Below are positions 1 through 64,000 of a stretch of 64,000 nt of DNA, piece by piece. Numbering within the stretch: position 1 is the first letter of the stretch; each line of letters begins with the position of its first letter. The position numbers were made by a program, and so were the translations under genes. Origin of the DNA: Pontibacter coccineus (GTDB lineage: Bacteria > Bacteroidota > Bacteroidia > Cytophagales > Hymenobacteraceae); assembly GCF_030546575.1 (NCBI RefSeq), contig NZ_JAUOTN010000007.1, forward strand, positions 186,001-250,000, in the 5' to 3' direction. The notes below the pieces were generated by a model, which was given only the letters and a program-made list of their open reading frames with translations, ran no database searches and was not told the DNA's origin.

Positions 1-1831
1 TTGGCTTTATTTTTATGGTCAATGAGGCTATTTCACTAGGCAAATACCGATATATTAGAGGACGTTGTTCGCCAATTATTTCATTAGGCATGATGCCAAT
101 AACCTGTACATTGGCAAAGTCCAGCAATAGCGTTTGGCCCACTAAAGTCTCCGATTCAGACCTTATTAATTTTGCGGCAGCTTCATTCACCAACACATAT
201 TGCTCCATATTCTGCGGCATAATAGTAGGGAAATTTTGGCCCGATTTTAAGCTGATACCTTCTGTTTCAATTATTTTGGGGTCAATGCTTACGTTATACA
301 TTTCCAGAGTTTTATCTTTTAATGTTACAGAAGATTTGCCCAATTTCATCGGTTCATAAAACCAGTTAGTTGCCAAAGTCGTTTCTACCTGGCTTAACTG
401 GCTTATTTCGTTTTGCAGGTTTTTATAATTTTCACCCTTTAAATCAAGTGTCAGCACATGGGGTGACACGGTTGAGTTAATGATGGCGTTGTTTTTTCTA
501 TCGTAATCAGCTACTATGACAACCAATATCATCAGCATGATGGTCACTGAAAACTGTACGACAATCAAAGCTTTGTAAACAGCAATACTCTGGAACAGCT
601 TAATATTCTTCATTTTACGCAAAACCTGTATAGGCTGAAACGCTGACAACAGCCAGGACGGGAGTGCCCCTGCGACTATGCCTGTGATAACTGCGTAGGT
701 CAACAGGCCTAAAATTAAGGTTGTGTCATAGGAAAACGCCGTATCCATTTCGGGTATGTAGTGCGTTAAAATTTCAACACATGGCATTGTAAACAACAAA
801 GCTAATAGCGAAACAAGGGTTGACTCCATTAAAAACTGACCGATAATTTGCCTTCTTGTGGCACCTAGCGTTTTGCGAATTCCTACTTCCCGCGCTCGGG
901 AGAAGGCGCGCGCCAATGTCAAGCTGATGTAGTTGAAAGCAGATAAAAGAGTTAAGGCTAGAATTAAAAACAGCTGTATTTTTATGCCCGTCCAATCGGT
1001 GCCTGCATCGCGGTCATTTTTAATGTCGTTGTTTCGGGGGGTAATAGCCTCTATGGGCTGTGCCGAAAACTGAAGATTGCTCTTATCCAATTTCTGATTA
1101 TAGTTTTGGAGGGTTGTATTGAGCTGCGTCAAATCATCTTCTGATTTCAAACGTGCATAAATCGCTGTACTCTTAAAGTCTCCCCAATTTTGTGAACTAT
1201 TAAGGATTGCTCCTTTTTTTTCCAGCATTTCGGCAGCATTCATAGAAAGCATTGCCTCAATAGGTAGATGTGTTTTTAAAGGTGGGTCCTGGATAATTCC
1301 CGCAACGGTATATGGACCTAACTTTTCAAACTGAACAGTTTGTCCTAAAGCATTGGCGTCGCCAAATATCTTTTCTGCAGTGCTTTCAGTTAAAAAAAGG
1401 GAAGTGGGACTATTGGTAAGGCTTTGTGCATTGCCTGACAACAATTTAAAGCCAAAAACATCAAAAAAAGAAGGCTCTGAAAATTTAATGTCAATAGGCA
1501 CATCGCCTCCGTCGGTTTGCAAATTATGTTTTCCTGCCAGACGTACTTTTACCATTTTTTCAACAAAGGAGATATTTTCTATTTGAGGCGCCAACGGCAA
1601 TGGAGCTGTTGCCCATTTGGTTTGTTCCACCTCATTTGTTTCCTGCGTGAGTATCCGCACTATTTGATCTAATTTCGGATGAAAATGATCTGTATCGTGA
1701 CTGGCTTTTAGGCCTGTAAAGAGAACAACACCAACCGCCATACTCAGTGACAAGCTCAGTATATTGACTAATGAAAAAAGTTTGTTTTTCCAGAGTATCC
1801 GGATGGCGATTTTCAGATTGTTCTTTAACAT
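1..1831 (-). CDS. ABC transporter permease, MacB/FtsX type (C-terminus outside window)
   Basis: A single open frame of 610 codons runs from an ATG at 1831 off the left edge of the window, so the C-terminus is missing. The protein starts MLKNNLKIAIRILWKNK and enters a first membrane helix at about residues 19-40. A large extracytoplasmic MacB_PCD-like domain follows. An FtsX domain begins near residue 280 and carries the typical SRAREVGIRKTLGATRR segment near residue 310. More helices follow, then a second membrane-anchored half near residues 412-445 and a second periplasmic domain. This two-half layout is usual for the roughly 800-residue permeases of Bacteroidota, which work in export or envelope stress with an ATPase encoded elsewhere. 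No ATPase gene is visible here. A sigma-54-like promoter and palindromes lie upstream. The substrate cannot be inferred. Confidence 0.9.
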   Translation of the reverse strand, partial: MLKNNLKIAIRILWKNKLFSLVNILSLSLSMAVGVVLFTGLKASHDTDHFHPKLDQIVRILTQETNEVEQTKWATAPLPLAPQIENISFVEKMVKVRLAGKHNLQTDGGDVPIDIKFSEPSFFDVFGFKLLSGNAQSLTNSPTSLFLTESTAEKIFGDANALGQTVQFEKLGPYTVAGIIQDPPLKTHLPIEAMLSMNAAEMLEKKGAILNSSQNWGDFKSTAIYARLKSEDDLTQLNTTLQNYNQKLDKSNLQFSAQPIEAITPRNNDIKNDRDAGTDWTGIKIQLFLILALTLLSAFNYISLTLARAFSRAREVGIRKTLGATRRQIIGQFLMESTLVSLLALLFTMPCVEILTHYIPEMDTAFSYDTTLILGLLTYAVITGIVAGALPSWLLSAFQPIQVLRKMKNIKLFQSIAVYKALIVVQFSVTIMLMILVVIVADYDRKNNAIINSTVSPHVLTLDLKGENYKNLQNEISQLSQVETTLATNWFYEPMKLGKSSVTLKDKTLEMYNVSIDPKIIETEGISLKSGQNFPTIMPQNMEQYVLVNEAAAKLIRSESETLVGQTLLLDFANVQVIGIMPNEIIGEQRPLIYRYLPSEIASLTIKIKP

Positions 1832-1897
1832 GACATATAGTGCTGATTCTTAATGAAAAAGGGGCAGTTACTGAGTGAGATTCGTATCAGTTCTATT

Positions 1898-1913
1898 GGC
1901 AAAATTGGTTCCA
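1898..1913 (-). promoter_or_regulatory. Candidate sigma-54 (-24/-12) promoter of the permease gene
   Basis: On the minus strand the site reads TGGAACC-AATT-TTGCC. The sigma-54 consensus is TGGCACR-N4-TTGCW, so the GG and GC dinucleotides are kept at the correct spacing. Transcription would start near 1887, leaving about 55 bases before the ATG at 1831. Regulation of MacB-type permeases by sigma-54 activators is common in this phylum; its use here is inferred. Confidence 0.5.
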
Positions 1914-1963
1914 GAATACAAGAGTTTAATTATCAATATTTTAGATAATTACTAATGAAACAC

Positions 1964-2006
1964 TGTTCGATTTCGGACATTTGACTGTTCGATTTGATAC
2001 AGTCAA
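1964..2006. promoter_or_regulatory. Two palindromes upstream of the sigma-54-like promoter (activator sites?)
   Basis: Site 1 (1964-1979) is the imperfect palindrome TGTTCG-ATTT-CGGACA. Site 2 (1981-2006) has perfect 8-bp arms TTGACTGT / ACAGTCAA around a core that repeats TGTTCGATTT. They sit about 50-110 bp upstream of the -24/-12 element, where enhancer-binding activators usually bind. The activator gene is not in the window. Confidence 0.45.
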
Positions 2007-2151
2007 GCACAAAATATTTTACACCCAAATGAGACTGCGGCAGGGAGATTACTATCAGTGGGTATTTGCCGTGGAGAAGCTTATTTGTAGGATCGTCAAA
2101 CGCTTCTTTGTTGTCTGGGAGCATTTGTCGGGTTATACGGAAGGGTATTGT

Positions 2152-2206
2152 TGCTAACGGTCTTGGCTTTGCCATGGCATAGCTATGGTAAAGCTTGTGT
2201 TGTACT
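2152..2206 (-). repeat. attC-like recombination site C
   Basis: On the plus strand the outer triplets AAC (2156-2158) and GTT (2199-2201) pair. Inside them are unpaired spacers and an imperfect stem, GCTTTGCCAT against ATGGTAAAGC. The edges GCTAACGG and CTTGTGTTG match the other three sites in this region. The site lies just 3' of the 124-residue membrane protein gene, the position of an attC in a gene cassette. Confidence 0.5.
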
Positions 2207-2211
2207 AAGTT

Positions 2212-2586
2212 TTACTTAACTAACATAAAGGCAACTAATACAGGAACTACCAGTGCCAAAAACCAAAACAGGAAATTAAATACACCAGGTATCATCAGTC
2301 TAATGTTCATTGACCAAAAGGTATCAACCGGTTTCTCTTTAAAAGCTGATAGGTAAGACCAAAATAGTAATCTGTAAATTATATAGGCCATCAATGGGAC
2401 CATTAAGAGAGGTAAAGTTTTTATCTCTGAACCATATATGTTGCCCAAGGTATGCCCAATTATGAACAAGATTGCTGTTCCTAACCACAACCAGATTTCA
2501 AATTTTTTGTCTGTCAATATTTCTCTCTTGTACAGGAAAATGAGTTGTATAAAAAGTCCTAAAAGTGCAAGAAGAAATTCAAACAT
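2212..2586 (-). CDS. Small four-helix membrane protein, cassette-like
   Basis: This 124-residue protein is not recognised. It is almost entirely hydrophobic and shows four likely membrane helices at about residues 2-20, 30-50, 57-77 and 95-122, with few charged loops (YKREILTDKK, FKEKPVDTF). It has no signal peptide cleavage site or enzymatic motif. It lies between two attC-like sites (about 14 bases from one on its start side, 6 bases from the other after its stop) and shares the direction of the neighbouring cassette-like genes. This argues for a mobile cassette gene rather than part of an operon. The function is unknown. Confidence 0.65.
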   Translation of the reverse strand: MFEFLLALLGLFIQLIFLYKREILTDKKFEIWLWLGTAILFIIGHTLGNIYGSEIKTLPLLMVPLMAYIIYRLLFWSYLSAFKEKPVDTFWSMNIRLMIPGVFNFLFWFLALVVPVLVAFMLVK

Positions 2587-2599
2587 AATTTTAAATTAA

Positions 2600-2730
2600 G
2601 TGTAACGGACTTGGCTTTGCACTGTGAGGGAAATCGAAGCACCAATGTTCAGCCTAGAACTGCTGCTAATTTAACGAAAGAGGGCTGAAGTGCAAACTTC
2701 AGCCCTCATAATGCAAAGCCCTTGTTAGCG
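2600..2730 (-). repeat. attC-like recombination site B (long)
   Basis: Outer AAC (2604-2606) and GTT (2724-2726) pair. Inner arms GGCTTTGCA (2613-2621) and TGCAAAGCC (2712-2720) are perfect complements. The spacer sequences match the other sites (AACGGACTT on the left, CTTGTTAGC on the right). At about 130 bp it is long, like some long attC forms. It also contains a separate perfect hairpin at 2680-2707 (GAGGGCTGAAG / CTTCAGCCCTC), which may end the pirin transcript. Confidence 0.6.
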
Positions 2731-2790
2731 GCTGTGGTTTTTGGGTGTTCCGTTACTAATGCAATTGTATCATACTTTTGAGAAGATGTT

Positions 2791-3663
2791 TTATAACAAA
2801 ATTCTTTGGCCTTCAGGTACGTTTGCAATATGTCCCATTTTGCCTTGTCTATATTCTTGGTAAAGTCTTGCTAAATCATCTGCGTTGTCCCCAATGAAAG
2901 GACCTCTCGCAGCAATAGTATCTCCAGTTGGTTGACCAGCATACAATATGAACCGTATTCCATCTTTACCAGCCATCATTTTCAACTCACTTGAGCCTTC
3001 TTCACCTGATATGTTTAGCCAGCCAACCTGATCTTGTGACAAGAGTTGTTCATCTTCGCCAACTTTCGCATTTCCATAAAGAACATATAGGAATGCGTTG
3101 TAATCTACTGGTATATCGAGTACAGTCGTAGCACTTGGCTCGAGTGCAATATCTGCTACAATTAACGGAACAAAATTTTGAATAGGTGATGTAAGACCTG
3201 CCAAAGTACCACTGTAAAGCGTGATGCTTACCCCGTTTTCGGATAACTTAGGTGTATTGGCCAATGATAAGTCTTGCACTCTTGGGGTGGTCCAACGGTC
3301 TTTTTTTGGAAGATTAAGCCACAACTGCAACAAACGCATTCTTGCAATGCGGTCTATCGTTTCTGTGTGAACAATACCACTTCCAGCGGTCATAATCTGG
3401 AAATCCCCGCCTTTCATTTTGTGTTTAGTATCGCCCATTTGTCCTTCCAGTAACAGCGAAACAGTTTCAAATCCTGCATGCGGATGCTCGCCACCAACAG
3501 GCTCCTCATCTTTTTTGTCAAGCATATCATCCATCAGCAGGATAAATGGGTCAGTCTGTTTAAAATCCCCTCTTACTATATGACGGGCTTTATGGTCAGG
3601 TCCTAAAAATCCAGGTTCATCGTTTGGTGTATAGACTCTTACCAATTTTCTGTTTGTTGCCAT
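2791..3663 (-). CDS. Pirin family protein (bicupin)
   Basis: The protein is 290 residues, the usual length of pirins. The N-terminal cupin has the metal-binding signature: H60 and H62 in GEHPHAGFETV, and H99 and E101 in GSGIVHTE. These correspond to the three histidines and one glutamate that hold iron in characterised pirins. The C-terminal half is the degenerate second cupin with the usual GPFIGDN segment near residue 250. Bacterial pirins are redox-linked, and some act as quercetinases; the substrate here is unknown. It is divergent from an HxlR regulator 176 bp away, a pairing that suggests control by that regulator in response to an electrophile or oxidant. Both genes sit between attC-like sites D and B and may have moved as one cassette. 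Confidence 0.9.
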   Translation of the reverse strand: MATNRKLVRVYTPNDEPGFLGPDHKARHIVRGDFKQTDPFILLMDDMLDKKDEEPVGGEHPHAGFETVSLLLEGQMGDTKHKMKGGDFQIMTAGSGIVHTETIDRIARMRLLQLWLNLPKKDRWTTPRVQDLSLANTPKLSENGVSITLYSGTLAGLTSPIQNFVPLIVADIALEPSATTVLDIPVDYNAFLYVLYGNAKVGEDEQLLSQDQVGWLNISGEEGSSELKMMAGKDGIRFILYAGQPTGDTIAARGPFIGDNADDLARLYQEYRQGKMGHIANVPEGQRILL

Positions 3664-3794
3664 AATTCTTACTTTTTAGTTCATGATTTTACTAATCGGC
3701 ACATTACTGCTTTTCTGCCTCCAATTTTTACATGATTATGTAAATTAATACTGCAAATTTACTTACTTTTGCTTACAAAATGTTAGCACTATAC

Positions 3795-3816
3795 AAAAGG
3801 TTAGTAGTTACCTTTT
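3795..3816. promoter_or_regulatory. Inverted repeat between pirin and HxlR genes, candidate operator
   Basis: Perfect 7-bp arms AAAAGGT / ACCTTTT flank an 8-base spacer, 24 bases before the HxlR start codon. HxlR proteins bind such dyads as dimers, and the position suits autoregulation plus control of the divergent pirin gene. No binding data; inferred from position and symmetry. Confidence 0.45.
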
Positions 3817-3839
3817 AGTTAGTTGATAAAAGTAATGGC

Positions 3840-4211
3840 ATGGCTAAATTGAAAATTAACAATCAGCAACCTTCGGAGGCGGTGTGCAAAGCAAGACTAA
3901 ACCATATAGCGGATGCCTTGTATGTTATTGGTGGAAAATGGAAGCTAAGAATAATAGTTGCGCTAACCGATGGCAATAAAAGGTTTAACGAGCTACAACG
4001 TTTGGTAGATGGTATTTCCGCTAAGGTGCTCTCATCCGAGCTGAAGGAATTGGAGATGAACGGGTTTGTTAAGCGCAATGTATATACCAACACGCCAGTG
4101 GTTGTGGAATACGAACTTACGGTATATGCCGAAACGCTCAATGGCGTCTTGCAGGCACTAAGCGATTGGGGCGAAGTGCATCGAGAAAAAATCAGAGAAA
4201 GCATGCGGTAG
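3840..4211 (+). CDS. HxlR family transcriptional regulator
   Basis: This 123-residue winged-helix protein has the HxlR pattern. A cysteine lies near the N-terminus (EAVCKARLNHIADAL), followed by the family core GGKWKLRIIVALTDGNKRFNEL, a recognition helix (ISAKVLSSELKELEMNGF) and a wing (VVVEYELT). The N-terminal cysteine is the residue that several HxlR members use to sense reactive chlorine, quinones or aldehydes. The ATG at 3840 is the one in frame with the family start; an ATG 5 bases upstream is out of frame. It is divergent from the pirin gene and is the only plus-strand gene in the cassette-like run. It is probably a repressor or sensor for the pirin gene. Confidence 0.88.
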   Translation: MAKLKINNQQPSEAVCKARLNHIADALYVIGGKWKLRIIVALTDGNKRFNELQRLVDGISAKVLSSELKELEMNGFVKRNVYTNTPVVVEYELTVYAETLNGVLQALSDWGEVHREKIRESMR

Positions 4212-4304
4212 GTCACAAGGCAAAAGAGGAATGGTAAACTTTCCTTCCTCGCTGAACTTTGCTTATTTTCTGTACCTGTTTATGGTTGGGTCTGTTACCA
4301 TTAC

Positions 4305-4353
4305 CGCTTACGGTTTTGCTATGGTGCGTTTATGCACCATAGGTCTTGTTGGC
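4305..4353 (-). repeat. attC-like recombination site D (degenerate left core)
   Basis: A perfect 9-bp stem CTATGGTGC (4319-4327) / GCACCATAG (4334-4342) is flanked by CTTACGGTTTT and GTCTTGTTGGC. The right core (GTT at 4348-4350) is intact. The left core reads TAC instead of AAC, so this copy may recombine poorly. It follows the stop of the next minus-strand gene by about 11 bases. Confidence 0.5.
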
Positions 4354-4364
4354 AGAGGTCATTT

Positions 4365-4904
4365 TTATTTTATCTGAATCAAGGTTGAGTCAGCTGGTTC
4401 TTCTTTATAGTACACTACTGCTTGACTACCGTAAATTCTTAAATCCGCTATCTCGTTTGAAGTGCGCTCTGCCCTAAACTCTCCAATCTTCTTTTCAAAC
4501 AAGGGAAATTTAGTTTCATACAGGTTGTACGAGCAACAACCACTTAAAAATCCTGTGTATTGACTTCTGATTTGATATTTATCATTCTGCACAATGGTGT
4601 CTGGTGGAGCCAAGAGAGCAAAGAAGATAGAGCCTAATAAAGCACCTAAGATTCCGTCAGCTAACCATGAGAAGAAGACTATAATTGGCGAAAGTAAATA
4701 CAAAGAGGAATAGTAAGTTATGGCGCTTCTGTTTTTGATGGTAACAAAGAACAGTAATACTCCTGTTGCATATATAAGCACCCTAACAAGGAACATCAGT
4801 CTATTATCGAACCCCAAGTCAAGCACTACTGAAAGCAACAGATTCAGAAGCAAGAATAAAAACATGCCAATGTGTACTTTCTTAATCATACTGCTGTTTT
4901 TCAT
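4365..4904 (-). CDS. Uncharacterised membrane protein, cassette-like
   Basis: From the ATG at 4904 the product is 179 residues. An in-frame TTG at 4922 would add six residues but lies inside the attC-like site, so I prefer the ATG. There are four hydrophobic helices in the first 110 residues (starting near 9, 33, 59 and 75), then a soluble tail of about 75 residues with a short motif SGCCSYNLYE and charged strands. I do not recognise the family. The gene is bounded on both sides by attC-like sites and is co-directional with its neighbours, which supports a cassette origin. Confidence 0.6.
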   Translation of the reverse strand: MKNSSMIKKVHIGMFLFLLLNLLLSVVLDLGFDNRLMFLVRVLIYATGVLLFFVTIKNRSAITYYSSLYLLSPIIVFFSWLADGILGALLGSIFFALLAPPDTIVQNDKYQIRSQYTGFLSGCCSYNLYETKFPLFEKKIGEFRAERTSNEIADLRIYGSQAVVYYKEEPADSTLIQIK

Positions 4905-4916
4905 AATTGTGATACC

Positions 4917-4985
4917 TGCCAACGGTTAGTGTAAACGACGGGCGAGGCCGCCGGCCGAAGGCTGTCGTTTATGCCTTGTTGCCAG
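4917..4985 (-). repeat. attC-like recombination site A
   Basis: Outer AAC (4921-4923) pairs with GTT (4978-4980). Inner arms TAAACGAC (4932-4939) and GTCGTTTA (4964-4971) are perfect complements, and a GC-rich apex lies between them. The edges GCCAACGG and CTTGTTGCC match the other sites. It begins about 9 bases after the stop of the acetyltransferase gene. Confidence 0.6.
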
Positions 4986-4993
4986 ATGTTCTT

Positions 4994-5509
4994 TTACTTT
5001 TCCCACTCTGATTTTAACACAGCCATCACTATTTTATCATGGAATTCACCATCCCTATAACACGCCTGCCTTAAACGTCCTTCAATTTTAAATCCAGCGT
5101 TCACATATGCTTTTATGCCCCCAATGTTGGGTTCAGAAACGGTTAACATGATTCTATTGAATCCAAAATCGCTAAATCCTAGTTTGAGGATTTGACGGGT
5201 AACTTCTGTTCCAATCCCTTGCCCCCAACATCGCTTCTCCCCTATAAAGATAAAAAATTCACCAGACCTGTTTAATTTTGAAATACCTGATATCCCCGCG
5301 TAGCCTATTAACTGATTAGTCTGATTGAGATAGATACCAAGATTAATACTTCTGGTATCCTCCAGCGTTTTCTCAAACCATCTGTCTACCTCTTGGTTTG
5401 TATTGATTTCTTTGAAAGAAGATAGGGAGTACTTTATAACTTCTTCATCATTGATCCAGCTATAAAAGGGAGTAACATTTGTCTTTACTAGTGGTGATAG
5501 TTTAATCAT
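4994..5509 (-). CDS. GNAT family N-acetyltransferase (RimJ/RimL type)
   Basis: The 171-residue protein has the GNAT fold order. An N-terminal strand and helix (WINDEEVIKYSL) is typical of RimJ/RimL-type enzymes. Motif A, GEKRCWGQGIGTEVTRQIL at about residues 90-110, carries the Q/RxxGxG acetyl-CoA pyrophosphate loop. Motif B follows with EPNIGGIKAYVNAGFKIEGR. Such enzymes acetylate protein N-termini, amino acids, polyamines or antibiotics; the acceptor cannot be read from sequence. It is the first gene of the cassette-like run next to the recombinase. GNATs are frequent cassette cargo. Confidence 0.88.
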   Translation of the reverse strand: MIKLSPLVKTNVTPFYSWINDEEVIKYSLSSFKEINTNQEVDRWFEKTLEDTRSINLGIYLNQTNQLIGYAGISGISKLNRSGEFFIFIGEKRCWGQGIGTEVTRQILKLGFSDFGFNRIMLTVSEPNIGGIKAYVNAGFKIEGRLRQACYRDGEFHDKIVMAVLKSEWEK

Positions 5510-5776
5510 AGTGTTTATTTTGTTGATTCTAACAAGCTTCAGCTTAGTGATAATAATTCCTATTGATAAATACTATAACCAACATTAGCTTTTGCACTAA
5601 TCGGTTTTCTTTATCAAGGAAATTACTGGCAACTATAGTATTTACGGCAACATACGCTTATCTGCACTATGAACGCAGTTGCTGAAATGCGCCTTCGCAC
5701 TCATTTGTTTACTGGATCCAATACTTGTGGCTGAAGTAAGCATAAGTTTATATAGTTAAGCTAATATAGTTGATAA

Positions 5777-7231
5777 CTATAGATTATCCAACGGACTGAC
5801 AATTTTATCCAGCGCATGGGTGGTGATGTGGGTGTAGATCTCGGTGGTCTTGCTGCTCCGATGTCCTAGCAGCACCTGGATATACCTTAAATCTGTTCCT
5901 TGCTCCAGCAGGTGCGTGGCAAACGAATGGCGCAGGGTGTGTGGCGTGGCGGGTGCTTTCACGCCCGCCTTCTCCTTGCTGGCCCTGAACACGCTGCGAA
6001 TACTCTCCACCGTGTATTGCCCGCCCGTCTGCCCCTCAAAGAGCCACATCTTGGGCTTGTACTGTTTGTAATAAGCCCTCAAACTTTCAAGTAGCTTTTG
6101 GGAGAGCAGCGTGGTGCGGTCTTTCTTGCCTTTGCCGCCACGGATCAGCAGCAGGTTGCGCTCTGACTGCACGTCCGTCAGCTTCAGGTTGATCACTTCG
6201 CCAATACGCAGGCCTCCCGCATACAAAAGCTGCAGCATGCAGCGGTGCTTCAGGTTCTCGGTCACGGACAGGATTTTCAGCACGTCCTGCTTACTGAGCA
6301 CCTGCGGCAGTCGCTCGGGCTTTTCGGGCCGCTCCACCTGGCCCAGCTGCACCTCGTGCCGCAATAGCACGCGCTGGTAGTAGAACTTCACTGCATTGAT
6401 CGACTGGTTCACAAACGATACGGAATAGGTGCCGGCCTGCACCATCTGGCGGTGGTAGTGGTTGATGGCCTCTTCTGAAAAAGCATGTATGCCCTCCAGC
6501 CTGCTGTCCCTGTGCGCATTCAGAAAGCGCAGGAGTAGGCCATGATAGGTGCGGATGGTACTGAGGCTGTAGTTCAGCAGGAACAGCTTCTCCACGTAGT
6601 GAAGCGGACAGGCAATATAGCCGTCGCCCTTCTGATAACATTGTTCCCAGAGCCGGGCCTGCAGGGCCATGTCCTTTACCTGCATGGTCTGCGCCAGCCA
6701 TACCTGGGCTACCGCCTCCAGCTCCGTTAGAAGCTTGTGGAAACTATTGCTTTCGGGGTTGATGACAAAGCACTGCATGTCTTGCAGCCACGTGGCCACA
6801 TTGCTTTGCTTCAGGCAGGTATAGGTTTCCTTGTTGTATTGGTAGCTGAGTTGCACATACTGCCTGCCCTGGTGTTCCAGAGGCTGCAGGCGCACGACGG
6901 GACGTACAGGCACCTTTCCCAATGGTTCTGCCACCCGCCTGTCCTGTTGCAGGACAACGGCTCCTTCCGCCGGGCGCAGGCGCCTGGGCCGGTACAGGTA
7001 CTTTGTGTCCACCTTGGCCAGTCCCTGGAAGTGCTGATGCGTCATCTCAATAGCCTGGCTGCTACGGTGCATCACAAAGCACTTATAGGTTTTGCTGTAC
7101 TTAATCCAACCAGCCTCCTTCAGTCGTTTGGAGAGGAAGGGATTGGGCTTGTGCCAGATACGAATAAAAACACTACCTGCGTGCTCTAGCGGGTTCAGGT
7201 ACAAAATAGGTTGTCGATCGGGATAAGCCAT
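5777..7231 (-). CDS. Site-specific tyrosine recombinase with duplicated N-terminal module
   Basis: I start at the ATG at 7231 (484 residues); a further in-frame ATG at 7378 would cross the repeats upstream and the start of the divergent gene. The C-terminal catalytic domain is complete: R342 (GLRIGEV), a lysine in GGKGKKDR (367-370), H431-x-x-R434 (HTLRHS), H457 (LLGHRS) and nucleophile Y466 (EIYTHI). A core-binding SAM-like domain spans about 210-300. The first 180 residues hold two related modules (about 7-68 and 110-171), both with LxPLEHxG near the start and CFV near the end. The extra insertion of true integron integrases is absent, so this is Xer-like. It ends with VSPLDNL, and its last codons contain GTTGGAT, a perfect match to the GTTRRRY attachment core. 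The adjacent cassettes may be its substrate. Confidence 0.9.
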   Translation of the reverse strand: MAYPDRQPILYLNPLEHAGSVFIRIWHKPNPFLSKRLKEAGWIKYSKTYKCFVMHRSSQAIEMTHQHFQGLAKVDTKYLYRPRRLRPAEGAVVLQQDRRVAEPLGKVPVRPVVRLQPLEHQGRQYVQLSYQYNKETYTCLKQSNVATWLQDMQCFVINPESNSFHKLLTELEAVAQVWLAQTMQVKDMALQARLWEQCYQKGDGYIACPLHYVEKLFLLNYSLSTIRTYHGLLLRFLNAHRDSRLEGIHAFSEEAINHYHRQMVQAGTYSVSFVNQSINAVKFYYQRVLLRHEVQLGQVERPEKPERLPQVLSKQDVLKILSVTENLKHRCMLQLLYAGGLRIGEVINLKLTDVQSERNLLLIRGGKGKKDRTTLLSQKLLESLRAYYKQYKPKMWLFEGQTGGQYTVESIRSVFRASKEKAGVKAPATPHTLRHSFATHLLEQGTDLRYIQVLLGHRSSKTTEIYTHITTHALDKIVSPLDNL

Positions 7232-7292
7232 GGCAAATGAGACAGTTACTGAAGGCAAAGATAAAACCTTTCTAAACCGTAGCCGTGTTATT

Positions 7293-7334
7293 ACGCGAGT
7301 ATACACGGATATACGCGGGTATAAACGCGGGTAA
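7293..7334. repeat. Four 10-bp direct repeats between divergent recombinase and zinc-ribbon genes
   Basis: ACGCGAGTAT, ACACGGATAT and ACGCGGGTAT follow head to tail (7293-7322), then after two bases ACGCGGGTAA (7325-7334). The 10-bp period puts all copies on one face of the helix. They end three bases before the zinc-ribbon ATG and lie about 60 bases from the recombinase start. A regulator or recombinase arm site is plausible. Confidence 0.55.
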
Positions 7335-7337
7335 GTT

Positions 7338-7721
7338 ATGAGCCAAGCCAGAACATGCATCCAGTGCGGAACAGCCATTGTAGGCAGGAGCGATAAGCGC
7401 TACTGCTCTGACCCCTGCAGACACCTGGCCAACAATACGGTCAAGGTACAGAACCAACAGGAACGCAGGATTCTCCAAATCAATGCTGCATTAAGAAAAA
7501 ACCGCAGCATTCTCAAACAGCTCAGTCCACAGGGCAAGACCACCTTGCCCCGCCAGTACCTGGAGCTGGCAGGCTTTGATTTCCGCTACCTGACCCAAGT
7601 CTACCGCACCCAGAAGGGAAACACCTACCATCTCTGCTATGACTATGGGTATATGCTCCTGCCCGACGAAAAGGTGCTGATCGTGAACTGGCAGCCTTAC
7701 ATGGAGCAAAGCAAGGTATAG
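7338..7721 (+). CDS. Small zinc-ribbon protein divergent from the recombinase
   Basis: This 127-residue protein has an N-terminal zinc-binding cluster, CIQCGTAIVGRSDKRYCSDPCR, with CxxC then CSDPC spacing (cysteines at about 7, 10, 23 and 27). A basic helix rich in Q and R follows (about 37-60), then a soluble domain with several aromatic residues (GFDFRYLTQVY, YHLCYDYGYMLLP). It is divergent from the recombinase and shares the control region with its four repeats. It may be a DNA-binding accessory or regulator of the recombinase, but this rests on position only. The last codons, AAG GTA TAG, spell the octamer AGGTATAG, so the stop codon lies inside that motif. Confidence 0.7.
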   Translation: MSQARTCIQCGTAIVGRSDKRYCSDPCRHLANNTVKVQNQQERRILQINAALRKNRSILKQLSPQGKTTLPRQYLELAGFDFRYLTQVYRTQKGNTYHLCYDYGYMLLPDEKVLIVNWQPYMEQSKV

Positions 7722-7752
7722 GAAATCCTTTGCTCAGGTATAGCCAAACAGA

Positions 7753-7781
7753 AAAGCCATACCCTTTGCAGGTATGGCTTT
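7753..7781. terminator. Bidirectional stem-loop terminator
   Basis: Perfect 11-bp arms AAAGCCATACC / GGTATGGCTTT enclose a 7-base loop between two converging genes (zinc ribbon, ferredoxin). T tracts are short, so this is a weak to moderate terminator. Confidence 0.6.
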
Positions 7782-7809
7782 CCGGTATTTCAGGTATAAG
7801 GTATAGCGC

Positions 7810-8133
7810 TTAAGCTTCCGGCATCAGGCGCACCACCAGTCCGTCCAGGTCGGGGTTGACACGCAGCTGGCACGAGAGGCGACTGGTTGCGGTTGCGTGT
7901 GGCAGTGTTTCGAGCATGTAGGCTTCGTCGTCGCCGGGCTCAGGCAGTTCGCCGCTCTGCAGCACCTCCACGTGGCAGGTGGCGCAGATGGCCATACCGC
8001 CGCAAATAGCGGGCACATCCAGTTCGTTGGCTTTCATCACTTCCATCACCGAAAGTCCCATGTCAGTCGGGGCTTCCAGCGTCACGCGGCTGCCGTCCGG
8101 CAACTCCACGTGAATGTTGATCAGGTCCTCCAT
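7810..8133 (-). CDS. 2Fe-2S ferredoxin (adrenodoxin type)
   Basis: The 107-residue protein has the [2Fe-2S] ligand pattern C-x5-C-x2-C (ICGGMAICATCHVEV, about residues 43-52) and a fourth cysteine further on (SRLSCQLRV). The acidic PEPGDDEAYML stretch and the C-terminal LRVNPDLDGLVVRLP-like end are typical of adrenodoxin/putidaredoxin-type ferredoxins of about 105 residues. Its ATG overlaps the stop codon of the upstream flavoprotein gene (TAATG), so the two are translationally coupled. It probably takes electrons from that reductase; its final acceptor (P450, iron-sulfur assembly or an oxygenase) is not in the window. Confidence 0.92.
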   Translation of the reverse strand: MEDLINIHVELPDGSRVTLEAPTDMGLSVMEVMKANELDVPAICGGMAICATCHVEVLQSGELPEPGDDEAYMLETLPHATATSRLSCQLRVNPDLDGLVVRLMPEA

Positions 8134-9146
8134 TAGTTCAGCTCCTGTATGCCGTTTACGGTGGTATACTTCAGCACAAACTTCTTATCCGGGTAGATAA
8201 CGTTGTAAGCGCTCTGCGCCATCAAAGCCGACTCATGGAAGCCGCACAAAATGAGCTTGAGCTTGCCCGGATAGGTGTTGATGTCGCCGATGGCGAATAC
8301 GCCCGGGATGTTGGTGGAGTAGTCCACGGTGTTCACCACAATGGCGCCCTTCTCCAGTTCCAGTCCCCAGTTCTCGAGCGGTCCCAGTTTCGGCACCAGT
8401 CCGAAAAGCGGAATGAAGTAATCGGTCTCGATCTGGTACTCGGTCTGGTTATCGATGAGTACTGTTACGCCGTCGAGTTTGCCATTGCCCTGCACCTGCG
8501 TCACGTTCGACTTCAGCAGCAGCTTGATCTGTCCTTCCTCGGCCAGGGTCAGCACTTTTTCTGCTGACTCCGGTGCTCCCCTGAAAGTAGAACCTCGGTG
8601 TACGAGTGTAAGCTCTTCGGCTACACCGGCCAGGTAGATGGCCCAGTCCAGGGCAGAGTCGCCGCCGCCGGCCAGCACTACTTTTTTGCTGCGGAAAAGC
8701 TCCGGGTCGCGCACCATGTAGGTCACGCCTTTGCCTTCAAAGGTTTCGAGGCTTTCGATAGCGGGTTTGCGGGGCTCAAAAGAACCCAGACCGCCGGCAA
8801 TAGCCACTACCTTGCAGGCAATTTGGGTGCCCTCGGAAGTGCGCACAATGAACGAGCCGTCTTCCTGCTTATCGAGTTCTTCCACGCGCTCTCCCAACGT
8901 GAAAGTGGGGTGGAAAGGCTCGATCTGTTTCATCAGGTTGTCTACCAGCTCACCGGCCAGAATGGAAGGGAAGCCAGGTATATCGTAGATTGGTTTTTTA
9001 GGGTAGATCTCGGCCAGCTGGCCACCCACCACGGGCAGGGCATCTACTACGTGGCAGCGCATTTTGAGTAGCCCTGCCTCAAACACTGCGAACAGTCCCA
9101 CAGGTCCTGCGCCCACAATGCATATATCGGTTGTTATTCTGTCCAT
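8133..9146 (-). CDS. Ferredoxin--NADP reductase, thioredoxin-reductase-like (FNR type 2)
   Basis: This 337-residue flavoprotein has an N-terminal FAD-binding GAGPVG loop (residues 12-17), the GGQL segment of the FAD domain, and an NADPH-binding loop VVLAGGGDSALDW near 155. A C-terminal FAD contact, GVFAIGDINTYPGKLKL, is also present. The redox-active CxxC of thioredoxin reductases is absent, which places it with the YumC-type ferredoxin-NADP reductases. It is immediately followed by the ferredoxin gene with one overlapping base, so the pair forms an NADPH-to-ferredoxin electron transfer module in the cytoplasm. Nothing unusual is visible in the motifs. Confidence 0.92.
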   Translation of the reverse strand: MDRITTDICIVGAGPVGLFAVFEAGLLKMRCHVVDALPVVGGQLAEIYPKKPIYDIPGFPSILAGELVDNLMKQIEPFHPTFTLGERVEELDKQEDGSFIVRTSEGTQIACKVVAIAGGLGSFEPRKPAIESLETFEGKGVTYMVRDPELFRSKKVVLAGGGDSALDWAIYLAGVAEELTLVHRGSTFRGAPESAEKVLTLAEEGQIKLLLKSNVTQVQGNGKLDGVTVLIDNQTEYQIETDYFIPLFGLVPKLGPLENWGLELEKGAIVVNTVDYSTNIPGVFAIGDINTYPGKLKLILCGFHESALMAQSAYNVIYPDKKFVLKYTTVNGIQELN

Positions 9147-9227
9147 TTAAAATTGTCTTTTGATCAATCAATTTTCTACCGTAAAGATACGGCCATGTGT
9201 TAAGCATCCATAGCAAATTCTATTATA

Positions 9228-9269
9228 AAATGGGGCGGCTCACAGCATCTGCCGCAAACCGCCCCATTT
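9228..9269 (-). terminator. Stem-loop terminator after the small membrane protein genes
   Basis: Perfect 11-bp arms AAATGGGGCGG / CCGCCCCATTT. On the minus strand the stem is followed by TATAATAG. It separates the membrane-protein run from the downstream reductase gene. Confidence 0.65.
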
Positions 9270-9287
9270 CTATTGTGCCGGATGTCG

Positions 9288-9566
9288 TTAAATAAGCGCT
9301 TTGTCGAGCATATCGCCTAGGTCGCTCACGCCTAAGGTGAACATGAACAACACGATGGCCAGCGCGATTTTGACGACCATAGGTATAGCGAAACCCAGGT
9401 GTCGCTTCAGGTAGGCATTTGCCGGAGGAAGATAGACAAGGGATAGAAGTAAGTAGGCTATACCTGGCACAGGATGCACCAACACCAGGTTCAGTACACC
9501 CACTGTTGCGACTACCAGGCCAAAAAACCAGCCGAGTAGGGGATAAGTTAAGGTTTGGGCTTTCAT
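9288..9566 (-). CDS. Small three-helix membrane protein, paralogue of the 95-residue neighbour
   Basis: From the ATG at 9566 the product is 92 residues (MKAQTLTYPLLGWFFG...). A longer in-frame start at 9629 would overlap the preceding gene. It has three hydrophobic helices. A mid-protein LLSLVYLPPANAYL and a tail GFAIPMVVKIALAI...LGVSDLGDMLDK match those of the 95-residue protein encoded 0.35 kb upstream, so the two are tandem paralogues. The family is not recognised. It lies last in a run of co-directional membrane-protein genes likely governed by the winged-helix regulator at 12.0 kb. Confidence 0.7.
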   Translation of the reverse strand: MKAQTLTYPLLGWFFGLVVATVGVLNLVLVHPVPGIAYLLLSLVYLPPANAYLKRHLGFAIPMVVKIALAIVLFMFTLGVSDLGDMLDKALI

Positions 9567-9577
9567 GACGCTACTGC

Positions 9578-9868
9578 TTAACTTCCTGCAAACGGGGTTC
9601 CGAAGATGCCGACAGCCAGCTCCGCCCAAATGAGGAAGAGGACCAGCAAAATAAGGCCAATGATGACGAGCCGGGATTCGGTGTTTTTAACTTTCCGGAT
9701 CACGAGCTCCGCCATGAGCCCCGTGCCAAGCAGCAGGATGCCCATGATCACAAAATCGCCTAGATCCCAGTCTACCTCGCTCGTAAACTGCATGGCGATG
9801 AGGGGAATAAGCAGCAGGCCAACTACTGTGAGTACAATGCCGAAAAGTCTTTTGTTTTGCGTTATCAT
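9578..9868 (-). CDS. Small membrane protein of 96 residues
   Basis: The protein has three likely membrane helices (about 8-27, 35-55 and 65-88), separated by a short acidic loop (SEVDWDLGD) and a basic loop (IRKVKNTESR). There is no signal peptide or known motif. It sits between the two paralogous membrane proteins, 11 bases from the downstream gene and 53 from the upstream one, so they are probably co-transcribed. The function is unknown. Confidence 0.7.
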   Translation of the reverse strand: MITQNKRLFGIVLTVVGLLLIPLIAMQFTSEVDWDLGDFVIMGILLLGTGLMAELVIRKVKNTESRLVIIGLILLVLFLIWAELAVGIFGTPFAGS

Positions 9869-9921
9869 ATCTGTTTTTAGTTTAGAATGTATGTGATTTG
9901 TTTTTTTTGATTCCTGAAATG

Positions 9922-10209
9922 TTAAAAGTCCAGCAGCATCAGGTCGATCTTGTCAAACAACTCGGCCACACCCAGCGCTGACCAGATGATGAAGAGGCCC
10001 AAAATGGTCTTGGCTGCCAGTGGAATAGAGAAGCCCGTCACCTCCTGTAGTATAGCCGTCATGGGAGGGAAGTAGGCGAACGATAGCAGGATAATGAACA
10101 GGCCATAGCCGGCGTCGTTGCCCCAAAACGTGTTGATGAATCCGATCGCCAGAAAGAGGAAGCCAAACAGCCAGCTGACCAAACTCCCGAGTTGCAATGT
10201 TTTTTCCAT
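9922..10209 (-). CDS. Small three-helix membrane protein (95 residues)
   Basis: It has hydrophobic segments at about 8-28, 35-52 and 62-80, with the FIILLSFAYFPPMTAIL and GFSIPLAAKTILGLF segments that recur in the protein encoded at 9.3-9.6 kb. The pair looks like an old tandem duplication with the unrelated 96-residue gene between. No functional motif is visible. It is part of the co-directional membrane-protein run downstream of the winged-helix regulator. Confidence 0.7.
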   Translation of the reverse strand: MEKTLQLGSLVSWLFGFLFLAIGFINTFWGNDAGYGLFIILLSFAYFPPMTAILQEVTGFSIPLAAKTILGLFIIWSALGVAELFDKIDLMLLDF

Positions 10210-10245
10210 AAGGTATTTCAGGTATTATGATGAAGAGAAATTGAC

Positions 10246-11487
10246 TTATTTAAATCCGAAAATAAGGGGAAAGAGGAACACGACCACAATCGTCCAGACA
10301 AAGTAGACCGGAATGTAGAGCACAATGGACCGCCCGACTTCGGTGATGGCGGCCTTACGGGCGGCCGCTTTGTAGAGCATGACCGTGACAATGAGCAGAT
10401 GCACCAGCATGAGCACATTTCCGCCCATGACAGCCACCCTGTTGGGCGTGATGCCCCACTCCGAAATGCGGAACGAAATAGCCGACAACGCAATGCCATT
10501 CACGATTACCGTCACGACCGAGAGCATGAGCAACACCCACACGCCCGAAGCAGCGCCTGACCGGTTGGAGCTCTCGGCCACCGAGAAAAAGATCAACGCC
10601 ATCACCCCGATCAGGAGCACATTGAAGAGCAGCAGAAACTCACGGTCGTTGTAAGGGTCTTTGCCGGAATAGATAATGGCTCCCAGGTAGATCACCAGCA
10701 TCACCAGCACCAGCGGACTGAAGATTTTGGCGATAACGGGCGACACTTTGTTGACCAGCTGCGGATTGTTCTGGGTCAGGTAGGCAGCCACGACCGGAAC
10801 CGCCGGCAGACCGAAGGCCACAATGTATTCAAAGTAAAACTCCTCGATCCGGAACCCGATCAGCGCGAACAAGCCAATCGTTATACCTGTCATCATGCCA
10901 CCAGCGATCACGAGCAGCGCCGACATCACCGCCAGATCGCCGTTGAAGCGCAGGAAGCCAAGGCGCTTATCAGCCAGGTGGAGTTCATTTCCGGCATACG
11001 ATACACCCAGCAGCACCCAGAGCAGCAGCGGCAAGTGAATACAGGCCAGCATCAATGTGTCGCTCTGGTTGTCGGGCAGTAAGTTGATGTAGACGAGGCA
11101 GACTGCTGTGATGCCACCGATAAAAGCGATCCGGTTAGCCGGTAGGTTGTTTCTCCAGGCGAAGTAGGCCATCAGGGGCGGGAGCACAAAAAAGCTGAGG
11201 TTGCGCGGGTAGTAGAAGTCTTCGCTGATCGGGAAAATGGCGGGCAATTTAACCAGTATACCTGCCACCAGCGCGGCGATCACCACAAACAAAAATTCCC
11301 GGTTGAAGCGCCAGAAAACATCCTCCGCCTCGTAGTTCAGTCGCTCGTGCCAGAAGCCAGCCAGCGCATGGTCCCGCACCTGCGGGAAAATGCCGGTGAA
11401 CTCCTGTTTAAAGCCCGCCTTGTTGGACCGGTACAGCTTCTCCAGTTGTCCGGGGTCGTTCAGGTGCGATAGTATTTGCTCTTTCAT
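10246..11487 (-). CDS. Polytopic membrane protein, DUF4153-like
   Basis: From the ATG at 11487 the product is 413 residues. An upstream ATG at 11520 would add eleven residues, but the octamer AGGTATAG lies directly before 11487 and argues for the shorter form. A soluble N-terminal part of about 65 residues (MKEQILSHLNDPGQLEKLYR) is followed by about ten to twelve membrane helices. The general look, an N-terminal helical domain then many helices with short loops such as YSGKDPYNDREF, resembles the DUF4153 family. That family has no established role; this assignment is from memory of the pattern and is moderate. It is co-directional with the small membrane proteins on either side. Confidence 0.7.
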   Translation of the reverse strand: MKEQILSHLNDPGQLEKLYRSNKAGFKQEFTGIFPQVRDHALAGFWHERLNYEAEDVFWRFNREFLFVVIAALVAGILVKLPAIFPISEDFYYPRNLSFFVLPPLMAYFAWRNNLPANRIAFIGGITAVCLVYINLLPDNQSDTLMLACIHLPLLLWVLLGVSYAGNELHLADKRLGFLRFNGDLAVMSALLVIAGGMMTGITIGLFALIGFRIEEFYFEYIVAFGLPAVPVVAAYLTQNNPQLVNKVSPVIAKIFSPLVLVMLVIYLGAIIYSGKDPYNDREFLLLFNVLLIGVMALIFFSVAESSNRSGAASGVWVLLMLSVVTVIVNGIALSAISFRISEWGITPNRVAVMGGNVLMLVHLLIVTVMLYKAAARKAAITEVGRSIVLYIPVYFVWTIVVVFLFPLIFGFK

Positions 11488-11538
11488 GGGGCTATACCTT
11501 GGTTTATTTATCAAAGCCATCTGTAGTGTTGTGGTCGC

Positions 11539-11877
11539 CTAATCCCAGAGTGTGCCTACTAAACCCAACACAGAGCCAAGCCACAGGCCTACCAGGTAAA
11601 TCAGCACACTGAGTACCACCGCGATGCCCTTGTGAATACCGAGCCTGCGATGATAGTGGAGCAGCATGTAGTTAATGAAACCGCCGAGCGCGCCGGCCAT
11701 GGTAACGACAAGGAGCGGCCTGATCATCCACAGCTTGCCCCAGGCTGGATCAGGATGCTGTACACCAGCAAGGAATAAAGCGATCAGGGCTAGTCCGAAG
11801 GCGGCACCGGTCAGGGCGCGTCTGCCTGCCGCAGCGGCCTGCACAGGTTGGTTTTGATACTCGTTTTGCTGTACCAT
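11539..11877 (-). CDS. Small membrane protein, 112 residues
   Basis: A polar N-terminus (MVQQNEYQNQPVQ) is followed by three to four hydrophobic segments (about 22-40, 50-70 and 83-108). No family is recognised. A perfect 19-bp palindrome lies 49 bases upstream of its start, between it and the winged-helix regulator gene. The same palindrome occurs before the 207-residue membrane protein upstream of the regulator, so the regulator probably controls this gene and those after it. Confidence 0.7.
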   Translation of the reverse strand: MVQQNEYQNQPVQAAAAGRRALTGAAFGLALIALFLAGVQHPDPAWGKLWMIRPLLVVTMAGALGGFINYMLLHYHRRLGIHKGIAVVLSVLIYLVGLWLGSVLGLVGTLWD

Positions 11878-11925
11878 CTTATTTTTGAGTTAAAGTCTAT
11901 AAATAGTTTTTGAAAGTCCGTAAAG

Positions 11926-11944
11926 TACTTTGAACTTCAAAGTA
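11926..11944. promoter_or_regulatory. Perfect 19-bp palindrome, candidate operator 1
   Basis: TACTTTGAA-C-TTCAAAGTA is fully symmetric around one base. A nearly identical site lies at 12907-12925. Both precede genes that flank the winged-helix regulator, making it the likely binder. Confidence 0.6.
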
Positions 11945-11959
11945 TAGCGACAAAAAAAA

Positions 11960-12268
11960 TTAATCGCCTTGCCTGTTGTTTAAAATCAACTGCTCCAAGG
12001 CATCCAGGTGACTCTTGAAGGCCTCACGGCCGGCATCCGTTGCCTGGTAGGTAGTGTTGGGCTTGCGTCCGACAAACTGTTTCTCCACTTGCAGGTACCC
12101 GGCTTCTTCCAGCGCCCGCAGGTGACTGGCCAGGTTGCCATCGGTCAGTTGCAGGGTTTCTTTCAGCGTGTTGAAGTCCACTCTGTCATCCACCAGCAGC
12201 ACCGACATAATGCCCAGTCGCGCCTTGCTTTCGAAGGCCTTGTTTATATTTTCCAGGTATTCTTTCAC
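11960..12268 (-). CDS. Winged-helix transcriptional regulator (HTH_34/ArsR-like)
   Basis: I choose the GTG at 12268, giving 102 residues that begin (M)KEYLENINKAFESKARLGI; upstream ATGs would run back into the preceding gene. The core SVLLVDDRVDFNTLKETL, the recognition region LTDGNLASHLRALEEAGYL and the wing KQFVGRKPNTTYQATDAG are characteristic of a small winged-helix family of Bacteroidota. It starts 8 bases after the stop of the 207-residue membrane protein gene, so the two are co-transcribed, an arrangement I have often seen for this family. The two palindromes at 12907 and 11926 are its probable operators, implying autoregulation plus control of the downstream genes. Confidence 0.88.
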   Translation of the reverse strand: MKEYLENINKAFESKARLGIMSVLLVDDRVDFNTLKETLQLTDGNLASHLRALEEAGYLQVEKQFVGRKPNTTYQATDAGREAFKSHLDALEQLILNNRQGD

Positions 12269-12275
12269 CGGTTTG

Positions 12276-12899
12276 CTAGCGTTCGTATTTAAAGTACACC
12301 AGCGCGCCATACACAATGTGCAACATGCCAAAACCCACCGTCCACAGCATCAGGCCATAGCCGACAAACACGCTGGCAACCAGGCCGAGGATAATTTCGA
12401 TGATGCCCAGGTAACGAATATCACCCAGGGTATACTTGCTGCCGTTGAGCAGGGCCAGACCATAGAAAATCAGCATGGCAGGTGCTACCAGGTATAGAAT
12501 GTTGTGGTATAGCAAGATGGCACAAAACACACCACCAGCAGCCAAAGGTATTGCCAGGTTCACCAGTAGCCGCTTCGATTGGTTGTCCCAGGTGCGTTGG
12601 TTCTTTTTGCGGGCATTGCGCGCTGTGAAATAGGTGGCCGTGCCAAAGGCCAGCACCATTACCCCAACCGCCACCGCCAATACAAAAAGAACGTCCTCAC
12701 GACGGAAGTTGCTGGCCAGGTCGTTGTAATAATTGATGTTGTGCTGGCTGAAGTACCACTTGACCACTGCCGCACCCAAAAGTGCTGACAAGCCTGCAAA
12801 TACACCGGACAACCCGCTCAGGGAGATAAAGCGGGATGAGCGATCCATGATGTTGCGGATCTCTTGCAGGGCTTCTAGCTGGTCTTGCTGCTGGTTCAT
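12276..12899 (-). CDS. Membrane protein co-transcribed with the winged-helix regulator
   Basis: The 207-residue protein has a soluble N-terminal helix (MNQQQDQLEALQEIRNIMDR) and about six membrane helices. A long loop (SQHNINYYNDLASNFRRED) follows the second helix, and a basic loop (NARKKNQRTWDNQSKR) sits mid-protein. No enzymatic motif is visible. The gene precedes the regulator in one operon, and a near-perfect palindrome lies 8-26 bases before its ATG. Its partner role, perhaps sensing or transport, is unknown. Confidence 0.75.
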   Translation of the reverse strand: MNQQQDQLEALQEIRNIMDRSSRFISLSGLSGVFAGLSALLGAAVVKWYFSQHNINYYNDLASNFRREDVLFVLAVAVGVMVLAFGTATYFTARNARKKNQRTWDNQSKRLLVNLAIPLAAGGVFCAILLYHNILYLVAPAMLIFYGLALLNGSKYTLGDIRYLGIIEIILGLVASVFVGYGLMLWTVGFGMLHIVYGALVYFKYER

Positions 12900-12906
12900 G
12901 TTAAAG

Positions 12907-12925
12907 TACTTTGAGTTTCAAAGTT
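12907..12925. promoter_or_regulatory. Near-perfect palindrome, candidate operator 2
   Basis: TACTTTGAG-T-TTCAAAGTT differs from the 11926 site at only a few positions and lies just before the start codon of the first gene of the regulator operon, where binding would block transcription. Confidence 0.55.
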
Positions 12926-13243
12926 AATACAGGTTTACGTAAAGTCAAGCCTTGGGGCTAAATTATTTTGGAAATTTATGAGGTGATGGCATATCCGGAT
13001 TTATAGAATGTTTAGAGCAGAGGCCATGATATTTCGCTATTTCCCCCTGGCAAGGTATAGCATATGGCAACAAAGTCACTATGGCAGGTATAGCCGAATC
13101 AGCTATACCTTCAGAATCAATCACACCTACTCTAATCAACTATACCTGTCTCTGTCAACTATACTTGGAAACTAAAAGGCATTGGCCATATACCCAGGTA
13201 TACAGCCAATGCCTTGCAGGTATAGCGAGTGCTTTGTCTCAGA
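12926..13243. other. Intergenic stretch with clustered AGGTATAG octamers and a terminator
   Basis: No coding sequence is supported here. Five exact copies of AGGTATAG / CTATACCT lie at 13053, 13086, 13103, 13140 and 13218, with near copies at about 13160 and 13196. An 11-bp stem AAGGCATTGGC (13176-13186) / GCCAATGCCTT (13205-13215) followed on the minus strand by TTTTAG is the likely terminator of the cyanophycin/isoaspartyl peptidase unit. Confidence 0.6.
13176..13215 (-). terminator. Terminator of the isoaspartyl peptidase gene
   Basis: Perfect 11-bp arms with an 18-base loop. The minus-strand stem is followed by TTTTAG. It lies 28 bases after the peptidase stop codon. Confidence 0.6.
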
Positions 13244-14209
13244 CTATTTCTCCATCTCCTTTTGCTTGACAGGTTTCTTCAGCTTCTCAGACTCCCACAG
13301 GGCCACAAAAGGCTCCTCATCAGCGGCCCAGTAGCCTCGTTTCATAAATCCGGTATTGAACCCGAAAGCCGCCCTGCCCGCAGCGTCCATCGACAGGATG
13401 CCCCGGTCGCCCTGCAGCTTGTCAGCGTGCAACTCAATAGCCTTGTCGGTGGCCGCCTGCAGGGAGTTGCCGGCATACTTCATCATGGCGTATACCTCGT
13501 GGGCAAGCGCACCCCGCATAATCGACTCGCCTTCGCCGGTGCAGCTTACGGCGCATACCTCATTGGTTGCAAAAGTGCCCCCGCCAATGATAGGCGTATC
13601 CCCCACACGGCCTTTCATCTGGTCCGTCAGGCCGCCGGTGGAGGTGGCCGCTGCCAGGTTGCCGTTTATGTCCAAGGCCACAGCGCCTACTGTATCAGTC
13701 ATGGAGCCCGGCATTCTTTTCTTCTCAGCTCTTTCGAGCTGCTTGTCTAACCAGGCCTCTTTTTTCTCGGTTGTCACAAAATATTCGGGGCCCTTCAGGG
13801 GTAGGTTGTTGGCGAGGGCAAATTCCTCAGCTCCAGTCCCCACCAGCAGGCAGTGTTTGCATTTCTGCAGGATCACTTTCGCCAGACTAATGGGGTGCTG
13901 TACATAGCGCACACTGCCCACAGCCCCGACCCGGAGGGTATTGCCGTCCATTATGGCGGCATCAAACTCCGTTTCTCCGCGCTGTGTCAGGCTGGCACCT
14001 CGCCCGGCATTGAACGCCGGGTTACGCTCCATGCTATTGACGGCCGCTTCTACTGCATCCAGGGCGCTGCCCCCTTTTTCCAGCACGTCATAGCCTTCTT
14101 TCAGGGCGTCGGCCAGGCCTTGTCTGTATGCTTCTTCTTTTTTCTTGTCAAGCTCGCTGGGCTTCACTGTCTCAGCCCCGCCGTGAATCGCAATCGCAAA
14201 TTTTTTCAT
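13244..14209 (-). CDS. Isoaspartyl peptidase / L-asparaginase (Ntn hydrolase)
   Basis: At 321 residues it matches plant-type asparaginases (EcAIII/IaaA family). The precursor opens with AIAIHGGAET, carries the NPAFNAGRGA segment (63-72), and has the self-cleavage site before T173 in TDTVGAVALD, which becomes the catalytic nucleophile of the beta chain. Substrate-binding TSTGGLTDQMKGRVGD and the GGGTFAT and CTGEGE segments follow. These enzymes split beta-aspartyl dipeptides. The gene lies directly downstream of cyanophycin synthetase on the same strand, so beta-Asp-Arg from cyanophycin breakdown is the natural substrate. The two genes are 132 bp apart with a stem-loop between. Cleavage is cytoplasmic, as no signal peptide is seen. 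Confidence 0.93.
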   Translation of the reverse strand: MKKFAIAIHGGAETVKPSELDKKKEEAYRQGLADALKEGYDVLEKGGSALDAVEAAVNSMERNPAFNAGRGASLTQRGETEFDAAIMDGNTLRVGAVGSVRYVQHPISLAKVILQKCKHCLLVGTGAEEFALANNLPLKGPEYFVTTEKKEAWLDKQLERAEKKRMPGSMTDTVGAVALDINGNLAAATSTGGLTDQMKGRVGDTPIIGGGTFATNEVCAVSCTGEGESIMRGALAHEVYAMMKYAGNSLQAATDKAIELHADKLQGDRGILSMDAAGRAAFGFNTGFMKRGYWAADEEPFVALWESEKLKKPVKQKEMEK

Positions 14210-14290
14210 AGTTGTTCTTATTCATTTAATGGAACCTCTGGTGCAGCGAGGCGTTTTATTCTGTGTCTTGCAGGCCGCACTCCAACGCAT

Positions 14291-14325
14291 CAGCGGCTGC
14301 CATCTGGTTTCAGAGGCAGCCGCTG
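14291..14325. other. Stem-loop between cphA and the isoaspartyl peptidase gene
   Basis: Perfect 11-bp arms CAGCGGCTGCC / GGCAGCCGCTG with a 13-base loop and no T tract. It may stabilise or process the shared transcript or cause partial termination. Confidence 0.5.
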
Positions 14326-14341
14326 TAGGGGAGAACCTGAT

Positions 14342-16984
14342 TTAAAATGAATCCTGCTCGAGCGAGGAAATGTGCCGGTGCTGGATGATGCGGAAACTCT
14401 CCACCATTTTTACGGACTCCGGAATGTCTTCCGAGAACAGGGCGATGAAAGAGCCCTCCGGAGCATACTCCATGGCATGGGCCAGGGCGCGGCTCTCCTG
14501 GTTTATCTCCGTCACTTTCATGCCAGGCTTCACCGACATAATGCCCTGCTTGAGCAGGCCGTTGATCTCTTCTCCGGTTCTGCCGCGCAGGTCCTTGTCC
14601 TGCCGGATGATGATCTCGTCGAAGGTTTCGGCTGCAATACGTCCGATCTCGATCGTGTCTTCTTCCAGACGGTCGCCCACGCCCGCTATGATGCCAATCT
14701 TGTAGGAAGCGTGCACATTGTCGATGAAATCCGCGATGGCCTCCATGCTGGCAATGTTGTGGGCATAGTCGATGAGCACTTCGTAGCGCGGCAGCTTGAA
14801 GAGGTTCATGCGGCCAGGTGTAGTTTCGGCGGACGGGATAAACGTGCGCAGGGCAGTCCTGATCTCGGGTATTTCGAAGTGGTTGATATACCCGGCCAAG
14901 GTAGCTGCCAGCACGTTCTGGATGTTAAAGCGGGCACGGCCCCCAAAGGTCAGCGGGATGTCGGCCACGCGGTCCACTCTGATCTTGTAGGTGTTCTTGA
15001 AGATGGAGATATACCCGTTTTCGAGCACGGCGGCCAGTCCGCCTTTGCTGATGTGCTGCAGGATGCGCGGGTTGTTTTCGTCTAAACTAAAGAAAGCCAC
15101 TTTGCAGGAAAGCCCGGTCGCCATATCGTAAACCAGGTTATCGTCGGCATTGAGCACAGCATAGCCGTTCTGGCACACCGTACGAGGGATCACCGCCTTC
15201 ACATCAGCCATTTCCTCCACAGTGTTGATGTCTCCCAGACCCAGGTGGTCTGCCGACACGTTGGTCACGATGCCGATGTCACACTGCCGGAAGGCCAGGC
15301 CGGAGCGTAGCATACCTCCACGGGCACACTCCAATACGGCATAGTTCACCGTAGGATCTTTGAGCACAAACTCACTGCTGTAAGACCCGGTGGTATCGCC
15401 TTTGATGATCTTCTTATCCTGTATGTAAATACCGTCTGTCGTGGTATAGCCTACCTGAAAGCCCTTGAACTTGAGCATATGCGCCACCAGCCGGGTAGTG
15501 GTGGTCTTGCCGTTGGTGCCCGTGATGGCCACAATAGGTATACGGGTCGGGGTGCTGTGTGGGAAGAGCATGTTGATGATCGGCTCGGCCACGTTGCGGG
15601 GCAACCCCTCAGTCGGGGAAATGTGCATACGCAGCCCGGGAGCAGCATTCACTTCGATCACCGAGCCCCTTGTTTCGGGCAGCGGGATAGCAATGTCGCT
15701 TGTCATCACATCGATGCCGCAGACGTCCAGTCCGATGATACCGGCGATACGCTCGGCCATCAGCACATTGTAAGGGTGCACCAGGTCCGTTACGTCGGTG
15801 GCAGTGCCGCCTGTGCTGAGGTTAGCCGTACTTTTCAGGTATAGCACTTCGCCCGCAGGCAACACCGATTGCAGCGTCAGGCCTTTGTCTTTGAGCAGGC
15901 TGCGGGTATGCCTGTCTATTTTGATGTGCGTGAGCGCCTTTTCGTGGCCTATACCTCGCCGTGGGTCTTTGTTCACCTCCTTTACCAGCTGCTGTATGGT
16001 CGAGATGCCATTGCCGGTGACCATGGCGGGTGTGCGTCTGGCAGCGGCGGTGAACTTGCCATTGATGACCAGCAGGCGGTAATCGTCGCCGGTGATGAAC
16101 TGCTCCACCATTACCTTCTTCGAGAATCGCTGTGCCTCAGTCAGGGCGCGCATAGCCTCTTTCCAGGTGTTGATGTTGATGGTGGCGCCCTTTCCCTGGT
16201 TGCCGTCCAAGGGCTTAACTACTACAGGGTAGCCAAGTTCCTCTACTGCGGTTTCCAGTTCGTCTGCATCGATCACAATGCTGCCACGCGGCACCGGTAT
16301 ACCTGCCTCGTCCAGGATGAGCTTGGTGGCGTTTTTGTTACCGGCATTCTCAACAGCAAAAAAGGAGGTGCGGGACGTCATGGCAGCCTGTATGTGCTTT
16401 TGGTGGATGCCGTACCCCAGCTGGATAAGCCCGCTGCGAAGGTTGTTGATATAGGGTATACCTCTGTTCACGGCCTCCCTTACAATGGCCTCCGTGGTCG
16501 GGCCAAAATACTCATCCTCCCGGATCTGGTGCAGTTTAACGATGTCCTGCACAATACTCGGCTTCTTGCCTTTGGCCATCAGTTCGGCAATGCGCACCGC
16601 GGCGTGGGCCGCATACTCACCGGCGCGTTCCTGCTGGTAGGAAAACAGCACATAGTCCACACCCGGTGCAGGGCCGGCGTAGCGCCTTCCGTAGCCACTG
16701 TTCATGCCGGCCAGCGTTTGCAGCTCGAGCGCGATGTGCTGTACTACTTTGCTAAACGTGGTGCCTTCGCGCACGAGCTTGAAAAAACCACCAGGTGTAC
16801 CTTTGGAAGAGCGATGCTCATACATACCCGGGAAAAGCTTTTCCAGTCGCTCCGGAAATTGCGGTACTTCATTCGTGAGGACGTCCTGCAGGTTTTCCAG
16901 ATCGAGCTTCAGGACAATAATTTTAGGATGCTTGATGGACCAGTAGTTTGGTCCACGCATGATCCTCATTTCAAGTATTCTCAT
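14342..16984 (-). CDS. cphA: Cyanophycin synthetase
   Basis: This protein (880 residues from the ATG at 16984; an ATG three codons earlier is also possible) makes the storage polymer multi-L-arginyl-poly-L-aspartate. Three parts are visible. An N-terminal domain starts MRILEMRIMRGPNYWS. A central ATP-grasp domain contains YPVVVKPLDGNQGKGAT and EVNAAPGLRMH. A C-terminal Mur-ligase-like domain has the P-loop ITGTNGKTTTTRL and the LIDYAHN segment. The length matches CphA1 enzymes (about 875-900). It is followed by isoaspartyl peptidase. No cyanophycinase (cphB) gene lies in the window, so the first depolymerisation step must be encoded elsewhere or be done differently. Confidence 0.96.
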   Translation of the reverse strand: MRILEMRIMRGPNYWSIKHPKIIVLKLDLENLQDVLTNEVPQFPERLEKLFPGMYEHRSSKGTPGGFFKLVREGTTFSKVVQHIALELQTLAGMNSGYGRRYAGPAPGVDYVLFSYQQERAGEYAAHAAVRIAELMAKGKKPSIVQDIVKLHQIREDEYFGPTTEAIVREAVNRGIPYINNLRSGLIQLGYGIHQKHIQAAMTSRTSFFAVENAGNKNATKLILDEAGIPVPRGSIVIDADELETAVEELGYPVVVKPLDGNQGKGATININTWKEAMRALTEAQRFSKKVMVEQFITGDDYRLLVINGKFTAAARRTPAMVTGNGISTIQQLVKEVNKDPRRGIGHEKALTHIKIDRHTRSLLKDKGLTLQSVLPAGEVLYLKSTANLSTGGTATDVTDLVHPYNVLMAERIAGIIGLDVCGIDVMTSDIAIPLPETRGSVIEVNAAPGLRMHISPTEGLPRNVAEPIINMLFPHSTPTRIPIVAITGTNGKTTTTRLVAHMLKFKGFQVGYTTTDGIYIQDKKIIKGDTTGSYSSEFVLKDPTVNYAVLECARGGMLRSGLAFRQCDIGIVTNVSADHLGLGDINTVEEMADVKAVIPRTVCQNGYAVLNADDNLVYDMATGLSCKVAFFSLDENNPRILQHISKGGLAAVLENGYISIFKNTYKIRVDRVADIPLTFGGRARFNIQNVLAATLAGYINHFEIPEIRTALRTFIPSAETTPGRMNLFKLPRYEVLIDYAHNIASMEAIADFIDNVHASYKIGIIAGVGDRLEEDTIEIGRIAAETFDEIIIRQDKDLRGRTGEEINGLLKQGIMSVKPGMKVTEINQESRALAHAMEYAPEGSFIALFSEDIPESVKMVESFRIIQHRHISSLEQDSF

Positions 16985-17322
16985 TGCTTTCAAGCTTCAG
17001 GTTTGAGCCTGTACAAAACAGGTCGCGTGCCGCAAGGGCCGTGCATAAGATTTGTACGGATAAGGCGCCGAATGGGAGAACGTTGGCGTCGCAAATAGGT
17101 CTTCAAATTCTCAAAAATGAGTAGTTCGGCCAGGAATGAGTAGTTAGCCAAAATAAAAGGCGGTTAGTACAGGGGCAACTTCCGTATTAGTACGCCTTTT
17201 ACTAAAATGGCTGCCTTAAGATCATCTATTAAAAACCCCCGCTTACTTCGATCGTTTAATAAGTGTGTGTTTTGTCTAAAAACATATTTAATAAGTTATA
17301 TAAGGATATTTAATACAACGCT
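16985..17322. other. Intergenic region between cphA and the divergent low-complexity gene
   Basis: No gene is supported. The right half (17200-17320) is AT-rich and holds promoter-like sequence (TTTGTC near 17272 and several TATTTAATA-type stretches) just before the low-complexity protein gene. Nothing else structured was seen. Confidence 0.4.
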
Positions 17323-18216
17323 ATGGCACGAGATTATCAGGATGACTATGGTAGTGGCGATTACCGCTCCCACCAGGAGAACCAGGGGTTTTTTGACCGA
17401 ATAGGCGATAAAATCAGCAATGCATGGGAGCGTATAAGAGGCGATGAGGACGAGCGGCGTCAAAGTCGCAGTGCGCATTACCCTTATTCAGGAGAAAGTG
17501 ATCGCGGAGGCTACCGCTCGTCGGCTTACGGTTCGGGGGATTCAGCAGGCCATGAGCAGGACACCCGTTACGGGCAGTCACAGATGGGCAGGTATAGCCC
17601 GCAGCGCTCCGAAGGCAGCAGGTATGGAGACACCTCCCGATCCGGGCAAGGCTGGAGCAGCAGCGGTTACAGCGGACGTATGTCTGATTACGGAAGTTCC
17701 TCGCAGCAGCACGGCCAGTCGCAGGGCGGAGGCGGTTATGGCAGTTCGCAGGGTTATGGCCACACTTCGTCTCAGGGTAGCGGCTATGGACAAAGCGGTT
17801 CTCCTTACGGAGCAGGCGCCAGCGGCGGTGAGTACGGCGCTTCCGATCCGGCAAACTATGGCAGCACCCAGCGCGACTACGGCAGCTCTTCTGGCTACGG
17901 GCGTAGTTCTATGGGCTTCCCGCGCGGTTCTGATTATGGCAGTGGCGGATCCGGCTCTATGGGTGGCGGCTATTTCGGGAGTGGGGCAGGACCCTGGAGC
18001 GGCGGACCTTACGGCGAAACCGGCACCGCGGGCTACAGAGCGGACAGCGGTTCGCAGCGAGGCATTGGCGGCAACTCCGGCCTGAGCCAACAGGGAAGGA
18101 GCGGACACATGGGCAGCGCAGGCGGCTACAGTAGCTCTGACTATGATTATTCCCGCCGGGAGCAGTGGCGCCGGGGCCATCCGGACCAAAGCTACGGCAG
18201 TGACCGGGACCGATAA
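17323..18216 (+). CDS. Gly/Ser/Tyr-rich low-complexity protein
   Basis: This 297-residue protein has no recognised domain. The first 50 residues contain an amphipathic segment GFFDRIGDKISNAWERIRG followed by an acidic-basic stretch. The remaining 240 residues are of prion-like composition: repeated [G/S]-Y-[G/S] units (YGSS, SGYG, DYGS), Q, and scattered R, with hardly any aliphatic residues. This resembles the FUS-type sequences that drive phase separation in eukaryotes; I know of no assigned bacterial function. Codons are varied, and an open frame on the opposite strand is only a compositional shadow. It is a single-gene unit with its own AT-rich promoter region and a strong shared terminator. 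The SWFGD-type stress proteins of Hymenobacteraceae are a possible relation. Confidence 0.75.
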   Translation: MARDYQDDYGSGDYRSHQENQGFFDRIGDKISNAWERIRGDEDERRQSRSAHYPYSGESDRGGYRSSAYGSGDSAGHEQDTRYGQSQMGRYSPQRSEGSRYGDTSRSGQGWSSSGYSGRMSDYGSSSQQHGQSQGGGGYGSSQGYGHTSSQGSGYGQSGSPYGAGASGGEYGASDPANYGSTQRDYGSSSGYGRSSMGFPRGSDYGSGGSGSMGGGYFGSGAGPWSGGPYGETGTAGYRADSGSQRGIGGNSGLSQQGRSGHMGSAGGYSSSDYDYSRREQWRRGHPDQSYGSDRDR

Positions 18217-18235
18217 CGCACTTAGTATAGGAAAT

Positions 18236-18268
18236 AAAAAAGGGATCGCTTGCAGCGGTCCCTTTTTT
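18236..18268. terminator. Strong bidirectional terminator
   Basis: Six A, then GGGATCGCT, three-base loop, AGCGGTCCC and six T. It separates the converging low-complexity and STAS genes; its right edge overlaps the STAS stop codon. Confidence 0.85.
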
Positions 18269-18614
18269 ATTTGGCAATCATCTGTCTGGCATCTTCTACC
18301 GTTTCTGCCGACTTGATCAGGCGGTCGAGCCCCAGGATCTCAAACACGTTCCGGATCTTAGGCTGCATGTTCACCATCACCAGGTCCATCTCCTTCAGTT
18401 TACATGCCTGGAAGGCAGCCAACAACACGCCCAACCCGGCCGAAGAAATATAGGTCAATTCACCGCATTCGATCAGCACAAAGCCCGATGAGGCAGCAAT
18501 CGCCTCTTCAAGTGCATTGTCGGCGTACACAGACGAACTGGCGTCGAGCTCTCCCTTGAACCGAAGCAATGCACCCTTGCCAATTGTATCTGTCGTCACG
18601 CTAAAAGTTTTCAT
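18267..18614 (-). CDS. STAS domain protein (anti-sigma factor antagonist)
   Basis: This 115-residue single-domain protein has the STAS signature GELDASSS (21-28) and YISSAGLGVLL (56-65), in which S58 is the serine normally phosphorylated by an anti-sigma kinase. The C-terminal KIRNVFEILGLDRLIKSAETVEDA is also typical. Such proteins switch partners with an anti-sigma factor. No RsbW-type kinase or PP2C phosphatase gene lies beside it, so its partner is unlinked. It faces the low-complexity gene across a shared terminator. Confidence 0.92.
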   Translation of the reverse strand: MKTFSVTTDTIGKGALLRFKGELDASSSVYADNALEEAIAASSGFVLIECGELTYISSAGLGVLLAAFQACKLKEMDLVMVNMQPKIRNVFEILGLDRLIKSAETVEDARQMIAK

Positions 18615-19101
18615 TTATCGTCGTTTTCTTCTTGTATTCAATCACCAGGCTCCCGGGCAGTTCAGCTACCGAAAAAAAGTGATTGGTTTGTGTTATTGCC
18701 TCTCATACGCAAAAATGTAACTCAGGCTGTCCTGCCTCCGGGGCACATGCCTTTCAAAGGTATAAGAAAAATTTTCCTTTCAACGCCATGCCTGCCAGTC
18801 TACGCCTGGTTGGTGATTAATTCCGCTTATAATCGTAGTAAATACGTATACGATTCTGTAGTAAATACTGAATTTTTACTAATGCATCAGTTTTAAGTGT
18901 CATGTAGGGCGGGTGCAATTGTACATTCAGTTATTTATGATGAAAATTGTTGGCAGATGGGCGTCTGGTTCAATCCATGTTAGACCAATTGACGTCCATT
19001 TTTGACCTTCTGTGCAGCATACCCGGCTCTTTTCTACTTTTCCTGCCCTTGAGATTGCCAGACAGAGAGGTCAGTTGTGACCTTTGATACGAACTTAGAA
19101 C
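18615..19101. other. Intergenic region, no gene seen
   Basis: About 490 bases separate the divergent STAS and response-regulator genes. No frame with coding character was found. It should hold both promoters; no clear -7/-33 pair stands out. Confidence 0.4.
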
Positions 19102-19758
19102 ATGATAAAACTTATAATCACCGATGACCATAAAATAGTACGTGATGGCTTGAAAGCGCTGCTGAAAGACCATGGTGCTGTGCATGTGGTTGGTGAGGCT
19201 GCCAGCGGCAGCGAATTGCTTGATTTATTGCCTGAAGTTGACGCGAATATTGTACTGATGGACCTCAGTATGCCGGGAATGGATGGTTTTGATACAGTAG
19301 CTCATATCCTGGAGCATTATCCTGCGCTTAAGGTGGTAGTGCTCTCGATGCTGAGCCATGAAAAGTATGTGAGCCGCATGATGGAACTTGGCGCTTCGGG
19401 CTACATCCTCAAAAATGCGGGCAAAGAAGAACTCTGCTGTGCCCTGCAGATCATCGCGCAGGGGTGCTGCTACATCAGCCCGGAAGTGACGCTGGAACTG
19501 CTGCGGAAAGTAAAGCAGCTGCCAGGCGAAATGCTGTCTTCAAACGGAAGTGCGGAGGAACACCGCGAACTTTCTAAGCGTGAACTGGAGGTGCTCTCCC
19601 TGATCGGGGAGGGCTATACCAATGCCGAAATAGCTGAGAAGCTGTTTACAAGCAAGCGCACCGTCGAAACCCACCGGCAGAACCTGCTCGACAAAACGAA
19701 AGCCCGGAACACGGCGGCGCTTATCAAATACGCCCTGCAACGCGGCCTGATTTCCTGA
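19102..19758 (+). CDS. Response regulator, NarL/LuxR family
   Basis: The 218-residue protein has a receiver domain with acidic pair D8-D9, phospho-acceptor D54 (IVLMDLSMPGMDG) and K104 (GYILKNAGKEEL). A linker and a C-terminal LuxR-type helix-turn-helix follow (LSKRELEVLSLIGEGYTNAE, then TSKRTVETHRQNLL, about residues 155-215). It would activate or repress promoters after phosphorylation. No histidine kinase lies next to it, so it is an orphan regulator. The gene stands alone, divergent from the STAS gene, about 110 bases before the pirin gene. Confidence 0.95.
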   Translation: MIKLIITDDHKIVRDGLKALLKDHGAVHVVGEAASGSELLDLLPEVDANIVLMDLSMPGMDGFDTVAHILEHYPALKVVVLSMLSHEKYVSRMMELGASGYILKNAGKEELCCALQIIAQGCCYISPEVTLELLRKVKQLPGEMLSSNGSAEEHRELSKRELEVLSLIGEGYTNAEIAEKLFTSKRTVETHRQNLLDKTKARNTAALIKYALQRGLIS

Positions 19759-19868
19759 TTCGCTAAAAAGAAAAGCATAGGCAAGCGCGTCTGCCCGCAG
19801 AAGAGCCATCTCAAAGTTGATTTCAGGTATAGCAGCGCTCCGTGCCTGCGGTATTTTCGTATCTTGAG

Positions 19869-20762
19869 ATGAAATCAAAGCCACACAGTGCCATGCCTCA
19901 GAACCGTACCGTTGCGCGACTCCTTTTTGCTGAAGAAACAGACATGGGTGGCCTGCCGCTGCGGCAGCCACTGCCCACCAGTCAGGTAGAACAGCACGAT
20001 CCGTTTCTGTTGTTGCATCATCTTACCACCACTGTCCAGCAGTCGGATTACCCATACAAGCTAGGGGTAGATCCGCATCCGCACCGTGGCTTTTCGCCGG
20101 TCACGTTCGTGTACCAGGGAGGTGTGCACCACCGCGACTCCCGCGGTAACGACAGTGTGGTGTGGGCGGGCGGCACGCAGTGGATGAACGCAGCCCGGGG
20201 CATCGTACACAGCGAGCGCCCGCCCCGTGAAATGCAGGAGCAGGGGGGCGTGCAGGAGATCGTACAGTTGTGGGTGAACACCCCGAAGTCGCTTAAAATG
20301 GAACAGCCTGCTTATTTTGCCCTGCAAGCAGAAGATACTCCTGTGATCTCTGAAGACGAGGGGGGCGTGCAAATAGCTGTGGTGGCGGGAGAATACAAAA
20401 GCACAAGAGGACCTGTCAACTCCCCAAGCACTGCGATGGTGCTCCGGCTCACGCTGCAGCCGGGTGGGCGGTGCACCCTTCCTATACCTGCCGATCACAA
20501 CGCCATGCTATACCTGCTCGATGGCCAGGTGATGCTGGAAGGCTACGGACTGGTGGATGGCCAGCACTTGGCGCTCCTGAACAGAGAGGGCGAGTCTTGC
20601 ACGATCACTGCCCGCCAGGACACGCGCCTGCTTTTACTGTCAGGGAAGCCGCTGGATGAACCGCTGGCCATGCACGGGCCTTTCGTGATGAACACGCAAA
20701 CCGAAGTGATGCAGGCCATGCGCGACTACCAGATGGGCAAAATGGGGATGCTGTTCGAGTAA
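19869..20762 (+). CDS. Pirin family protein (second copy in window)
   Basis: With the ATG at 19869 the protein has 297 residues; ATGs at 19842 and 19893 are also in frame. The cupin metal site is complete: H70 and H72 in DPHPHRGFSPV, H114 and E116 in ARGIVHSE. The C-terminal cupin ends with GPFVMNTQTEVMQAMRDYQM. It belongs to a different branch from the pirin at 2.8-3.7 kb (different N-terminus, TFVYQGGVHHRDSRG loop) and carries the resident AGGTATAG octamers, which the other lacks. It is likely a single-gene unit. The substrate is unknown; metal-dependent dioxygenase or redox-sensing activity is possible by family. Confidence 0.9.
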   Translation: MKSKPHSAMPQNRTVARLLFAEETDMGGLPLRQPLPTSQVEQHDPFLLLHHLTTTVQQSDYPYKLGVDPHPHRGFSPVTFVYQGGVHHRDSRGNDSVVWAGGTQWMNAARGIVHSERPPREMQEQGGVQEIVQLWVNTPKSLKMEQPAYFALQAEDTPVISEDEGGVQIAVVAGEYKSTRGPVNSPSTAMVLRLTLQPGGRCTLPIPADHNAMLYLLDGQVMLEGYGLVDGQHLALLNREGESCTITARQDTRLLLLSGKPLDEPLAMHGPFVMNTQTEVMQAMRDYQMGKMGMLFE

Positions 20763-21498
20763 GTGGATCAAGTGGTTCTTACTGGTGCAGGACCTGCCAG
20801 TCTCACTGCGTTGCGGCATCACCGGCTGGGTTATTGTTTCCCAGGCCTTTCAATACTAATTTATATAATGAGGATTTCCCGCTTCACCATCTGGTAGAAA
20901 GCGGATCCTTTACCATTTCTTTTCAAAAGAATCATGTAGGCGTATCCTGACCGGGTGTTGTGCGACAGGTATAGGACCAGATTCCACTATTATCTATTCA
21001 TTTAACATAGAGGTACTGTTCCATGCGCCCGATCTTGCATGCCCGATCAGGTATAGCAGCATCAGCAAGGTATAGCAACTAAGATATTACCTTGCCCTTA
21101 AGTGCAGATAAAGCGAACCGACACATCTTTGTAGTTGCCCTGCACCAGACTTTTTTAATCCATCCCATGGGAAGACACTTCGCTGTGGGGTGCTAGTCAT
21201 TACAGCATGAGAGATGTAAGTAACGTTTACATACCGATGCTGTAACACCATTCATGATATCATTATTCAAAGGTATAACATTGGTCGAACTAGCGTGATT
21301 TTAATGATTTTTTCTGCTTTATGTGCTATACCTTGTTTTTTTAATTTAATTATTCTGTGATAGTGCTTCGTATTATACTCTTTATAACGACGCCTTCATT
21401 AACCCATTTTTTTCTCCGCCCTACTGCCTTCCTTTTGGGTCAGGCAGTTTTTTTACCTTAAAACACCTTATGTAACACGTTTAACTAATCCTTATTTT
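20763..21498. other. Long intergenic region before the secreted protease
   Basis: No gene is supported in 735 bases. Four AGGTATAG-type octamers lie at about 20969, 21049, 21069 and 21327. A terminator-like hairpin sits at 21423-21454. The stretch may hold long leader sequence for the protease gene. Confidence 0.4.
21423..21454 (+). terminator. Terminator-like hairpin 45 bases before the protease start
   Basis: Stem ACTGCCT / AGGCAGT with a 12-base loop is followed by a run of seven T. Its place just before a gene suggests either termination of upstream readthrough or a leader attenuator. Confidence 0.55.
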
Positions 21499-24240
21499 AT
21501 GAGAAAACTCTTCGCAGTAGTTGCAGTCAGCCTCCTGACATTCAGCAACGTTTTTGCACAGGCCTACATGGACAGCAAGCTCCGGGCTGCCATTAAAGAC
21601 AAAACCAGCCTCGTACAGGTGGTAGTAACTTTCAAAGGTGAAAGTGCCCCTTCGCTGCTTGACCTATCCGCACTCACGCAGGCTGGTATCACCAAAGGCC
21701 TCACGCTTAAATCGCTGCCTATCGCCGGTGTGCTGGCTACAGGCTTGCAGGTAGAACTCCTCTCCAAAAGCCCCCGTGTGCTCTCGCTATACCTGAACGA
21801 ATCGCTTCGATACGAAAGTAACGCAGCCACCGCCCTGACCGGGGTAGACAAGCTGCGCACCGAGCCGATTTTCATGAGCCGTAACGGTGGACTGCCGCTC
21901 ACCGGCAAGGGGGTAGGCGTTGTGGTGAATGACAGTGGTGTGGACGGAACGCACCCTGACCTGCAGTTCGGTCGCAACCTGAAGCAAAACGTCACAGCGG
22001 CTACCAACCTCAATGCCGTGTCCTCGCTGCTGCCCTACCTGATTCTGGAGAATGTGCCGAACACGGATGCCACTGGCGGCCATGGTACGCATGTGGCAGG
22101 TATAGTAGGCGGCACCGGACAGGCTTCGCAAGGCTTGTATGAAGGAGTGGCTCCGGGTGCTGACCTGATCGGTTACGGCTCCGGTGCGGCCCTGCTGCTG
22201 CTCGATGTGCTCTCCGGCTTTGACTACGCCATCACCAACCAGGCTCGCTACAACATCCGCGTGATCACCAACTCATTCGGCACCACCAGCGACACCGGCA
22301 CTGACGTGAACCCGGCCGACCCGATTACGCTGGCCACCAAGCGCTGCGTGGACCGCAACATTGTGGTTGTGTTTTCGGCAGGCAACTCAGGCCCGGGATC
22401 CGGCACCATGACGGGACAGTACAAAAAAGCGCCGTGGGTAATTGCCGTGGCGGCTGGCGACAAGTCAGGTCGTCTGGCGGACTTCTCTTCACGAGGAATC
22501 AAGAACAAGGGCGGTTCTTTCACGCTGGATGGCAAGACCTATACCTGGGAAGACCGTCCGACCGTGACCTCTCCGGGTGTGGACATCATCGCGGCCCGTG
22601 TGATAGCACCGGTATCATCGCTTTCCATTGACAAGGATGCTACGGAACTGGATCCTGCGCACGTGCCTTACTACACTCACATGAGCGGCACCTCCATGGC
22701 GGCCCCGCATGTGGCAGGTATAGTGGCCCTGCTATTAGAGGCCAATCCGACCCTGACGCCTTACCAGGTAAAGGAAATACTGCAGCAGACTGCTACCAAC
22801 ATACCGAACCGTGAGAAGTGGGAGGCAGGAGCAGGCTATGTGAATGCTTACGCTGCCGTAGACAGAGTTTATCGTTCGTCGGCTCCTTACGGATCTACCC
22901 TGAACATGAACCGCACTTTCCGCAGCAGCGTGAACACGAACAACGTGGTGGAGAACTTCACGATAGACTACAACCCTGCCACTGCCGCCACCAACGACTA
23001 TACCTTCCAGGTGGCAGAGGGCACCACGGCGATCGAAGCGAAGATCAAAACAACAGGACTGCTGGGTGAAACAGGCAACCCTGTAAACCTGGCGCTTATC
23101 TCCCCATCCGGAGCCGAAACCCGCTCGGGCATACCGGTACTTTTTGCGCTGAGCTATGACCGTGGTGTGGCAGTGGCCTCACCGGAGCCGGGTACCTGGA
23201 CGGTGCGCATCTCCGGTTTGAACGGAGCCGCTTTCCCGGAGCAGATCAACGGTGCCGTGAACATGATGACGGCAGCCGGCACCTCCGGGCTAAATGATAT
23301 AGCTGGTCACCCGGCCGAAGCCTCGATCATGCTGGCTGTGAGTGCCCGCCTGGCCGACGGTCTGAGTGGCGGCAGCTTCAAGCCGGATGAGTTGCTCAAG
23401 CGTATTGACATGGCTGACTACCTGATGATGGGTGAAGGCATACGCCAAAACCTGCCAGCAAATGGCGCCTATACCCTGACCGATGTGAAAGAGCGCAATC
23501 TGATCGCAGAGTCGGTAACAGCTATGGGTGCTGCCCTGCGTGATCAACTGCATAAGCAAAACGGCATTATGCTGGCGGCGGCCCCGGGCAAATTCAACCC
23601 GAATGGCAAAGTGAACCGCGCTGAAGTAGCTTACTCGCTCGTACAAGCCCTTGGCTTACAGGCCTATGCGCTGGAGCGCAACGGCAAAACGCCTACCGTG
23701 GAGTACAATGGCAAGAGCTACCCGATAACAGATGCCGCCACTATACCTGCCGGTCTGGAAGGTTATGTGAGCGTGGCGCTGGAGCTGAACATGATCAATG
23801 CCTTCTTCACAGCGACCCAAGGCCCGTATGATCTGAAGCCAGTGCTGCATGCCAGTTTCAAACCTTTGCAGGATGTGACACGCGCTGACTTTGCCGTGAT
23901 CGTAACCCGCACGCACGGGCTGTGGAACAGCGGAGAGCAGCCACTTGCCGCAGAAGGCACCTCCAACCTGGCTATTTCAGCAGAAGGTAAACTGGTAAGC
24001 TATCCGAATCCATTCACAGAGGTGACCACCATCCGTTACGCTGTGGAGCAGGAAGGCCCTGTAACTGTAGAAGTGTTTGACATACTGGGCAAGAAAGTGC
24101 GCACGCTGGTGTCAGAAAACAAGACGGCCGGAGAGCATCAGGTCGACTTCCGAGCCGGCACTCTGCCTGCCGGTACCTACATCTACAAAGTGGAAGCAGG
24201 CCAGCGGGTATACTCCAACAAGATGCTGCTGGCTAAATAA
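21499..24240 (+). CDS. Secreted subtilisin-like serine protease with T9SS sorting domain
   Basis: This 913-residue precursor begins with a signal peptide (MRKLFAVVAVSLLTFSNVFA). The S8 catalytic triad is complete: D145 (NDSGVDGTHPDL), H195 (GHGTHVAGI) and S399 (GTSMAAPHVAG), with the oxyanion asparagine in FSAGNSGPG. The segment from about 600 to 800 contains SLH-like stretches (FKPDELLKRIDMADYLM, FNPNGKVNRAEVAYSLV, DVTRADFAVIV). The last 80 residues form a type A C-terminal sorting domain (YPNPFTEVTTIRY, GTYIYKVEAG). The enzyme should be exported by Sec, then by type IX secretion, and anchored or released at the cell surface. Role: probably extracellular protein digestion. It is transcribed alone and ends at a strong terminator. 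Confidence 0.95.
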   Translation: MRKLFAVVAVSLLTFSNVFAQAYMDSKLRAAIKDKTSLVQVVVTFKGESAPSLLDLSALTQAGITKGLTLKSLPIAGVLATGLQVELLSKSPRVLSLYLNESLRYESNAATALTGVDKLRTEPIFMSRNGGLPLTGKGVGVVVNDSGVDGTHPDLQFGRNLKQNVTAATNLNAVSSLLPYLILENVPNTDATGGHGTHVAGIVGGTGQASQGLYEGVAPGADLIGYGSGAALLLLDVLSGFDYAITNQARYNIRVITNSFGTTSDTGTDVNPADPITLATKRCVDRNIVVVFSAGNSGPGSGTMTGQYKKAPWVIAVAAGDKSGRLADFSSRGIKNKGGSFTLDGKTYTWEDRPTVTSPGVDIIAARVIAPVSSLSIDKDATELDPAHVPYYTHMSGTSMAAPHVAGIVALLLEANPTLTPYQVKEILQQTATNIPNREKWEAGAGYVNAYAAVDRVYRSSAPYGSTLNMNRTFRSSVNTNNVVENFTIDYNPATAATNDYTFQVAEGTTAIEAKIKTTGLLGETGNPVNLALISPSGAETRSGIPVLFALSYDRGVAVASPEPGTWTVRISGLNGAAFPEQINGAVNMMTAAGTSGLNDIAGHPAEASIMLAVSARLADGLSGGSFKPDELLKRIDMADYLMMGEGIRQNLPANGAYTLTDVKERNLIAESVTAMGAALRDQLHKQNGIMLAAAPGKFNPNGKVNRAEVAYSLVQALGLQAYALERNGKTPTVEYNGKSYPITDAATIPAGLEGYVSVALELNMINAFFTATQGPYDLKPVLHASFKPLQDVTRADFAVIVTRTHGLWNSGEQPLAAEGTSNLAISAEGKLVSYPNPFTEVTTIRYAVEQEGPVTVEVFDILGKKVRTLVSENKTAGEHQVDFRAGTLPAGTYIYKVEAGQRVYSNKMLLAK

Positions 24241-24255
24241 CGCCCCGCACATCTG

Positions 24256-24299
24256 CTAACAAAAGAGGCTCTCCTGATTGGGAGAGCCTCTTTTGTTAG
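24256..24299. terminator. Strong terminator after the protease gene
   Basis: Perfect 19-bp arms CTAACAAAAGAGGCTCTCC and its complement surround a 6-base loop; the right arm ends in TTTTGTTAG. Confidence 0.85.
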
Positions 24300-24576
24300 G
24301 GTGGAGTCAGTTGCCCGGAAATTAACTGTATCACTTTGGCTGTGTTATAAGTATATTGTACTTAAGCTTTTTCGGGCGTACAGCCACTTGTGGCTTTCTT
24401 GGTGATTTTACATCATGGTGCCAGCCGCTCGAAAACAGCACACAAGCAGTAGAACGGGCGATACTTCCAATTTGGTTGTATTTCGCTGTTCACTGCTTTT
24501 ATTTTAAATCATAGCAGAGCATTGGGCAGTTTTACAACAAGACTCTGAAGAAATATAAAACAAGTAACATTTAAAT

Positions 24577-26223
24577 ATGAAAGCATACAGCAAGTGGTAT
24601 CATCCGTACGAGATCAATGAGAAGTATCAGAAGCGCGTGGCCTATTTTAGCATGGAGTTCGGTATACACCAGGCGCTCAAGACCTACTCAGGGGGCCTGG
24701 GTTTCCTGGCCGGTTCGCACATGCGCAGCGCGCACGACCTGCGGCAGAACATGATCGGCATCGGGATACTTTGGAAGTACGGCTACTACGACCAGACCCG
24801 CAACGATGACCAGACCATGCGGGTGCAGTTTCAGAAGAAGTACTATACCTACCTGGAAGATTCCGGCATTATGGTAACCGTAAACGTGAACGGCCACCCG
24901 GTAAAGGTGAAAGCCCTAGTGCTGCGCCCTGAAGTGTTTGGCACGGTGCCTATGTATTTCCTGACCACCAATATTCCGGAGAATGATCACCTGGCACGCA
25001 CCATCACCTTCCATTTGTATGACAGGGAACCGTCAACCCGTATCGCCCAGAGCATTGTGCTGGGTATAGCCGGTGCCAAAGTAGTAGAGGAACTGGGCGG
25101 AGCCGACATTTACCACATGAACGAAGGGCACGCCCTGCCACTGGCCTTTTACCTGCAAGAGAAATTCGGGAACGCGGAGGAGGTACGAAAGCGTGTAGTG
25201 TTTACGACCCATACCCCCGAAAAAGCCGGTAATGAAGTGCACGACATCCATCTGCTCAACAAAATGTCTTTCTTCAACAAAAGCTCACTGGAAGAGGCCC
25301 GCCACATGACCGGCATGCATGGTAACTTCTTTGACTATACCCTGTCTGCCTTACGGATCGCCCGGATAGCCAACGGCGTATCGCAACTGCATGGCCAGGT
25401 GGCGCGCGACATGTGGTACGAGAACGAAAACGTGTGCGAGATCAAGGCCATCACCAATGCGCAGAACGCCCGCTTCTGGATGGACAGCACCATGCGGCAG
25501 GCATTGGAGCGCGACGACACCCAGGCCCTGGTACAGCGTAAGGCTGACATGAAACAGGACCTATTCGAATTGGTGGCTGACCAGACCGGTAAACTTTTCC
25601 GGAAGGATGTGCTCACTGTGGTTTGGGCCCGCCGCTTTGCCGCCTACAAGCGAGCTGACTTGCTGGTGCATGATATCGAACGCTTTTTTGAAATGATTTC
25701 CAATAAGTCGCAGCCTGTGCAGGTAATCTGGGCCGGTAAGCCTTACCCTTTTGACGAGGGAGCTGTAAGTGTGTTCAACAGCCTGGTGAACCTCTCGTAT
25801 CAACGCAAAAATTTCGCGGTACTGACTGGCTATGAAATTGGCTTGTCCCGGAAGCTGAAACAGGGGTCTGACATTTGGCTGAACACACCACGTCGTCCGC
25901 GCGAAGCCTCAGGAACCAGCGGTATGACCGCCGCCATGAATGGAGCCGTGAACCTTTCGGTGCTGGACGGCTGGCTGCCGGAGTTTGCCCGACACGGTGA
26001 GAACAGTTTTGTGCTGCCGGTGGTAGACACCAGCCTGCCTGATTCGATGCAGGACGAGATCGATCACAAAAACCTGATGAGCATCCTGGAGAATGATGTG
26101 ATACCGACCTACTACAAGGACAGGGGCAAATGGATGAATATCGTGAAGCAGAGCATGCGGGATGTGATGCCGTTCTTCGACTCAGACCGGATGGCGCATC
26201 AGTATTACGAGCAGATGTATTAA
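24577..26223 (+). CDS. Alpha-glucan phosphorylase family protein (GT35, short form)
   Basis: The 548-residue protein matches the short alpha-glucan phosphorylases: VAYFSMEFGIHQALKTYSGG near the N-terminus, YHMNEGHALPLAF near 185, TTHTPEKAGNEVH near 215, WARRFAAYKR near 350, and EASGTSGMTAAMNGAVNLS near 445. Family members release glucose 1-phosphate from glycogen with pyridoxal phosphate bound to a lysine in the GTSGMK motif. Here that position is T451 (codon ACC, read directly). The cofactor lysine is therefore absent, and the protein may be a non-phosphorolytic transferase, use another mechanism, or be regulatory. I believe related Bacteroidota sequences share this change, but cannot check. 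It is a single-gene unit. Confidence 0.85.
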   Translation: MKAYSKWYHPYEINEKYQKRVAYFSMEFGIHQALKTYSGGLGFLAGSHMRSAHDLRQNMIGIGILWKYGYYDQTRNDDQTMRVQFQKKYYTYLEDSGIMVTVNVNGHPVKVKALVLRPEVFGTVPMYFLTTNIPENDHLARTITFHLYDREPSTRIAQSIVLGIAGAKVVEELGGADIYHMNEGHALPLAFYLQEKFGNAEEVRKRVVFTTHTPEKAGNEVHDIHLLNKMSFFNKSSLEEARHMTGMHGNFFDYTLSALRIARIANGVSQLHGQVARDMWYENENVCEIKAITNAQNARFWMDSTMRQALERDDTQALVQRKADMKQDLFELVADQTGKLFRKDVLTVVWARRFAAYKRADLLVHDIERFFEMISNKSQPVQVIWAGKPYPFDEGAVSVFNSLVNLSYQRKNFAVLTGYEIGLSRKLKQGSDIWLNTPRRPREASGTSGMTAAMNGAVNLSVLDGWLPEFARHGENSFVLPVVDTSLPDSMQDEIDHKNLMSILENDVIPTYYKDRGKWMNIVKQSMRDVMPFFDSDRMAHQYYEQMY

Positions 26224-26251
26224 CGCTGCGCTTAATGAGTAATGATGAATG

Positions 26252-26306
26252 AATAAAAGGCGAAGCGAAATGGATAATCAATATCCATTTCGCTTCGCCT
26301 TTTATT
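26252..26306. terminator. Bidirectional terminator with 25-bp perfect arms
   Basis: Arms 26252-26276 and 26282-26306 are exact complements around ATCAA. The stem separates the converging phosphorylase and M28 peptidase genes. Confidence 0.85.
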
Positions 26307-26332
26307 AACTATTACTTTTTACTCATTATTCA

Positions 26333-27985
26333 TTACTCCTTCTCTCTTCCAAAGCGACTTCCAAAGAAATCACCTGGCTTCCAGCTGGGGCGCTCGGTTG
26401 CATTCGCTATCTGGAAGCTGATCAGGAAATTCAGCTGCACGTACTTTTTGCCGGCATCGAAATCGAAGGTACTGGTAACCTCGTCCTGCGGCAGGTGGTA
26501 GTGCACCTTGCGCCATTGCTCCACTTGCTTGTTCAGGTTGTTTTGTCCGTCTTTGGTCTTGTTGCCATACTTGATGTGCAGGGCAGGTATACCCTGCATC
26601 ACAAAGCTGTACTGGTCGCTTCGGATAAAGCGCATCTGCTCCGGCTCCGGGTCTTCCTCCACCGTCATACCCAAATGATGCGCGGCAGCAGCCACTTCGT
26701 TCTCCAAAGTAGAGTGGTTTGCGCCCAGCCCCACCACCGATAAAAGCGGTGCGATAATGGTCGGCATATCGGTGTTGATGTTAGCTACGATCTGCTCTAC
26801 AGGCACAGTCGGGTAGCGGGCGAAGTAGGCGGAGCCCAACAGTCCCATTTCCTCGGCAGTCACCATCACCAGGAGAATAGAACGCTTCGGTTTTTCTTGC
26901 AGTCTGGAGTAGATCTTCCCGATCTCGAGCACACTGGCCACGCCGGAGGCATTGTCGTGAGCACCGTTGTAGATGGAGTCGCCGTTTACGGCACGACCTA
27001 TGCCTACGTGGTCGAGGTGGGCGCTGTGCACTACGTATTCATTTTTCAGCTGCGGATCAGCACCGGTGATCTTGCCGATCACGTTGTGGCTCTCAAAATC
27101 GTTGTAGTGGGAGGTATAGCGGGCGCGCAGGGTATGGGCGAGTGGGGCAGAGGCGGGCTTGCCTTGCTTCAGTTGGTCTCCCAATTTGGCCATTTCTATA
27201 CCTGTTCCTTTCAGCAGCTGTTCAAAAGTAGCGGCGTTGACGTTGGCCAGCACGCGGATTTTATCCGATACATAGTTGCGTGACACGGCTACCTTTCCGT
27301 TCGGACCCATTACACTGTACGTGCCGCGCTCCAGGTTGGCAACACCGGCTTTTGGATTGTCCGTTGCCACAATGACGCCCAAGGCACCTTTTTCGGCCGC
27401 GATTTTCAGTACCGTCATCATATCGCGGCTGTAGGCCGACACGGTGGAAGGGAAGCTGGCAGGGGCACCGCGCATCACCACCACAATTTTGCCGGTCACG
27501 TCTATACCTGCGTAATCATCATAACCCAAATCAGGGGCGCTGATGCCGTAGCCGGCAAACACAAGCGGAGCTTCTACGCTCACCTCCGGCTCTTCGGCGT
27601 GCGGGTATACCGAGAAGTCTTTGTTATAAGTCAGTTGTAGCTCTGAGCCCATCGAATCGGCAAGGGTCATACTGGCCTCTTTGCCGGGGAATGATTGGCG
27701 CAGGCGCACCAGCTGCAAATAGGTGCCGTCCTCGCCACCGGGTTCTATACCTGCTTTTTTGTAATGCTCCACCACATAGTCCACGGCCATCTGGTAGCCC
27801 TCTGTGCCAGGCTTACGGCCCAGCAGACGGTCATCAGCTAGGTAGTTGATGTGGGCTTTTATATCGTTTGGCTTTACTTTTTTAAGCGATTTTTCAACCG
27901 GTTTGTCAAGTGTCAGCTTTTGGGCGGAGGCACTCCCTTGCAGCAAAAGACCGCAGGAAAGGGCTAGGAAGAGGAAGCGTTTCAT
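26333..27985 (-). CDS. Secreted M28 family metallopeptidase with PA domain
   Basis: This 550-residue precursor has a signal peptide (MKRFLFLALSCGLLLQGSASA). An inserted protease-associated domain (about 130-260, with GYDDYAGIDVTGKIVVVMRG) is followed by the M28 catalytic core. Zinc ligands can be read as H in SAHLDHVG, D in NGAHDNASGV, E-E in TAEEMGLLGS, and H in PALHIKYGN. These enzymes are di-zinc aminopeptidases acting in the periplasm or outside. The C-terminus has no sorting domain, so a periplasmic or outer-membrane location is likely. It is transcribed alone, converging on the phosphorylase gene. Confidence 0.93.
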   Translation of the reverse strand: MKRFLFLALSCGLLLQGSASAQKLTLDKPVEKSLKKVKPNDIKAHINYLADDRLLGRKPGTEGYQMAVDYVVEHYKKAGIEPGGEDGTYLQLVRLRQSFPGKEASMTLADSMGSELQLTYNKDFSVYPHAEEPEVSVEAPLVFAGYGISAPDLGYDDYAGIDVTGKIVVVMRGAPASFPSTVSAYSRDMMTVLKIAAEKGALGVIVATDNPKAGVANLERGTYSVMGPNGKVAVSRNYVSDKIRVLANVNAATFEQLLKGTGIEMAKLGDQLKQGKPASAPLAHTLRARYTSHYNDFESHNVIGKITGADPQLKNEYVVHSAHLDHVGIGRAVNGDSIYNGAHDNASGVASVLEIGKIYSRLQEKPKRSILLVMVTAEEMGLLGSAYFARYPTVPVEQIVANINTDMPTIIAPLLSVVGLGANHSTLENEVAAAAHHLGMTVEEDPEPEQMRFIRSDQYSFVMQGIPALHIKYGNKTKDGQNNLNKQVEQWRKVHYHLPQDEVTSTFDFDAGKKYVQLNFLISFQIANATERPSWKPGDFFGSRFGREKE

Positions 27986-28084
27986 TCAGATCAGTTTGGT
28001 TTAGTCACCAAATATAAGGGAAATGTAGGTATAGCGCCTCGCCTATACCTGAACAACAGGTATAGGTCAGGGCTTTGGGGATCG

Positions 28085-28177
28085 TTATTTGCGAGATTTC
28101 TTTCGCTCTGCCCACCTCAGGTATAAGGTCAGCATGGTTAACAAGGTCAGGAAGAGCAGTAGGCTTAGGATCTTCAT
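28085..28177 (-). CDS. Candidate 30-residue single-helix membrane peptide
   Basis: An ATG at 28177 opens a frame of 30 codons: MKILSLLLFLTLLTML, then TLYLRWAERKKSRK. One membrane helix is followed by a strongly basic tail, the typical form of a bitopic small protein or of a respiratory or assembly subunit. It lies downstream of the 210-residue gene on the same strand, 40 bases from its stop. It could also be chance; the strict hydrophobic-then-basic pattern is the argument. Confidence 0.4.
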   Translation of the reverse strand: MKILSLLLFLTLLTMLTLYLRWAERKKSRK

Positions 28178-28217
28178 ACCGCAGGATTTACTGTTTCAGG
28201 TATACGTATACCCTATT

Positions 28218-28850
28218 TTATTCGACTTTCGCTTCTTTCTGATGCACCAGGTAGCTGGTGAGTTTGTCCCACTGCAGTCCCTGAAATCCGGCCCAGCCAC
28301 CTTCTGCTATCAGTGTATTCAGCATGGAGCGGGCACCGGACTCCTCCCCCTTGTTGTTGATGTATTCGTCCCTGCCAATCTCGGAGGCAATCAGTGTGGT
28401 GCCTTGCAGCTCCACCCGGAAAGTACTGCTGGCTTCTTTGGTGAAAAAGTGCTTTGTCACCGCCTCCTCATCAGCCGGCGGATTGGGCTTTTCGCTGGGG
28501 TGTACCGTAAACTCAGCCAGCTTGTCTTCAATGCGGATGCCGGATACATTTACCCAGTTTTCTACATTGGAGGCCGGCAGCGTGATCTTTACGAAGTAGC
28601 CGATATCAGGCATTTCCGCCGTAGTTTTCTGTCCCCGCGCATCGTGCAGCTCGAAAGTGGAGTTAATGCCCTCCAGCTGCGACCAGAGGTTCACGTTGAA
28701 AAGCTTTTTCTTTGATTCCTCGAAGGCCGCCTGTGCGCTGGCCACATCCGGGTAGTCCTGTTCGTTCCGGTAGCGCTTGTCTTTTGACTCTTCGCCCCTC
28801 AGTACCTTTACTTCTTCTTTTACTTTATTTACGATCTTCTTAATGCCCAT
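28218..28850 (-). CDS. Uncharacterised cytoplasmic protein, 210 residues
   Basis: The family is not recognised. The N-terminus is a charged helix (MGIKKIVNKVKEEVKVLRG) followed by a mixed soluble domain with no signal peptide or membrane segment. Regular alternation (FELHDARGQ, YFVKITLPASNVENWVNV, AEFTVHPSE) suggests a beta-rich fold. It is followed by the candidate 30-residue membrane peptide gene. No enzymatic motif is visible. Confidence 0.7.
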   Translation of the reverse strand: MGIKKIVNKVKEEVKVLRGEESKDKRYRNEQDYPDVASAQAAFEESKKKLFNVNLWSQLEGINSTFELHDARGQKTTAEMPDIGYFVKITLPASNVENWVNVSGIRIEDKLAEFTVHPSEKPNPPADEEAVTKHFFTKEASSTFRVELQGTTLIASEIGRDEYINNKGEESGARSMLNTLIAEGGWAGFQGLQWDKLTSYLVHQKEAKVE

Positions 28851-28939
28851 ATTGTCTCGTTTTGGTTAGATATCTGAATTAAAGGTATACGTTATACCGG
28901 TGGGACGGTGGGGGACGTCTATTTCATTCTGTCAAATTT

Positions 28940-29207
28940 TCCCCTTGAGGACAGGCCGGGTTCATTCTCCTTTTTTGTCATCCCGGAGGGATCTTGAGGG
29001 TCAGTGGCGAGGGCTTACCCTTTCTTCCAGGATCGTAGACTGAATGACCGCAGGGTGTAGGTCTGTTTTCTAAGATTGAAAATCCCTGATCCCGATTGGG
29101 CAAGCATCTTAACTTCATAATTTACACCCCTATTGACCAGGGGTCACAAGTTCCGAATTCGCGTTCTCACTTGCCCTCAAGGGGATGGTTTGCGATAGAA
29201 CTTAACG
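28940..29207. repeat. Dispersed repeat element, copy 1 (MITE-like)
   Basis: The element is bounded by TCCCCTTGAGG (28940-28950) and its complement CCTCAAGGGGA (29175-29185). Its right third (29124-29207, from ACACCCCT to CTTAACG) closely matches 56727-56807. It lies in a 540-base gap without genes. Confidence 0.55.
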
Positions 29208-29332
29208 GCACTGCGGTGTAGCGGTGGGCATGTCTTTCAACGGATGCTTAACCAGTTAGGATAGTAGCTGAGAATGAAGCAGCCCTCGAAACAGAGGAGA
29301 GCATCCGCGCGGTTGATCGCACGAATACCTTT

Positions 29333-29373
29333 AAAAAAAGAACAGCACCGTCCGCATAGCGGGCAGTGCTGTT
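29333..29373 (-). terminator. Terminator of the large secreted dehydrogenase gene
   Basis: The minus strand gives AACAGCAC...GTGCTGTT followed by CTTTTTTTA. It lies 25 bases past the stop codon. Confidence 0.75.
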
Positions 29374-29397
29374 CGATAGTTACGATTCTACCGGGAA

Positions 29398-32300
29398 TCA
29401 GTGCCTGGAGAGTTTTACCTTGTAAGACGTGCCTTGCCGGTCGGTGCAGTACAGCATGTAAATGCCCGAGTTCAGTTTTAGTGCGGTAAGGTCGAGCTCC
29501 AGTTTACGATCAGCAACGGTCACTGCGGAAGCCGACCGGTATACCTGCCTGCCTGCCATGTCATAGATGCTCAGTTGCTGAACTTCCGCCATACCTGGCG
29601 GCAACAGAAGTGTGAGTTCATCCCTGAAGGGGTTGGGGTAGGCACTGATCTCCTGCCGGAGCTGCCTGTCTGCTAAGCCGGCTACAGCCTGCGTCGAAGT
29701 GGCATTTATACCTGATGAGGTATAGGGCGAGAGCCTGCTGCCCGGTATAGGCCGTTCCAGCGTCCCGTTCGGCAGTTGCCAGCCCACGGCCAGGTGGTCG
29801 CCGCCACCGCCCTCCAGGTGCAACGCTTCTATGTAATACCGCTTGCCAGCCTCCAAGGTAATTTTAACCGACTGCTGACTTGATGCCTTTGTCCATTCGC
29901 GCTCGTAGGTCCAGCCGGGCACGGAGGCGATGCGCACTTTCTGAGCGGGATTTTCCGAAGTGCTCAGGTATAGCTCGGCCACATCGTCACCGGCGATCCA
30001 GAAGGTATACTGACCAGAGGCAGGAGCTGTCACGTAGCCCCTGATGCGGGAGCCGTAATTGGTGCCAACGTTGACAGGAGCTTCAAATATGCCAAGCTCT
30101 GTGACAGAAGTTGGGGTACTGTTGACAGGAACAGCGCTCACAGTGGAGCCGTACACATTTGCCCAGAAGTCGCGGGTGATCTTGCCGGACGCAGTAGGTG
30201 GCGTGCTGCCAAAAGGCGAGAGCCTGCTACCCGGTATAGGCCGCTCCAAGCTGCCGTTCGGCAGTTGCCAGCCCACGGCCAGGTGGTCGCCGCCGCCGCC
30301 CTCCAGGTGCAGGGCTTCGATGTAGTAGCGCCTGCCCGCCTCGAGCGTGATCTTAACGGATTGCTGGCTCGGATACTTGCTCCACTCCCGTTCGTTCGTC
30401 CAGCCGGGCACCGAAGCGATGCGCACTTTCTGAGTCGGATTATCGGTCGTGCTCAGCCACAGCTCCGCAAAGTCATCGGCCGCGATCCAGAAGGTATACT
30501 GTCCTGACGCCGGCGCTGTGATGTAACCGCGCACCCGCTGACCGTAGTTGGTGCCTACATGGGAAGGTGCCTCAAAACTGGTGAGCTCACTAACGCTGGT
30601 AGGTGTGCTGCTGACAGGTATAGCCGCTACACTGTTACCGTGCACATCCGCCCAAAACTCCCTGGTGATCTTACCGGATCCTGGCGTCGTGGTGCCGCCC
30701 GTGACGTTGACCGTGATTGGATTGGAGATGGACGTGTGTCCGCCACTGTCGGTGGCTCTGGCTGTAATGCTGTAGCTGCCAGTCGTGGTCGGCACCCAGG
30801 TATAGGTGAAAGGCTGGGTGCTCGAGCTGCCGATGACGGTGGTGCCGGCCAGGTATTCTACTTTCGTCCAGGTGCGGGCCAGGTCGGTGAAGGTGACTTT
30901 CAACTCCACATTGCTGCCGGCGGCGAAAGAGGAATTGTTGGCAGGCGAGGAAATAGCAACCGGTTTAGTAGTGGCAGTGCCGCAGTCTGGGTAGAGGTCC
31001 ACGAAAGTCGAAGCTGACAAGCCCGCTGGGTCTGTCACTTTCAGATTGATGCGGTAGAAGTAGGTTTCGCCGTCACAACCCACCGGCGTGATGGTGGCCG
31101 AAGTGGCCGGGTTGGTGTCGATAGCTCCGGGGTGGGTGTGCGTGTTGTGATGCAGAACCGTCTGCCATTCGTATTTGAGCTGCGTTGCTGCGTGCTCCTT
31201 ATCTGTTACATTGGCAGCCAGCTTGTACACGGTGTTCTGCGTCATCGGGTATTTTGTGCCGGCGGCCGGGCTGGTGATCTGCACCGTCGGAGGCGTGTTG
31301 TTCACCGAAATGGTTAGGTTGGCAGTCGTGCTTAGGCCTCCTGCATCGGTTACCTTCAGCACGACCTGATAAGAGGCAAGGCCGGTCGCGTTGAAGGTAT
31401 GGCTCGGATTCGCCTCGGTGGATACGGCCGTGCCGTCGCCGAAATTCCACTCGTATTTGAGTGCCTGTCCCTCCGGATCGGAAGAGCCGCTGCTACTGAA
31501 CCGGATGGTGAGTGGGCTGGGGCCAAAAAGCTTATCGGCCGAAGCAGTAGCTTTTGGAGGCTGGTTGGTGCCGGCGCCGTAGCTGATCTTACGGAGCTGA
31601 GCGGCATAGTTGATGTAGTAAAGGCCTCCTGAAACAGGGTTGGTGGCAATGGCTACGACTGCAGCGCCGTTATCGACGAAGTTGCTGATCGATTTAGGGT
31701 TATCAGACGCATCGAACGTGGAGGTTTTGATCCAGCCACCCACATAATCGCCAAAGAAATACGTGTTCTTGTACTGCGCCGGAAAGTCGTTGCCAGTATA
31801 CCACACGCCGCCCGTCACGGAGCCGCCCCCGAATTGCGGACCAGAAACCGGAGAACCAGCAGCGCCGATGTTCACCACAGTAGCATCCTCTCCGTTGAAA
31901 GTGCCGGTACGGGATCCGCCTCCTTTCTGCACATGCAGCCAGTCGAAGGCAGGGCGGGCGTGCACAAACAGCCTGAAGGTAGAGGCAGGTATAGCCACGT
32001 TCCAATTGCAGGGGTTACCAAAATAAGGCTGCGTCGTGCGTCTCGTCTGCAGGATGAGTTCGCGGTACAGGAAATACTGCTGCGTGCAGCCGCCCTGTCC
32101 GTAGAGCGGATTTTGTGCTGTCTGGGTGTTGTAAACCAGCCGGTGGAAGTGCCATTCCTGTTGCTCCAGCCCCTCGTAGATGGGCCAGCCAAAGTTCATA
32201 CCCGGCTTGGGCGCCACGTTTATTTCCTCATAGTTATACCAACCCACATCGCCAATGTAGAGCGTGCCGGGGTTGCCGGCGCCCCCAGATCCCGGTTTTA

Positions 32301-33192
32301 TGGTAAACCGGAAAGGGTTACGGAATCCCAGCGCCCATACCCTGGAGGCAGGGGCCCGCGGATCGGCGGAATTGTAGAAGGGGTTAGAGGATAGTCCGTT
32401 GCCGGTGGCCGGATCCACACGCAGAATTTTACCGTTGAGCGAGTTGACCTGCTGCGCCCGGTAGGCACCGATGTTGTCTTTTTCTGTGATGATGCCGTCC
32501 CGGATCGCCTGCGGTACATAGGTATCGTTCGGGTTGGCCGGGTCGTAGCCCGTGTCCACGTATCCGGCTGAACCCGCATCGCCTGTGGAGATCAGCAAGG
32601 AGCCGTCCTCCCCGAAGATCAGGGAGCCCACTCCATGGCCCATGTAGAGGATGGGTATACCTTTGGAGATCGATTCCCCGATCAGGATTTTGCGGGTGCT
32701 CAGGTCTGTGGTTTTGCGGTTATCAGTTGAGCGGGCGGTATAGCGGGTCAGGCGGCCGATGGTGGCGCTGTTATAGTCATTGGCAGCTGCACTGTAGCTG
32801 CCGGTGCCGTAGTAGAGCAGGTGGTGCCGGTCCACTACATATAGCAGGTAGAAGTAGCCATTGGATTCGAAATTGGGGTCCAGGGCAAAGCCGAGCAGGC
32901 CATGGTCCACCCAGTTGCCTACTTCTTCGCTGATGTCGATCAGCGGCACAGGAAGTTTCTGCCCGTTCTCCACGATCCATACCTTGCCGCCTTTTTCCCA
33001 GACGTAAATCCGGTTCCCGTCTTTCGAGAAGGTGAGGCCTACCGCAGCATCCCAGTTGCCGCCGATCTGCACATTGGTAAACCCGGAAGGTTGCGCGTAA
33101 AGTCCTGTAGAGGCGGTTGTAAGGAGGATCAGGTATAAAAAGATGTTAAGAAACCAGGAATTGCGACGTTTGTTGGTGTAAGTATTGCGCAT
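29398..33192 (-). CDS. Large secreted glucose/sorbosone dehydrogenase-type protein with PKD, PA14 and T9SS domains
   Basis: With the ATG at 33192 the precursor has 1264 residues (an ATG 18 codons upstream is possible). The signal region is LNIFLYLILLTTASTGLYAQ. The first 550 residues form a beta-propeller of the PQQ-dependent GSDH type (GLLGFALDPNFESNGYFYLL, LNGKILRVDPATGNG, WALGFRNPFRFTI). Next come a PKD domain (YEWNFGDGTAV), Ig-like domains (VAISSPANNSSFAAG), and two nearly identical PA14-type domains (each from GKITR to SRLSPF/Y). A C-terminal sorting domain ends it (YPNPFRDELTLLLPP). It is probably secreted by type IX and binds or oxidises sugars. The PQQ requirement is inferred by family. 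It is a single-gene unit with its own terminator. Confidence 0.93.
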   Translation of the reverse strand: MRNTYTNKRRNSWFLNIFLYLILLTTASTGLYAQPSGFTNVQIGGNWDAAVGLTFSKDGNRIYVWEKGGKVWIVENGQKLPVPLIDISEEVGNWVDHGLLGFALDPNFESNGYFYLLYVVDRHHLLYYGTGSYSAAANDYNSATIGRLTRYTARSTDNRKTTDLSTRKILIGESISKGIPILYMGHGVGSLIFGEDGSLLISTGDAGSAGYVDTGYDPANPNDTYVPQAIRDGIITEKDNIGAYRAQQVNSLNGKILRVDPATGNGLSSNPFYNSADPRAPASRVWALGFRNPFRFTIKPGSGGAGNPGTLYIGDVGWYNYEEINVAPKPGMNFGWPIYEGLEQQEWHFHRLVYNTQTAQNPLYGQGGCTQQYFLYRELILQTRRTTQPYFGNPCNWNVAIPASTFRLFVHARPAFDWLHVQKGGGSRTGTFNGEDATVVNIGAAGSPVSGPQFGGGSVTGGVWYTGNDFPAQYKNTYFFGDYVGGWIKTSTFDASDNPKSISNFVDNGAAVVAIATNPVSGGLYYINYAAQLRKISYGAGTNQPPKATASADKLFGPSPLTIRFSSSGSSDPEGQALKYEWNFGDGTAVSTEANPSHTFNATGLASYQVVLKVTDAGGLSTTANLTISVNNTPPTVQITSPAAGTKYPMTQNTVYKLAANVTDKEHAATQLKYEWQTVLHHNTHTHPGAIDTNPATSATITPVGCDGETYFYRINLKVTDPAGLSASTFVDLYPDCGTATTKPVAISSPANNSSFAAGSNVELKVTFTDLARTWTKVEYLAGTTVIGSSSTQPFTYTWVPTTTGSYSITARATDSGGHTSISNPITVNVTGGTTTPGSGKITREFWADVHGNSVAAIPVSSTPTSVSELTSFEAPSHVGTNYGQRVRGYITAPASGQYTFWIAADDFAELWLSTTDNPTQKVRIASVPGWTNEREWSKYPSQQSVKITLEAGRRYYIEALHLEGGGGDHLAVGWQLPNGSLERPIPGSRLSPFGSTPPTASGKITRDFWANVYGSTVSAVPVNSTPTSVTELGIFEAPVNVGTNYGSRIRGYVTAPASGQYTFWIAGDDVAELYLSTSENPAQKVRIASVPGWTYEREWTKASSQQSVKITLEAGKRYYIEALHLEGGGGDHLAVGWQLPNGTLERPIPGSRLSPYTSSGINATSTQAVAGLADRQLRQEISAYPNPFRDELTLLLPPGMAEVQQLSIYDMAGRQVYRSASAVTVADRKLELDLTALKLNSGIYMLYCTDRQGTSYKVKLSRH
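29731..30680 (-). repeat. Tandem PA14-domain repeat, 489-bp period
   Basis: Two copies within the large secreted protein gene start at equivalent positions 29731 and 30220. They are highly similar in DNA, for example GAGCCTGCT and the AGTTGCCAGCCCACGGCCAG stretch. The unit is 163 codons. The second copy is the more C-terminal. Confidence 0.75.
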
Positions 33193-33246
33193 ACACACCG
33201 GAGCACAGCTTCTGCGAAAGCTGCTGAGTTTGTACTTTTCAAGCAT

Positions 33247-33589
33247 AGGGAAGAGTTTAAGCTAATGTAAGAGGAGGGCAGACATGAGCAAACGCTGTTC
33301 GTGCGGCCAGGCAGAACAGAATCGCCTTACTATACCTGACTTCAGTGTCAGGAGTGGAGTTTGATAGCTAAGAAACTACTTTGTAGAGTTCCGAATCACC
33401 ATTTTGGAGTCATTCCTAATTTTAGCTATTTGTTCTAATAGTTTAAGTTACTATTTAAATAACACCAATATTTACGATGTTATAGGGCGATAGTTTCGGC
33501 GGTAGCTGCTTCTCCGGCAGTTAATTTAAGCTGGTCTGGCTGACAGAGAAGCACGGTGAATGGAGTGCGTTGATTACGAGGGATATAGC
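33247..33589. other. Intergenic region, no gene seen
   Basis: The region lies between the large secreted gene and the qNOR terminator. It contains one CTATACCT octamer near 33332 and an AT-rich part (33420-33480) likely to hold the promoter of the leftward gene. Nothing else was found. Confidence 0.35.
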
Positions 33590-33628
33590 AAAAAAGCAAG
33601 CCCTTCGCCAAAGGCAGAAGGGCTTGCT
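33590..33628 (-). terminator. Terminator of the NO reductase unit
   Basis: Stem GCAAGCCCTTC / GAAGGGCTTGC. On the minus strand it is followed by TTTTTT. It lies about 60 bases past the qNOR stop codon. Confidence 0.8.
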
Positions 33629-33684
33629 GGGAAAGGGTTTAGGTATAATGTTCGGGTGCTCGGGGCGCTCTTCTTAGGTATAGC

Positions 33685-35985
33685 TTAAGCACGCGTTTGT
33701 TTTGCCGGAGCTTCTTCTTCAATTAATGGTGACACGTCCTCGTCCTCTTCCAAAGACCAGCCGGTTTTGAGGCCGATGATGAACCAGGCCAGGGCCAGCA
33801 CACCACCCGCGAAGATCGTGTCACCGATCACACGCAGCCAGCGCAGGACGTTCATCGTGTCCGTCTGCATGAACTCCATAGAGCGAGCATACCACAGGCC
33901 GTACTCCACACTCGCCCAGGTCTGCATCAGACCGATTGGCAGCACGCTGATGAGCACCATCAGGATCAGGCCGATGTTGATGGACCAGAAGGCAAAGCTG
34001 ATCACCCCGTCTTTCCAGCGGCGGCGGGCAGACAGGCCTTTGAGCACGAACAGCATCAGGCCGATACCCAGCATGCCGTATACCCCGAACAGGGCGGTGT
34101 GGGCGTGCACCGGTGTGGTGTTCAGACCCTGCATGTAGTAGAGGGCGATCGGCGGGTTGATTACGAAACCGAATACACCGGCACCTATCAGGTTCCAGAA
34201 AGCCACCGCTACGAAGGAGTAGATCGGCCACTTGTAAGCTTTGATCCAGAGCGTTAGCTTGCTGATCTGCAGGTTGTGGTAGGCTTCGAAACCGATGAGC
34301 ACCAGAGGCACCACTTCGAGCGCACTGAAGGTTGCACCCAGGGCCATGACAGCAGTCGGCGTACCACTGAAGTAGAGGTGGTGGAAGGTGCCAATGATAC
34401 CGCCGAAAAGGAAGATAATCGTCGAGAACAGTACTGTTGCTGTCGCCATTTTGGTATCGAGCAAGCCCATGCGTACGAACAGGAAAGCGATCACCACCGT
34501 AGCAAACACTTCAAAGAAGCCTTCTACCCACAGGTGCACCACCCACCAGCGCCAGTACTCGGCAATGGCCAGGTTGGTATGCTGTCCCCACATCAGGCCG
34601 GAAGCGTAGAAAATGGCGATGGCAGCCGAGGAGATCAAGAACATGCCCAGCAGGTGACGTCCTTCCACATCATTTTTGAAGGCAGGCAAGATGGCACGTA
34701 CCATCAGACCCAGCCACAGGAACAAGCCCACCAGCAGGAAGATCTGCCAGAAGCGGCCCAGGTCCACGTATTCATAGCCCTGGTGACCGAACCAGAAGTT
34801 CTCAGTATAGCCCAGCTTCTGCATGATGCCGTACCACTGACCAGCCAGCGAGCCGGCCACGATGATGAGCAGGCAGACGAATAGGAAGTTCACACCCAGT
34901 TTCTGGAATTTCGGCTCGTGGCCCGACACGGCTGGTGCTATATACAGACCCGTCGCCAGCCAGGAAGTAGCGATCCAGAAAATGGCCAGCTGCACGTGCC
35001 AGGTACGGGTGATGGAGTAGGGGAGGTACTCGGCCAGCGGGAAGCCGTACAATGCTTGCCCTTCCACACCGTAGTGTGCCGAAACAACCCCGAGTGTCAC
35101 CTGCACCAGAATCAGGGCGGTCACGATCCAGAAGTACTTCAAAGTCGCCTTCATAGAAGGCGTGGCTGTAAGACCTAACAGAGGATCTTGCTTCGGTAGT
35201 TTGGAGTGGTCGATCTCCTCCTCACGGTTAGAGGCATAATAGTAAGCCAGCATACCTACACCCGCAATCAGGATGATCACCGAGAAACCGGTCCAGATGA
35301 TGAGGTCGGAGCTTGGCTCGTTGGCTACCAGTTTCTCGGCAGGCCAGTTGTTGGTATAGGTGATCTTTTTGCCCGGACGCTCGGTTACGCAGGCCCAGGA
35401 GGTCCAGAAGAAGAACGTATTCAGTTTCTCCATGCGCACCGGGTCTTCCACGGTATTGTCCTTCATGGCGTAGGCGTCGCGGTGTTTGGCGAGCGCCGGG
35501 TCGTTCATGAACAGGCCGGTGTAGTGCTTGCCCACTTCTGCAATCGCCTCGGCACGCAGGTCCGACACAGTCAGTATACCTGTCTCAGGGTCATAGGTGT
35601 TAGCACGAATCTGCTTCTGCAGACGAGCCTCCAGCATGGCCTTTGTCTCTTCGTCCAGTTCTTCATACAGCACGCCTTTTTCCTGCTGTGCCCAGTAGTC
35701 CAGGAAGTACATGGCCTCCTTGTGCAGCCAGTCGGCACTCCAGTCAGGTGCTATGTAGGCGCCGTGTCCCCAAACTGAGCCCAACTGCTGTCCGCCCGTG
35801 GACTGCCATACGTTCTGCCCGTCCTTGATATCATCTCCTGTGAACAGGACTTTTCCGGATGTGGTGACCACCTGGACAGGTATAGGTGGTGCCTCTCTGT
35901 AAATCTCGATACCGTAGTATCCGAGAACGGCGAAGGAGCCGACTATCACGGCAATGAACCCCAGCCATAGGTTTCTGTATTTCAT
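33685..35985 (-). CDS. norZ: Quinol-dependent nitric oxide reductase (qNOR)
   Basis: This 766-residue protein reduces two NO to N2O at the cytoplasmic membrane using quinol. The N-terminal extension (about 1-230) fuses a NorC-like periplasmic domain without the CxxCH heme site, which marks the quinol type. The NorB-like part has heme and non-heme iron ligands in TRTWHVQLAIFW (helix II), VVHLWVEGFFEVFAT (with the FeB-side glutamates), FHHLYFSG and VHAHTALFGVYG. About fourteen membrane helices are expected. It is last in a leftward unit behind an outer-membrane protein and a small exported protein. The unit begins beside a TGAC-N4-GTCA palindrome, which fits NO-responsive control. Confidence 0.95.
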   Translation of the reverse strand: MKYRNLWLGFIAVIVGSFAVLGYYGIEIYREAPPIPVQVVTTSGKVLFTGDDIKDGQNVWQSTGGQQLGSVWGHGAYIAPDWSADWLHKEAMYFLDYWAQQEKGVLYEELDEETKAMLEARLQKQIRANTYDPETGILTVSDLRAEAIAEVGKHYTGLFMNDPALAKHRDAYAMKDNTVEDPVRMEKLNTFFFWTSWACVTERPGKKITYTNNWPAEKLVANEPSSDLIIWTGFSVIILIAGVGMLAYYYASNREEEIDHSKLPKQDPLLGLTATPSMKATLKYFWIVTALILVQVTLGVVSAHYGVEGQALYGFPLAEYLPYSITRTWHVQLAIFWIATSWLATGLYIAPAVSGHEPKFQKLGVNFLFVCLLIIVAGSLAGQWYGIMQKLGYTENFWFGHQGYEYVDLGRFWQIFLLVGLFLWLGLMVRAILPAFKNDVEGRHLLGMFLISSAAIAIFYASGLMWGQHTNLAIAEYWRWWVVHLWVEGFFEVFATVVIAFLFVRMGLLDTKMATATVLFSTIIFLFGGIIGTFHHLYFSGTPTAVMALGATFSALEVVPLVLIGFEAYHNLQISKLTLWIKAYKWPIYSFVAVAFWNLIGAGVFGFVINPPIALYYMQGLNTTPVHAHTALFGVYGMLGIGLMLFVLKGLSARRRWKDGVISFAFWSINIGLILMVLISVLPIGLMQTWASVEYGLWYARSMEFMQTDTMNVLRWLRVIGDTIFAGGVLALAWFIIGLKTGWSLEEDEDVSPLIEEEAPAKQTRA

Positions 35986-36058
35986 AAAGGGTAAAAATTT
36001 GAGTGGTTTATATTGAATTAGATTTGAGATTTAAAGCCGGGATTCCTGCCAAGGTCTT

Positions 36059-36958
36059 CTAGAACATGTAGGTAAGGTTTACCATGCTGCGTCGGTTGCC
36101 TTCGGTGTGGTGGTGCGCCTCGGTGCTGCTGACAGGCAACTGCAGCGTGCCGCCCACCGCAATGTTTTTCACATACACGCTCAGGCCCAGGTTGGTGAAG
36201 AAAGAGTCGCCACCTTTCTGTAGGTTGGGAGCACCTTCAATCTGGTCACCATCGGCATGCTCGTAGTACACGCCTGCGCTCGGTAGCAGGGAGATGCCCT
36301 TCACATTTTGCCAGTAAAACAGGTTAGAGGCAGCGCTGACGCGGTTTCCGAAACGATAGCCGCTGCTGTTCTCGGTATTGAAGCGGTAGGTAGCGTCGTT
36401 ACTCAGGCCCAGTTGTTTGTAGCGGATGGTGTACATGCCATTCACCAGGTAATCAGTGGTACCGGTACCGGGCTGCAAGTTGGGGGTCAACTGCTCGCCG
36501 TGCTCCTGGTTGCGGTAGGCACCTGTGGCGAGTTTCACACCACCACCCACCTGCAGCGTGTGCTTCAGGTTGCGGTCGATTCTGTCGCCGGTGTTGATCA
36601 GCGAGTAGTTGGCCATCAGGGTCACATCCCCAAAACCTCTACTGGTAATAGTGTGGTGTCCGCCTGTCTGCTCATTGAGCATGTAAGGCACAAAGGCAAA
36701 AACCTGCACATTTTTGGCCGGCACGAAGCGGCCCCACAGCTCGGCGGTGGCAAAGTGCTCCTTTGTCACCTGCACGTGGGCACCGTGCGTGGCGGTAGTG
36801 GTATAGGAGCGCGTGGTATAGCGCAGACCCACAAAGTTTTTATGGAATTGGGGCAGAATGCCCATGTAGCTGCCGCCCATGGTGCAGCCTTTGTCGCAGG
36901 CCTGGCTGCTGACGTTGATCGATAAAAGGGCAATGACAAGTAAGAATATCTTTTTCAT
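36059..36958 (-). CDS. Outer-membrane beta-barrel protein linked to NO reductase
   Basis: This 299-residue protein has a signal peptide (MKKIFLLVIALLSINVSSQA) directly followed by CDKGCTMGGSY. Alternating hydrophobic strands then end in an aromatic C-terminus (VNLTYMF), as in outer-membrane barrels. It is likely a transporter-like or porin-like protein of denitrifying Bacteroidota. Two cysteines close to the mature N-terminus could bind copper or form a disulfide. It is between the small exported protein and qNOR in one leftward unit with short gaps (63 and 73 bases), so a role in nitrogen-oxide or metal handling is likely but unproven. Confidence 0.75.
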   Translation of the reverse strand: MKKIFLLVIALLSINVSSQACDKGCTMGGSYMGILPQFHKNFVGLRYTTRSYTTTATHGAHVQVTKEHFATAELWGRFVPAKNVQVFAFVPYMLNEQTGGHHTITSRGFGDVTLMANYSLINTGDRIDRNLKHTLQVGGGVKLATGAYRNQEHGEQLTPNLQPGTGTTDYLVNGMYTIRYKQLGLSNDATYRFNTENSSGYRFGNRVSAASNLFYWQNVKGISLLPSAGVYYEHADGDQIEGAPNLQKGGDSFFTNLGLSVYVKNIAVGGTLQLPVSSTEAHHHTEGNRRSMVNLTYMF

Positions 36959-37021
36959 GACTTAGTTCTCTTGAAATTTTAAATAGAAAGGGTGACACCG
37001 AAGAGGCACCGGGGTGAGGAA

Positions 37022-37396
37022 CTAAGCGAGGAAGCTTGGGGGATGAAAGATGGAGAAATCCGGTGAGGCATAAACCCTGGCCAGGTATAGGCAGCGTTCA
37101 TTGTCCTCTTCCAGCGGTATAGCTGGTGCCAATGGAAGCAGTGTTGTACCGAAGGCGATCATATCGATCGTGCGCTGCTGCTGGCGTGGCGCCTCCTTTT
37201 TACGCTCCGAGTCTTTTTGGAGCTCCTTGCGGAGGTGGCATTTGCCCTGGCAGTCAGAACCAGGTAAGAACCTGTTCTCGCACAGTTCGCTGGCGATGTA
37301 TGCTTTGTTAAGTTGATATACCATCAGGATACCCTGCTTGCTCAAGGGCTGCACCAGCACACACAGCACACACATTATGACAGCAAGCCGTTTCAT
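37022..37396 (-). CDS. Small exported cysteine-containing protein
   Basis: From the ATG at 37396 the protein has 124 residues (MKRLAVIMCVLCVLVQPL); a longer start at 37432 exists but gives a poor signal peptide. After the signal there is a short domain with C in SELCENRF, SDCQGKCHLRKEL, and then a charged region (KDSERKKEAPRQQQR) and a hydrophobic stretch (AFGTTLLPLAPAIP). The C-x-x-x-C pattern suggests metal or redox chemistry in the periplasm. I do not recognise the family by name. It is the first gene of the leftward unit ending with qNOR and is divergent from the cupin gene, with a Crp/Fnr-type site between. Confidence 0.65.
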   Translation of the reverse strand: MKRLAVIMCVLCVLVQPLSKQGILMVYQLNKAYIASELCENRFLPGSDCQGKCHLRKELQKDSERKKEAPRQQQRTIDMIAFGTTLLPLAPAIPLEEDNERCLYLARVYASPDFSIFHPPSFLA

Positions 37397-37460
37397 GGCA
37401 TCTTCTATTGGGTTGTTTTTGAACTGCTGCAAAGGTCATACAGGGACGTAAGGAGAAAAA

Positions 37461-37472
37461 TGACCTATGTCA
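37461..37472. promoter_or_regulatory. Crp/Fnr-type palindrome between the qNOR unit and the cupin gene
   Basis: TGAC-CTAT-GTCA, followed at 37483-37494 by a second dyad AGAC-AAAG-GTCT. The same pair recurs before the first nos cluster. The form suits NnrR/DNR-like or Fnr-like regulators. It could serve both divergent units. Confidence 0.6.
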
Positions 37473-37517
37473 TTAATAAAAGAGACAAAGGTCTTCTATA
37501 GAATTCCAAGCCCGCGA

Positions 37518-37525
37518 TACCTTTG
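37518..37525 (+). promoter_or_regulatory. -7 box TACCTTTG of the cupin promoter
   Basis: It matches the Bacteroidota TAnnTTTG box, 45 bases downstream of the palindrome and about 60 bases before the cupin ATG. Spacing and flanking sequence match the nos promoter at 38103. Confidence 0.6.
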
Positions 37526-37585
37526 TGCAGGGTTAAGGCTACTGAAAGCGGCTATACCTGAACCACTCTTATATAATATGGAGAT

Positions 37586-37984
37586 ATGAAAGAAGCAGGC
37601 GAGGCATCTCAATCCGGTAGCTCCCAGGAGATAGCTTTACTCACTACGAATCTTACCACCCTGGCCCTTGAACTAAAGGGCGAGGAGAACTGGCAAAAAA
37701 TAGGGCGGGGGTCCAGGACGATCCTCAAGTCCGAAGCGTTGCGCATCCTGCTGAACGTGATGCAGGCAGGTTCCGAAATAAAGCCGCACCAGGCTCCGGG
37801 TCCCATCAGTGTACAGGTAATCGAAGGCCGCATCAGATTCAGCACCGATGAGGAGTCGGTGGAGCTTGCCAAAGGGCAGATGCTGACGCTGCAGCCACAT
37901 GTAAAGCATCGTGTGGAGGCACTGGAAGAGGCAACCTTCCTGCTGACCGTTTCGCCGCATCCTTCCAAAGCTGAAGCAACATGA
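37586..37984 (+). CDS. Cupin domain protein in the nitrogen-oxide regulon
   Basis: This 132-residue single cupin has a first motif with KPHQAPGPISVQVIEGRI (about 67-85) and a second with LQPHVKHRVEALEEA (about 106-120). It keeps two or three histidines that can bind a metal. No signal peptide is seen, so it is cytoplasmic. It has its own promoter, with the same palindrome and -7 box as the nos promoter 0.6 kb downstream, and so probably responds to the same signal. The role is unknown; cupins of this size often bind small ligands or act as NO/oxygen-linked metalloproteins. Confidence 0.8.
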   Translation: MKEAGEASQSGSSQEIALLTTNLTTLALELKGEENWQKIGRGSRTILKSEALRILLNVMQAGSEIKPHQAPGPISVQVIEGRIRFSTDEESVELAKGQMLTLQPHVKHRVEALEEATFLLTVSPHPSKAEAT

Positions 37985-38045
37985 TCTTCGGCCTAAAAGG
38001 ATTCAAAGCCCCACATGCATTTTTTAAATACTAAAACGCAAAAGA

Positions 38046-38057
38046 TGACAAAGGTCA
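38046..38057. promoter_or_regulatory. Crp/Fnr-type palindrome before the first nos cluster
   Basis: TGAC-AAAG-GTCA, followed by AGAT-AAAG-GTCT, matches the paired dyads at 37461-37494. It lies 46 bases before the -7 box. Confidence 0.65.
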
Positions 38058-38102
38058 CTATTAAAAGAGATAAAGGTCTTTTATTAAAGAGCACACCAGG
38101 AA

Positions 38103-38110
38103 TACCTTTG
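38103..38110 (+). promoter_or_regulatory. -7 box TACCTTTG of the first nos promoter
   Basis: A perfect TAnnTTTG match. Transcription should start near 38117, giving a leader of about 130 bases to the cytochrome ATG at 38245. Confidence 0.65.
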
Positions 38111-38244
38111 TATTGTAAATGAAAGCCAAACAGTACCCAGTAAAGAGGAGTTCAGCACTTGAAAAAAGCACCAAAAACAGGATCTGGCCCTCACAGTGCA
38201 AAACAGTAAAAACCATGAAATCCAAAAAACAAAAAACAACCATC

Positions 38245-38727
38245 ATGAGATCAATCAAATCCGCTGCTTTACTTTTCCTTGCTGCTCTGGTATTCTACAG
38301 CTGCTCTTCTGACAACACCGCCACTACTGAAACAACACAGGAGTCAGGTCTGGCCCATCAGGCACCAGCCGCCCCAGTAGAGGATGACGGAAAAGGTATA
38401 GGACCCATCACAACAGTTGAAGTAGGCGCAGAAGTAGACGAGGCACTGGCCGCTGAGGGTAAATCCATTTTCGAGGGCAAGTGTTCTGCCTGCCACCAGC
38501 TGTCTGACCAGAAGATTGTAGGCCCTGGCTTGCTGGGAGTTACAGAAAAACGCAAGCCGGAGTGGGTGATGAACATGATCATCAACCCCGAGGAGATGAC
38601 CAAGAAAGACCCTACCGCCAAGAAACTGCTGGCTGAGCACTTAACCCAAATGACCAACCAGAACATTAACGAGACAGATGCCAGAGCACTTCTGGAGTTC
38701 CTGCGTCAGAACGACAAAAATTCATAA
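38245..38727 (+). CDS. Lipoprotein c-type cytochrome of nos cluster 1
   Basis: I use the ATG at 38245 (160 residues), because a lipoprotein signal (MRSIKSAALLFLAALVFYSC) starts there; upstream in-frame ATGs lie in the leader. After an acidic linker, a single heme c site CSACH is followed by GPGLLGVTEKRKPEW and a distal methionine region (MTNQNI). It should be a monoheme class I cytochrome anchored on the periplasmic face, passing electrons to NosZ. It is the first gene of the cluster, 29 bases before nosZ. A paralogue opens cluster 2. Confidence 0.9.
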   Translation: MRSIKSAALLFLAALVFYSCSSDNTATTETTQESGLAHQAPAAPVEDDGKGIGPITTVEVGAEVDEALAAEGKSIFEGKCSACHQLSDQKIVGPGLLGVTEKRKPEWVMNMIINPEEMTKKDPTAKKLLAEHLTQMTNQNINETDARALLEFLRQNDKNS

Positions 38728-38756
38728 TTAAAAAAACAGCATAAACCATAACCACG

Positions 38757-40775
38757 ATGAAATCATTATTCACCACCATCAAAAAAGCGGCTCCTGCTGC
38801 GGTGTTTACGCTGGCACTGGCCGGCGGAGCGGTCCTGCAGGGTTGCAGCAGCGGACCCGGCGAAGGTAGTGCCACGGCGGCTGGTGTTGCGTCGGATGCT
38901 GCGCAGGCAGTGTACGTAGCACCTGGCAAGCACGACGAGTACTATGCTTTCCTGTCAGGCGGTTTCAACGGACAGATGTCTGTATACGGTCTGCCTTCCG
39001 GCCGATTGCTGAAGATCATGCCAGTGTTTACGCAGCACGGCGAGAACGGCTACGGCTATAACGAAGAGTCCAAAGCCATGCTCAACACCTCGCACGGTTT
39101 TGTGCCTTGGGATGACCTGCACCACCCGAAACTGTCACGCACCAACGGTATGACCGACGGTCGCTGGCTGTTCGCCAACGGTAACAACACCCCGCGTGTG
39201 GCCCGTGTCGACCTGAGCACCTTCGAGACAGTAGAGATCATGGAGATCCCGAACTCTGCCGGTAACCACTGCTCGCCATACCCAACCGACAACAACGAGT
39301 ACGTGATCGCAGGTACACGCTTCTCTGTGCCACTCGATATGAAAGGCGGAACGGCTGACGTGAGCATGGACGAGTACAAAGACAAGTTCCGCGGTTCTAT
39401 CTCCTTCATTAAAGTAGACCAGGAGAAAGGCGACATGGAGCTCGACTTCCAGATTCTGGTACCAGGCTTCGACTACGACCTGGCAAACGGTGGCAAAGGC
39501 CCGTCTTCTGACTGGGTGTTCTTCACCACCTATAACACAGAACGTTCAGGTTCTTTGAAAGAGCTTGGTGCCTCGCAGAACGACCGCGACTACCTGGCTG
39601 CTGTGAACTGGAAACTGGCTGCCAAGTATGCCGCAGAAGGCAAGGCGAAGGAAATGCCAGCGTACTACTACCACAACAAAATGGACAAGGACACACACAT
39701 CGCCAAGTCTACCATCAAGAAGACGGTTCGTTACCTGCTTCCGGAAGACTGCCCGGGCATGATGTACCTGATCCCGGCGCCTAAGTCACCACACGGCATC
39801 GACGTGGACCCAAGCGGTGAGCACATGGTAGTAAGCGGTAAACTGGCTGCCACCATTCCAGTGTTCTCTTTCTCTAAAATGCAGGATGCCATCAAGAACA
39901 AGTCTTTCGACGGCGAGATCAACGGTATCCCAGTGTTCAAGTACGAGTCTGTGCTGAAAGCAGAAGTGCCAGAGCCGGGTCTTGGACCATTGCACACCGA
40001 GTTTGACGGAAAAGGCAACGCCTATACCTCTATGTTCGTGTCTTCTGAGATCGTGAAATGGAAATTGAGCGACTTCACAGTGGTAGACAGAATGCCGGTA
40101 TACTACTCAGTTGGTCACTTGATGATCCCGGGTGGTGATACCCACACACCGGACGGCAAGTACCTGGTAGCCATGAACAAGATCACCAAAGACCGCTACC
40201 TGCCAACAGGTCCTGAACTGGCACACTCCGCTCAGTTGATCGACATCAGCGGCGAGAAAATGCGCATGCTGCTTGACTTCCCGACCGTAGCTGAACCGCA
40301 CTACGCACAGGCTATTAAAGCGGAGAAAGTAGCACCGAACAGTGTGAAATTCTACGACCTGGCCAAGAACAAGCACCCACATGCGGTGAAGAAAGAGGCT
40401 GACGCCAGCGTGACCCGCGAAGGCAACGTGGTGAGAGTGAAAATGACGGCCATCCGAAGCCACATGACCCCGGACAACATCGAGGGTGTGCAGGTAGGCG
40501 ACACCGTACTCTTCCACGTGACCAACCTGGAGCAGGACTGGGACGTACCGCACGGATTCGCGGTGATGGGCGCCAACACAGCCGAAACCCTAATCATGCC
40601 AGGCGCTACGCAAACACTGCGCTGGGTACCGAAAAAAGCCGGTGTGTTCCCATTTTACTGCACCGACTTCTGTTCTGCACTCCACCAGGAAATGCAAGGC
40701 TACATCAGAGTATCTCCTAAAGGCTCTCCTGTACCGATTTCCTTCTCAACAGGCAAAAAGAAGCCTGCCGCTTAA
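38757..40775 (+). CDS. nosZ: Nitrous oxide reductase, clade II Sec-type (copy 1)
   Basis: This 672-residue protein reduces N2O to N2 in the periplasm. The N-terminus is a Sec lipoprotein signal (AGGAVLQGC), not a twin-arginine signal, which is the mark of clade II NosZ. The beta-propeller carries CuZ histidines in DDLHHPKLS, GNHCSPY, KSPHGIDVD, GPLHTEFD and EPHYAQA. The C-terminal cupredoxin has a complete CuA site: H in WDVPHGFAV and C-x3-C-x3-H-x2-M in FYCTDFCSALHQEM. A stem-loop follows the gene, before the next gene. It receives electrons from the upstream cytochrome. The diverged second copy is at 45.5 kb. Confidence 0.97.
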   Translation: MKSLFTTIKKAAPAAVFTLALAGGAVLQGCSSGPGEGSATAAGVASDAAQAVYVAPGKHDEYYAFLSGGFNGQMSVYGLPSGRLLKIMPVFTQHGENGYGYNEESKAMLNTSHGFVPWDDLHHPKLSRTNGMTDGRWLFANGNNTPRVARVDLSTFETVEIMEIPNSAGNHCSPYPTDNNEYVIAGTRFSVPLDMKGGTADVSMDEYKDKFRGSISFIKVDQEKGDMELDFQILVPGFDYDLANGGKGPSSDWVFFTTYNTERSGSLKELGASQNDRDYLAAVNWKLAAKYAAEGKAKEMPAYYYHNKMDKDTHIAKSTIKKTVRYLLPEDCPGMMYLIPAPKSPHGIDVDPSGEHMVVSGKLAATIPVFSFSKMQDAIKNKSFDGEINGIPVFKYESVLKAEVPEPGLGPLHTEFDGKGNAYTSMFVSSEIVKWKLSDFTVVDRMPVYYSVGHLMIPGGDTHTPDGKYLVAMNKITKDRYLPTGPELAHSAQLIDISGEKMRMLLDFPTVAEPHYAQAIKAEKVAPNSVKFYDLAKNKHPHAVKKEADASVTREGNVVRVKMTAIRSHMTPDNIEGVQVGDTVLFHVTNLEQDWDVPHGFAVMGANTAETLIMPGATQTLRWVPKKAGVFPFYCTDFCSALHQEMQGYIRVSPKGSPVPISFSTGKKKPAA

Positions 40776-40802
40776 CCAACTGGGATAAGCCGGGCAATAC
40801 AA

Positions 40803-40840
40803 AAGCGGAGGTTGCCCAAAGCAGCCTCCGCTTAATTTTT
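40803..40840 (+). terminator. Stem-loop directly after nosZ copy 1
   Basis: Stem AAGCGGAGG (40803-40811) / CCTCCGCTT (40825-40833), then AATTTTTAA. It is inside the cluster, so it probably causes partial termination or protects the nosZ message. Confidence 0.7.
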
Positions 40841-40865
40841 AAATTTCACCTTAAACCAAACAAGG

Positions 40866-41468
40866 ATGAAAGCTTACCACAAAGTGCTGATGATGATAGC
40901 CTCGCTGTCTCTCGGTTTGTTATTCCTCTTCCCGATGTGGAAGATCTACCTCAAAGCGCCACAGTACCCAGAGGGACTGGAGATGCACATCTGGGTGAAC
41001 CAGATTTCAGGTGACACAGATGGAGCAATCCAGAACTTCAATATTCTCAACCACTACATCGGCATGGAGCCGATCCACGCCGACTCTTTCGCCGAACTCA
41101 AGATCATGCCTTATATCGTCATCTTCTTTATGGTGGCAGGTATACTGGTGGCCCTACTGGGCAATAGAAAACTGGTGCTTTCCTGGGTTGTGCTGCTGAT
41201 GATAGGCGGTGCGGTAGGTATAGCCGACTTCTACATGTGGCTCAACAAGTTCGGTACCAACCTCGACCCGACCGCTCCGATCAAAGTGCCTGGTATGACC
41301 TACGTGCCGCCACTGCTGGGAAACAAAACGCTCCTGAACTTCGAAGCCTTGTCGCTGCCTGCATTGGGTAGCCTTGGAATAGGGCTGGCAGTACTGTTAG
41401 CAGGCCTGGTATATTACTTCAGCCGCAATACGGTGCAGGTGAAAACAGCTAAAAAAGTAATGGTATGA
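40866..41468 (+). CDS. nos-cluster membrane protein (copy 1)
   Basis: This 200-residue protein has about five membrane helices (near 7-25, 78-97, 103-122 and 170-192, plus a shorter one). A periplasmic loop between the first two is rich in conserved residues (PMWKIYLKAPQYPEGLEMHI, NHYIGMEPIHA). It occurs in the same place in clade II nos clusters of Bacteroidota and is sometimes compared with NosB; I leave the symbol empty. The histidines in the loop suggest copper or heme contact. The stop overlaps the start of nosL by four bases (ATGA), so translation is coupled. Confidence 0.85.
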   Translation: MKAYHKVLMMIASLSLGLLFLFPMWKIYLKAPQYPEGLEMHIWVNQISGDTDGAIQNFNILNHYIGMEPIHADSFAELKIMPYIVIFFMVAGILVALLGNRKLVLSWVVLLMIGGAVGIADFYMWLNKFGTNLDPTAPIKVPGMTYVPPLLGNKTLLNFEALSLPALGSLGIGLAVLLAGLVYYFSRNTVQVKTAKKVMV

Positions 41469-41932
41469 AATCGCTTCGCCTATACATGAGCTGCCTGGTG
41501 CTACTGGTCATACTACTGCTGGCAGGTTGCCGGGTAGAGCCAAAGCCCATTGCCTATGGTGAAGTGAACTGCACCCACTGCCAGATGACCGTGTCAGACA
41601 ACCGGTATGGCGCAGAGATGGTCAACGACAAGGGCAAACCGTTCTTCTTCGATTCAGCCGAGTGCCTGGCCCTATACCTGCACCAAAACCCGGATCAGGT
41701 GGAGAATGCCGCCTATGTGCTGGTGACCGACTTCACAAAACCGAATGAATTGATTGACGCCCGTAGCGCCAATTTTATACAGAGCAAAGAACTTCCAAGT
41801 CCAATGGGCATGTTCCTGACCGCTGTGTCGGACCAGGCCACGGCCACTAAAATGCTACAGGAAGTAGGCGGTCGCCTGCTGAACTGGGAAGAGGCTCTGA
41901 CAGCCGTACAGAATCATGAAAAACCTGAGTAA
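41465..41932 (+). CDS. nosL: NosL copper-binding lipoprotein (copy 1)
   Basis: The 155-residue lipoprotein (signal ending LLLAGC) has the NosL core: CTHCQMTVSDNRYGAEMVNDKG, followed by FFDSAECLALY. The C-x2-C-Q-M motif binds Cu(I), and NosL delivers copper for CuZ assembly through NosDFY. A conserved SPMGMFLTAV segment follows near residue 115. It overlaps both neighbours (4 bases upstream, 17 bases with nosD downstream). Confidence 0.94.
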   Translation: MKSLRLYMSCLVLLVILLLAGCRVEPKPIAYGEVNCTHCQMTVSDNRYGAEMVNDKGKPFFFDSAECLALYLHQNPDQVENAAYVLVTDFTKPNELIDARSANFIQSKELPSPMGMFLTAVSDQATATKMLQEVGGRLLNWEEALTAVQNHEKPE

Positions 41933-43214
41933 ATACCTAGTAGTTTGGACAGCATGCACTTTGGTGTGGTTGCTAAGTAGCCCTTCGGCACTCGGCGACA
42001 CGCTAAAGGTGTGTACCACCTGCGAGTACCACTCCGTTAAAGAGGCCGTGCGCCAGGCGAAAGCCGGTGACATCGTGCTCGTGGACGGGGGTGTGTACAA
42101 AGAGTCAGGTATAGAGATCACTCAGCCCATCAGTTTAATCGGGCGCAACAATCCAGTTATTGACGGCCAGAACAGCGGCCAGATCATCACCATCAAATCT
42201 TCCAATGTGAAGTTGGAAGGCTTCACGGTACAGAACGTAGCCGTGAGCTACATGCGCGACGATGCCGCCATTCGGGTGGCAGACCACGAGAACATTCAGA
42301 TCCTCAACAACACAGTGCTTAACACCTACTTCGGGATATACCTTCAGAACGCTGACAACAGCGTGGTGAAAGGCAACGTGGTGAAAGGGGAGAGCACCGG
42401 CAAGATTGAATCGTCGCTGGGCAACGCCATACACGTGTGGCGCACCGACGGAGCCGAAATAAGCAACAACAAAGTAGAGGGTCACCGCGACGGCATCTAT
42501 TTCGAGTACGTGACCAACAGCCGGGTTCACCAGAACATCAGCGAGCGCAACAACAGGTATGGCCTGCATTTTATGTTCTCGGACGGCAACGTGTACACCC
42601 ACAATATTTTCAGCAAGAACGGGGCCGGTGTGGCGGTGATGTATACCCGCAACGTGCGCATGGAGCACAACACCTTCGAGGACAACTGGGGGGCAGCTGC
42701 CTACGGACTACTCCTGAAGGATATCTCGCAAAGTGTGATCCTTAACAACACGTTCCGCCGAAACACCACCGGCATCTACATGGAGAGTTCCAGCCGGCTC
42801 GATATCTCCAGCAACGATTTTGACCGCAACGGTTGGGCCATACGGCTGCTGTCGAGCTGCATTCAGGATACCTTCCGGCTCAACAACTTTACCGGCAACT
42901 CCTTTGATGTGAGCACCAACGGAAGCCCGACCATGAACCTGTTCGAGCACAACTACTGGGACAAATACGGTGGCTACGACCTTGACAAAGACAAAACAGG
43001 CGATGTGCCTTACCGGCCGGTGAGTCTGTACTCCATGCTGGTAGAGCGGGTGCCGCCTTCGGTGATGTTTATGCGCAGTTTTATGGTAGACCTGATGGAC
43101 AGCATCGAGAAAGTTCTGCCGAGTTTTATACCTGAGAGCCTGGTTGATGACCGACCTCAAATGAAGAAGATAAATCATGATAGCGATAGAAAACTTGTCC
43201 AAAACCTACGGTAA
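41916..43214 (+). CDS. nosD: NosD periplasmic copper-maturation protein (copy 1)
   Basis: The 432-residue protein has a signal peptide (CTLVWLLSSPSALG) and a right-handed beta-helix built from NosD/PbH1 repeats rich in N (NNTVLNTYFGIYLQNADN, NTFRRNTTGIYMESSS). The C-terminal part (KTGDVPYRPVSLYSMLVERV) docks on the NosFY transporter in known systems. NosD receives copper from NosL and matures CuZ. The last 13 codons overlap the start of nosF by 38 bases. Confidence 0.94.
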   Translation: MKNLSKYLVVWTACTLVWLLSSPSALGDTLKVCTTCEYHSVKEAVRQAKAGDIVLVDGGVYKESGIEITQPISLIGRNNPVIDGQNSGQIITIKSSNVKLEGFTVQNVAVSYMRDDAAIRVADHENIQILNNTVLNTYFGIYLQNADNSVVKGNVVKGESTGKIESSLGNAIHVWRTDGAEISNNKVEGHRDGIYFEYVTNSRVHQNISERNNRYGLHFMFSDGNVYTHNIFSKNGAGVAVMYTRNVRMEHNTFEDNWGAAAYGLLLKDISQSVILNNTFRRNTTGIYMESSSRLDISSNDFDRNGWAIRLLSSCIQDTFRLNNFTGNSFDVSTNGSPTMNLFEHNYWDKYGGYDLDKDKTGDVPYRPVSLYSMLVERVPPSVMFMRSFMVDLMDSIEKVLPSFIPESLVDDRPQMKKINHDSDRKLVQNLR

Positions 43215-43884
43215 GCTAACCGTACTAAAAGACCTGACAGTAAATTTTGACGGTGGCCGTGTAGTATCCATCATCGGCCCGAACGGCGCAGGCAAGACCA
43301 CCATGAGCAAGTGCATCCTGGGCATGGTGCTGCCCGACAGCGGCGAGATCAAATTCAACGGCGAAAGCGTGCTCAAAAAGCACGCCTACCGCAGCCAGAT
43401 CGGCTATATGCCCCAGATCGGCAAGTACCCGGAAAATATGAAAATCCGGCAGGTGATCGAGATGGTGCGCGACATCCGTAAAGACGCCACCGTGATTGAC
43501 GAAGAACTGATAGGCCTCTATGGCCTCCAAAATATGTATGACAAAAGAATGGGCTCCCTGTCGGGCGGCACGAAGCAGAAAGTGAGTGCGGCACTTGCCT
43601 TCATGTTCGACCCGCAGGTGCTTATTCTCGATGAACCGACCGCCGGCCTCGACCCGATCTCGGCGGAGATACTCAAGTGTAAGATCCTGAAGGAAAAGAA
43701 AAAGGGCAAGCTTATCCTAATCACGTCGCACATCATGAGCGAAGTGGAGGAGGTGGCCGACGAAGTAATGTGCCTGATGGACGGCGCGGTGAAATTCCAC
43801 GACACGATTTCCGGTATCAAGCAAAACACCAACGAGGAGCGCCTGAGCCGTGCCATTGCCAAAATTATGAATGAGGAGGACTAG
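43177..43884 (+). CDS. nosF: NosF ABC transporter ATPase (copy 1)
   Basis: The 235-residue ATPase has Walker A GPNGAGKTT (34-42), the Q-loop region IGYMPQIGKYPENM, signature LSGGTKQKVS, Walker B VLILDEPTAGLDP and the H-loop LITSHIMSEVEE. It drives the NosFY complex that works with NosD to insert copper or sulfur in NosZ. It starts inside the end of nosD and ends 3 bases before nosY. Confidence 0.95.
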   Translation: MIAIENLSKTYGKLTVLKDLTVNFDGGRVVSIIGPNGAGKTTMSKCILGMVLPDSGEIKFNGESVLKKHAYRSQIGYMPQIGKYPENMKIRQVIEMVRDIRKDATVIDEELIGLYGLQNMYDKRMGSLSGGTKQKVSAALAFMFDPQVLILDEPTAGLDPISAEILKCKILKEKKKGKLILITSHIMSEVEEVADEVMCLMDGAVKFHDTISGIKQNTNEERLSRAIAKIMNEED

Positions 43885-43887
43885 ACC

Positions 43888-44655
43888 ATGAACAAGATCA
43901 TCAAATACGTACTTTATGATATCGTGCGCAGCAAGATCGTTGTCGCTTATACCTTGTTTCTGCTCTTGCTCTCGATCGGGTTGTTCAACCTGGGGGGCAG
44001 CGCCGACAAGGGTCTGCTGAGCCTGCTGAACCTGGTGCTTTTGACGGTGCCGCTCATCAGCATCGTCTTTGCCACCACCCACTTCTACAACTCCTATGAG
44101 TTCATGGAGCTGCTGGTCTCCCAACCCATCCGGCGCAGCAAGATCTTCCTGAGCGAGTACCTGGGCGTGTCCCTCTCGCTGTCTGCCGCCTTTCTGATCG
44201 GGGTGGGTATACCTGTGCTGCTGTTCGCTCCCGGGGCCACAGGTTTGTATTTGGTGCTCACGGGCCTGTTCATCACCTTCATCTTCGTAGCCCTGGCCTT
44301 TCTGGCCTCGGTCATCACCAGAGATAAGGCCAAAGGTATAGGTATAGCCCTGATGCTGTGGTTCTACTTTGCCCTGATCTATGATGGCATCGTGCTCTTT
44401 ATCCTCTACTCCTTCGGCGACTACCCGCTCGAGTACGCCACCCTGGCGCTCACGGCCCTCAACCCGGTGGACCTGGGTAGGGTGATGGTGCTCCTAAACC
44501 TGGACGTCTCGGCCATGATGGGCTACACGGGGGCTCTCTACAAGAGCATCTTCGGCAGCGGCTGGGGCGTGGGCATCGCCTTTGTCGTGCTCGTGCTCTG
44601 GGTGCTCGTGCCGCTGCTCACCTCCCGTAGGGTCTTCCAGAAACGGGATTTGTAG
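43888..44655 (+). CDS. nosY: NosY ABC transporter permease (copy 1)
   Basis: This 255-residue permease has six membrane helices and the typical beginning MNKIIKYVLYDIVRSKIVVA. It partners NosF. It differs from the second copy at only about six residues (one near 133, five in the last 30), and DNA identity is also very high, with long identical stretches. That is far above the other gene pairs in the duplication and suggests gene conversion. Two AGGTATAG octamers overlap in both copies (44335 and 44341). Confidence 0.95.
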   Translation: MNKIIKYVLYDIVRSKIVVAYTLFLLLLSIGLFNLGGSADKGLLSLLNLVLLTVPLISIVFATTHFYNSYEFMELLVSQPIRRSKIFLSEYLGVSLSLSAAFLIGVGIPVLLFAPGATGLYLVLTGLFITFIFVALAFLASVITRDKAKGIGIALMLWFYFALIYDGIVLFILYSFGDYPLEYATLALTALNPVDLGRVMVLLNLDVSAMMGYTGALYKSIFGSGWGVGIAFVVLVLWVLVPLLTSRRVFQKRDL

Positions 44656-44705
44656 GGCAGAAAATGCCGCAGTTGCTGCAAAAAATAAATTGATATTGTT
44701 TGCGC

Positions 44706-44743
44706 GCAGAAGAGCGCAGGTCGAAAGGCCTGCGCTCTTCTGC
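44706..44743 (+). terminator. Terminator between the two nos clusters
   Basis: Perfect 15-bp arms GCAGAAGAGCGCAGG and its complement with an 8-base loop; the T tract is weak. It probably ends the cluster 1 transcript, leaving cluster 2 to its own promoter in 44750-44951. Confidence 0.7.
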
Positions 44744-44951
44744 TTTACAGGATCTAGGCTTTTTGCAACTGTTACAGGAGATGCTCTACTTCCTTGCCTA
44801 ATGCTTCAGGTAGAAGGTATAGTGCTGAAAATTAAGCTATAAGAATGTGCTGGTTGACGTCAGCAATAACCTCCAAATCAAACCGAAGGACCTATGGTGC
44901 GTACACAATCGCAGTATTGTTTAACAGTAATCCAACTTAACCACCAAAACT

Positions 44952-45497
44952 ATGACAAATCAGTCTTATTCATTAAACAACTTTCTGCGGAATATTTTGC
45001 TTGGATCTATGAGGTATGGCGTAGCGGCCCTTTTCTGTGGCACGATGCTTTTTAGCTGTTCATCAGGCGACAATGAAAAAAATGCTACTGAGGCACAGGA
45101 GCAGACCGGGCTGGCACACCAGCAGGAACAGGCTCCCGTAGAGGATGATGGCAAAGGTATAGGACCCGTTTCTTCCATTGAAGTAAGTGAGAACATAGAT
45201 GATGCCCTGGCGGCTGAGGGGAAGACCATATTTGAAGGGAAATGTTCTGCCTGCCACCAGCTCACCGATCAGAAAATTGTTGGCCCGGGCCTGCTGGGTG
45301 TAACAGAAAAACGCAAGCCGGAGTGGATCATGAACATGGTGATCAACCCGGAGGAAATGACCAAGAAAGACCCCACCGCCAAAAAGCTTCTGGCTGAGCA
45401 CCTGACGCAAATGACGAACCAGAACATCAACGAGCAGGACGCACGCGCTATACTGGAGTTCTTACGACTGAATGATCTCCAGGCACAAGGAAAATAA
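44952..45497 (+). CDS. Lipoprotein c-type cytochrome of nos cluster 2
   Basis: The 181-residue paralogue of the cluster 1 cytochrome has a longer N-terminus (MTNQSYSLNNFLRN) before the lipobox (GTMLFSC). The heme site CSACH and the segment GPGLLGVTEKRKPEWIMNMV are almost unchanged from copy 1; the linker and the C-terminus (LNDLQAQGK) have diverged. A start at 45009 is possible. It ends 16 bases before nosZ copy 2. Confidence 0.9.
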   Translation: MTNQSYSLNNFLRNILLGSMRYGVAALFCGTMLFSCSSGDNEKNATEAQEQTGLAHQQEQAPVEDDGKGIGPVSSIEVSENIDDALAAEGKTIFEGKCSACHQLTDQKIVGPGLLGVTEKRKPEWIMNMVINPEEMTKKDPTAKKLLAEHLTQMTNQNINEQDARAILEFLRLNDLQAQGK

Positions 45498-45513
45498 CTA
45501 AACCCCAAAAATC

Positions 45514-47550
45514 ATGGAAGTACTTGACCCTATTTCAAGACTGATAGCACCCAGGCTAGGCTTCATGCTTATGCTCATAGTGGGTGTGGTACTACAGGGA
45601 TGTGGAGGTGGAGATGAGAGTAAGAAATCCGATGTGGTAGACTCTGAGGCCTCGGCCGCAGTTTATGTTCCACCAGGACAGCATGATGAATACTATTCCT
45701 TCCTTTCCGGAGGTTTCAACGGGCAGGTATCGGTCTACGGCCTTCCTTCCGGCCGACTGCTTAAGGTGATTCCTGTTTTCTCACAGTTCGCCGAGAACGG
45801 CTATGGCTACAACGAGGAATCAAAGCCAATGCTGATGACCTCCCATGGTTTTGTGCCTTGGGATGACCTGCACCACCCGAAGCTGTCGCGCACCGATGGT
45901 TTAGCGGATGGCAAGTTCCTGTATGTGAATGGCAATAACACGCCACGTGTGGCAAAAGTTGATCTGGCAACCTTCGAGACAGTAGAGATCATGGAGATCC
46001 CGAACTCTGCCGGTAACCACTGCTCGCCATACCCGACCAACAACAACGAATACATTCTGGCAGGCACCCGCTTCTCGGTTCCACTCGATCTGGAAAAAGG
46101 GGGGATGGGAGATGCCAGCCTGGAAGAATACAAAGATAAGTTCCGGGGATCTATCTCTTTCATCAAAACAAACGAAGAGGATGGCCACATGGAGCTGGAC
46201 TTCCAGGTGCTGGTGCCAGGCTTTGACTATGACCTGGCCAACGGTGGTAAAGGTCCTTCTGAAGACTGGGTGTTCTTTACTACTTACAACACGGAGAAAT
46301 CCCGCACTTTGAAGGAGCTTGGGGCATCGCAAAACGACCGCGACTACCTGGCGGCCATCAACTGGAAGCTGGCAGCCAAGTATGCCGCCGAAGGCAAGGC
46401 GCATGAGATGCCAGCCAACTATTACCACAATATAAAAGACCATGGTTCGCACCAAGCTAAGTCTAATGTTATAAAGAAAGTCCGTTACCTGCTGCCGGAA
46501 GAGTGCCCGGGCATGATGTACCTGATCCCGGCGCCCAAGTCGCCACACGGCATCGACGTGGACCCAACAGGGGAGTACATGGTGGTGAATGGTAAGCTGG
46601 CGTCGTCATTGCCGGTGTTCTCTTTCTCTAAAATGCAGAAAGCCATTGAAAACAAAGATTTTGACGGCGAGGTGAACGGTATCCCGGTATTCAAATACGA
46701 GTCTGTACTGTATGGCGAAGTAAAAGAGCCGGGTCTGGGACCATTGCACACCGAGTTCGACGACAAAGGCAACGGTTACTCGACCATGTTCGTGTCGTCG
46801 GAAGTGGTGAAGTGGAACGTGAAAGACCTGCAGGTATTGGATAGAATTCCGGTCTACTACTCGCCGGGCCACCTGATGATTCCGGGCGGCGATACCAAAG
46901 AGCCGAACGGCAAGTACCTGGTGGTGATGAACAAGATTACCAAAGACCGCTACCTGCCAACCGGACCCGAACTGGTGCACGCTGCCCAACTGATCGACAT
47001 CAGCGGGGATAAAATGAGGCTGCTCCTTGACTTCCCGACCCTGGCAGAGCCACATTACGCGCAGGCTATTGCAGCGGATAAGGTGGCTCCGAACAGTGTC
47101 AAGTTCTACAAATTGGGAGATAACACCCACCCGGATGCTGTGAAAAAAGAGTCTGACGCCAGTGTGACGCGGCAGGGTAGGACAGTAAAAATTAAAATGA
47201 CCTCGATCCGAAGCCACTTTACTCCAGACAACATCGAAGGTGTGCAGGTGGGCGATACCGTCATATTCCATGTGACTAACCTAGAGCAGGACTGGGACGT
47301 ACCGCATGGCTTCGCTGTGATGGGCGCCAACAACTCTGAGACCCTGATCATGCCGGGCGCCACGCAGTCGCTGCGCTGGGTGCCGAAGCAGCCGGGCGTA
47401 TATCCGTTCTACTGTACGGACTTCTGCTCGGCCCTTCACCAGGAAATGCAAGGCTACGTGCGGGTGTCACCGAGGGGATCTAATGTCCCTATAAAATTCT
47501 CGACTGGCGAAAAGCGACCGGTACCTCCGGCCCAGGCAAGTGTAAATTAA
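45514..47550 (+). CDS. nosZ: Nitrous oxide reductase, clade II Sec-type (copy 2)
   Basis: This 678-residue paralogue of the first NosZ has a lipoprotein signal ending VVLQGC. All CuZ histidine segments (DDLHHPKLS, GNHCSPY, SPHGIDVD, GPLHTEFD, EPHYAQA) and the CuA motif (FYCTDFCSALHQEM) are intact, so both copies should be active. Differences are spread over surface loops (for example SLEEYKDKF against SMDEYKDKF, and SARNDE-type changes near the C-terminus). It ends in PPAQASVN instead of KKPAA. A stem-loop follows the stop, as in copy 1. Confidence 0.97.
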   Translation: MEVLDPISRLIAPRLGFMLMLIVGVVLQGCGGGDESKKSDVVDSEASAAVYVPPGQHDEYYSFLSGGFNGQVSVYGLPSGRLLKVIPVFSQFAENGYGYNEESKPMLMTSHGFVPWDDLHHPKLSRTDGLADGKFLYVNGNNTPRVAKVDLATFETVEIMEIPNSAGNHCSPYPTNNNEYILAGTRFSVPLDLEKGGMGDASLEEYKDKFRGSISFIKTNEEDGHMELDFQVLVPGFDYDLANGGKGPSEDWVFFTTYNTEKSRTLKELGASQNDRDYLAAINWKLAAKYAAEGKAHEMPANYYHNIKDHGSHQAKSNVIKKVRYLLPEECPGMMYLIPAPKSPHGIDVDPTGEYMVVNGKLASSLPVFSFSKMQKAIENKDFDGEVNGIPVFKYESVLYGEVKEPGLGPLHTEFDDKGNGYSTMFVSSEVVKWNVKDLQVLDRIPVYYSPGHLMIPGGDTKEPNGKYLVVMNKITKDRYLPTGPELVHAAQLIDISGDKMRLLLDFPTLAEPHYAQAIAADKVAPNSVKFYKLGDNTHPDAVKKESDASVTRQGRTVKIKMTSIRSHFTPDNIEGVQVGDTVIFHVTNLEQDWDVPHGFAVMGANNSETLIMPGATQSLRWVPKQPGVYPFYCTDFCSALHQEMQGYVRVSPRGSNVPIKFSTGEKRPVPPAQASVN

Positions 47551-47565
47551 GATTAGCTGATTGTG

Positions 47566-47608
47566 AAAGACAGCGGAGTTTGTTAAAACCAGGCTTCGCT
47601 GTCTTTTT
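47566..47608 (+). terminator. Stem-loop directly after nosZ copy 2
   Basis: Arms AAAGACAGCG (47566-47575) / CGCTGTCTTT (47597-47606), ending in a run of T. Position matches the hairpin after nosZ copy 1, though the sequence differs. Confidence 0.7.
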
Positions 47609-47632
47609 ATACCTCCTCACTAAAGGTAAAAG

Positions 47633-48214
47633 ATGCGCATATACCTGAGAATACTGATGGTAGTGGCAGCTTTGTCACTCGGTACACTGTTTTTCCTTCC
47701 GATGTGGAAGATATACCTGGAGGCGCCACAATACCCCGAGGGGTTAGAGCTACACATCTGGATAGACAAACTGGGCGGTAGTTCGGAGAGCGTACTGCAG
47801 AATTTCAACATCTTGAATCACTACATCGGGATGAAGCCGATTCATGCTGAATCATTTGCCGAGCTGAAGTATATGCCCTATATTGTCATTTTCTTTATGG
47901 TGACAGGCGTGATCGTGGGGCTACTCGGTAAACGAAAGCTGGTGCTGCTCTGGGTTGTTCTGCTGGCCATAGGTGGCGCTGCCGGCATCGCCGATTTCTA
48001 CCTCTGGCTACACAGGTTCGGCACCAACCTCGACCCGACTGCCCCCATCAAAGTACCAGGCATGACGTACATCCCGCCCTTGCTGGGACACAAAGCACTA
48101 CTCAATTTCAATGCGCTCTCGCTGCCCGCCTGGGGTAGCATTGGCATCTTCCTGGCTCTCGTCATAGGCGGACTCGTATACCTACTGAGCAAGCGTAAAA
48201 TCAATTCCACTTAA
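47633..48214 (+). CDS. nos-cluster membrane protein (copy 2)
   Basis: The 193-residue paralogue of the 40.9 kb protein has the same helix pattern and conserved loop (PMWKIYLEAPQYPEGLELHI, NHYIGMKPIHA). It begins MRIYLRILMVVAALSLG and ends earlier. Unlike copy 1, it does not overlap nosL; the gap is 16 bases. Confidence 0.85.
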   Translation: MRIYLRILMVVAALSLGTLFFLPMWKIYLEAPQYPEGLELHIWIDKLGGSSESVLQNFNILNHYIGMKPIHAESFAELKYMPYIVIFFMVTGVIVGLLGKRKLVLLWVVLLAIGGAAGIADFYLWLHRFGTNLDPTAPIKVPGMTYIPPLLGHKALLNFNALSLPAWGSIGIFLALVIGGLVYLLSKRKINST

Positions 48215-48230
48215 CCCGAAAATCTACGAC

Positions 48231-48698
48231 ATGTTACACAAACACACCCTTTACACACTGAGCCTCCTACTCTTACTAATTGGAGCGGCGGGCTGCTCAG
48301 TGGAACCTAAACCTGTGCCCTATGGGGAGGCTAATTGTACCCACTGCCAGATGACCGTGTCGGACAACAGGTATGGCGCTGAACTGGTGAACGACAAAGG
48401 CAAGGCTTTTTACTTCGACGCGGCCGAGTGCCTGGCGTCCTATACCCTGGAGCATAAAGAAATAAGTGACAAAGCAGCTTATCTGCTGGTAACAGACTTT
48501 GCCAACCCGAATACACTCATCGAGGTGGACAAGGCGCATTTCCTGCAAAGCACCGAGCTGCCCAGCCCCATGGGCATGTTCCTGACGGCTGTGGCGGATG
48601 AAGCCACGGCTACTAATATGCAACAAGAGTATGGAGGCCGCCTGCTGAACTGGGAGGAGGTTAAACAAGCTGTAAGAAATAATGAGAAACCCGAGTAA
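48231..48698 (+). CDS. nosL: NosL copper-binding lipoprotein (copy 2)
   Basis: 155 residues, signal ending IGAAGC. The copper motif CTHCQMTVSDNRYGAELVND and FYFDAAECLASYT are kept. Divergence is mostly in the middle (LEHKEISDKAAYLLVTD). Overlaps nosD copy 2 by 17 bases, exactly as in cluster 1. Confidence 0.94.
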   Translation: MLHKHTLYTLSLLLLLIGAAGCSVEPKPVPYGEANCTHCQMTVSDNRYGAELVNDKGKAFYFDAAECLASYTLEHKEISDKAAYLLVTDFANPNTLIEVDKAHFLQSTELPSPMGMFLTAVADEATATNMQQEYGGRLLNWEEVKQAVRNNEKPE

Positions 48699-50010
48699 AC
48701 ATATCATCATCTGGACGGCATGCGCCTTTGTACTGCTGCTGACGAGCCTGCAGGCTGTTGGCGGCACACTAAAGGTGTGCTCTACCTGCGAGTACCGCTC
48801 CGTGAAAGCGGCCGTCAGCAAGGCCAAAGCCGGCGATGTGGTGCTCGTGGACGGGGGCACGTACAAAGAGTCTGGTATAGAGATCACTCAACCCATTCGC
48901 CTGATCGGGCAAAACAACCCGGTGATTGACGGCCAGAACAGCGGGCAGCTCATCACGGTGGCTTCTGACAATGTCACCATCCAGGGCTTCACGCTGCAAA
49001 ACGTGGCCACCAGCTATACCCGCGACGACGCCGCTATCCGGGTCAGGCAGCAGAACAACATCCGGATACTGAACAACACCATCCTGAAAACCTACTACGG
49101 GATATACCTGCAGTACGCAGACAGCATCGTCATTAAAGACAACGTGATAAAGGGGGAGAACCTGGGCAAGACGGAGTCTTCGCTTGGCAACGCCATCCAC
49201 CTGTACTACACAGATGACGTGCAGATCATCGGGAATGATGTGCAGGGCCACCGGGACGGCATCTACCTGGAGACGGTGAAGAACAGCAAGGTGCAGCGTA
49301 ACACCAGTCACCAGAACATGCGCTACGGCCTGCACTTCATGTTCTCGGATAACAACGTATATACCCATAATACTTTCCAGAAGAACGGTGCCGGCGTGGC
49401 GGTGATGTATACCACCAACGTCCACATGGAGTATAACACCTTCGAGGACAACTGGGGCGCTGCCTCCTACGGACTGCTCCTGAAAGAAATAAACAACAGT
49501 TTTATTCACAACAACATTTTCCGGCGCAACACCACCGGTATACACATGGAAAGCTCCAGCCGCCTGGATTTCAAAAACAATGATTTCGAGCGCAACGGCT
49601 GGGCAATCAAATTGATGACCACGTGTATAGACGATACCTTCCGGCTGAACAACTTCACAGGAAACTCTTTTGACATCAGTACCAACGGGAATGCACAGCA
49701 CAACTACTTTGAGCACAACTACTGGGACAAGTACACGGGCTACGACCTGGATAAAGACGGCATAGGCGATGTGCCGTACCGGCCGGTGAGTCTGTACTCC
49801 ATGCTGGTAGAGCAGGTGCCACCTTCCATCATGTTCATGCGCAGCTTTATGGTGGATCTGCTGGACAACATGGAAAAAGTAATGCCGAGTATCATTCCCC
49901 AAACCCTGGTTGACGAACAGCCGCTAATGAAGAAGATAGATCATGATAACAATAGAGAATTTGTACAAGTCCTACGGCAAACTGCAAGTGCTCCGTGGCG
50001 TGAGCGTTGA
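48682..50010 (+). CDS. nosD: NosD periplasmic copper-maturation protein (copy 2)
   Basis: The 442-residue beta-helix protein is colinear with copy 1 (NNTILKTYYGIYLQYADS, NIFRRNTTGIHMESSS). Its C-terminus is ten residues longer (VQVLRQTASAPWRER), because the stop codon lies further into nosF. The overlap with nosF is 68 bases here compared with 38 in cluster 1. A long open frame on the opposite strand is a shadow. Confidence 0.94.
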   Translation: MRNPSKHIIIWTACAFVLLLTSLQAVGGTLKVCSTCEYRSVKAAVSKAKAGDVVLVDGGTYKESGIEITQPIRLIGQNNPVIDGQNSGQLITVASDNVTIQGFTLQNVATSYTRDDAAIRVRQQNNIRILNNTILKTYYGIYLQYADSIVIKDNVIKGENLGKTESSLGNAIHLYYTDDVQIIGNDVQGHRDGIYLETVKNSKVQRNTSHQNMRYGLHFMFSDNNVYTHNTFQKNGAGVAVMYTTNVHMEYNTFEDNWGAASYGLLLKEINNSFIHNNIFRRNTTGIHMESSSRLDFKNNDFERNGWAIKLMTTCIDDTFRLNNFTGNSFDISTNGNAQHNYFEHNYWDKYTGYDLDKDGIGDVPYRPVSLYSMLVEQVPPSIMFMRSFMVDLLDNMEKVMPSIIPQTLVDEQPLMKKIDHDNNREFVQVLRQTASAPWRER

Positions 50011-50653
50011 GCTCGAAAAAGGTAAAGTAATATCCATCATCGGACCGAACGGTGCAGGCAAAACCACCATGAGCAAGTGCATCCTGGGCATGGTGCTGCC
50101 CGACAGCGGCGACATTAAAATGAATGGCGAGAGCGTGCTCAAAAAACACGCCTACCGCAGCCAGATCGGCTACATGCCCCAGATCGGCAAGTACCCCGAG
50201 AACATGAAAATCCGGCAGGTGATCGAGATGGTGCGCGACATCCGTAAAGAAGATGCTGTGGACGAAGAACTGATCGGTTTGTACCGGCTGGAAGAAATGT
50301 ATGACAAGAGAATGGGCTCCCTGTCGGGCGGCACGAAGCAGAAAGTGAGTGCCGCGATTGCCTTTCTTTTCGACCCGGAGGTTCTGATTCTCGATGAACC
50401 CACCGCCGGCCTCGACCCGATCTCGGCGGAGATACTGAAAGGCAAAATCCTGAAAGAGAAAAAGAAAGGCAAGCTGGTGCTCATCACCTCGCACGTGATG
50501 AGCGAGATTGAGGAAGTGGCCGATGAGATACTCTGCCTGGTAGACGGCAATGTGATGTTTTATGAAACTATTTCTGACCTGAAGGCGCAAACGCAGGAAA
50601 CACGCCTGAGCCGCGCGGTTGCTAAAATCATGAAAGAAGGGAGAGTGCTATAA
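49943..50653 (+). CDS. nosF: NosF ABC transporter ATPase (copy 2)
   Basis: 236 residues with Walker A GPNGAGKTT, signature LSGGTKQKVS, Walker B VLILDEPTAGLDP. The middle of the gene, for example around VLKKHAYRSQIGYMPQIGKY, is nearly the same as copy 1 in DNA, while both ends differ. It ends 3 bases before nosY copy 2. Confidence 0.95.
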   Translation: MITIENLYKSYGKLQVLRGVSVELEKGKVISIIGPNGAGKTTMSKCILGMVLPDSGDIKMNGESVLKKHAYRSQIGYMPQIGKYPENMKIRQVIEMVRDIRKEDAVDEELIGLYRLEEMYDKRMGSLSGGTKQKVSAAIAFLFDPEVLILDEPTAGLDPISAEILKGKILKEKKKGKLVLITSHVMSEIEEVADEILCLVDGNVMFYETISDLKAQTQETRLSRAVAKIMKEGRVL

Positions 50654-50656
50654 GCC

Positions 50657-51424
50657 ATGAACAAGATCATCAAATACGTTTTGTATGATATCGTGCGCAG
50701 CAAGATCGTTGTCGCTTATACCTTGTTTCTGCTCTTGCTCTCGATCGGGTTGTTCAACCTGGGCGGCAGCGCCGACAAGGGCCTGCTGAGCCTTTTGAAC
50801 CTGGTGCTGCTGACCGTGCCGCTGATCAGCATCGTCTTTGCCACCACCCACTTCTACAACTCCTATGAGTTCATGGAGCTGCTGGTCTCCCAACCCATCC
50901 GGCGCAGCAAGATCTTCCTGAGTGAGTACCTGGGCGTGTCCCTCTCGCTGTCTGCCGCCTTTCTGATCGGGGTGGGTATACCTGTGCTGCTGTTCGCTCC
51001 CGGGGCCACGGGGCTGTACCTGGTGCTGACGGGGGTGTTCATCACCTTCATCTTCGTAGCCCTGGCCTTTCTGGCCTCGGTCATCACCAGAGATAAGGCC
51101 AAAGGTATAGGTATAGCCCTGATGCTGTGGTTTTACTTTGCCCTGATCTACGACGGCATCGTGCTCTTTATCCTCTACTCCTTCGGCGACTACCCGCTCG
51201 AGTACGCCACCCTGGCGCTCACGGCCCTCAACCCGGTGGACCTGGGCAGGGTGATGGTGCTCTTAAACCTGGACGTTTCGGCCATGATGGGCTACACGGG
51301 CGCTCTCTACAAGAGCATCTTCGGCAGCGGCTGGGGCGTGGGTATTGCCTTTCTAATACTCGTGCTCTGGGTGCTCGTGCCGCTGCTGATCTCCAGAAGG
51401 GCCTTCATCAAAAGAGACTTGTAG
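50657..51424 (+). CDS. nosY: NosY ABC transporter permease (copy 2)
   Basis: 255 residues; the same as copy 1 except for about six positions, five of them in the last 30 residues (FLILVLWVLVPLLISRRAFI against FVVLVLWVLVPLLTSRRVFQ). The DNA is almost identical from about the second codon block to near the end. It is the last gene of cluster 2 and is followed by a strong terminator. Confidence 0.95.
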   Translation: MNKIIKYVLYDIVRSKIVVAYTLFLLLLSIGLFNLGGSADKGLLSLLNLVLLTVPLISIVFATTHFYNSYEFMELLVSQPIRRSKIFLSEYLGVSLSLSAAFLIGVGIPVLLFAPGATGLYLVLTGVFITFIFVALAFLASVITRDKAKGIGIALMLWFYFALIYDGIVLFILYSFGDYPLEYATLALTALNPVDLGRVMVLLNLDVSAMMGYTGALYKSIFGSGWGVGIAFLILVLWVLVPLLISRRAFIKRDL

Positions 51425-51461
51425 GGCAGGTAGACAAGTTACTTATCTAAGATACACCCCA

Positions 51462-51499
51462 CAAAAAGTCCCCGCCTTGCGAAAGGCGGGGACTTTTTG
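51462..51499. terminator. Strong bidirectional terminator after nos cluster 2
   Basis: Perfect 17-bp arms CAAAAAGTCCCCGCCTT and its complement with a four-base loop GCGA. It separates the converging nosY and lipoprotein genes. Confidence 0.9.
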
Positions 51500-51510
51500 T
51501 GATTATTGTG

Positions 51511-51741
51511 TTACTGTTGATTGGTACCGGTTGTGTTCGATATAGTGTCTACTTCGAAGGCCGCGGTGTCGTCCTCCATGTCAAGCTGCGGGCTTACCTC
51601 CTCACCAGCTCCTATCTCTACGCTTTCATCTATCGTTTCGGCGTCGCGAGTATTGGCGTCATCGGCGGTGTCGCGTGTGGTATTGTCAGAACTGCAGGAG
51701 AAGAAGAAAATCCCAACAAAAATTATAAGTGTCTTTTTCAT
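51511..51741 (-). CDS. Small acidic lipoprotein
   Basis: The 76-residue precursor has a lipoprotein signal (MKKTLIIFVGIFFFSC) and a mature part that is almost all polar and acidic (RDTADDANTRDAETIDESVE). It lacks any domain and is likely disordered, anchored by its N-terminal lipid. The family is unknown. It converges on the nos cluster across a strong terminator. Confidence 0.75.
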   Translation of the reverse strand: MKKTLIIFVGIFFFSCSSDNTTRDTADDANTRDAETIDESVEIGAGEEVSPQLDMEDDTAAFEVDTISNTTGTNQQ

Positions 51742-51907
51742 AGTCGTACGAAATGGTTTGAACTCTCTAAAACGATTTTAGAACCGCTTCGTTTCAAAGG
51801 ATCTTGCTGAAAACCAGTTACAACCTGCTTGGGAAGACACAAGAAAACCACCCTGATCATGGCATTAGCCAGGCGAACAGGGCGGTTTTGAAGGAAAGGA
51901 TTCTCAG

Positions 51908-52357
51908 CTACACATTATCCGCAGCATACCACTCCGCAAACGACTTCTCCGTTTCCCAGAGCTTGAGGCTGTGCAACGCCACGTACTCCGGCAGCAAGTG
52001 CCTGATGCGCTGTTTGAAATCGATCAGCATGTTCTCGCAAGTTGGCTGAAACGGGGTGAGCACCAGTTTATGCTCCAGGTGGCGCAGTGCCTCCACCAAC
52101 TCCAGCGACGCGTCCTGACGGAGCAGCAAGGCATGGTCGATCGGGTCGATGAGGGTTTCCTGCACTATCTTTTTGAGGTCCTTGAAATCCATCACCATGC
52201 CGTCATTCGGGTGCGTTTCGCTCACGATGGGAGTGCCGATAATGGTTACCTCCAGCCGGTAAGAATGCCCGTGAATGTTGCGGCAACCACCCTTGTAATT
52301 CTGGAGGGCGTGCGCGGCTTCAAACGTGAACAGGCGTGTTAATCGTATTCTACTCAT
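51908..52357 (-). CDS. queD: 6-carboxytetrahydropterin synthase / PTPS family (QueD)
   Basis: The 149-residue protein has the 6-pyruvoyl-tetrahydropterin synthase fold. Zinc ligands H16 (FEAAH), H29 and H31 (NIHGHSY) and the catalytic C25 (GGCRN) are present. QueD makes 6-carboxy-tetrahydropterin for queuosine and related deazapurines. No queC/queE is next to it. It follows the 601-residue gene with a 6-base gap, so the two are probably co-transcribed. Confidence 0.9.
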   Translation of the reverse strand: MSRIRLTRLFTFEAAHALQNYKGGCRNIHGHSYRLEVTIIGTPIVSETHPNDGMVMDFKDLKKIVQETLIDPIDHALLLRQDASLELVEALRHLEHKLVLTPFQPTCENMLIDFKQRIRHLLPEYVALHSLKLWETEKSFAEWYAADNV

Positions 52358-52363
52358 AATGCT

Positions 52364-54169
52364 CTATACCTTCTGATTGGCCACTTGCAACTGATCTTCG
52401 GCCTCCAATAATTCATCCAGTAGCAGCATGCGCTTCTCCAACTGGTCTTTGAAAAGGGTCGGCACTAGTTCCTTGTAATAAGCGATGCCATGCTGCAGGT
52501 TCTGCCAGAAATTCTGCAGGTATTTTTCCTGCTTATCGGTCATGGTTTCCTGCAGTTCGGCCTTCTTGTTTTTCCAGTATTGCACGTACATAGTAAGCTC
52601 GTTGATGAACACATGCGGACGATAGGTGTTGTTCAACACATTCACACGGCCGTAGATATGGTCGACCATCTCCTGCAGCTTGAAAATGTTGGAGAAGTAA
52701 GCCAGGTTCGGACCCGGGCAAATGGCAACCGGACGTGAAGCAACGGCCTTGCGGCTGATGCCAAACTTTAACAGGGCGGTGTTGGCCAGGCCTTCGCAGA
52801 GGCATTCTTTTTCCAGCACTTTGGCTTCTGCCGCTTTGTATTCGGCTTCCGGCATGCCCATACCTTGCAGCTCTACCAGTTTGTTGCGCTGGTACTTGCG
52901 GGAGGCCGTGCAGATGGGCTCTTTGGTGAACTCAGTGTTGGACACCAGGTGCTTCTTTTCGCAGGGACTGCCTGGTTTGCCTTTTTCGATACGCGCCAGC
53001 GTAAGCGCCTCGGAACTGGTGCCGCGCATGGAATTAAAAGGCACACCAAGTGGGGAGATCGGGCTCAGGTATAGGTCTTCTTTTTTGGCACGCGCCAGCT
53101 TTTCCATGGTTTCCGCGTCGACGGTTGTGGCTTCAGGAACGAGCAAAAACGGAGTGCCCCAACCTGCGGCGTCCATGCCGTAGTGCTCCAGCAAAAAGTT
53201 ATGCTCATCTGATGTGCCGATGCCGCCCTGCACGGTGATGTGCATAGTGGGCGCAGTTTCAGGTATAGTGTATCCTTTGGCCGCAAGGTTTGCGCTGAAC
53301 AAGGTATAGAGCTCGTCCTGCATGGTCTGTCGGTTTTGTTTGAATTCTTCCAGGATCGGTCCGAGCAAATAGCCGTCTGTAGCAAAGGCGTGGCCGCCAC
53401 AGTTCAAACCAGATTCAATGCGGAATTCCGATACCCAGATGCCTTTTTTAGCCAGGATCTTGCCCTGCACGAAAGCCGAGCGGTAGTCGCTCACTTTGAT
53501 CACCACCTGTTTTTGCAGAAAGCCATTTTTGTCGGGGAAGAAGCAAGGGAACTGCTCGAGGTAGCTGTAGAGACGCATGTTCATACCGGCCGAGAAAATC
53601 ACCGAAGCATGTACCGTGCTTTTGGCAAAACCACGCAGTGCGGCCAGCGCGTCGGAGTACTCGGATGGCAGCGGGTTGCCGTCTTTGTCGTAATTGGTTT
53701 TGTCGAGCTTGGTCATGATGTTCACATCGATGCTGCCCGGCACCACGGCATGGCGCAACTCGTCCTGCATGATCTTTTTCAGCTCCGGGTTACTGGTCTG
53801 CAGCATTTTTCTGTACATCGCCTTCAACGGGGCATTGTCTGGCAGCAGCAAAAAATACTTGGTCAGGCGCGACTCCGAATCAAAGGGCTCTTGTTTCAGC
53901 GCCTGTACCTGGAGTTTCACGATGCGGTCGGCCAGGTTGAGGTAGGCCGTAATGCGACGGGCGCGGTAGTCTTCTTCTTTCTGCGAGATCGGCGTGAACG
54001 GCTCCTGGTATACCTGGCTGTAATACTCACGCATCTGCTCGATCAGCGTATCGTCGCTGAGCGAGACAACCGAAGAGATGCCATACTGCGCCACTTTCAT
54101 AGGCGAGTCGATGGAAAAGGCCAGGCCCATTACCGGGATGTGGAAGGTGTGCGGTGTGTTTTTGATCAT
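52364..54169 (-). CDS. Conserved uncharacterised protein, possibly a TIM-barrel flavoenzyme
   Basis: From the ATG at 54169 the protein is 601 residues (MIKNTPHTFHIPVMGLAFSI); a start at 54226 is possible. It has no signal peptide. The start IPVMGLAFSIDSPMKVAQYG and the middle SGLNCGGHAFATDGYLLGPI look like nitronate-monooxygenase or glutamate-synthase-type FMN barrels, and HITVQGGIGTSDEHNF resembles a phosphate-binding loop. A cluster of cysteines (ICTASRKY, ECLCEGLANTALLKFG) in the last third may hold a metal or cluster. I recall this protein as conserved but uncharacterised in Bacteroidota. The gene is co-transcribed with queD. Confidence 0.7.
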   Translation of the reverse strand: MIKNTPHTFHIPVMGLAFSIDSPMKVAQYGISSVVSLSDDTLIEQMREYYSQVYQEPFTPISQKEEDYRARRITAYLNLADRIVKLQVQALKQEPFDSESRLTKYFLLLPDNAPLKAMYRKMLQTSNPELKKIMQDELRHAVVPGSIDVNIMTKLDKTNYDKDGNPLPSEYSDALAALRGFAKSTVHASVIFSAGMNMRLYSYLEQFPCFFPDKNGFLQKQVVIKVSDYRSAFVQGKILAKKGIWVSEFRIESGLNCGGHAFATDGYLLGPILEEFKQNRQTMQDELYTLFSANLAAKGYTIPETAPTMHITVQGGIGTSDEHNFLLEHYGMDAAGWGTPFLLVPEATTVDAETMEKLARAKKEDLYLSPISPLGVPFNSMRGTSSEALTLARIEKGKPGSPCEKKHLVSNTEFTKEPICTASRKYQRNKLVELQGMGMPEAEYKAAEAKVLEKECLCEGLANTALLKFGISRKAVASRPVAICPGPNLAYFSNIFKLQEMVDHIYGRVNVLNNTYRPHVFINELTMYVQYWKNKKAELQETMTDKQEKYLQNFWQNLQHGIAYYKELVPTLFKDQLEKRMLLLDELLEAEDQLQVANQKV

Positions 54170-54278
54170 GAATGAAAAATGCTGTATCGATTTGATTTTG
54201 TTTTTACTTTTTAACCTTTCTGTCATTTCGACCTGAGGGAGGAATCTGGAGTTTTACCTCCTCCAACCTTCCCTTTTG

Positions 54279-54401
54279 CCCTCGCTCGCGTCCCGCGAGT
54301 GTGAGTTATTATGCGGACTCCGGCCGCTTGTGTCTGTGCCTATCGGCACAAGTGGCGGGACGCCACTAAAAAATCTTACACTCGCGGGACGCGAGCGAGG
54401 G
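54279..54401. repeat. Long inverted repeat with perfect 24-bp arms
   Basis: Arms 54279-54302 and 54378-54401 are exact complements and start CCCTCGCTCGCG. Inside is a second, weaker dyad (CCGCTTGTG / CACAAGTGGCGG). It lies between two minus-strand genes and could be a terminator or a REP/MITE-type repeat. Confidence 0.75.
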
Positions 54402-54425
54402 TATTAAACCTTTTTCGGGAAGGGG

Positions 54426-55619
54426 TCACAATCCCCGCCGCTTTATCTCCGCCTCCAGCAAGCTCAACTCGCGGCCCATTTGCCCGGCGATGGACGTGTT
54501 TTCCTCCGCTCTCCTGATCATATAAGGCAGGGTGGTGGCCACGTCGCCGTAAGGCAGGTATTTGGAGGCGTTGAAACCGGCGCTGGCCAGGTTGTAGGTC
54601 AGGTTGTCGCTCATGCCGTAGAGTTGCGAAAAGTGGATGCGCTTTTGGTGGTCGGCTATACCCTGGCGGTTGATCTGGTTGACGAGGTAGCGGGTGCTGG
54701 ATTCGTTGTGCGTGGCGGCGCAAAGCTCCACACGGTGCAGGTTTTGCAGACAGATGTCGATGGCCCCGTCAAAGCTGCGGTCGGTATCGGCCTTGATATG
54801 GAAGACCGGGCTCGGGTAACCATGTTCGACGGCACGTTCCTGTTCTTTCTCGATGTAGGCGCCGCGCACGATCTTTATCCCCAGAATCACGTCGTAGCCT
54901 TCGCTTCGCTTGAGCAAATCGGTGAGGTAGGCAATACGGTCGGTGCGGTACATCTGCAGCGTGTTGAAAACGACGGCGCGGCGCTCGTTGTAGCGCAGCA
55001 TCATCTTTTCGGCCAGTTCGTCCATAGGCTGCTGCAGCCAGGTCTCCTCGGCGTCGATGTAAACGGTGATATTGGCTTCGTAAGCAGCCTTGCAAATTAT
55101 ATCCAGGCGACTCTCTGTACGCTGGAAAGCGGCCTGTTCTTGTGTAGTCAGCACTTCGCCTTCCTGCAGTTTCTGGAAAATATCACGGGAGCCTATACCT
55201 GTCAGTTTCACGCTGATGTAGGGAATCTCGCCTGTAACTTTTGCCAGCCGGATGTTGCGCATGATCTCGTCGAGTACGTGGTCAAACCCGGCTTCGTCTT
55301 CCTTGGCTTCGGCGGCATAGTCGAGCACGGTGTATACCCTGGCGTTGGCCATGCGGCGAATGGCACGTTGGGCTTCCTGTGCTGTTTCGCCTCCGCAGAA
55401 GTGGCTGTAAATGGTGCCTTTCACGAGGCCCTTGATCGGAAGCCCCAGCTTAAGCGCCCAGACCGAGGCCACGCCGCCCAGCTTCACTAAAGTAGGTTTG
55501 CCCATCATCTTAAAGAGGAAGTGGGCGAGCTTGAGCTCCTTGTCCGTTTTGTTACTGAAGGCGATCCTCAGGTCGTTCGGGTCGAAAGTGCTGGTCGGTT
55601 GTATAGTTGTCGTACTCAT
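54426..55619 (-). CDS. Proline dehydrogenase family protein
   Basis: This 397-residue protein shows the PRODH barrel: YISVKLTGIGSRD, VYIDAEETWLQQP, VVFNTLQMYRTDRIAYL, LGIKIVRGAYIEKEQ, CAATHNESSTRYLV and QLYGMSDNLTYNL, then the C-terminal YLPYGDVATTLPYMIRRAEEN with the substrate-carboxylate-binding arginines. It oxidises proline to pyrroline-5-carboxylate with FAD, passing electrons to the quinone pool. It is a monofunctional form, without the P5C dehydrogenase half of PutA. It is a single-gene unit, upstream of the long inverted repeat. Confidence 0.94.
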   Translation of the reverse strand: MSTTTIQPTSTFDPNDLRIAFSNKTDKELKLAHFLFKMMGKPTLVKLGGVASVWALKLGLPIKGLVKGTIYSHFCGGETAQEAQRAIRRMANARVYTVLDYAAEAKEDEAGFDHVLDEIMRNIRLAKVTGEIPYISVKLTGIGSRDIFQKLQEGEVLTTQEQAAFQRTESRLDIICKAAYEANITVYIDAEETWLQQPMDELAEKMMLRYNERRAVVFNTLQMYRTDRIAYLTDLLKRSEGYDVILGIKIVRGAYIEKEQERAVEHGYPSPVFHIKADTDRSFDGAIDICLQNLHRVELCAATHNESSTRYLVNQINRQGIADHQKRIHFSQLYGMSDNLTYNLASAGFNASKYLPYGDVATTLPYMIRRAEENTSIAGQMGRELSLLEAEIKRRGL

Positions 55620-55858
55620 GTATGTGGCAATTCTTTAGATGAAAGTATTTCTAATTCAGGTATAGCGGTTTGTTTGGTCGGCAAGATGCAGCGAAAAATA
55701 CCCTCATTAAGGTATGGCCCAGGACTGGTGTAGCTGGCAAATGAGCGTATGGACCACCAATTAACCGATGCAACATGGCTGGTAGATTTGAGCTTGGATG
55801 AAGGCACAAGTTAGTCCTGTTTCCATGCTGTGGAAATGAGCATAGTTAGTCTAAATAG

Positions 55859-55939
55859 TGACATAGATCATTTTATAGGTATATGTTTTTACAGCGTAAA
55901 TAAGATTTGTTAAATATTGTATGTGAGTGACTTAAGTCA
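55859..55939. promoter_or_regulatory. Two Crp/Fnr-type sites before the thioredoxin-like unit
   Basis: A near-palindrome TGAC-ATAG-ATCA (55859-55870) and a perfect one TGAC-TTAA-GTCA (55928-55939). Both are followed by ATTTTATA. This matches sites at 37461 and 38046 and suggests the same regulon. Confidence 0.6.
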
Positions 55940-55962
55940 TTTTATAAAGCGGTGGAAAAGGG

Positions 55963-55970
55963 TAGAATTG
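55963..55970 (+). promoter_or_regulatory. -7 box TAGAATTG of the thioredoxin-like unit
   Basis: One mismatch from TAnnTTTG, 24 bases past the perfect palindrome and 22 bases before the ATG. Spacing is shorter than at 38103. Confidence 0.45.
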
Positions 55971-55991
55971 CATGAAATTTAAATCAAACAC

Positions 55992-56672
55992 ATGAACACC
56001 CCCGATATACTCACCCCCGAACTTATCAATCCGCTGACCTATCAGAGTTACAGACTGCTGGTGGAGCAACTGGTGGCTGATAACATGACTACAGGCCCGG
56101 AGCAGACCGAAGAACGCATCGCCTTCACCAAACTCAATCTGCAGCGCATGAAGCGTGTGGAGAAACAGTTCAAAATAGACCCTGAACTGTTGGGGGCCCT
56201 GCAACAGCCGCGTCCGGAGTGGCATTGGGTGGTGCTGTTGGAGTCGTGGTGCGGGGACGGAGCGCAGCAGATGCCGGCTTTGGCCGCCATTGCCGACGCC
56301 GTGCCGACGATCGAGCTGACCGTTATTCTGCGGGATGAAAACCCGGCCTGGATGGACACCTGCCTCACCAACGGCAGCCGCGCTATACCTAAGCTGATCT
56401 GTTTGAACGCTGAAACGAATGAGCGACTCTTCACATGGGGGCCGCGGCCGCTGGCGATACTCGAGGAGGTGCTGCAGTTTAAGGAGAAACACCCAAATGC
56501 GGCGAAAGAAGACATCCATACACTGGTGCATACCCTGTATGCCAAAGACCGCAGCCAGTCCTTGCAGCAGGATTTGCTACGGCTGGTGCTAGGCGCTATA
56601 CCTGTAACGGGGGAGGAAGAGTCGTTAAGTTCTGCCGACAACTATCCCCTTGAGGGGATTATAGGGGTGTAA
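55992..56672 (+). CDS. Thioredoxin-fold protein with WCGD motif
   Basis: The 226-residue protein has a thioredoxin-like domain (about 75-165): VVLLESWCGDGAQQMPALA and AIPKLICLNAETNERLFTWG with a cis-proline. The usual CxxC is replaced by C-G-D-G, so only one cysteine remains; this form is common in thioredoxin-like proteins of Bacteroidota. It is cytoplasmic. The C-terminus (NYPLEGIIGV and stop codon) is encoded by the left end of a dispersed repeat element, so the original end has been replaced. Promoter sites place it in the nitrogen-oxide regulon. Confidence 0.82.
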   Translation: MNTPDILTPELINPLTYQSYRLLVEQLVADNMTTGPEQTEERIAFTKLNLQRMKRVEKQFKIDPELLGALQQPRPEWHWVVLLESWCGDGAQQMPALAAIADAVPTIELTVILRDENPAWMDTCLTNGSRAIPKLICLNAETNERLFTWGPRPLAILEEVLQFKEKHPNAAKEDIHTLVHTLYAKDRSQSLQQDLLRLVLGAIPVTGEEESLSSADNYPLEGIIGV

Positions 56673-56807
56673 AGTCAGAGTCGAAGCGCCAATCATAGGC
56701 CAAATTCATTTTCCTAGCAACTGTAAACACCCCTCTGAGAGCTAAGCTCGCAAGTTTCGACTCGCGTCTCACTTGTCCTTAAGGGGAGAGTTTGCTAGAA
56801 CTTAACG
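56645..56807. repeat. Dispersed repeat element, copy 2 (MITE-like)
   Basis: Ends are TCCCCTTGAGG (56645-56655) and CCTTAAGGGGA (56777-56787). The right part 56727-56807 matches 29124-29207 closely. Its left end supplies the last codons of the thioredoxin-like gene. Confidence 0.55.
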
Positions 56808-56874
56808 ACCCTGGGGAGGAAGAGAAGGTACTGTCTTAAAATCCATTTTCAATCAATAAATAGATATAAGTCTT

Positions 56875-57315
56875 ATGAAACTAATGATCATCGCGATTTT
56901 CCTGGCCAGTTTAACCTCCATGTGCGGAACTGAGCGCGACATGGAAACAGAACATACCGAAGTGGTGCATGAAGAGCAAACGCTTGCCCTGAACGGCACC
57001 GAGCGCTGGAAAGCCGACGAGCCAATCAACCGCCACATCGCCCAGTTGCAAGGTATGGTGCAGGAATTTAACGCACAGGCCGAGAACAACTCGGCAGCCG
57101 CTTACAACGATTTGGGCACTTCGATGAAGGCGGAAATGCAGGGACTCTTCAAAGACTGCCGCATGAAAGGCCCCGCCCATGACATGCTGCACGTATACCT
57201 GATGCCGCTGGTGGAGGACGTGAACCTGTTAGACGGCAACGACGAACACCAGTCTGAAGCAGCCTTCACTCGTGTAAATGAGCGGCTGAAGGCATTCAAC
57301 CAGTACTTTGAATAA
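56875..57315 (+). CDS. Small lipoprotein in the thioredoxin-like/HCO-like unit
   Basis: The 146-residue precursor has a lipoprotein signal (FLASLTSMC). The mature part is helical and charged (EQTLALNGTERWKADEPINR, HIAQLQGMVQEFNA), with one further cysteine and nearby histidines (KDCRMKGPAHDMLHVYLMP). The family is unknown; the C, H and M residues could bind metal or heme, by inference. It ends 3 bases before the membrane protein gene, so the two are tightly linked. Confidence 0.72.
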   Translation: MKLMIIAIFLASLTSMCGTERDMETEHTEVVHEEQTLALNGTERWKADEPINRHIAQLQGMVQEFNAQAENNSAAAYNDLGTSMKAEMQGLFKDCRMKGPAHDMLHVYLMPLVEDVNLLDGNDEHQSEAAFTRVNERLKAFNQYFE

Positions 57316-57318
57316 ACG

Positions 57319-58614
57319 ATGAAAGAGGTTAGGGAGAGGCTGCAGCAGTTACCACAAACGGGACATGATACCCTGGTGCGGGCACGCATCGCATTGGGTT
57401 ATTTGGTGCTAGTGGCTATGCTGGGCCTTTTCCTGCGCTGGCTCATGGTGTCGCCTGTAGACGGCGTCAACTTTAAATACTTCCTGCACGCGCACTCGCA
57501 TGTGGCCTTGCTGGGTTGGCTCTACTGCGCTTTTTTTGCGGCCCTGCTTTACATTTTTCCGGCGGTTACTGGCGCGGCACGCACCTCTTTCCGACGGCAG
57601 TTTTTCCTGACACAGGTCTCGGTGCTGGGCATGCTGTTCACCTTCCCGGTGCAGGGCTATGCACTTTTCTCCATCATCTTCTCGACGATGCACATCCTGC
57701 TCAGCTACTGGTTTGCCCGCAGCTACTGGAAGCATGTGCAACTTAATGTAGATCTTAACACGCACGCCACTTCGCTGAAATACATCGGTACGGCTTTGCT
57801 GTTCATGGTGGTGTCTTCCATTGGTCCCTGGGCCATGGGGCCGATCATGGCGAAGGGCACGATTGGCGGCGAACTCTACTACTCGGCCATCTATTTTTAC
57901 CTGCACTTCCAGTACAACGGTTGGTTTACCTTTGCCGTGCTCGGCTTGCTGTTCTGGTTTCTGGAGCGTAACCAAATCGACTTCAACCGCCACTGGGCCA
58001 TGCGGGCTTTCTGGATGCTGGCTTTGGCTTGTCTACCTGCCTATGCGCTCTCGGTGCTCTGGACAAAACCGGCGGACTGGGTATACTCCGTCGGGTATGT
58101 GTCGGTGGCCATGCAGCTGGCGGGGCTGCTATACCTTATAAAAGTAGTACGGCAGGTATGGGCAGAAACCGTGCTTTTGCTGAAGCCCTGGGTGCGGGCG
58201 CTGGTAGGTATGGCGCTGTTCTTTTTTGTGCTGAAACTGGCCTTGCAAACGGCCTCCGCTTTCCCGTACATGGCGGATCTGGCCTACAAACTCCGCTACT
58301 TCATCATCGGCTACCTGCACCTGTCGCTGCTCGGTTTTGTGTCGCTCTTCGTGCTGGGCTTCCTGCTGCAGCAAAACCTCTACCGACTCGGCCGGTATGG
58401 CGGTATCGGGCTGACGCTTTTTCTGGCCGGCTTCTTTGCTACGGAATTAATGCTGTTCGGGCAGGGCACTTTGCTCTGGCTCGGGCTGACGGCTTTGCCG
58501 AGTTTCAACTGGCTGATGTTCTGGGCGAGTGTGCTGATGCCGCTGGGGCTGGGGCTGCTTTTTCTGGGTCAGCGGGGGTTGAGGGTGAGTGGGTTGAGGA
58601 GGATTGGCACTTGA
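57319..58614 (+). CDS. Heme-copper-oxidase-like polytopic membrane protein
   Basis: The 431-residue protein has about twelve membrane helices, the count of heme-copper oxidase subunit I. Histidine-rich helices include KYFLHAHSHVALLGWLY (about 53-70), YFYLHFQYNGWF and FIIGYLHLSLLGF. The HAHSH segment recalls the HAHTALFG helix of qNOR. Known catalytic ligand sets are not fully matched, so it may be a divergent oxidase/NO reductase homologue or a heme-binding relative such as NnrS. It is last in a unit whose promoter carries the TGAC-N4-GTCA sites, in favour of a role in nitric oxide metabolism or defence. Its last 20 residues are basic. The final AGGTATAG octamer of the window (58129) lies in this gene. 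Confidence 0.75.
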   Translation: MKEVRERLQQLPQTGHDTLVRARIALGYLVLVAMLGLFLRWLMVSPVDGVNFKYFLHAHSHVALLGWLYCAFFAALLYIFPAVTGAARTSFRRQFFLTQVSVLGMLFTFPVQGYALFSIIFSTMHILLSYWFARSYWKHVQLNVDLNTHATSLKYIGTALLFMVVSSIGPWAMGPIMAKGTIGGELYYSAIYFYLHFQYNGWFTFAVLGLLFWFLERNQIDFNRHWAMRAFWMLALACLPAYALSVLWTKPADWVYSVGYVSVAMQLAGLLYLIKVVRQVWAETVLLLKPWVRALVGMALFFFVLKLALQTASAFPYMADLAYKLRYFIIGYLHLSLLGFVSLFVLGFLLQQNLYRLGRYGGIGLTLFLAGFFATELMLFGQGTLLWLGLTALPSFNWLMFWASVLMPLGLGLLFLGQRGLRVSGLRRIGT

Positions 58615-58857
58615 GTCTATACCAAACTTCTTAGTTTTACTGCAGAAAAAAATGACTATTGGTAAGGGCACTAGATGAGAAACATAAACGTTAAGCTTCA
58701 AGATCCCTTTTATCAAATCTGAAACTAAGTACCATTGCTAAATTTGATGACATTTGCTTGTGGCTAAAATTACTGTTTCCGCAAAACATTAAAAGCTTTC
58801 AATTTAGCCACGGAAAGTTAATAGTATAATATGTCCTGAAATTTATTATACGCCACA

Positions 58858-59859
58858 CTAAAGACTGTTCATTGTCAATACTACTTTTATAGTTTTAAAG
58901 AATATTTTAATGTCTAATAACAAAGATGCATTCTTTAAATAGAAGAGATCGTATTCTAACTTTTGAAGATTTTGCTCAGGAGTAGCGGTAGGGTGCGTAA
59001 CTTGAGCTAAACCCGTTACTCCAGGTCTTATTGCATGTCTTAGGTTATAGTAAGGAGCTTCCTCTGCTAGTCTACAAACTATATCTTCTTTCTCGGGTCT
59101 TGGGCCGATTAAACTCATGTGACCACATAGAATATTTATAAGCTGAGGCAGCTCATCTATTTTGGTCTTTCTTAAAAATCTGCCAATTGGAGTTATTCTT
59201 ACATCATTAAAAACTGTGAAAGCATTGTTTGTGCCTTCAGGGCAATAGTACATGGTTCTAAGCTTATAGATGCTAAAAATTTTTCCTTTAAGCCCTACTC
59301 TGTTTTGGATGAAGAATGCAGGCCCTTTTGATGTTACCTTTATACAAAATATTGCTGCTAACACTAAGATGGCGGCTATCGGGGTAATAGAAATAGCAAC
59401 TGCCAGATCAATTGCCCTCTTAATATAGAAGAAATTTCTACGTGAATTTACATAAAATAAGTCACTGCTTATAAGCCATGACTTGCAATGTACAGATGGA
59501 ATTCGTTTCGTAAAACTTTCATAAAACGAAGCCAGGTTATACACACAAACTTGCTTTACTCTTAAGTTATTAATGTACTTTAATTGAGTATGACTTAGTG
59601 AGATGTTATAACTAGGATCTAACAAAATTACATCATATTGATTAGATTCCAGAAAAGTAGCTAAATCAGTTTTAGAAGATTCATTCCAAAATTCTGTTGT
59701 ATACTTTTTTTCAAATTTAGGCTCCTTTACAAGCTCTTCTGCTATAACCCCAGGATTGATAATAAGGCATCTCTTACTCTTTATACTTTCTTGCCTAACA
59801 ACTTTAAGTTTTGTCCTATTTAAATCAAAGCTATTCGAGGATAATAGATGTACACTCAT
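58858..59859 (-). CDS. Sugar transferase (polyprenyl-phosphate phosphoglycosyltransferase)
   Basis: The 333-residue protein has the C-terminal PF02397-type domain: a membrane helix (KRAIDLAVAISITPIAAIL, near 145-165), NRVGLKGKIFSIYKLRTM, KIDELPQLINILCGHMSLIGPRPE and RPGVTGLAQV. The N-terminal 140 residues are soluble, short for the WcaJ type, and lack the usual four helices. It transfers a sugar phosphate to undecaprenyl phosphate at the start of polysaccharide assembly. It belongs to the AT-rich polysaccharide locus with the glycosyltransferase at 60.3 kb. The gene has no AGGTATAG octamer and has AT-rich codons, which points to transfer. Confidence 0.93.
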   Translation of the reverse strand: MSVHLLSSNSFDLNRTKLKVVRQESIKSKRCLIINPGVIAEELVKEPKFEKKYTTEFWNESSKTDLATFLESNQYDVILLDPSYNISLSHTQLKYINNLRVKQVCVYNLASFYESFTKRIPSVHCKSWLISSDLFYVNSRRNFFYIKRAIDLAVAISITPIAAILVLAAIFCIKVTSKGPAFFIQNRVGLKGKIFSIYKLRTMYYCPEGTNNAFTVFNDVRITPIGRFLRKTKIDELPQLINILCGHMSLIGPRPEKEDIVCRLAEEAPYYNLRHAIRPGVTGLAQVTHPTATPEQNLQKLEYDLFYLKNASLLLDIKIFFKTIKVVLTMNSL

Positions 59860-60286
59860 AAACCTTAAATTTTGGATTACTATAAAAGCAAGTGAACAAA
59901 TTATTTGACTTATATTTATTATTAATTGTATATACGGGGAAGTAGTAAAAAAAGTAATAAAAAGATTATAAAAATTGGTAATTTATTTATATTTGATAAA
60001 ATGCAACTTTTATTTAGCTAAAAGTTTATTTTTATGGGTATAAGGAAGGATTGGTATAAGGAAATATAAATTCTAAAAATTTTATATATAAAATATAATA
60101 TATTATATTGCTATATTTATAAATAGTTTAATAGTTATATTACATACTATGCCGGTATGTCTGATTTACAATTTATAGATAGGCGAGATATGATTATATA
60201 TATATAATTATAATTTATTATATACCTATGACCAGTAAAACTGAGCTATGTTAAAATAAGAAAAGACGTAAATTTATATTTGAGTT
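59860..60286. other. Very AT-rich intergenic region
   Basis: About 430 bases between two minus-strand genes, with long A/T runs (for example around 60060-60230). No gene is supported. It could hold the promoter of the sugar transferase. Confidence 0.4.
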
Positions 60287-61546
60287 TTAGTTATATTGCT
60301 TTAATGAAAACTCAGAATCTACTGTAGGCAGAGAATCAACAGGAGAGGTTTCATGAACAGCCTGTAAGACTTTGAGCATCTTTTCAGCTAGGTAATCTTT
60401 ATCAAAATGGACGGCGGCAACATTTGATGCCCTTAATCCCATTGTGTGTACTGCTTCAGGGTTTTCGCTCATATTGATTAAAGTTTTTGCTAGCTGATCG
60501 GGGTCATTAGGGTCCAACGTATATCCAACCTTGTGTTCTTCAAGAAAGTCTTTCATCCAACCTTGTGTGCTCTGAATAACCGGCACACCTGCTGCAAGGG
60601 ATTCAAAAAACTTATTTGGTGAGCAGGTGTCGAGTACTGGAGTTGCTTTAAAAGAAACAACTGACACTAGCGCATGCTGCAAATAGCTTACTAAGTTTTC
60701 TTTAGGCATTAACCCTAGATTAATATAATTTGTTATGCCTTCTTCTCTTGCTCTTTCAATTAGTTCCTCACGTTGTTGCCCATCTCCAATCATTAGTATT
60801 TTTATGTCTGATCTTCCTTGCAGTTGTAGAGACTTTGCTGTATTATAAAGCCAATAAGAGTTATTGGCCATGCCTATATTTCCTGTATAAATAGCATACT
60901 GTTTTGGTCTTAGATCTGACTTAGTGGTAGGGAATTGAGTAGGTGTAGAAAACAGAGATATATTTGCAGCATTTGTTACATCTGTAATTTTGCTTATATC
61001 AAATCTACGTTGAATATCCTGTGTCATACCTGGGGAAAGAGTAATTATATAGGATGAAGCTTTATAACATTGTTTTTCAAGCCAATAGCAGACTTTTTTT
61101 AATAGTGAGTTCTTAATCAGGCCCAATTCAATTGCTCCAGAAGGCCATAGGTCTCTTACTTCAAAAACAAGTTTTCGTCCCCGTATATATTTTGCAATTA
61201 GCCCAGGTATACCAACTGTCAAAGGTCCGGAGGAAGCAATAACAACGTCAGCCTTCAATGTTAATGCGTAGTAGGATGATAGGGTGCTATACTGTAAGAA
61301 TGACCAAACTCTCTTATAGAATGATTGCTTATTGTCTAATCTTATATTTAATACTTTTACTTTTATTCCCTCAAAAGACTGGCTTTCTGTAAATTTTGTT
61401 GCTTTTAAGTCAGACTTGCTATATATACTGGTAACTACTGTGACTTCATGTCCTTGCTTCACCCAGTTACGTGTAAACTCATACACTCTTGTGCCCCAAG
61501 CCCCTTTTGGGGTAGAGAATAATTGGTAAAAGTAAAGAACTTTCAT
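60287..61546 (-). CDS. Glycosyltransferase family 4 (WbuB-like)
   Basis: The 419-residue enzyme begins MKVLYFYQLFSTPKGAWGTR, and has the GT4 N-terminal Rossmann half (VIASSGPLTVGIPGLI, KLVFEVRDLWPSGAIELG) and the C-terminal nucleotide-sugar binding half (YAIYTGNIGMANN, LMIGDGQQREEL, SPNKFFESLAAGVPVIQS with the conserved E). It transfers a sugar to a lipid-linked oligosaccharide in exopolysaccharide or O-antigen synthesis, with the sugar transferase next to it. Likely retaining; the donor is unknown. AT-rich codons as in the neighbours. Confidence 0.93.
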   Translation of the reverse strand: MKVLYFYQLFSTPKGAWGTRVYEFTRNWVKQGHEVTVVTSIYSKSDLKATKFTESQSFEGIKVKVLNIRLDNKQSFYKRVWSFLQYSTLSSYYALTLKADVVIASSGPLTVGIPGLIAKYIRGRKLVFEVRDLWPSGAIELGLIKNSLLKKVCYWLEKQCYKASSYIITLSPGMTQDIQRRFDISKITDVTNAANISLFSTPTQFPTTKSDLRPKQYAIYTGNIGMANNSYWLYNTAKSLQLQGRSDIKILMIGDGQQREELIERAREEGITNYINLGLMPKENLVSYLQHALVSVVSFKATPVLDTCSPNKFFESLAAGVPVIQSTQGWMKDFLEEHKVGYTLDPNDPDQLAKTLINMSENPEAVHTMGLRASNVAAVHFDKDYLAEKMLKVLQAVHETSPVDSLPTVDSEFSLKQYN

Positions 61547-61891
61547 AACGAGAATATACTTTAGGGTGGTTTAAGTATTATACCTTAAACTTTGCATTTT
61601 GTTGCTATATTATTTAATAATAGTAATAGTTATAAACATTACTATTATTAATCACTTAAGTAATTTTGTATTTTATTTTTATTTTTTGATATTCCAGGTA
61701 ATGAAGGACAATTATATCTAGTACTTATTATAAATAAAAGTAGCCAAATATTAGGTTGCGCCTTGTCTTTTTAAGTGGTGTAATTTATACTGCTCAATTA
61801 TTTTAAGATATATATATTCGTCAGGTTCTATACATTCTAATAAGAAAAGCTCTCTAATTATTTTATTTCTTTTGCAGTTTAGTATACCCTG
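61547..61891. other. AT-rich intergenic region, no gene seen
   Basis: About 345 bases upstream of the glycosyltransferase gene, before the terminator of the next unit. It holds many TTTA-type stretches; no coding frame or repeat stands out. Confidence 0.35.
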
Positions 61892-61953
61892 TACATGAAA
61901 AAGGCCTGTGGCACCGAAGAGTTTCCTCCAGTACCACAGGCCTTTTTCATGTA
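61892..61953 (-). terminator. Terminator with 20-bp perfect arms
   Basis: Arms 61892-61911 and 61934-61953 (TACATGAAAAAGGCCTGTGG and its complement) with a 22-base loop. It follows the malectin-protein gene by about 60 bases. Confidence 0.85.
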
Positions 61954-62013
61954 TAGTGTATACTATATAATTAATGATGTATATGTTTACATAATATACC
62001 TAGAAATAAATAA

Positions 62014-63861
62014 TCATGAATATTGCTCTAGTACCTCAATGGCAGAGATGATGGCATTGTTTTTCACCGATCCTAAGTTGATGTTGAGCACGCCATCTGA
62101 AACAGAGACATTGAAGGTTTTTACTACTGCTCTGGCATAACCGGATTCATTGTAGATGTCATAGTTGGTCAAGACCCGCTGCCCCTCCAAGTTGACGTTG
62201 AACACCCTCGAGTTAGAGGCTTTAAAGTAAGGCTCCACAAAGTGGAGCTTTACTGTATAGTTTCCCGCCTCCTTGACAGGGACGCTGTAGTTAATGGCCG
62301 CCCCGTTGGAAGCAATGCGGTAGTAACGGTATAGCGCATCATCTGTGGTGTTGGCGATGGCCAAGGCCCTGTTTGTAGACAAGCCACCCGAGTAGTTAGC
62401 GTCGGCAGACCAAGTACGTGACTGACTATCGGTTAACTGTTTTCCGCCGGCATTGATCAGGCTAAATGCGCTGGAGGCTGAAGAGGTGCTTGTGCTAAGG
62501 GAAGTCAAGTTAACTGGGGTTACCTCAATGGCAGAGATGATGGCATTGTTTTTCACCGATCCTAAGTTGATGTTGAGCACGCCATCTGAAACAGAGACAT
62601 TGAAGGTTTTTACTACTGCTCTGGCATAGCCGGATTCATTGTAGATGTCATAGTTAGTCAAGACCCGCTGCCCCTCCAAGTTGACGTTGAACACCCTCGA
62701 GTTAGAGGCTTTAAAGTAAGGCTCCACAAAGTGGAGCTTTACTGTATAGTTTCCCGCCTCCTTGACAGGGACGCTGTAGTTAATGGCCGCCCCGTTGGAA
62801 GCAATGCGGTAGTAACGGTATAGCGCATCATCTGTGGTGTTGGCGATGGCCAAGGCCCTGTTTGTAGACAAGCCACCTGAGTAGTTAGCGTCGGCAGACC
62901 AAGTACGTGACTGACTATCGGTCAACTGACTCCCGCCAGCATTAATCAGGCTAGATGTGCTAGTGATAGTTGAAGTGGTGCTGGATGTACTGCGTGAAGG
63001 TGCCACATCATTATATGTTGCGTTCTCGCTGCCTACACGTACATCGTCAACATATATCACACGCTTAGAAATGTTTTCCCAATTTCTTTTATAAATTCCG
63101 TACTTGAAGTAAGGTACTGTCTGGTCATTGTAGCTGTTTGGACCTCTATGATCCACTACCTTAACCCCATTCTTCCATACTTCTAAAACACCATCCGATT
63201 TATAAGAAAAATTTATATGATAAACAAAATCTAACCACTTGTCTTTCTCAACGGGACCTAAATCGTAGGTTTTCTCTCCGTCTTTTGTAGCGTCTGTATG
63301 GATAGCTTTAGATGCCCAAACTACCTTTAGGTACATTCTGCCTTTAGATACATATAGGTCGATTGGGGGGTTCCTTGGCCCTTCTCCTGCATCAGGTTGT
63401 GACCAGAACTGTGTTATAATATCCCAACCACTACTTGTTGTGTTATTAGCCCATGCGTCACTTGGCAGATACATGCTTAGGCCATACCATCGATGGCGGT
63501 TTGTTTCACTCTTTCTGGCTACTGCTTCGGCGCGAACAACACCTGAGTCAGCGCTCCTCATCTCAAAGCGGGCTGCTCTATTTCCATTTCTTACTACCGA
63601 TGTTGGTGTTGTGAAGCTATAGGATTTTGAAGTTTGAAACTTATAAAAGTCACCATAGTTGCCACCTATAAATGAGCTGCTGACAGCAGTTTCAAATCTT
63701 TCTTCAACTAAAAGGTTTCTTCTTCCTGACTCTACTGAAGTAATGTTGCTAACAGTACTTGCAGAAACAGCATAGTCTGGTTCTACTAGTTCGTTCTTGT
63801 TGCAAGCTGTTAAAGTGAGTAAGGATAATAATGGAATGGCTAAAAGGTTTTTTCTTTTCAT
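62014..63861 (-). CDS. Lipoprotein with polysaccharide-lyase-like domain and two malectin repeats
   Basis: The 615-residue precursor has a lipoprotein signal (LLSLLTLTAC). Residues about 50-285 form a beta-sandwich that looks like the heparin lyase I/PL20-type family (WYGLSMYLPSDAW, DIITQFWSQPDAGEG, WLDFVYHINFSYKSDGVLEV, YFKYGIYKRNW). A serine/threonine linker follows, and two malectin domains that are nearly identical (each from LINAGG to IISAIEV). Malectin domains bind glucose-type oligosaccharides. The protein probably cleaves or binds the polysaccharide made by this locus at the cell surface. It has no sorting domain. Confidence 0.85.
   Translation of the reverse strand: MKRKNLLAIPLLSLLTLTACNKNELVEPDYAVSASTVSNITSVESGRRNLLVEERFETAVSSSFIGGNYGDFYKFQTSKSYSFTTPTSVVRNGNRAARFEMRSADSGVVRAEAVARKSETNRHRWYGLSMYLPSDAWANNTTSSGWDIITQFWSQPDAGEGPRNPPIDLYVSKGRMYLKVVWASKAIHTDATKDGEKTYDLGPVEKDKWLDFVYHINFSYKSDGVLEVWKNGVKVVDHRGPNSYNDQTVPYFKYGIYKRNWENISKRVIYVDDVRVGSENATYNDVAPSRSTSSTTSTITSTSSLINAGGSQLTDSQSRTWSADANYSGGLSTNRALAIANTTDDALYRYYRIASNGAAINYSVPVKEAGNYTVKLHFVEPYFKASNSRVFNVNLEGQRVLTNYDIYNESGYARAVVKTFNVSVSDGVLNINLGSVKNNAIISAIEVTPVNLTSLSTSTSSASSAFSLINAGGKQLTDSQSRTWSADANYSGGLSTNRALAIANTTDDALYRYYRIASNGAAINYSVPVKEAGNYTVKLHFVEPYFKASNSRVFNVNLEGQRVLTNYDIYNESGYARAVVKTFNVSVSDGVLNINLGSVKNNAIISAIEVLEQYS
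62033..62960 (-). repeat. Tandem malectin-domain repeat, 489-bp period
   Basis: Copies start at 62033 and 62522 and run for about 440 bp each. In the first 400 bp I see only about three differences, then the copies diverge near the linker. A recent duplication or gene conversion. Confidence 0.9.
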
Positions 63862-64000
63862 TTGGCTAAAAGAATTTCTAATTTATTAATTGTTTTTAGG
63901 GTTAATTTAAATTGTGTTTATTTTATAAGATACCGTCTGTTTATAAAGTGTTAAATATGAATTTGGTTATTAAAAATTGTGTTATATTAAAGGTGTTTTA

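What the first reader, a model, noticed from the sequence alone, without database searches (positions are those of the whole stretch)
6817..58136. Hugely over-represented octamer AGGTATAG, absent from both accessory flanks
About 65 exact copies occur in 51 kb where about two are expected, on both strands and in all frames, often inside genes where it forces the rare Ile codon ATA (for example GGT ATA GCC). It even forms a stop codon (7714-7721). It is missing in the cassette region and the AT-rich polysaccharide locus. This resembles HIP1, uptake sequences or Chi-like signals, but I know of no description for this lineage. Selection on DNA sequence is likely.
Basis: partly seen in the sequence, partly recalled or inferred. 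Interest (0 to 1): 0.82.

Follow-up and report, generated by a model that had tools for sequence, protein, structure and literature searches.

The report
Pontibacter genome-wide DNA word with dialects
The eight-letter DNA word AGGTATAG is written thousands of times in this Pontibacter genome, related species use altered spellings of the same word, and some have lost it, which suggests a self-recognition signal, most likely for taking up DNA, in a group of bacteria in which the pilus normally used for that job was not found.

Summary
The window has 67 exact AGGTATAG (1.3 expected), none in its two accessory flanks; the genome has 4,844 against 96 for the reversed word. Synonymous-codon shuffling gives 8 coding copies where 164 are found. 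The word is one dialect of a Pontibacter system: by thresholds 12 of 50 genomes carry AGGTATAG, 20 AAGTATAA, 4 AACTATAG, 3 both of the latter, 11 none. TATA is constant and dialects follow the rpoB tree. None of 285 genomes elsewhere in the order shows it. Sites outlast same-composition controls (62% against 38% kept), prefer intergenic DNA and are scarce in two of three second replicons sampled. I read it as a DNA-uptake-sequence-like self mark (0.6). ComEC, DprA and a ComEA-like protein occur throughout the genus but no pilus ATPase was found, so its reader would be new. Against: nine genomes without a clear word keep these genes intact, and two genomes with broken ComEC keep a full dose. 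No receptor was found; uptake was not tested.

The parts
6817..58136 (.). Span of the window that carries the AGGTATAG sites (67 sites, GC 0.53)
1..6816 (.). Motif-free flank, GC 0.42, adjoining a tyrosine integrase gene
5777..7378 (-). Tyrosine recombinase (Phage_integrase) gene at the edge of the motif-free flank
   Evidence: PF00589, 1.2e-40
58137..64000 (.). Motif-free flank, GC 0.38, with sugar transferase and polysaccharide lyase genes
6817..6824 (+). AGGTATAG
7714..7721 (+). AGGTATAG; its TAG ends ORF 7338-7721
7736..7743 (+). AGGTATAG
7799..7806 (+). AGGTATAG
9381..9388 (+). AGGTATAG
9458..9465 (-). AGGTATAG
11492..11499 (-). AGGTATAG
12490..12497 (+). AGGTATAG
13053..13060 (+). AGGTATAG
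13086..13093 (+). AGGTATAG, inverted pair with 13103
13103..13110 (-). AGGTATAG, inverted pair with 13086
13140..13147 (-). AGGTATAG
13218..13225 (+). AGGTATAG
15837..15844 (+). AGGTATAG
15949..15956 (-). AGGTATAG
17590..17597 (+). AGGTATAG
19825..19832 (+). AGGTATAG
20482..20489 (-). AGGTATAG
20508..20515 (-). AGGTATAG
20967..20974 (+). AGGTATAG
21049..21056 (+). AGGTATAG
21068..21075 (+). AGGTATAG
21326..21333 (-). AGGTATAG
21787..21794 (-). AGGTATAG
22098..22105 (+). AGGTATAG
22539..22546 (-). AGGTATAG
22716..22723 (+). AGGTATAG
22998..23005 (-). AGGTATAG
23741..23748 (-). AGGTATAG
24843..24850 (-). AGGTATAG
27112..27119 (+). AGGTATAG
27196..27203 (-). AGGTATAG
27502..27509 (-). AGGTATAG
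27745..27752 (-). AGGTATAG
28027..28034 (+). AGGTATAG, part of an intergenic inverted-repeat triplet
28043..28050 (-). AGGTATAG, part of an intergenic inverted-repeat triplet
28058..28065 (+). AGGTATAG, part of an intergenic inverted-repeat triplet
29718..29725 (+). AGGTATAG
29966..29973 (+). AGGTATAG
30616..30623 (+). AGGTATAG
30798..30805 (+). AGGTATAG
31987..31994 (+). AGGTATAG
33330..33337 (-). AGGTATAG
33676..33683 (+). AGGTATAG
35878..35885 (+). AGGTATAG
37083..37090 (+). AGGTATAG
37552..37559 (-). AGGTATAG
38394..38401 (+). AGGTATAG
40022..40029 (-). AGGTATAG
41216..41223 (+). AGGTATAG
41672..41679 (-). AGGTATAG
42107..42114 (+). AGGTATAG
44334..44341 (+). AGGTATAG, overlapping tandem (period 6) with 44340
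44340..44347 (+). AGGTATAG, overlapping tandem with 44334
44815..44822 (+). AGGTATAG
45155..45162 (+). AGGTATAG
51103..51110 (+). AGGTATAG, same local context as 44334
51109..51116 (+). AGGTATAG, same local context as 44340
52364..52371 (-). AGGTATAG
53067..53074 (+). AGGTATAG
53261..53268 (+). AGGTATAG
53302..53309 (+). AGGTATAG
55193..55200 (-). AGGTATAG
55658..55665 (+). AGGTATAG
56383..56390 (-). AGGTATAG
56596..56603 (-). AGGTATAG
58129..58136 (-). AGGTATAG

Best explanation
AGGTATAG is the local dialect of a Pontibacter-wide self-recognition word of the form NNN-TATA-N. It most likely works like a DNA uptake sequence: a surface DNA receptor of a natural-transformation system prefers fragments with the word, so alleles carrying it are imported and recombined more often and accumulate across the core genome on both strands. 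When the receptor's specificity shifts, the thousands of sites are slowly rewritten into a new dialect. When specificity is lost, the sites decay. Shown here: the hyper-abundance, the dialects, the restriction to Pontibacter among the genomes searched, maintenance above controls, turnover mostly by point mutation, scarcity in the accessory DNA sampled, and presence of ComEC, DprA and a ComEA-like helix-hairpin-helix protein without a recognisable pilus ATPase. Inferred: that uptake is the process, that a receptor reads the word, and that this receptor is not a type IV pilin.
For: Abundance: 4,844 copies in 4.66 Mb, about one per kb. Dialects with a constant TATA: counts, tree (9 label changes against a shuffled mean of 26.2). 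Three mixed genomes, G012, G014 and G045, carry both AAGTATAA and AACTATAG and lie inside the AACTATAG clade. Named species show the same split. Short words: flanks of the AGGTATAG and AAGTATAA forms are informative for about one base on each side; AACTATAG extends two to three bases further. Intergenic share 112 of 276 against 18% expected; density highest in convergent spacers (3.6 per kb against 0.8 in genes); opposed pairs within 60 bp 20 against 9 in random placement. Sites kept between G025 and G004 64 of 103 (62%) against 38% of 531 control sites. Absent from both accessory flanks and 0 and 1 copies in 20-kb samples of two of three second replicons. ComEC in 50 of 50, DprA in 50 of 50, the ComEA-like HHH protein in 50 of 50, broken copies counted. 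In G020 all three are broken, the motif is at 2,537 copies against 4,006 in G024, and decayed one-mismatch copies are raised: 86 against 66.7, P 0.013, the expectation using a relic rate of 0.15 per perfect site that I took from G025, G011 and G004 (0.11 to 0.19) and leaving out the tolerated change A7 to G. Pilus-free transformation exists in the phylum: Riemerella needs ComEC, DprA, ComF, RecA, an HHH protein and unfamiliar surface proteins (PMC8459023: abstract, sections 19-20 and passages), and R. columbina was reported to prefer its own DNA (PMC7965970: passages and section 16).
Against: Searches found no paper on uptake sequences or natural competence in Pontibacter, and no uptake assay could be run. 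No receptor was found: the DUF5689 lead gave a SusC/D partner and secreted nucleases where scanned. The nine genomes without a clear word (G008, G013, G016, G027, G029, G033, G036, G037, G047) keep unbroken ComEC, DprA and HHH genes, so loss of the word is not loss of those genes. ComEC is broken in G040 and, in its last quarter, in G038, yet both have a full dose (5,041 and 8,208). G047, sister of G020 on the tree, has lost the word with the three genes intact, so the decay in G020 may have begun before its competence genes broke. Core one-mismatch copies are few per perfect copy, fewer than I recall for Haemophilus. Only one 20-kb sample per second replicon was read, and the largest, G001:C2 (204 kb), carries the word at chromosomal density.
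Confidence: 0.6

Rival explanations
1. A HIP1-like genome word: a short site kept abundant by an unknown chromosome-maintenance or methylation-linked process, unrelated to DNA uptake.
For: Genome-wide, on both strands, depleted in accessory DNA, lineage-limited. The AACTATAG dialect often extends to the palindrome AACTATAGTT (78 strand counts, that is 39 sites, against 1.6 strand counts expected). Broken competence genes in G040 and G038 do not lower the count.
Against: The main words AGGTATAG and AAGTATAA are not palindromes. Dialect change within one genus with mixed genomes, and terminator-like inverted pairs, fit uptake sequences better.
Confidence: 0.2
2. Self mark read by a DNA-modification or nuclease system: a methyltransferase or nuclease specificity protein recognises the word, and DNA without it is restricted or less well kept.
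For: Dialect-specific recognition with a fixed core would suit a changing target-recognition domain; accessory DNA lacks the word.
Against: Restriction usually leads to avoidance, not accumulation, of sites (established knowledge, recalled). No candidate gene was searched for here.
Confidence: 0.11
3. Chi-like recombination hotspot of AddAB or RecBCD.
For: Octamer length, core-genome placement. A weak strand excess, 156 against 120 in 250 kb (P 0.035).
Against: The strand excess is small and goes with gene orientation (101 antisense, 63 sense; 38% of coding bases on plus). Plus-strand density over the first 325 and 218 kb of contig 1 of G001 and G002 is 1.1 and 0.9 of the genome mean (my arithmetic on the capped listing). 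Enrichment of 22 to 88 times over the reversed word in unmixed genomes, apart from half-dose G020 at 13, and loss in several lineages, are unlike Chi as I recall it.
Confidence: 0.05
4. Codon or composition artefact, or copies of a mobile repeat.
For: None beyond a partly rare-codon context.
Against: Synonymous shuffles give 7.9 against 164; little conservation beyond the word; the reversed word is at background.
Confidence: 0.01

Closest known systems
DNA uptake sequence (DUS) dialects of Neisseriaceae (PMC3630211, abstract and passages seen)
   Same: Thousands of copies per genome (1,543 to 3,770 in the passages seen), eight spellings distributed in line with the core-genome tree, a short invariant core (CTG there, TATA here).
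   Different: Here 8 bp, phylum Bacteroidota, no type IV pilus ATPase found, uptake untested, several lineages with no clear word.
Uptake signal sequence (USS) of Pasteurellaceae (PMC12616744 and PMC7811141, search listing with start of abstract only; the rest recalled)
   Same: Abundant short word; a second subtype (Apl-USS) is named in a passage of PMC3630211.
   Different: A type IV minor pilin is proposed as its receptor (title); sequence unrelated.
HIP1 of cyanobacteria (recalled; one search found one paper, listing only)
   Same: Octamer at very high genome-wide density, no accepted mechanism.
   Different: HIP1 is a palindrome, and I recall no such spread of spellings within one genus.
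Chi sites (recalled)
   Same: Octamer of the core genome.
   Different: No strong orientation bias seen in the stretches looked at, and much higher enrichment.
Pilus-free transformation of Riemerella (PMC8459023, PMC7965970; abstract of the first, sections and passages of both)
   Same: Same phylum; ComEC, DprA and an HHH protein needed, no pilus homologues; own-DNA preference reported for R. columbina.
   Different: Its listed top k-mers are A/T-rich runs, with no comparable word; its surface gene pair was not recognised in Pontibacter by the one family search made.

Membership tests
DNA uptake sequence (DUS/USS) | One short word far above chance across the genome, both strands | tested here: met
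   4,844 against 96; shuffles
DNA uptake sequence (DUS/USS) | Lineage dialects that follow phylogeny with a fixed core | tested here: met
   rpoB protein only, 15 of 47 inner branches weak, labels by thresholds set after seeing the counts
DNA uptake sequence (DUS/USS) | Frequent in intergenic inverted repeats near gene ends | tested here: met
   112 of 276 intergenic, convergent spacers densest, opposed pairs 20 against 9. Same-strand pairs are even more in excess (54 against 9), about a quarter of them period-6 overlaps, which is not a known DUS feature to me
DNA uptake sequence (DUS/USS) | Scarce in recently acquired DNA | tested here: met
   0 in two flanks; 0 and 1 per 20 kb in two small second replicons, but 10 per 20 kb in a 204-kb one
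DNA uptake sequence (DUS/USS) | Natural-transformation genes in the genome | tested here: met
   ComEC, DprA and HHH protein in 50 of 50; broken: ComEC in G020, G040, G038, DprA in G020 and G040, HHH in G020
DNA uptake sequence (DUS/USS) | Sequence-specific uptake or binding shown | not testable with these tools
   Needs an uptake assay
DNA uptake sequence (DUS/USS) | Receptor is a type IV minor pilin (the only confirmed kind that I know, ComP) | tested here: not met
   No convincing PF00437 hit in 50 genomes; best 25.9 bits over about 60 residues of the P-loop. Pilins and secretin were not searched. If a pilin receptor is made part of the definition, this is not a DUS, only DUS-like
HIP1 | Palindromic word | tested here: not met
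   AGGTATAG and AAGTATAA are not palindromes; AACTATAGTT is frequent in one dialect
Chi | Strong orientation along the replichore | tested here: inconclusive
   156 plus, 120 minus in 250 kb; origin not mapped
Restriction-modification site | Methylated word and matching methyltransferase | not tested
   No methylome; methyltransferase genes not surveyed

The most novel reading that the evidence does not exclude
Pontibacter has a pilus-independent, sequence-specific DNA uptake system with its own word and at least three clear dialects plus two loose ones (TATATA-like in G035, GGTATA-like in G041). It would be the first uptake-sequence system in Bacteroidota that I know of, read by an unknown class of surface DNA receptor, with transitional genomes and several independent losses caught in one genus.
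Probability: 0.45. Interest if true: 0.92.

Novelty: new variant of a known kind. Interest (0 to 1): 0.82.

Why it matters
Uptake sequences are documented, as far as I recall, in two proteobacterial families that use type IV pili. A third, unrelated case in Bacteroidota without a pilus would show that the phenomenon arises with other receptors. It would give a genus with old, switched, mixed and lost dialects in which to watch specificity and thousands of genomic sites change together, and it would point to the unidentified outer-membrane DNA receptor of Bacteroidota. It also has a practical side: donor DNA carrying the right word might make these environmental bacteria genetically tractable.

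Tried and rejected
Codon bias, base composition and a mobile repeat were tested and rejected. High-order Markov models were set aside as circular. The reversed-word control is imperfect: AACTATAG, for example, stands at about half its reversed word in the AGGTATAG genomes.

DUF5689 as a marker of the Riemerella surface pair: 22 of 50 genomes hit, 12 with proteins of 413-450 residues and 10 with about 1,100-1,300, motif-rich and motif-less genomes both among them. One short-type locus was scanned (G000) and lies beside SusC/SusD-type genes; four others have neighbours of like size but were not scanned. Three long ones were scanned and carry nuclease and secretion domains. Dropped.

Genome size: the 11 genomes without a motif by threshold are larger (mean 5.7 Mb) than the other 39 (mean 4.6 Mb; Mann-Whitney P 2e-6), but only 3 to 5 independent pairs exist on the tree and the sign test cannot reach 0.05. 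Not claimed.

A first check of G020 for general gene decay counted stops upstream of start codons and shadow frames; it was replaced: 29 genes compared in G020, 25 without a break; broken are ComEC, the HHH gene and two small reading frames without a Pfam match. DprA was seen apart. For G040 only 4 control genes were compared, all unbroken; it is a draft of about 100 contigs, so its breaks may be sequencing errors.

Site turnover in the rpoB regions of the 12 AGGTATAG genomes: 132 of 234 site comparisons kept against 92.5 expected, summed over non-independent pairs with at least 8 kb aligned; closely related pairs there had too few sites to judge.

Paper searches, all ten: the word itself (539 papers, 20 listed, none of the 20 about it), Pontibacter with uptake sequence (none), Pontibacter with natural competence (none), uptake sequences with overrepresented, Bacteroidetes and motif (none). 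'Not in print' rests on these, in an open-licence library only.

Thresholds for dialect labels (AGG over 1,300, AAG over 1,900, AAC over 1,900) were set after seeing the counts. G020 counts as AAG although at half dose; G035 and G041 count as 'none' although they have loose TATA words.

Full report
WHAT IS THERE. The window carries 67 exact AGGTATAG, 41 plus and 26 minus; dinucleotide shuffles give 1.31 on average and at most 4. None lies in 1-6816 or 58137-64000, which have GC 0.42 and 0.38 against 0.53 between them; about 16.6 were expected there. A tyrosine integrase gene (5777-7378) sits at the first edge, and sugar-transferase and polysaccharide-lyase genes lie in the second flank. Context around the sites is uninformative except for about one base on each side (C at -1, C or G at +1), so this is a word, not a repeat element. 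In 250 contiguous kb that include the window, single changes in GGTAT are mostly near background, while the last two positions and the first tolerate change (A7 to G 59 against 12; G8 to C 114 against 12, to A 75 against 9.5; A1 to G 34 against 5.6).

GENOME AND GENUS. The window lies in contig 10 of a 4.66-Mb genome with 4,844 copies against 96 for the reversed word. Its nearest named relatives by one protein are Pontibacter sp. HSC-36F09, P. virosus and P. lucknowensis. Across the 50 genomes of the genus the counts are bimodal: 12 have 2,823 to 5,222 copies, the rest 173 to 833. De novo counting of 8-mers in named 21-kb loci gave the reason: P. mangrovi, P. chinhatensis and P. vulgaris are full of AAGTATAA, P. 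populi and P. fetidus of AACTATAG; P. diazotrophicus shows none in its one locus. The two new words were then counted in all 50 genomes.

DIALECTS ON THE TREE. On an rpoB protein tree the 12 AGGTATAG genomes form one group (SH-aLRT 91); the 7 genomes with AACTATAG form another (99), and 3 of them, G012, G014 and G045, also carry 2,125 to 4,476 AAGTATAA, as transitional genomes would. AAGTATAA without AACTATAG marks 20 genomes spread over the tree and may be the older form. Eleven genomes pass no threshold; the best tree needs five changes of that label and the well-supported branches force at least three. De novo counting in 100 kb shows that two of them have looser words, TATATA-like in G035 and GGTATA-like in G041, while G008, G013, G037 and G047 show no dominant word of this kind in 80 kb each. 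G016, G027, G029, G033 and G036 were examined in 40 kb each; G016 keeps 1,201 AAGTATAA, 4.8 times its control. TATA is constant in all forms. Labels rest on thresholds set after seeing the counts.

BEYOND THE GENUS. AGGTATAG reaches no comparable count in 150 genomes of other genera of the family. The degenerate word ARSTATAR was run on 291 genomes of the order: of the 285 outside Pontibacter none stands out like the dialect-bearing Pontibacter; the highest ratio to control, about 2.4, is in a small genome of family f21. This does not exclude unrelated words in those groups, and the rest of the phylum was not scanned.

SELECTION OR DRIVE. Shuffling synonymous codons within the called genes of 250 kb gives 7.9 motifs on average (maximum 16) where 164 are found. 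Between G025 and the outgroup G004, 64 of 103 aligned AAGTATAA sites are kept, against 38% of 531 control sites of the same letters; all four comparisons that involve the outgroup agree (62-68% against 32-38%). For the close pair G025 and G011 the difference is small (80 and 83% against 76 and 70%). Sites that could not be aligned were set aside (50 of 153 for G025 against G004). In the close pair 34 of 47 unshared aligned sites differ by one base, and sites are both gained and lost. In the window's own neighbourhood 24 of 52 site comparisons with three relatives are kept against a background of 25-34%. Sites are thus maintained above neutrality but turn over.

PLACEMENT. In 250 kb, 112 of 276 sites are intergenic against 18% of sequence; density per kb is 3.6 in convergent, 2.5 in codirectional and 1.6 in divergent spacers and 0.8 in genes. 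Gene calls came from a simple codon model of mine. Opposed neighbours within 60 bp number 20 against 9 expected; same-strand neighbours number 54 against 9, about a quarter of them period-6 overlaps. Strand counts are 156 and 120 (P 0.035), in line with gene orientation. In 20-kb samples of second replicons the AAGTATAA count is 0 (G002:C2, 116 kb), 1 (G019:C2, 74 kb) and 10 (G001:C2, 204 kb); the genome means per 20 kb are about 14, 21 and 9. The large replicon therefore carries the word at chromosomal density.

WHICH MACHINERY. None of the 50 genomes has a convincing type II/IV secretion ATPase; the best hits are about 60 residues around a P-loop. Broken copies: ComEC in G020, G040 and, by a frameshift near residue 540 outside the Pfam domain, G038, while the other 47 have open frames of 702 to 736 residues; DprA in G020 and G040; the HHH protein in G020 only. 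G020 is the one genome with all three broken; it has 2,537 AAGTATAA against 4,006 in G024, and more one-mismatch core copies than expected from maintained genomes (86 against 66.7, P 0.013, with a relic rate that I took from three other genomes). Twenty-five of 29 genes compared in G020 are unbroken, so it is not simply a poor assembly. This ties the word to transformation, but weakly: G040 and G038 have a full dose, and G047, the sister of G020, has lost the word with all three genes intact. The nine genomes without a clear word keep the three genes, and so do G035 and G041.

HOW IT MOST LIKELY WORKS. I propose a surface receptor that prefers DNA carrying the word, biased import and recombination that enrich it, dialect change when the receptor's preference shifts, and decay when preference is lost while transformation as such may persist. 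The last point would explain intact com genes in genomes without the word. Riemerella, in the same phylum, transforms without pilus homologues, using ComEC, DprA, ComF, RecA, an HHH protein and unfamiliar surface proteins (PMC8459023), and R. columbina was reported to prefer its own DNA although only A/T-rich k-mers were listed (PMC7965970). My single attempt to find the Riemerella surface pair in Pontibacter (DUF5689) led, where scanned, to a nutrient-uptake locus and secreted nucleases. The receptor remains unknown. All steps of the mechanism beyond the statistics of the word and the gene inventory are inference.

KNOWN OR NEW. The resemblance to the DUS dialects of Neisseriaceae is close: several spellings, a fixed core, congruence with the tree, thousands of copies (PMC3630211, abstract and passages). 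It fails the one receptor feature that I could test, a pilus ATPase. I therefore call it DUS-like, not a DUS, and a new variant of a known kind. None of the ten searches made in the paper library showed it described.

Noticed in passing
G001 contig 1, 1944098-1946633 (not in the window): A run of at least 39 AGGTATAG spaced 64 to 69 bases apart in an AAGTATAA genome, looking like the repeats of a CRISPR array (the listing stops there).
   Followed up: no
window 38757-44655 and 45514-51424: Two adjacent gene blocks of matching layout; the first has nosZ-type, NosL, NosD and ABC transporter genes, the second was not scanned. They share motif sites in the same local context (44334 and 51103). Looks like a tandem duplication of a nitrous oxide reductase cluster.
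   Followed up: no
window 33685-35985: A NorB-type nitric oxide reductase gene near the nos block.
   Followed up: no
G020 contig 1: ComEC, DprA and the HHH protein are all broken in this single-contig genome, with two further small broken reading frames near the HHH gene: looks like a natural loss of transformation genes.
   Followed up: partly
AACTATAG genomes (L187, L202, L008, L012 and others): This dialect often extends to the palindrome AACTATAGTT, 78 strand counts against 1.6 expected; the palindromes of the other two dialects are less in excess (22 against 2.6 and 20 against 4.4).
   Followed up: partly
L103 (G035), e.g. 1315-1380, 5244-5300, 6200-6260: TATATA words of G035 lie in inverted repeats that resemble terminators (listing).
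   Followed up: no
genomes G008, G013, G016, G027, G029, G033, G035, G036, G037, G041, G047: Genomes without the word by threshold are larger on average than those with it, but the tree offers too few independent pairs to test it.
   Followed up: partly
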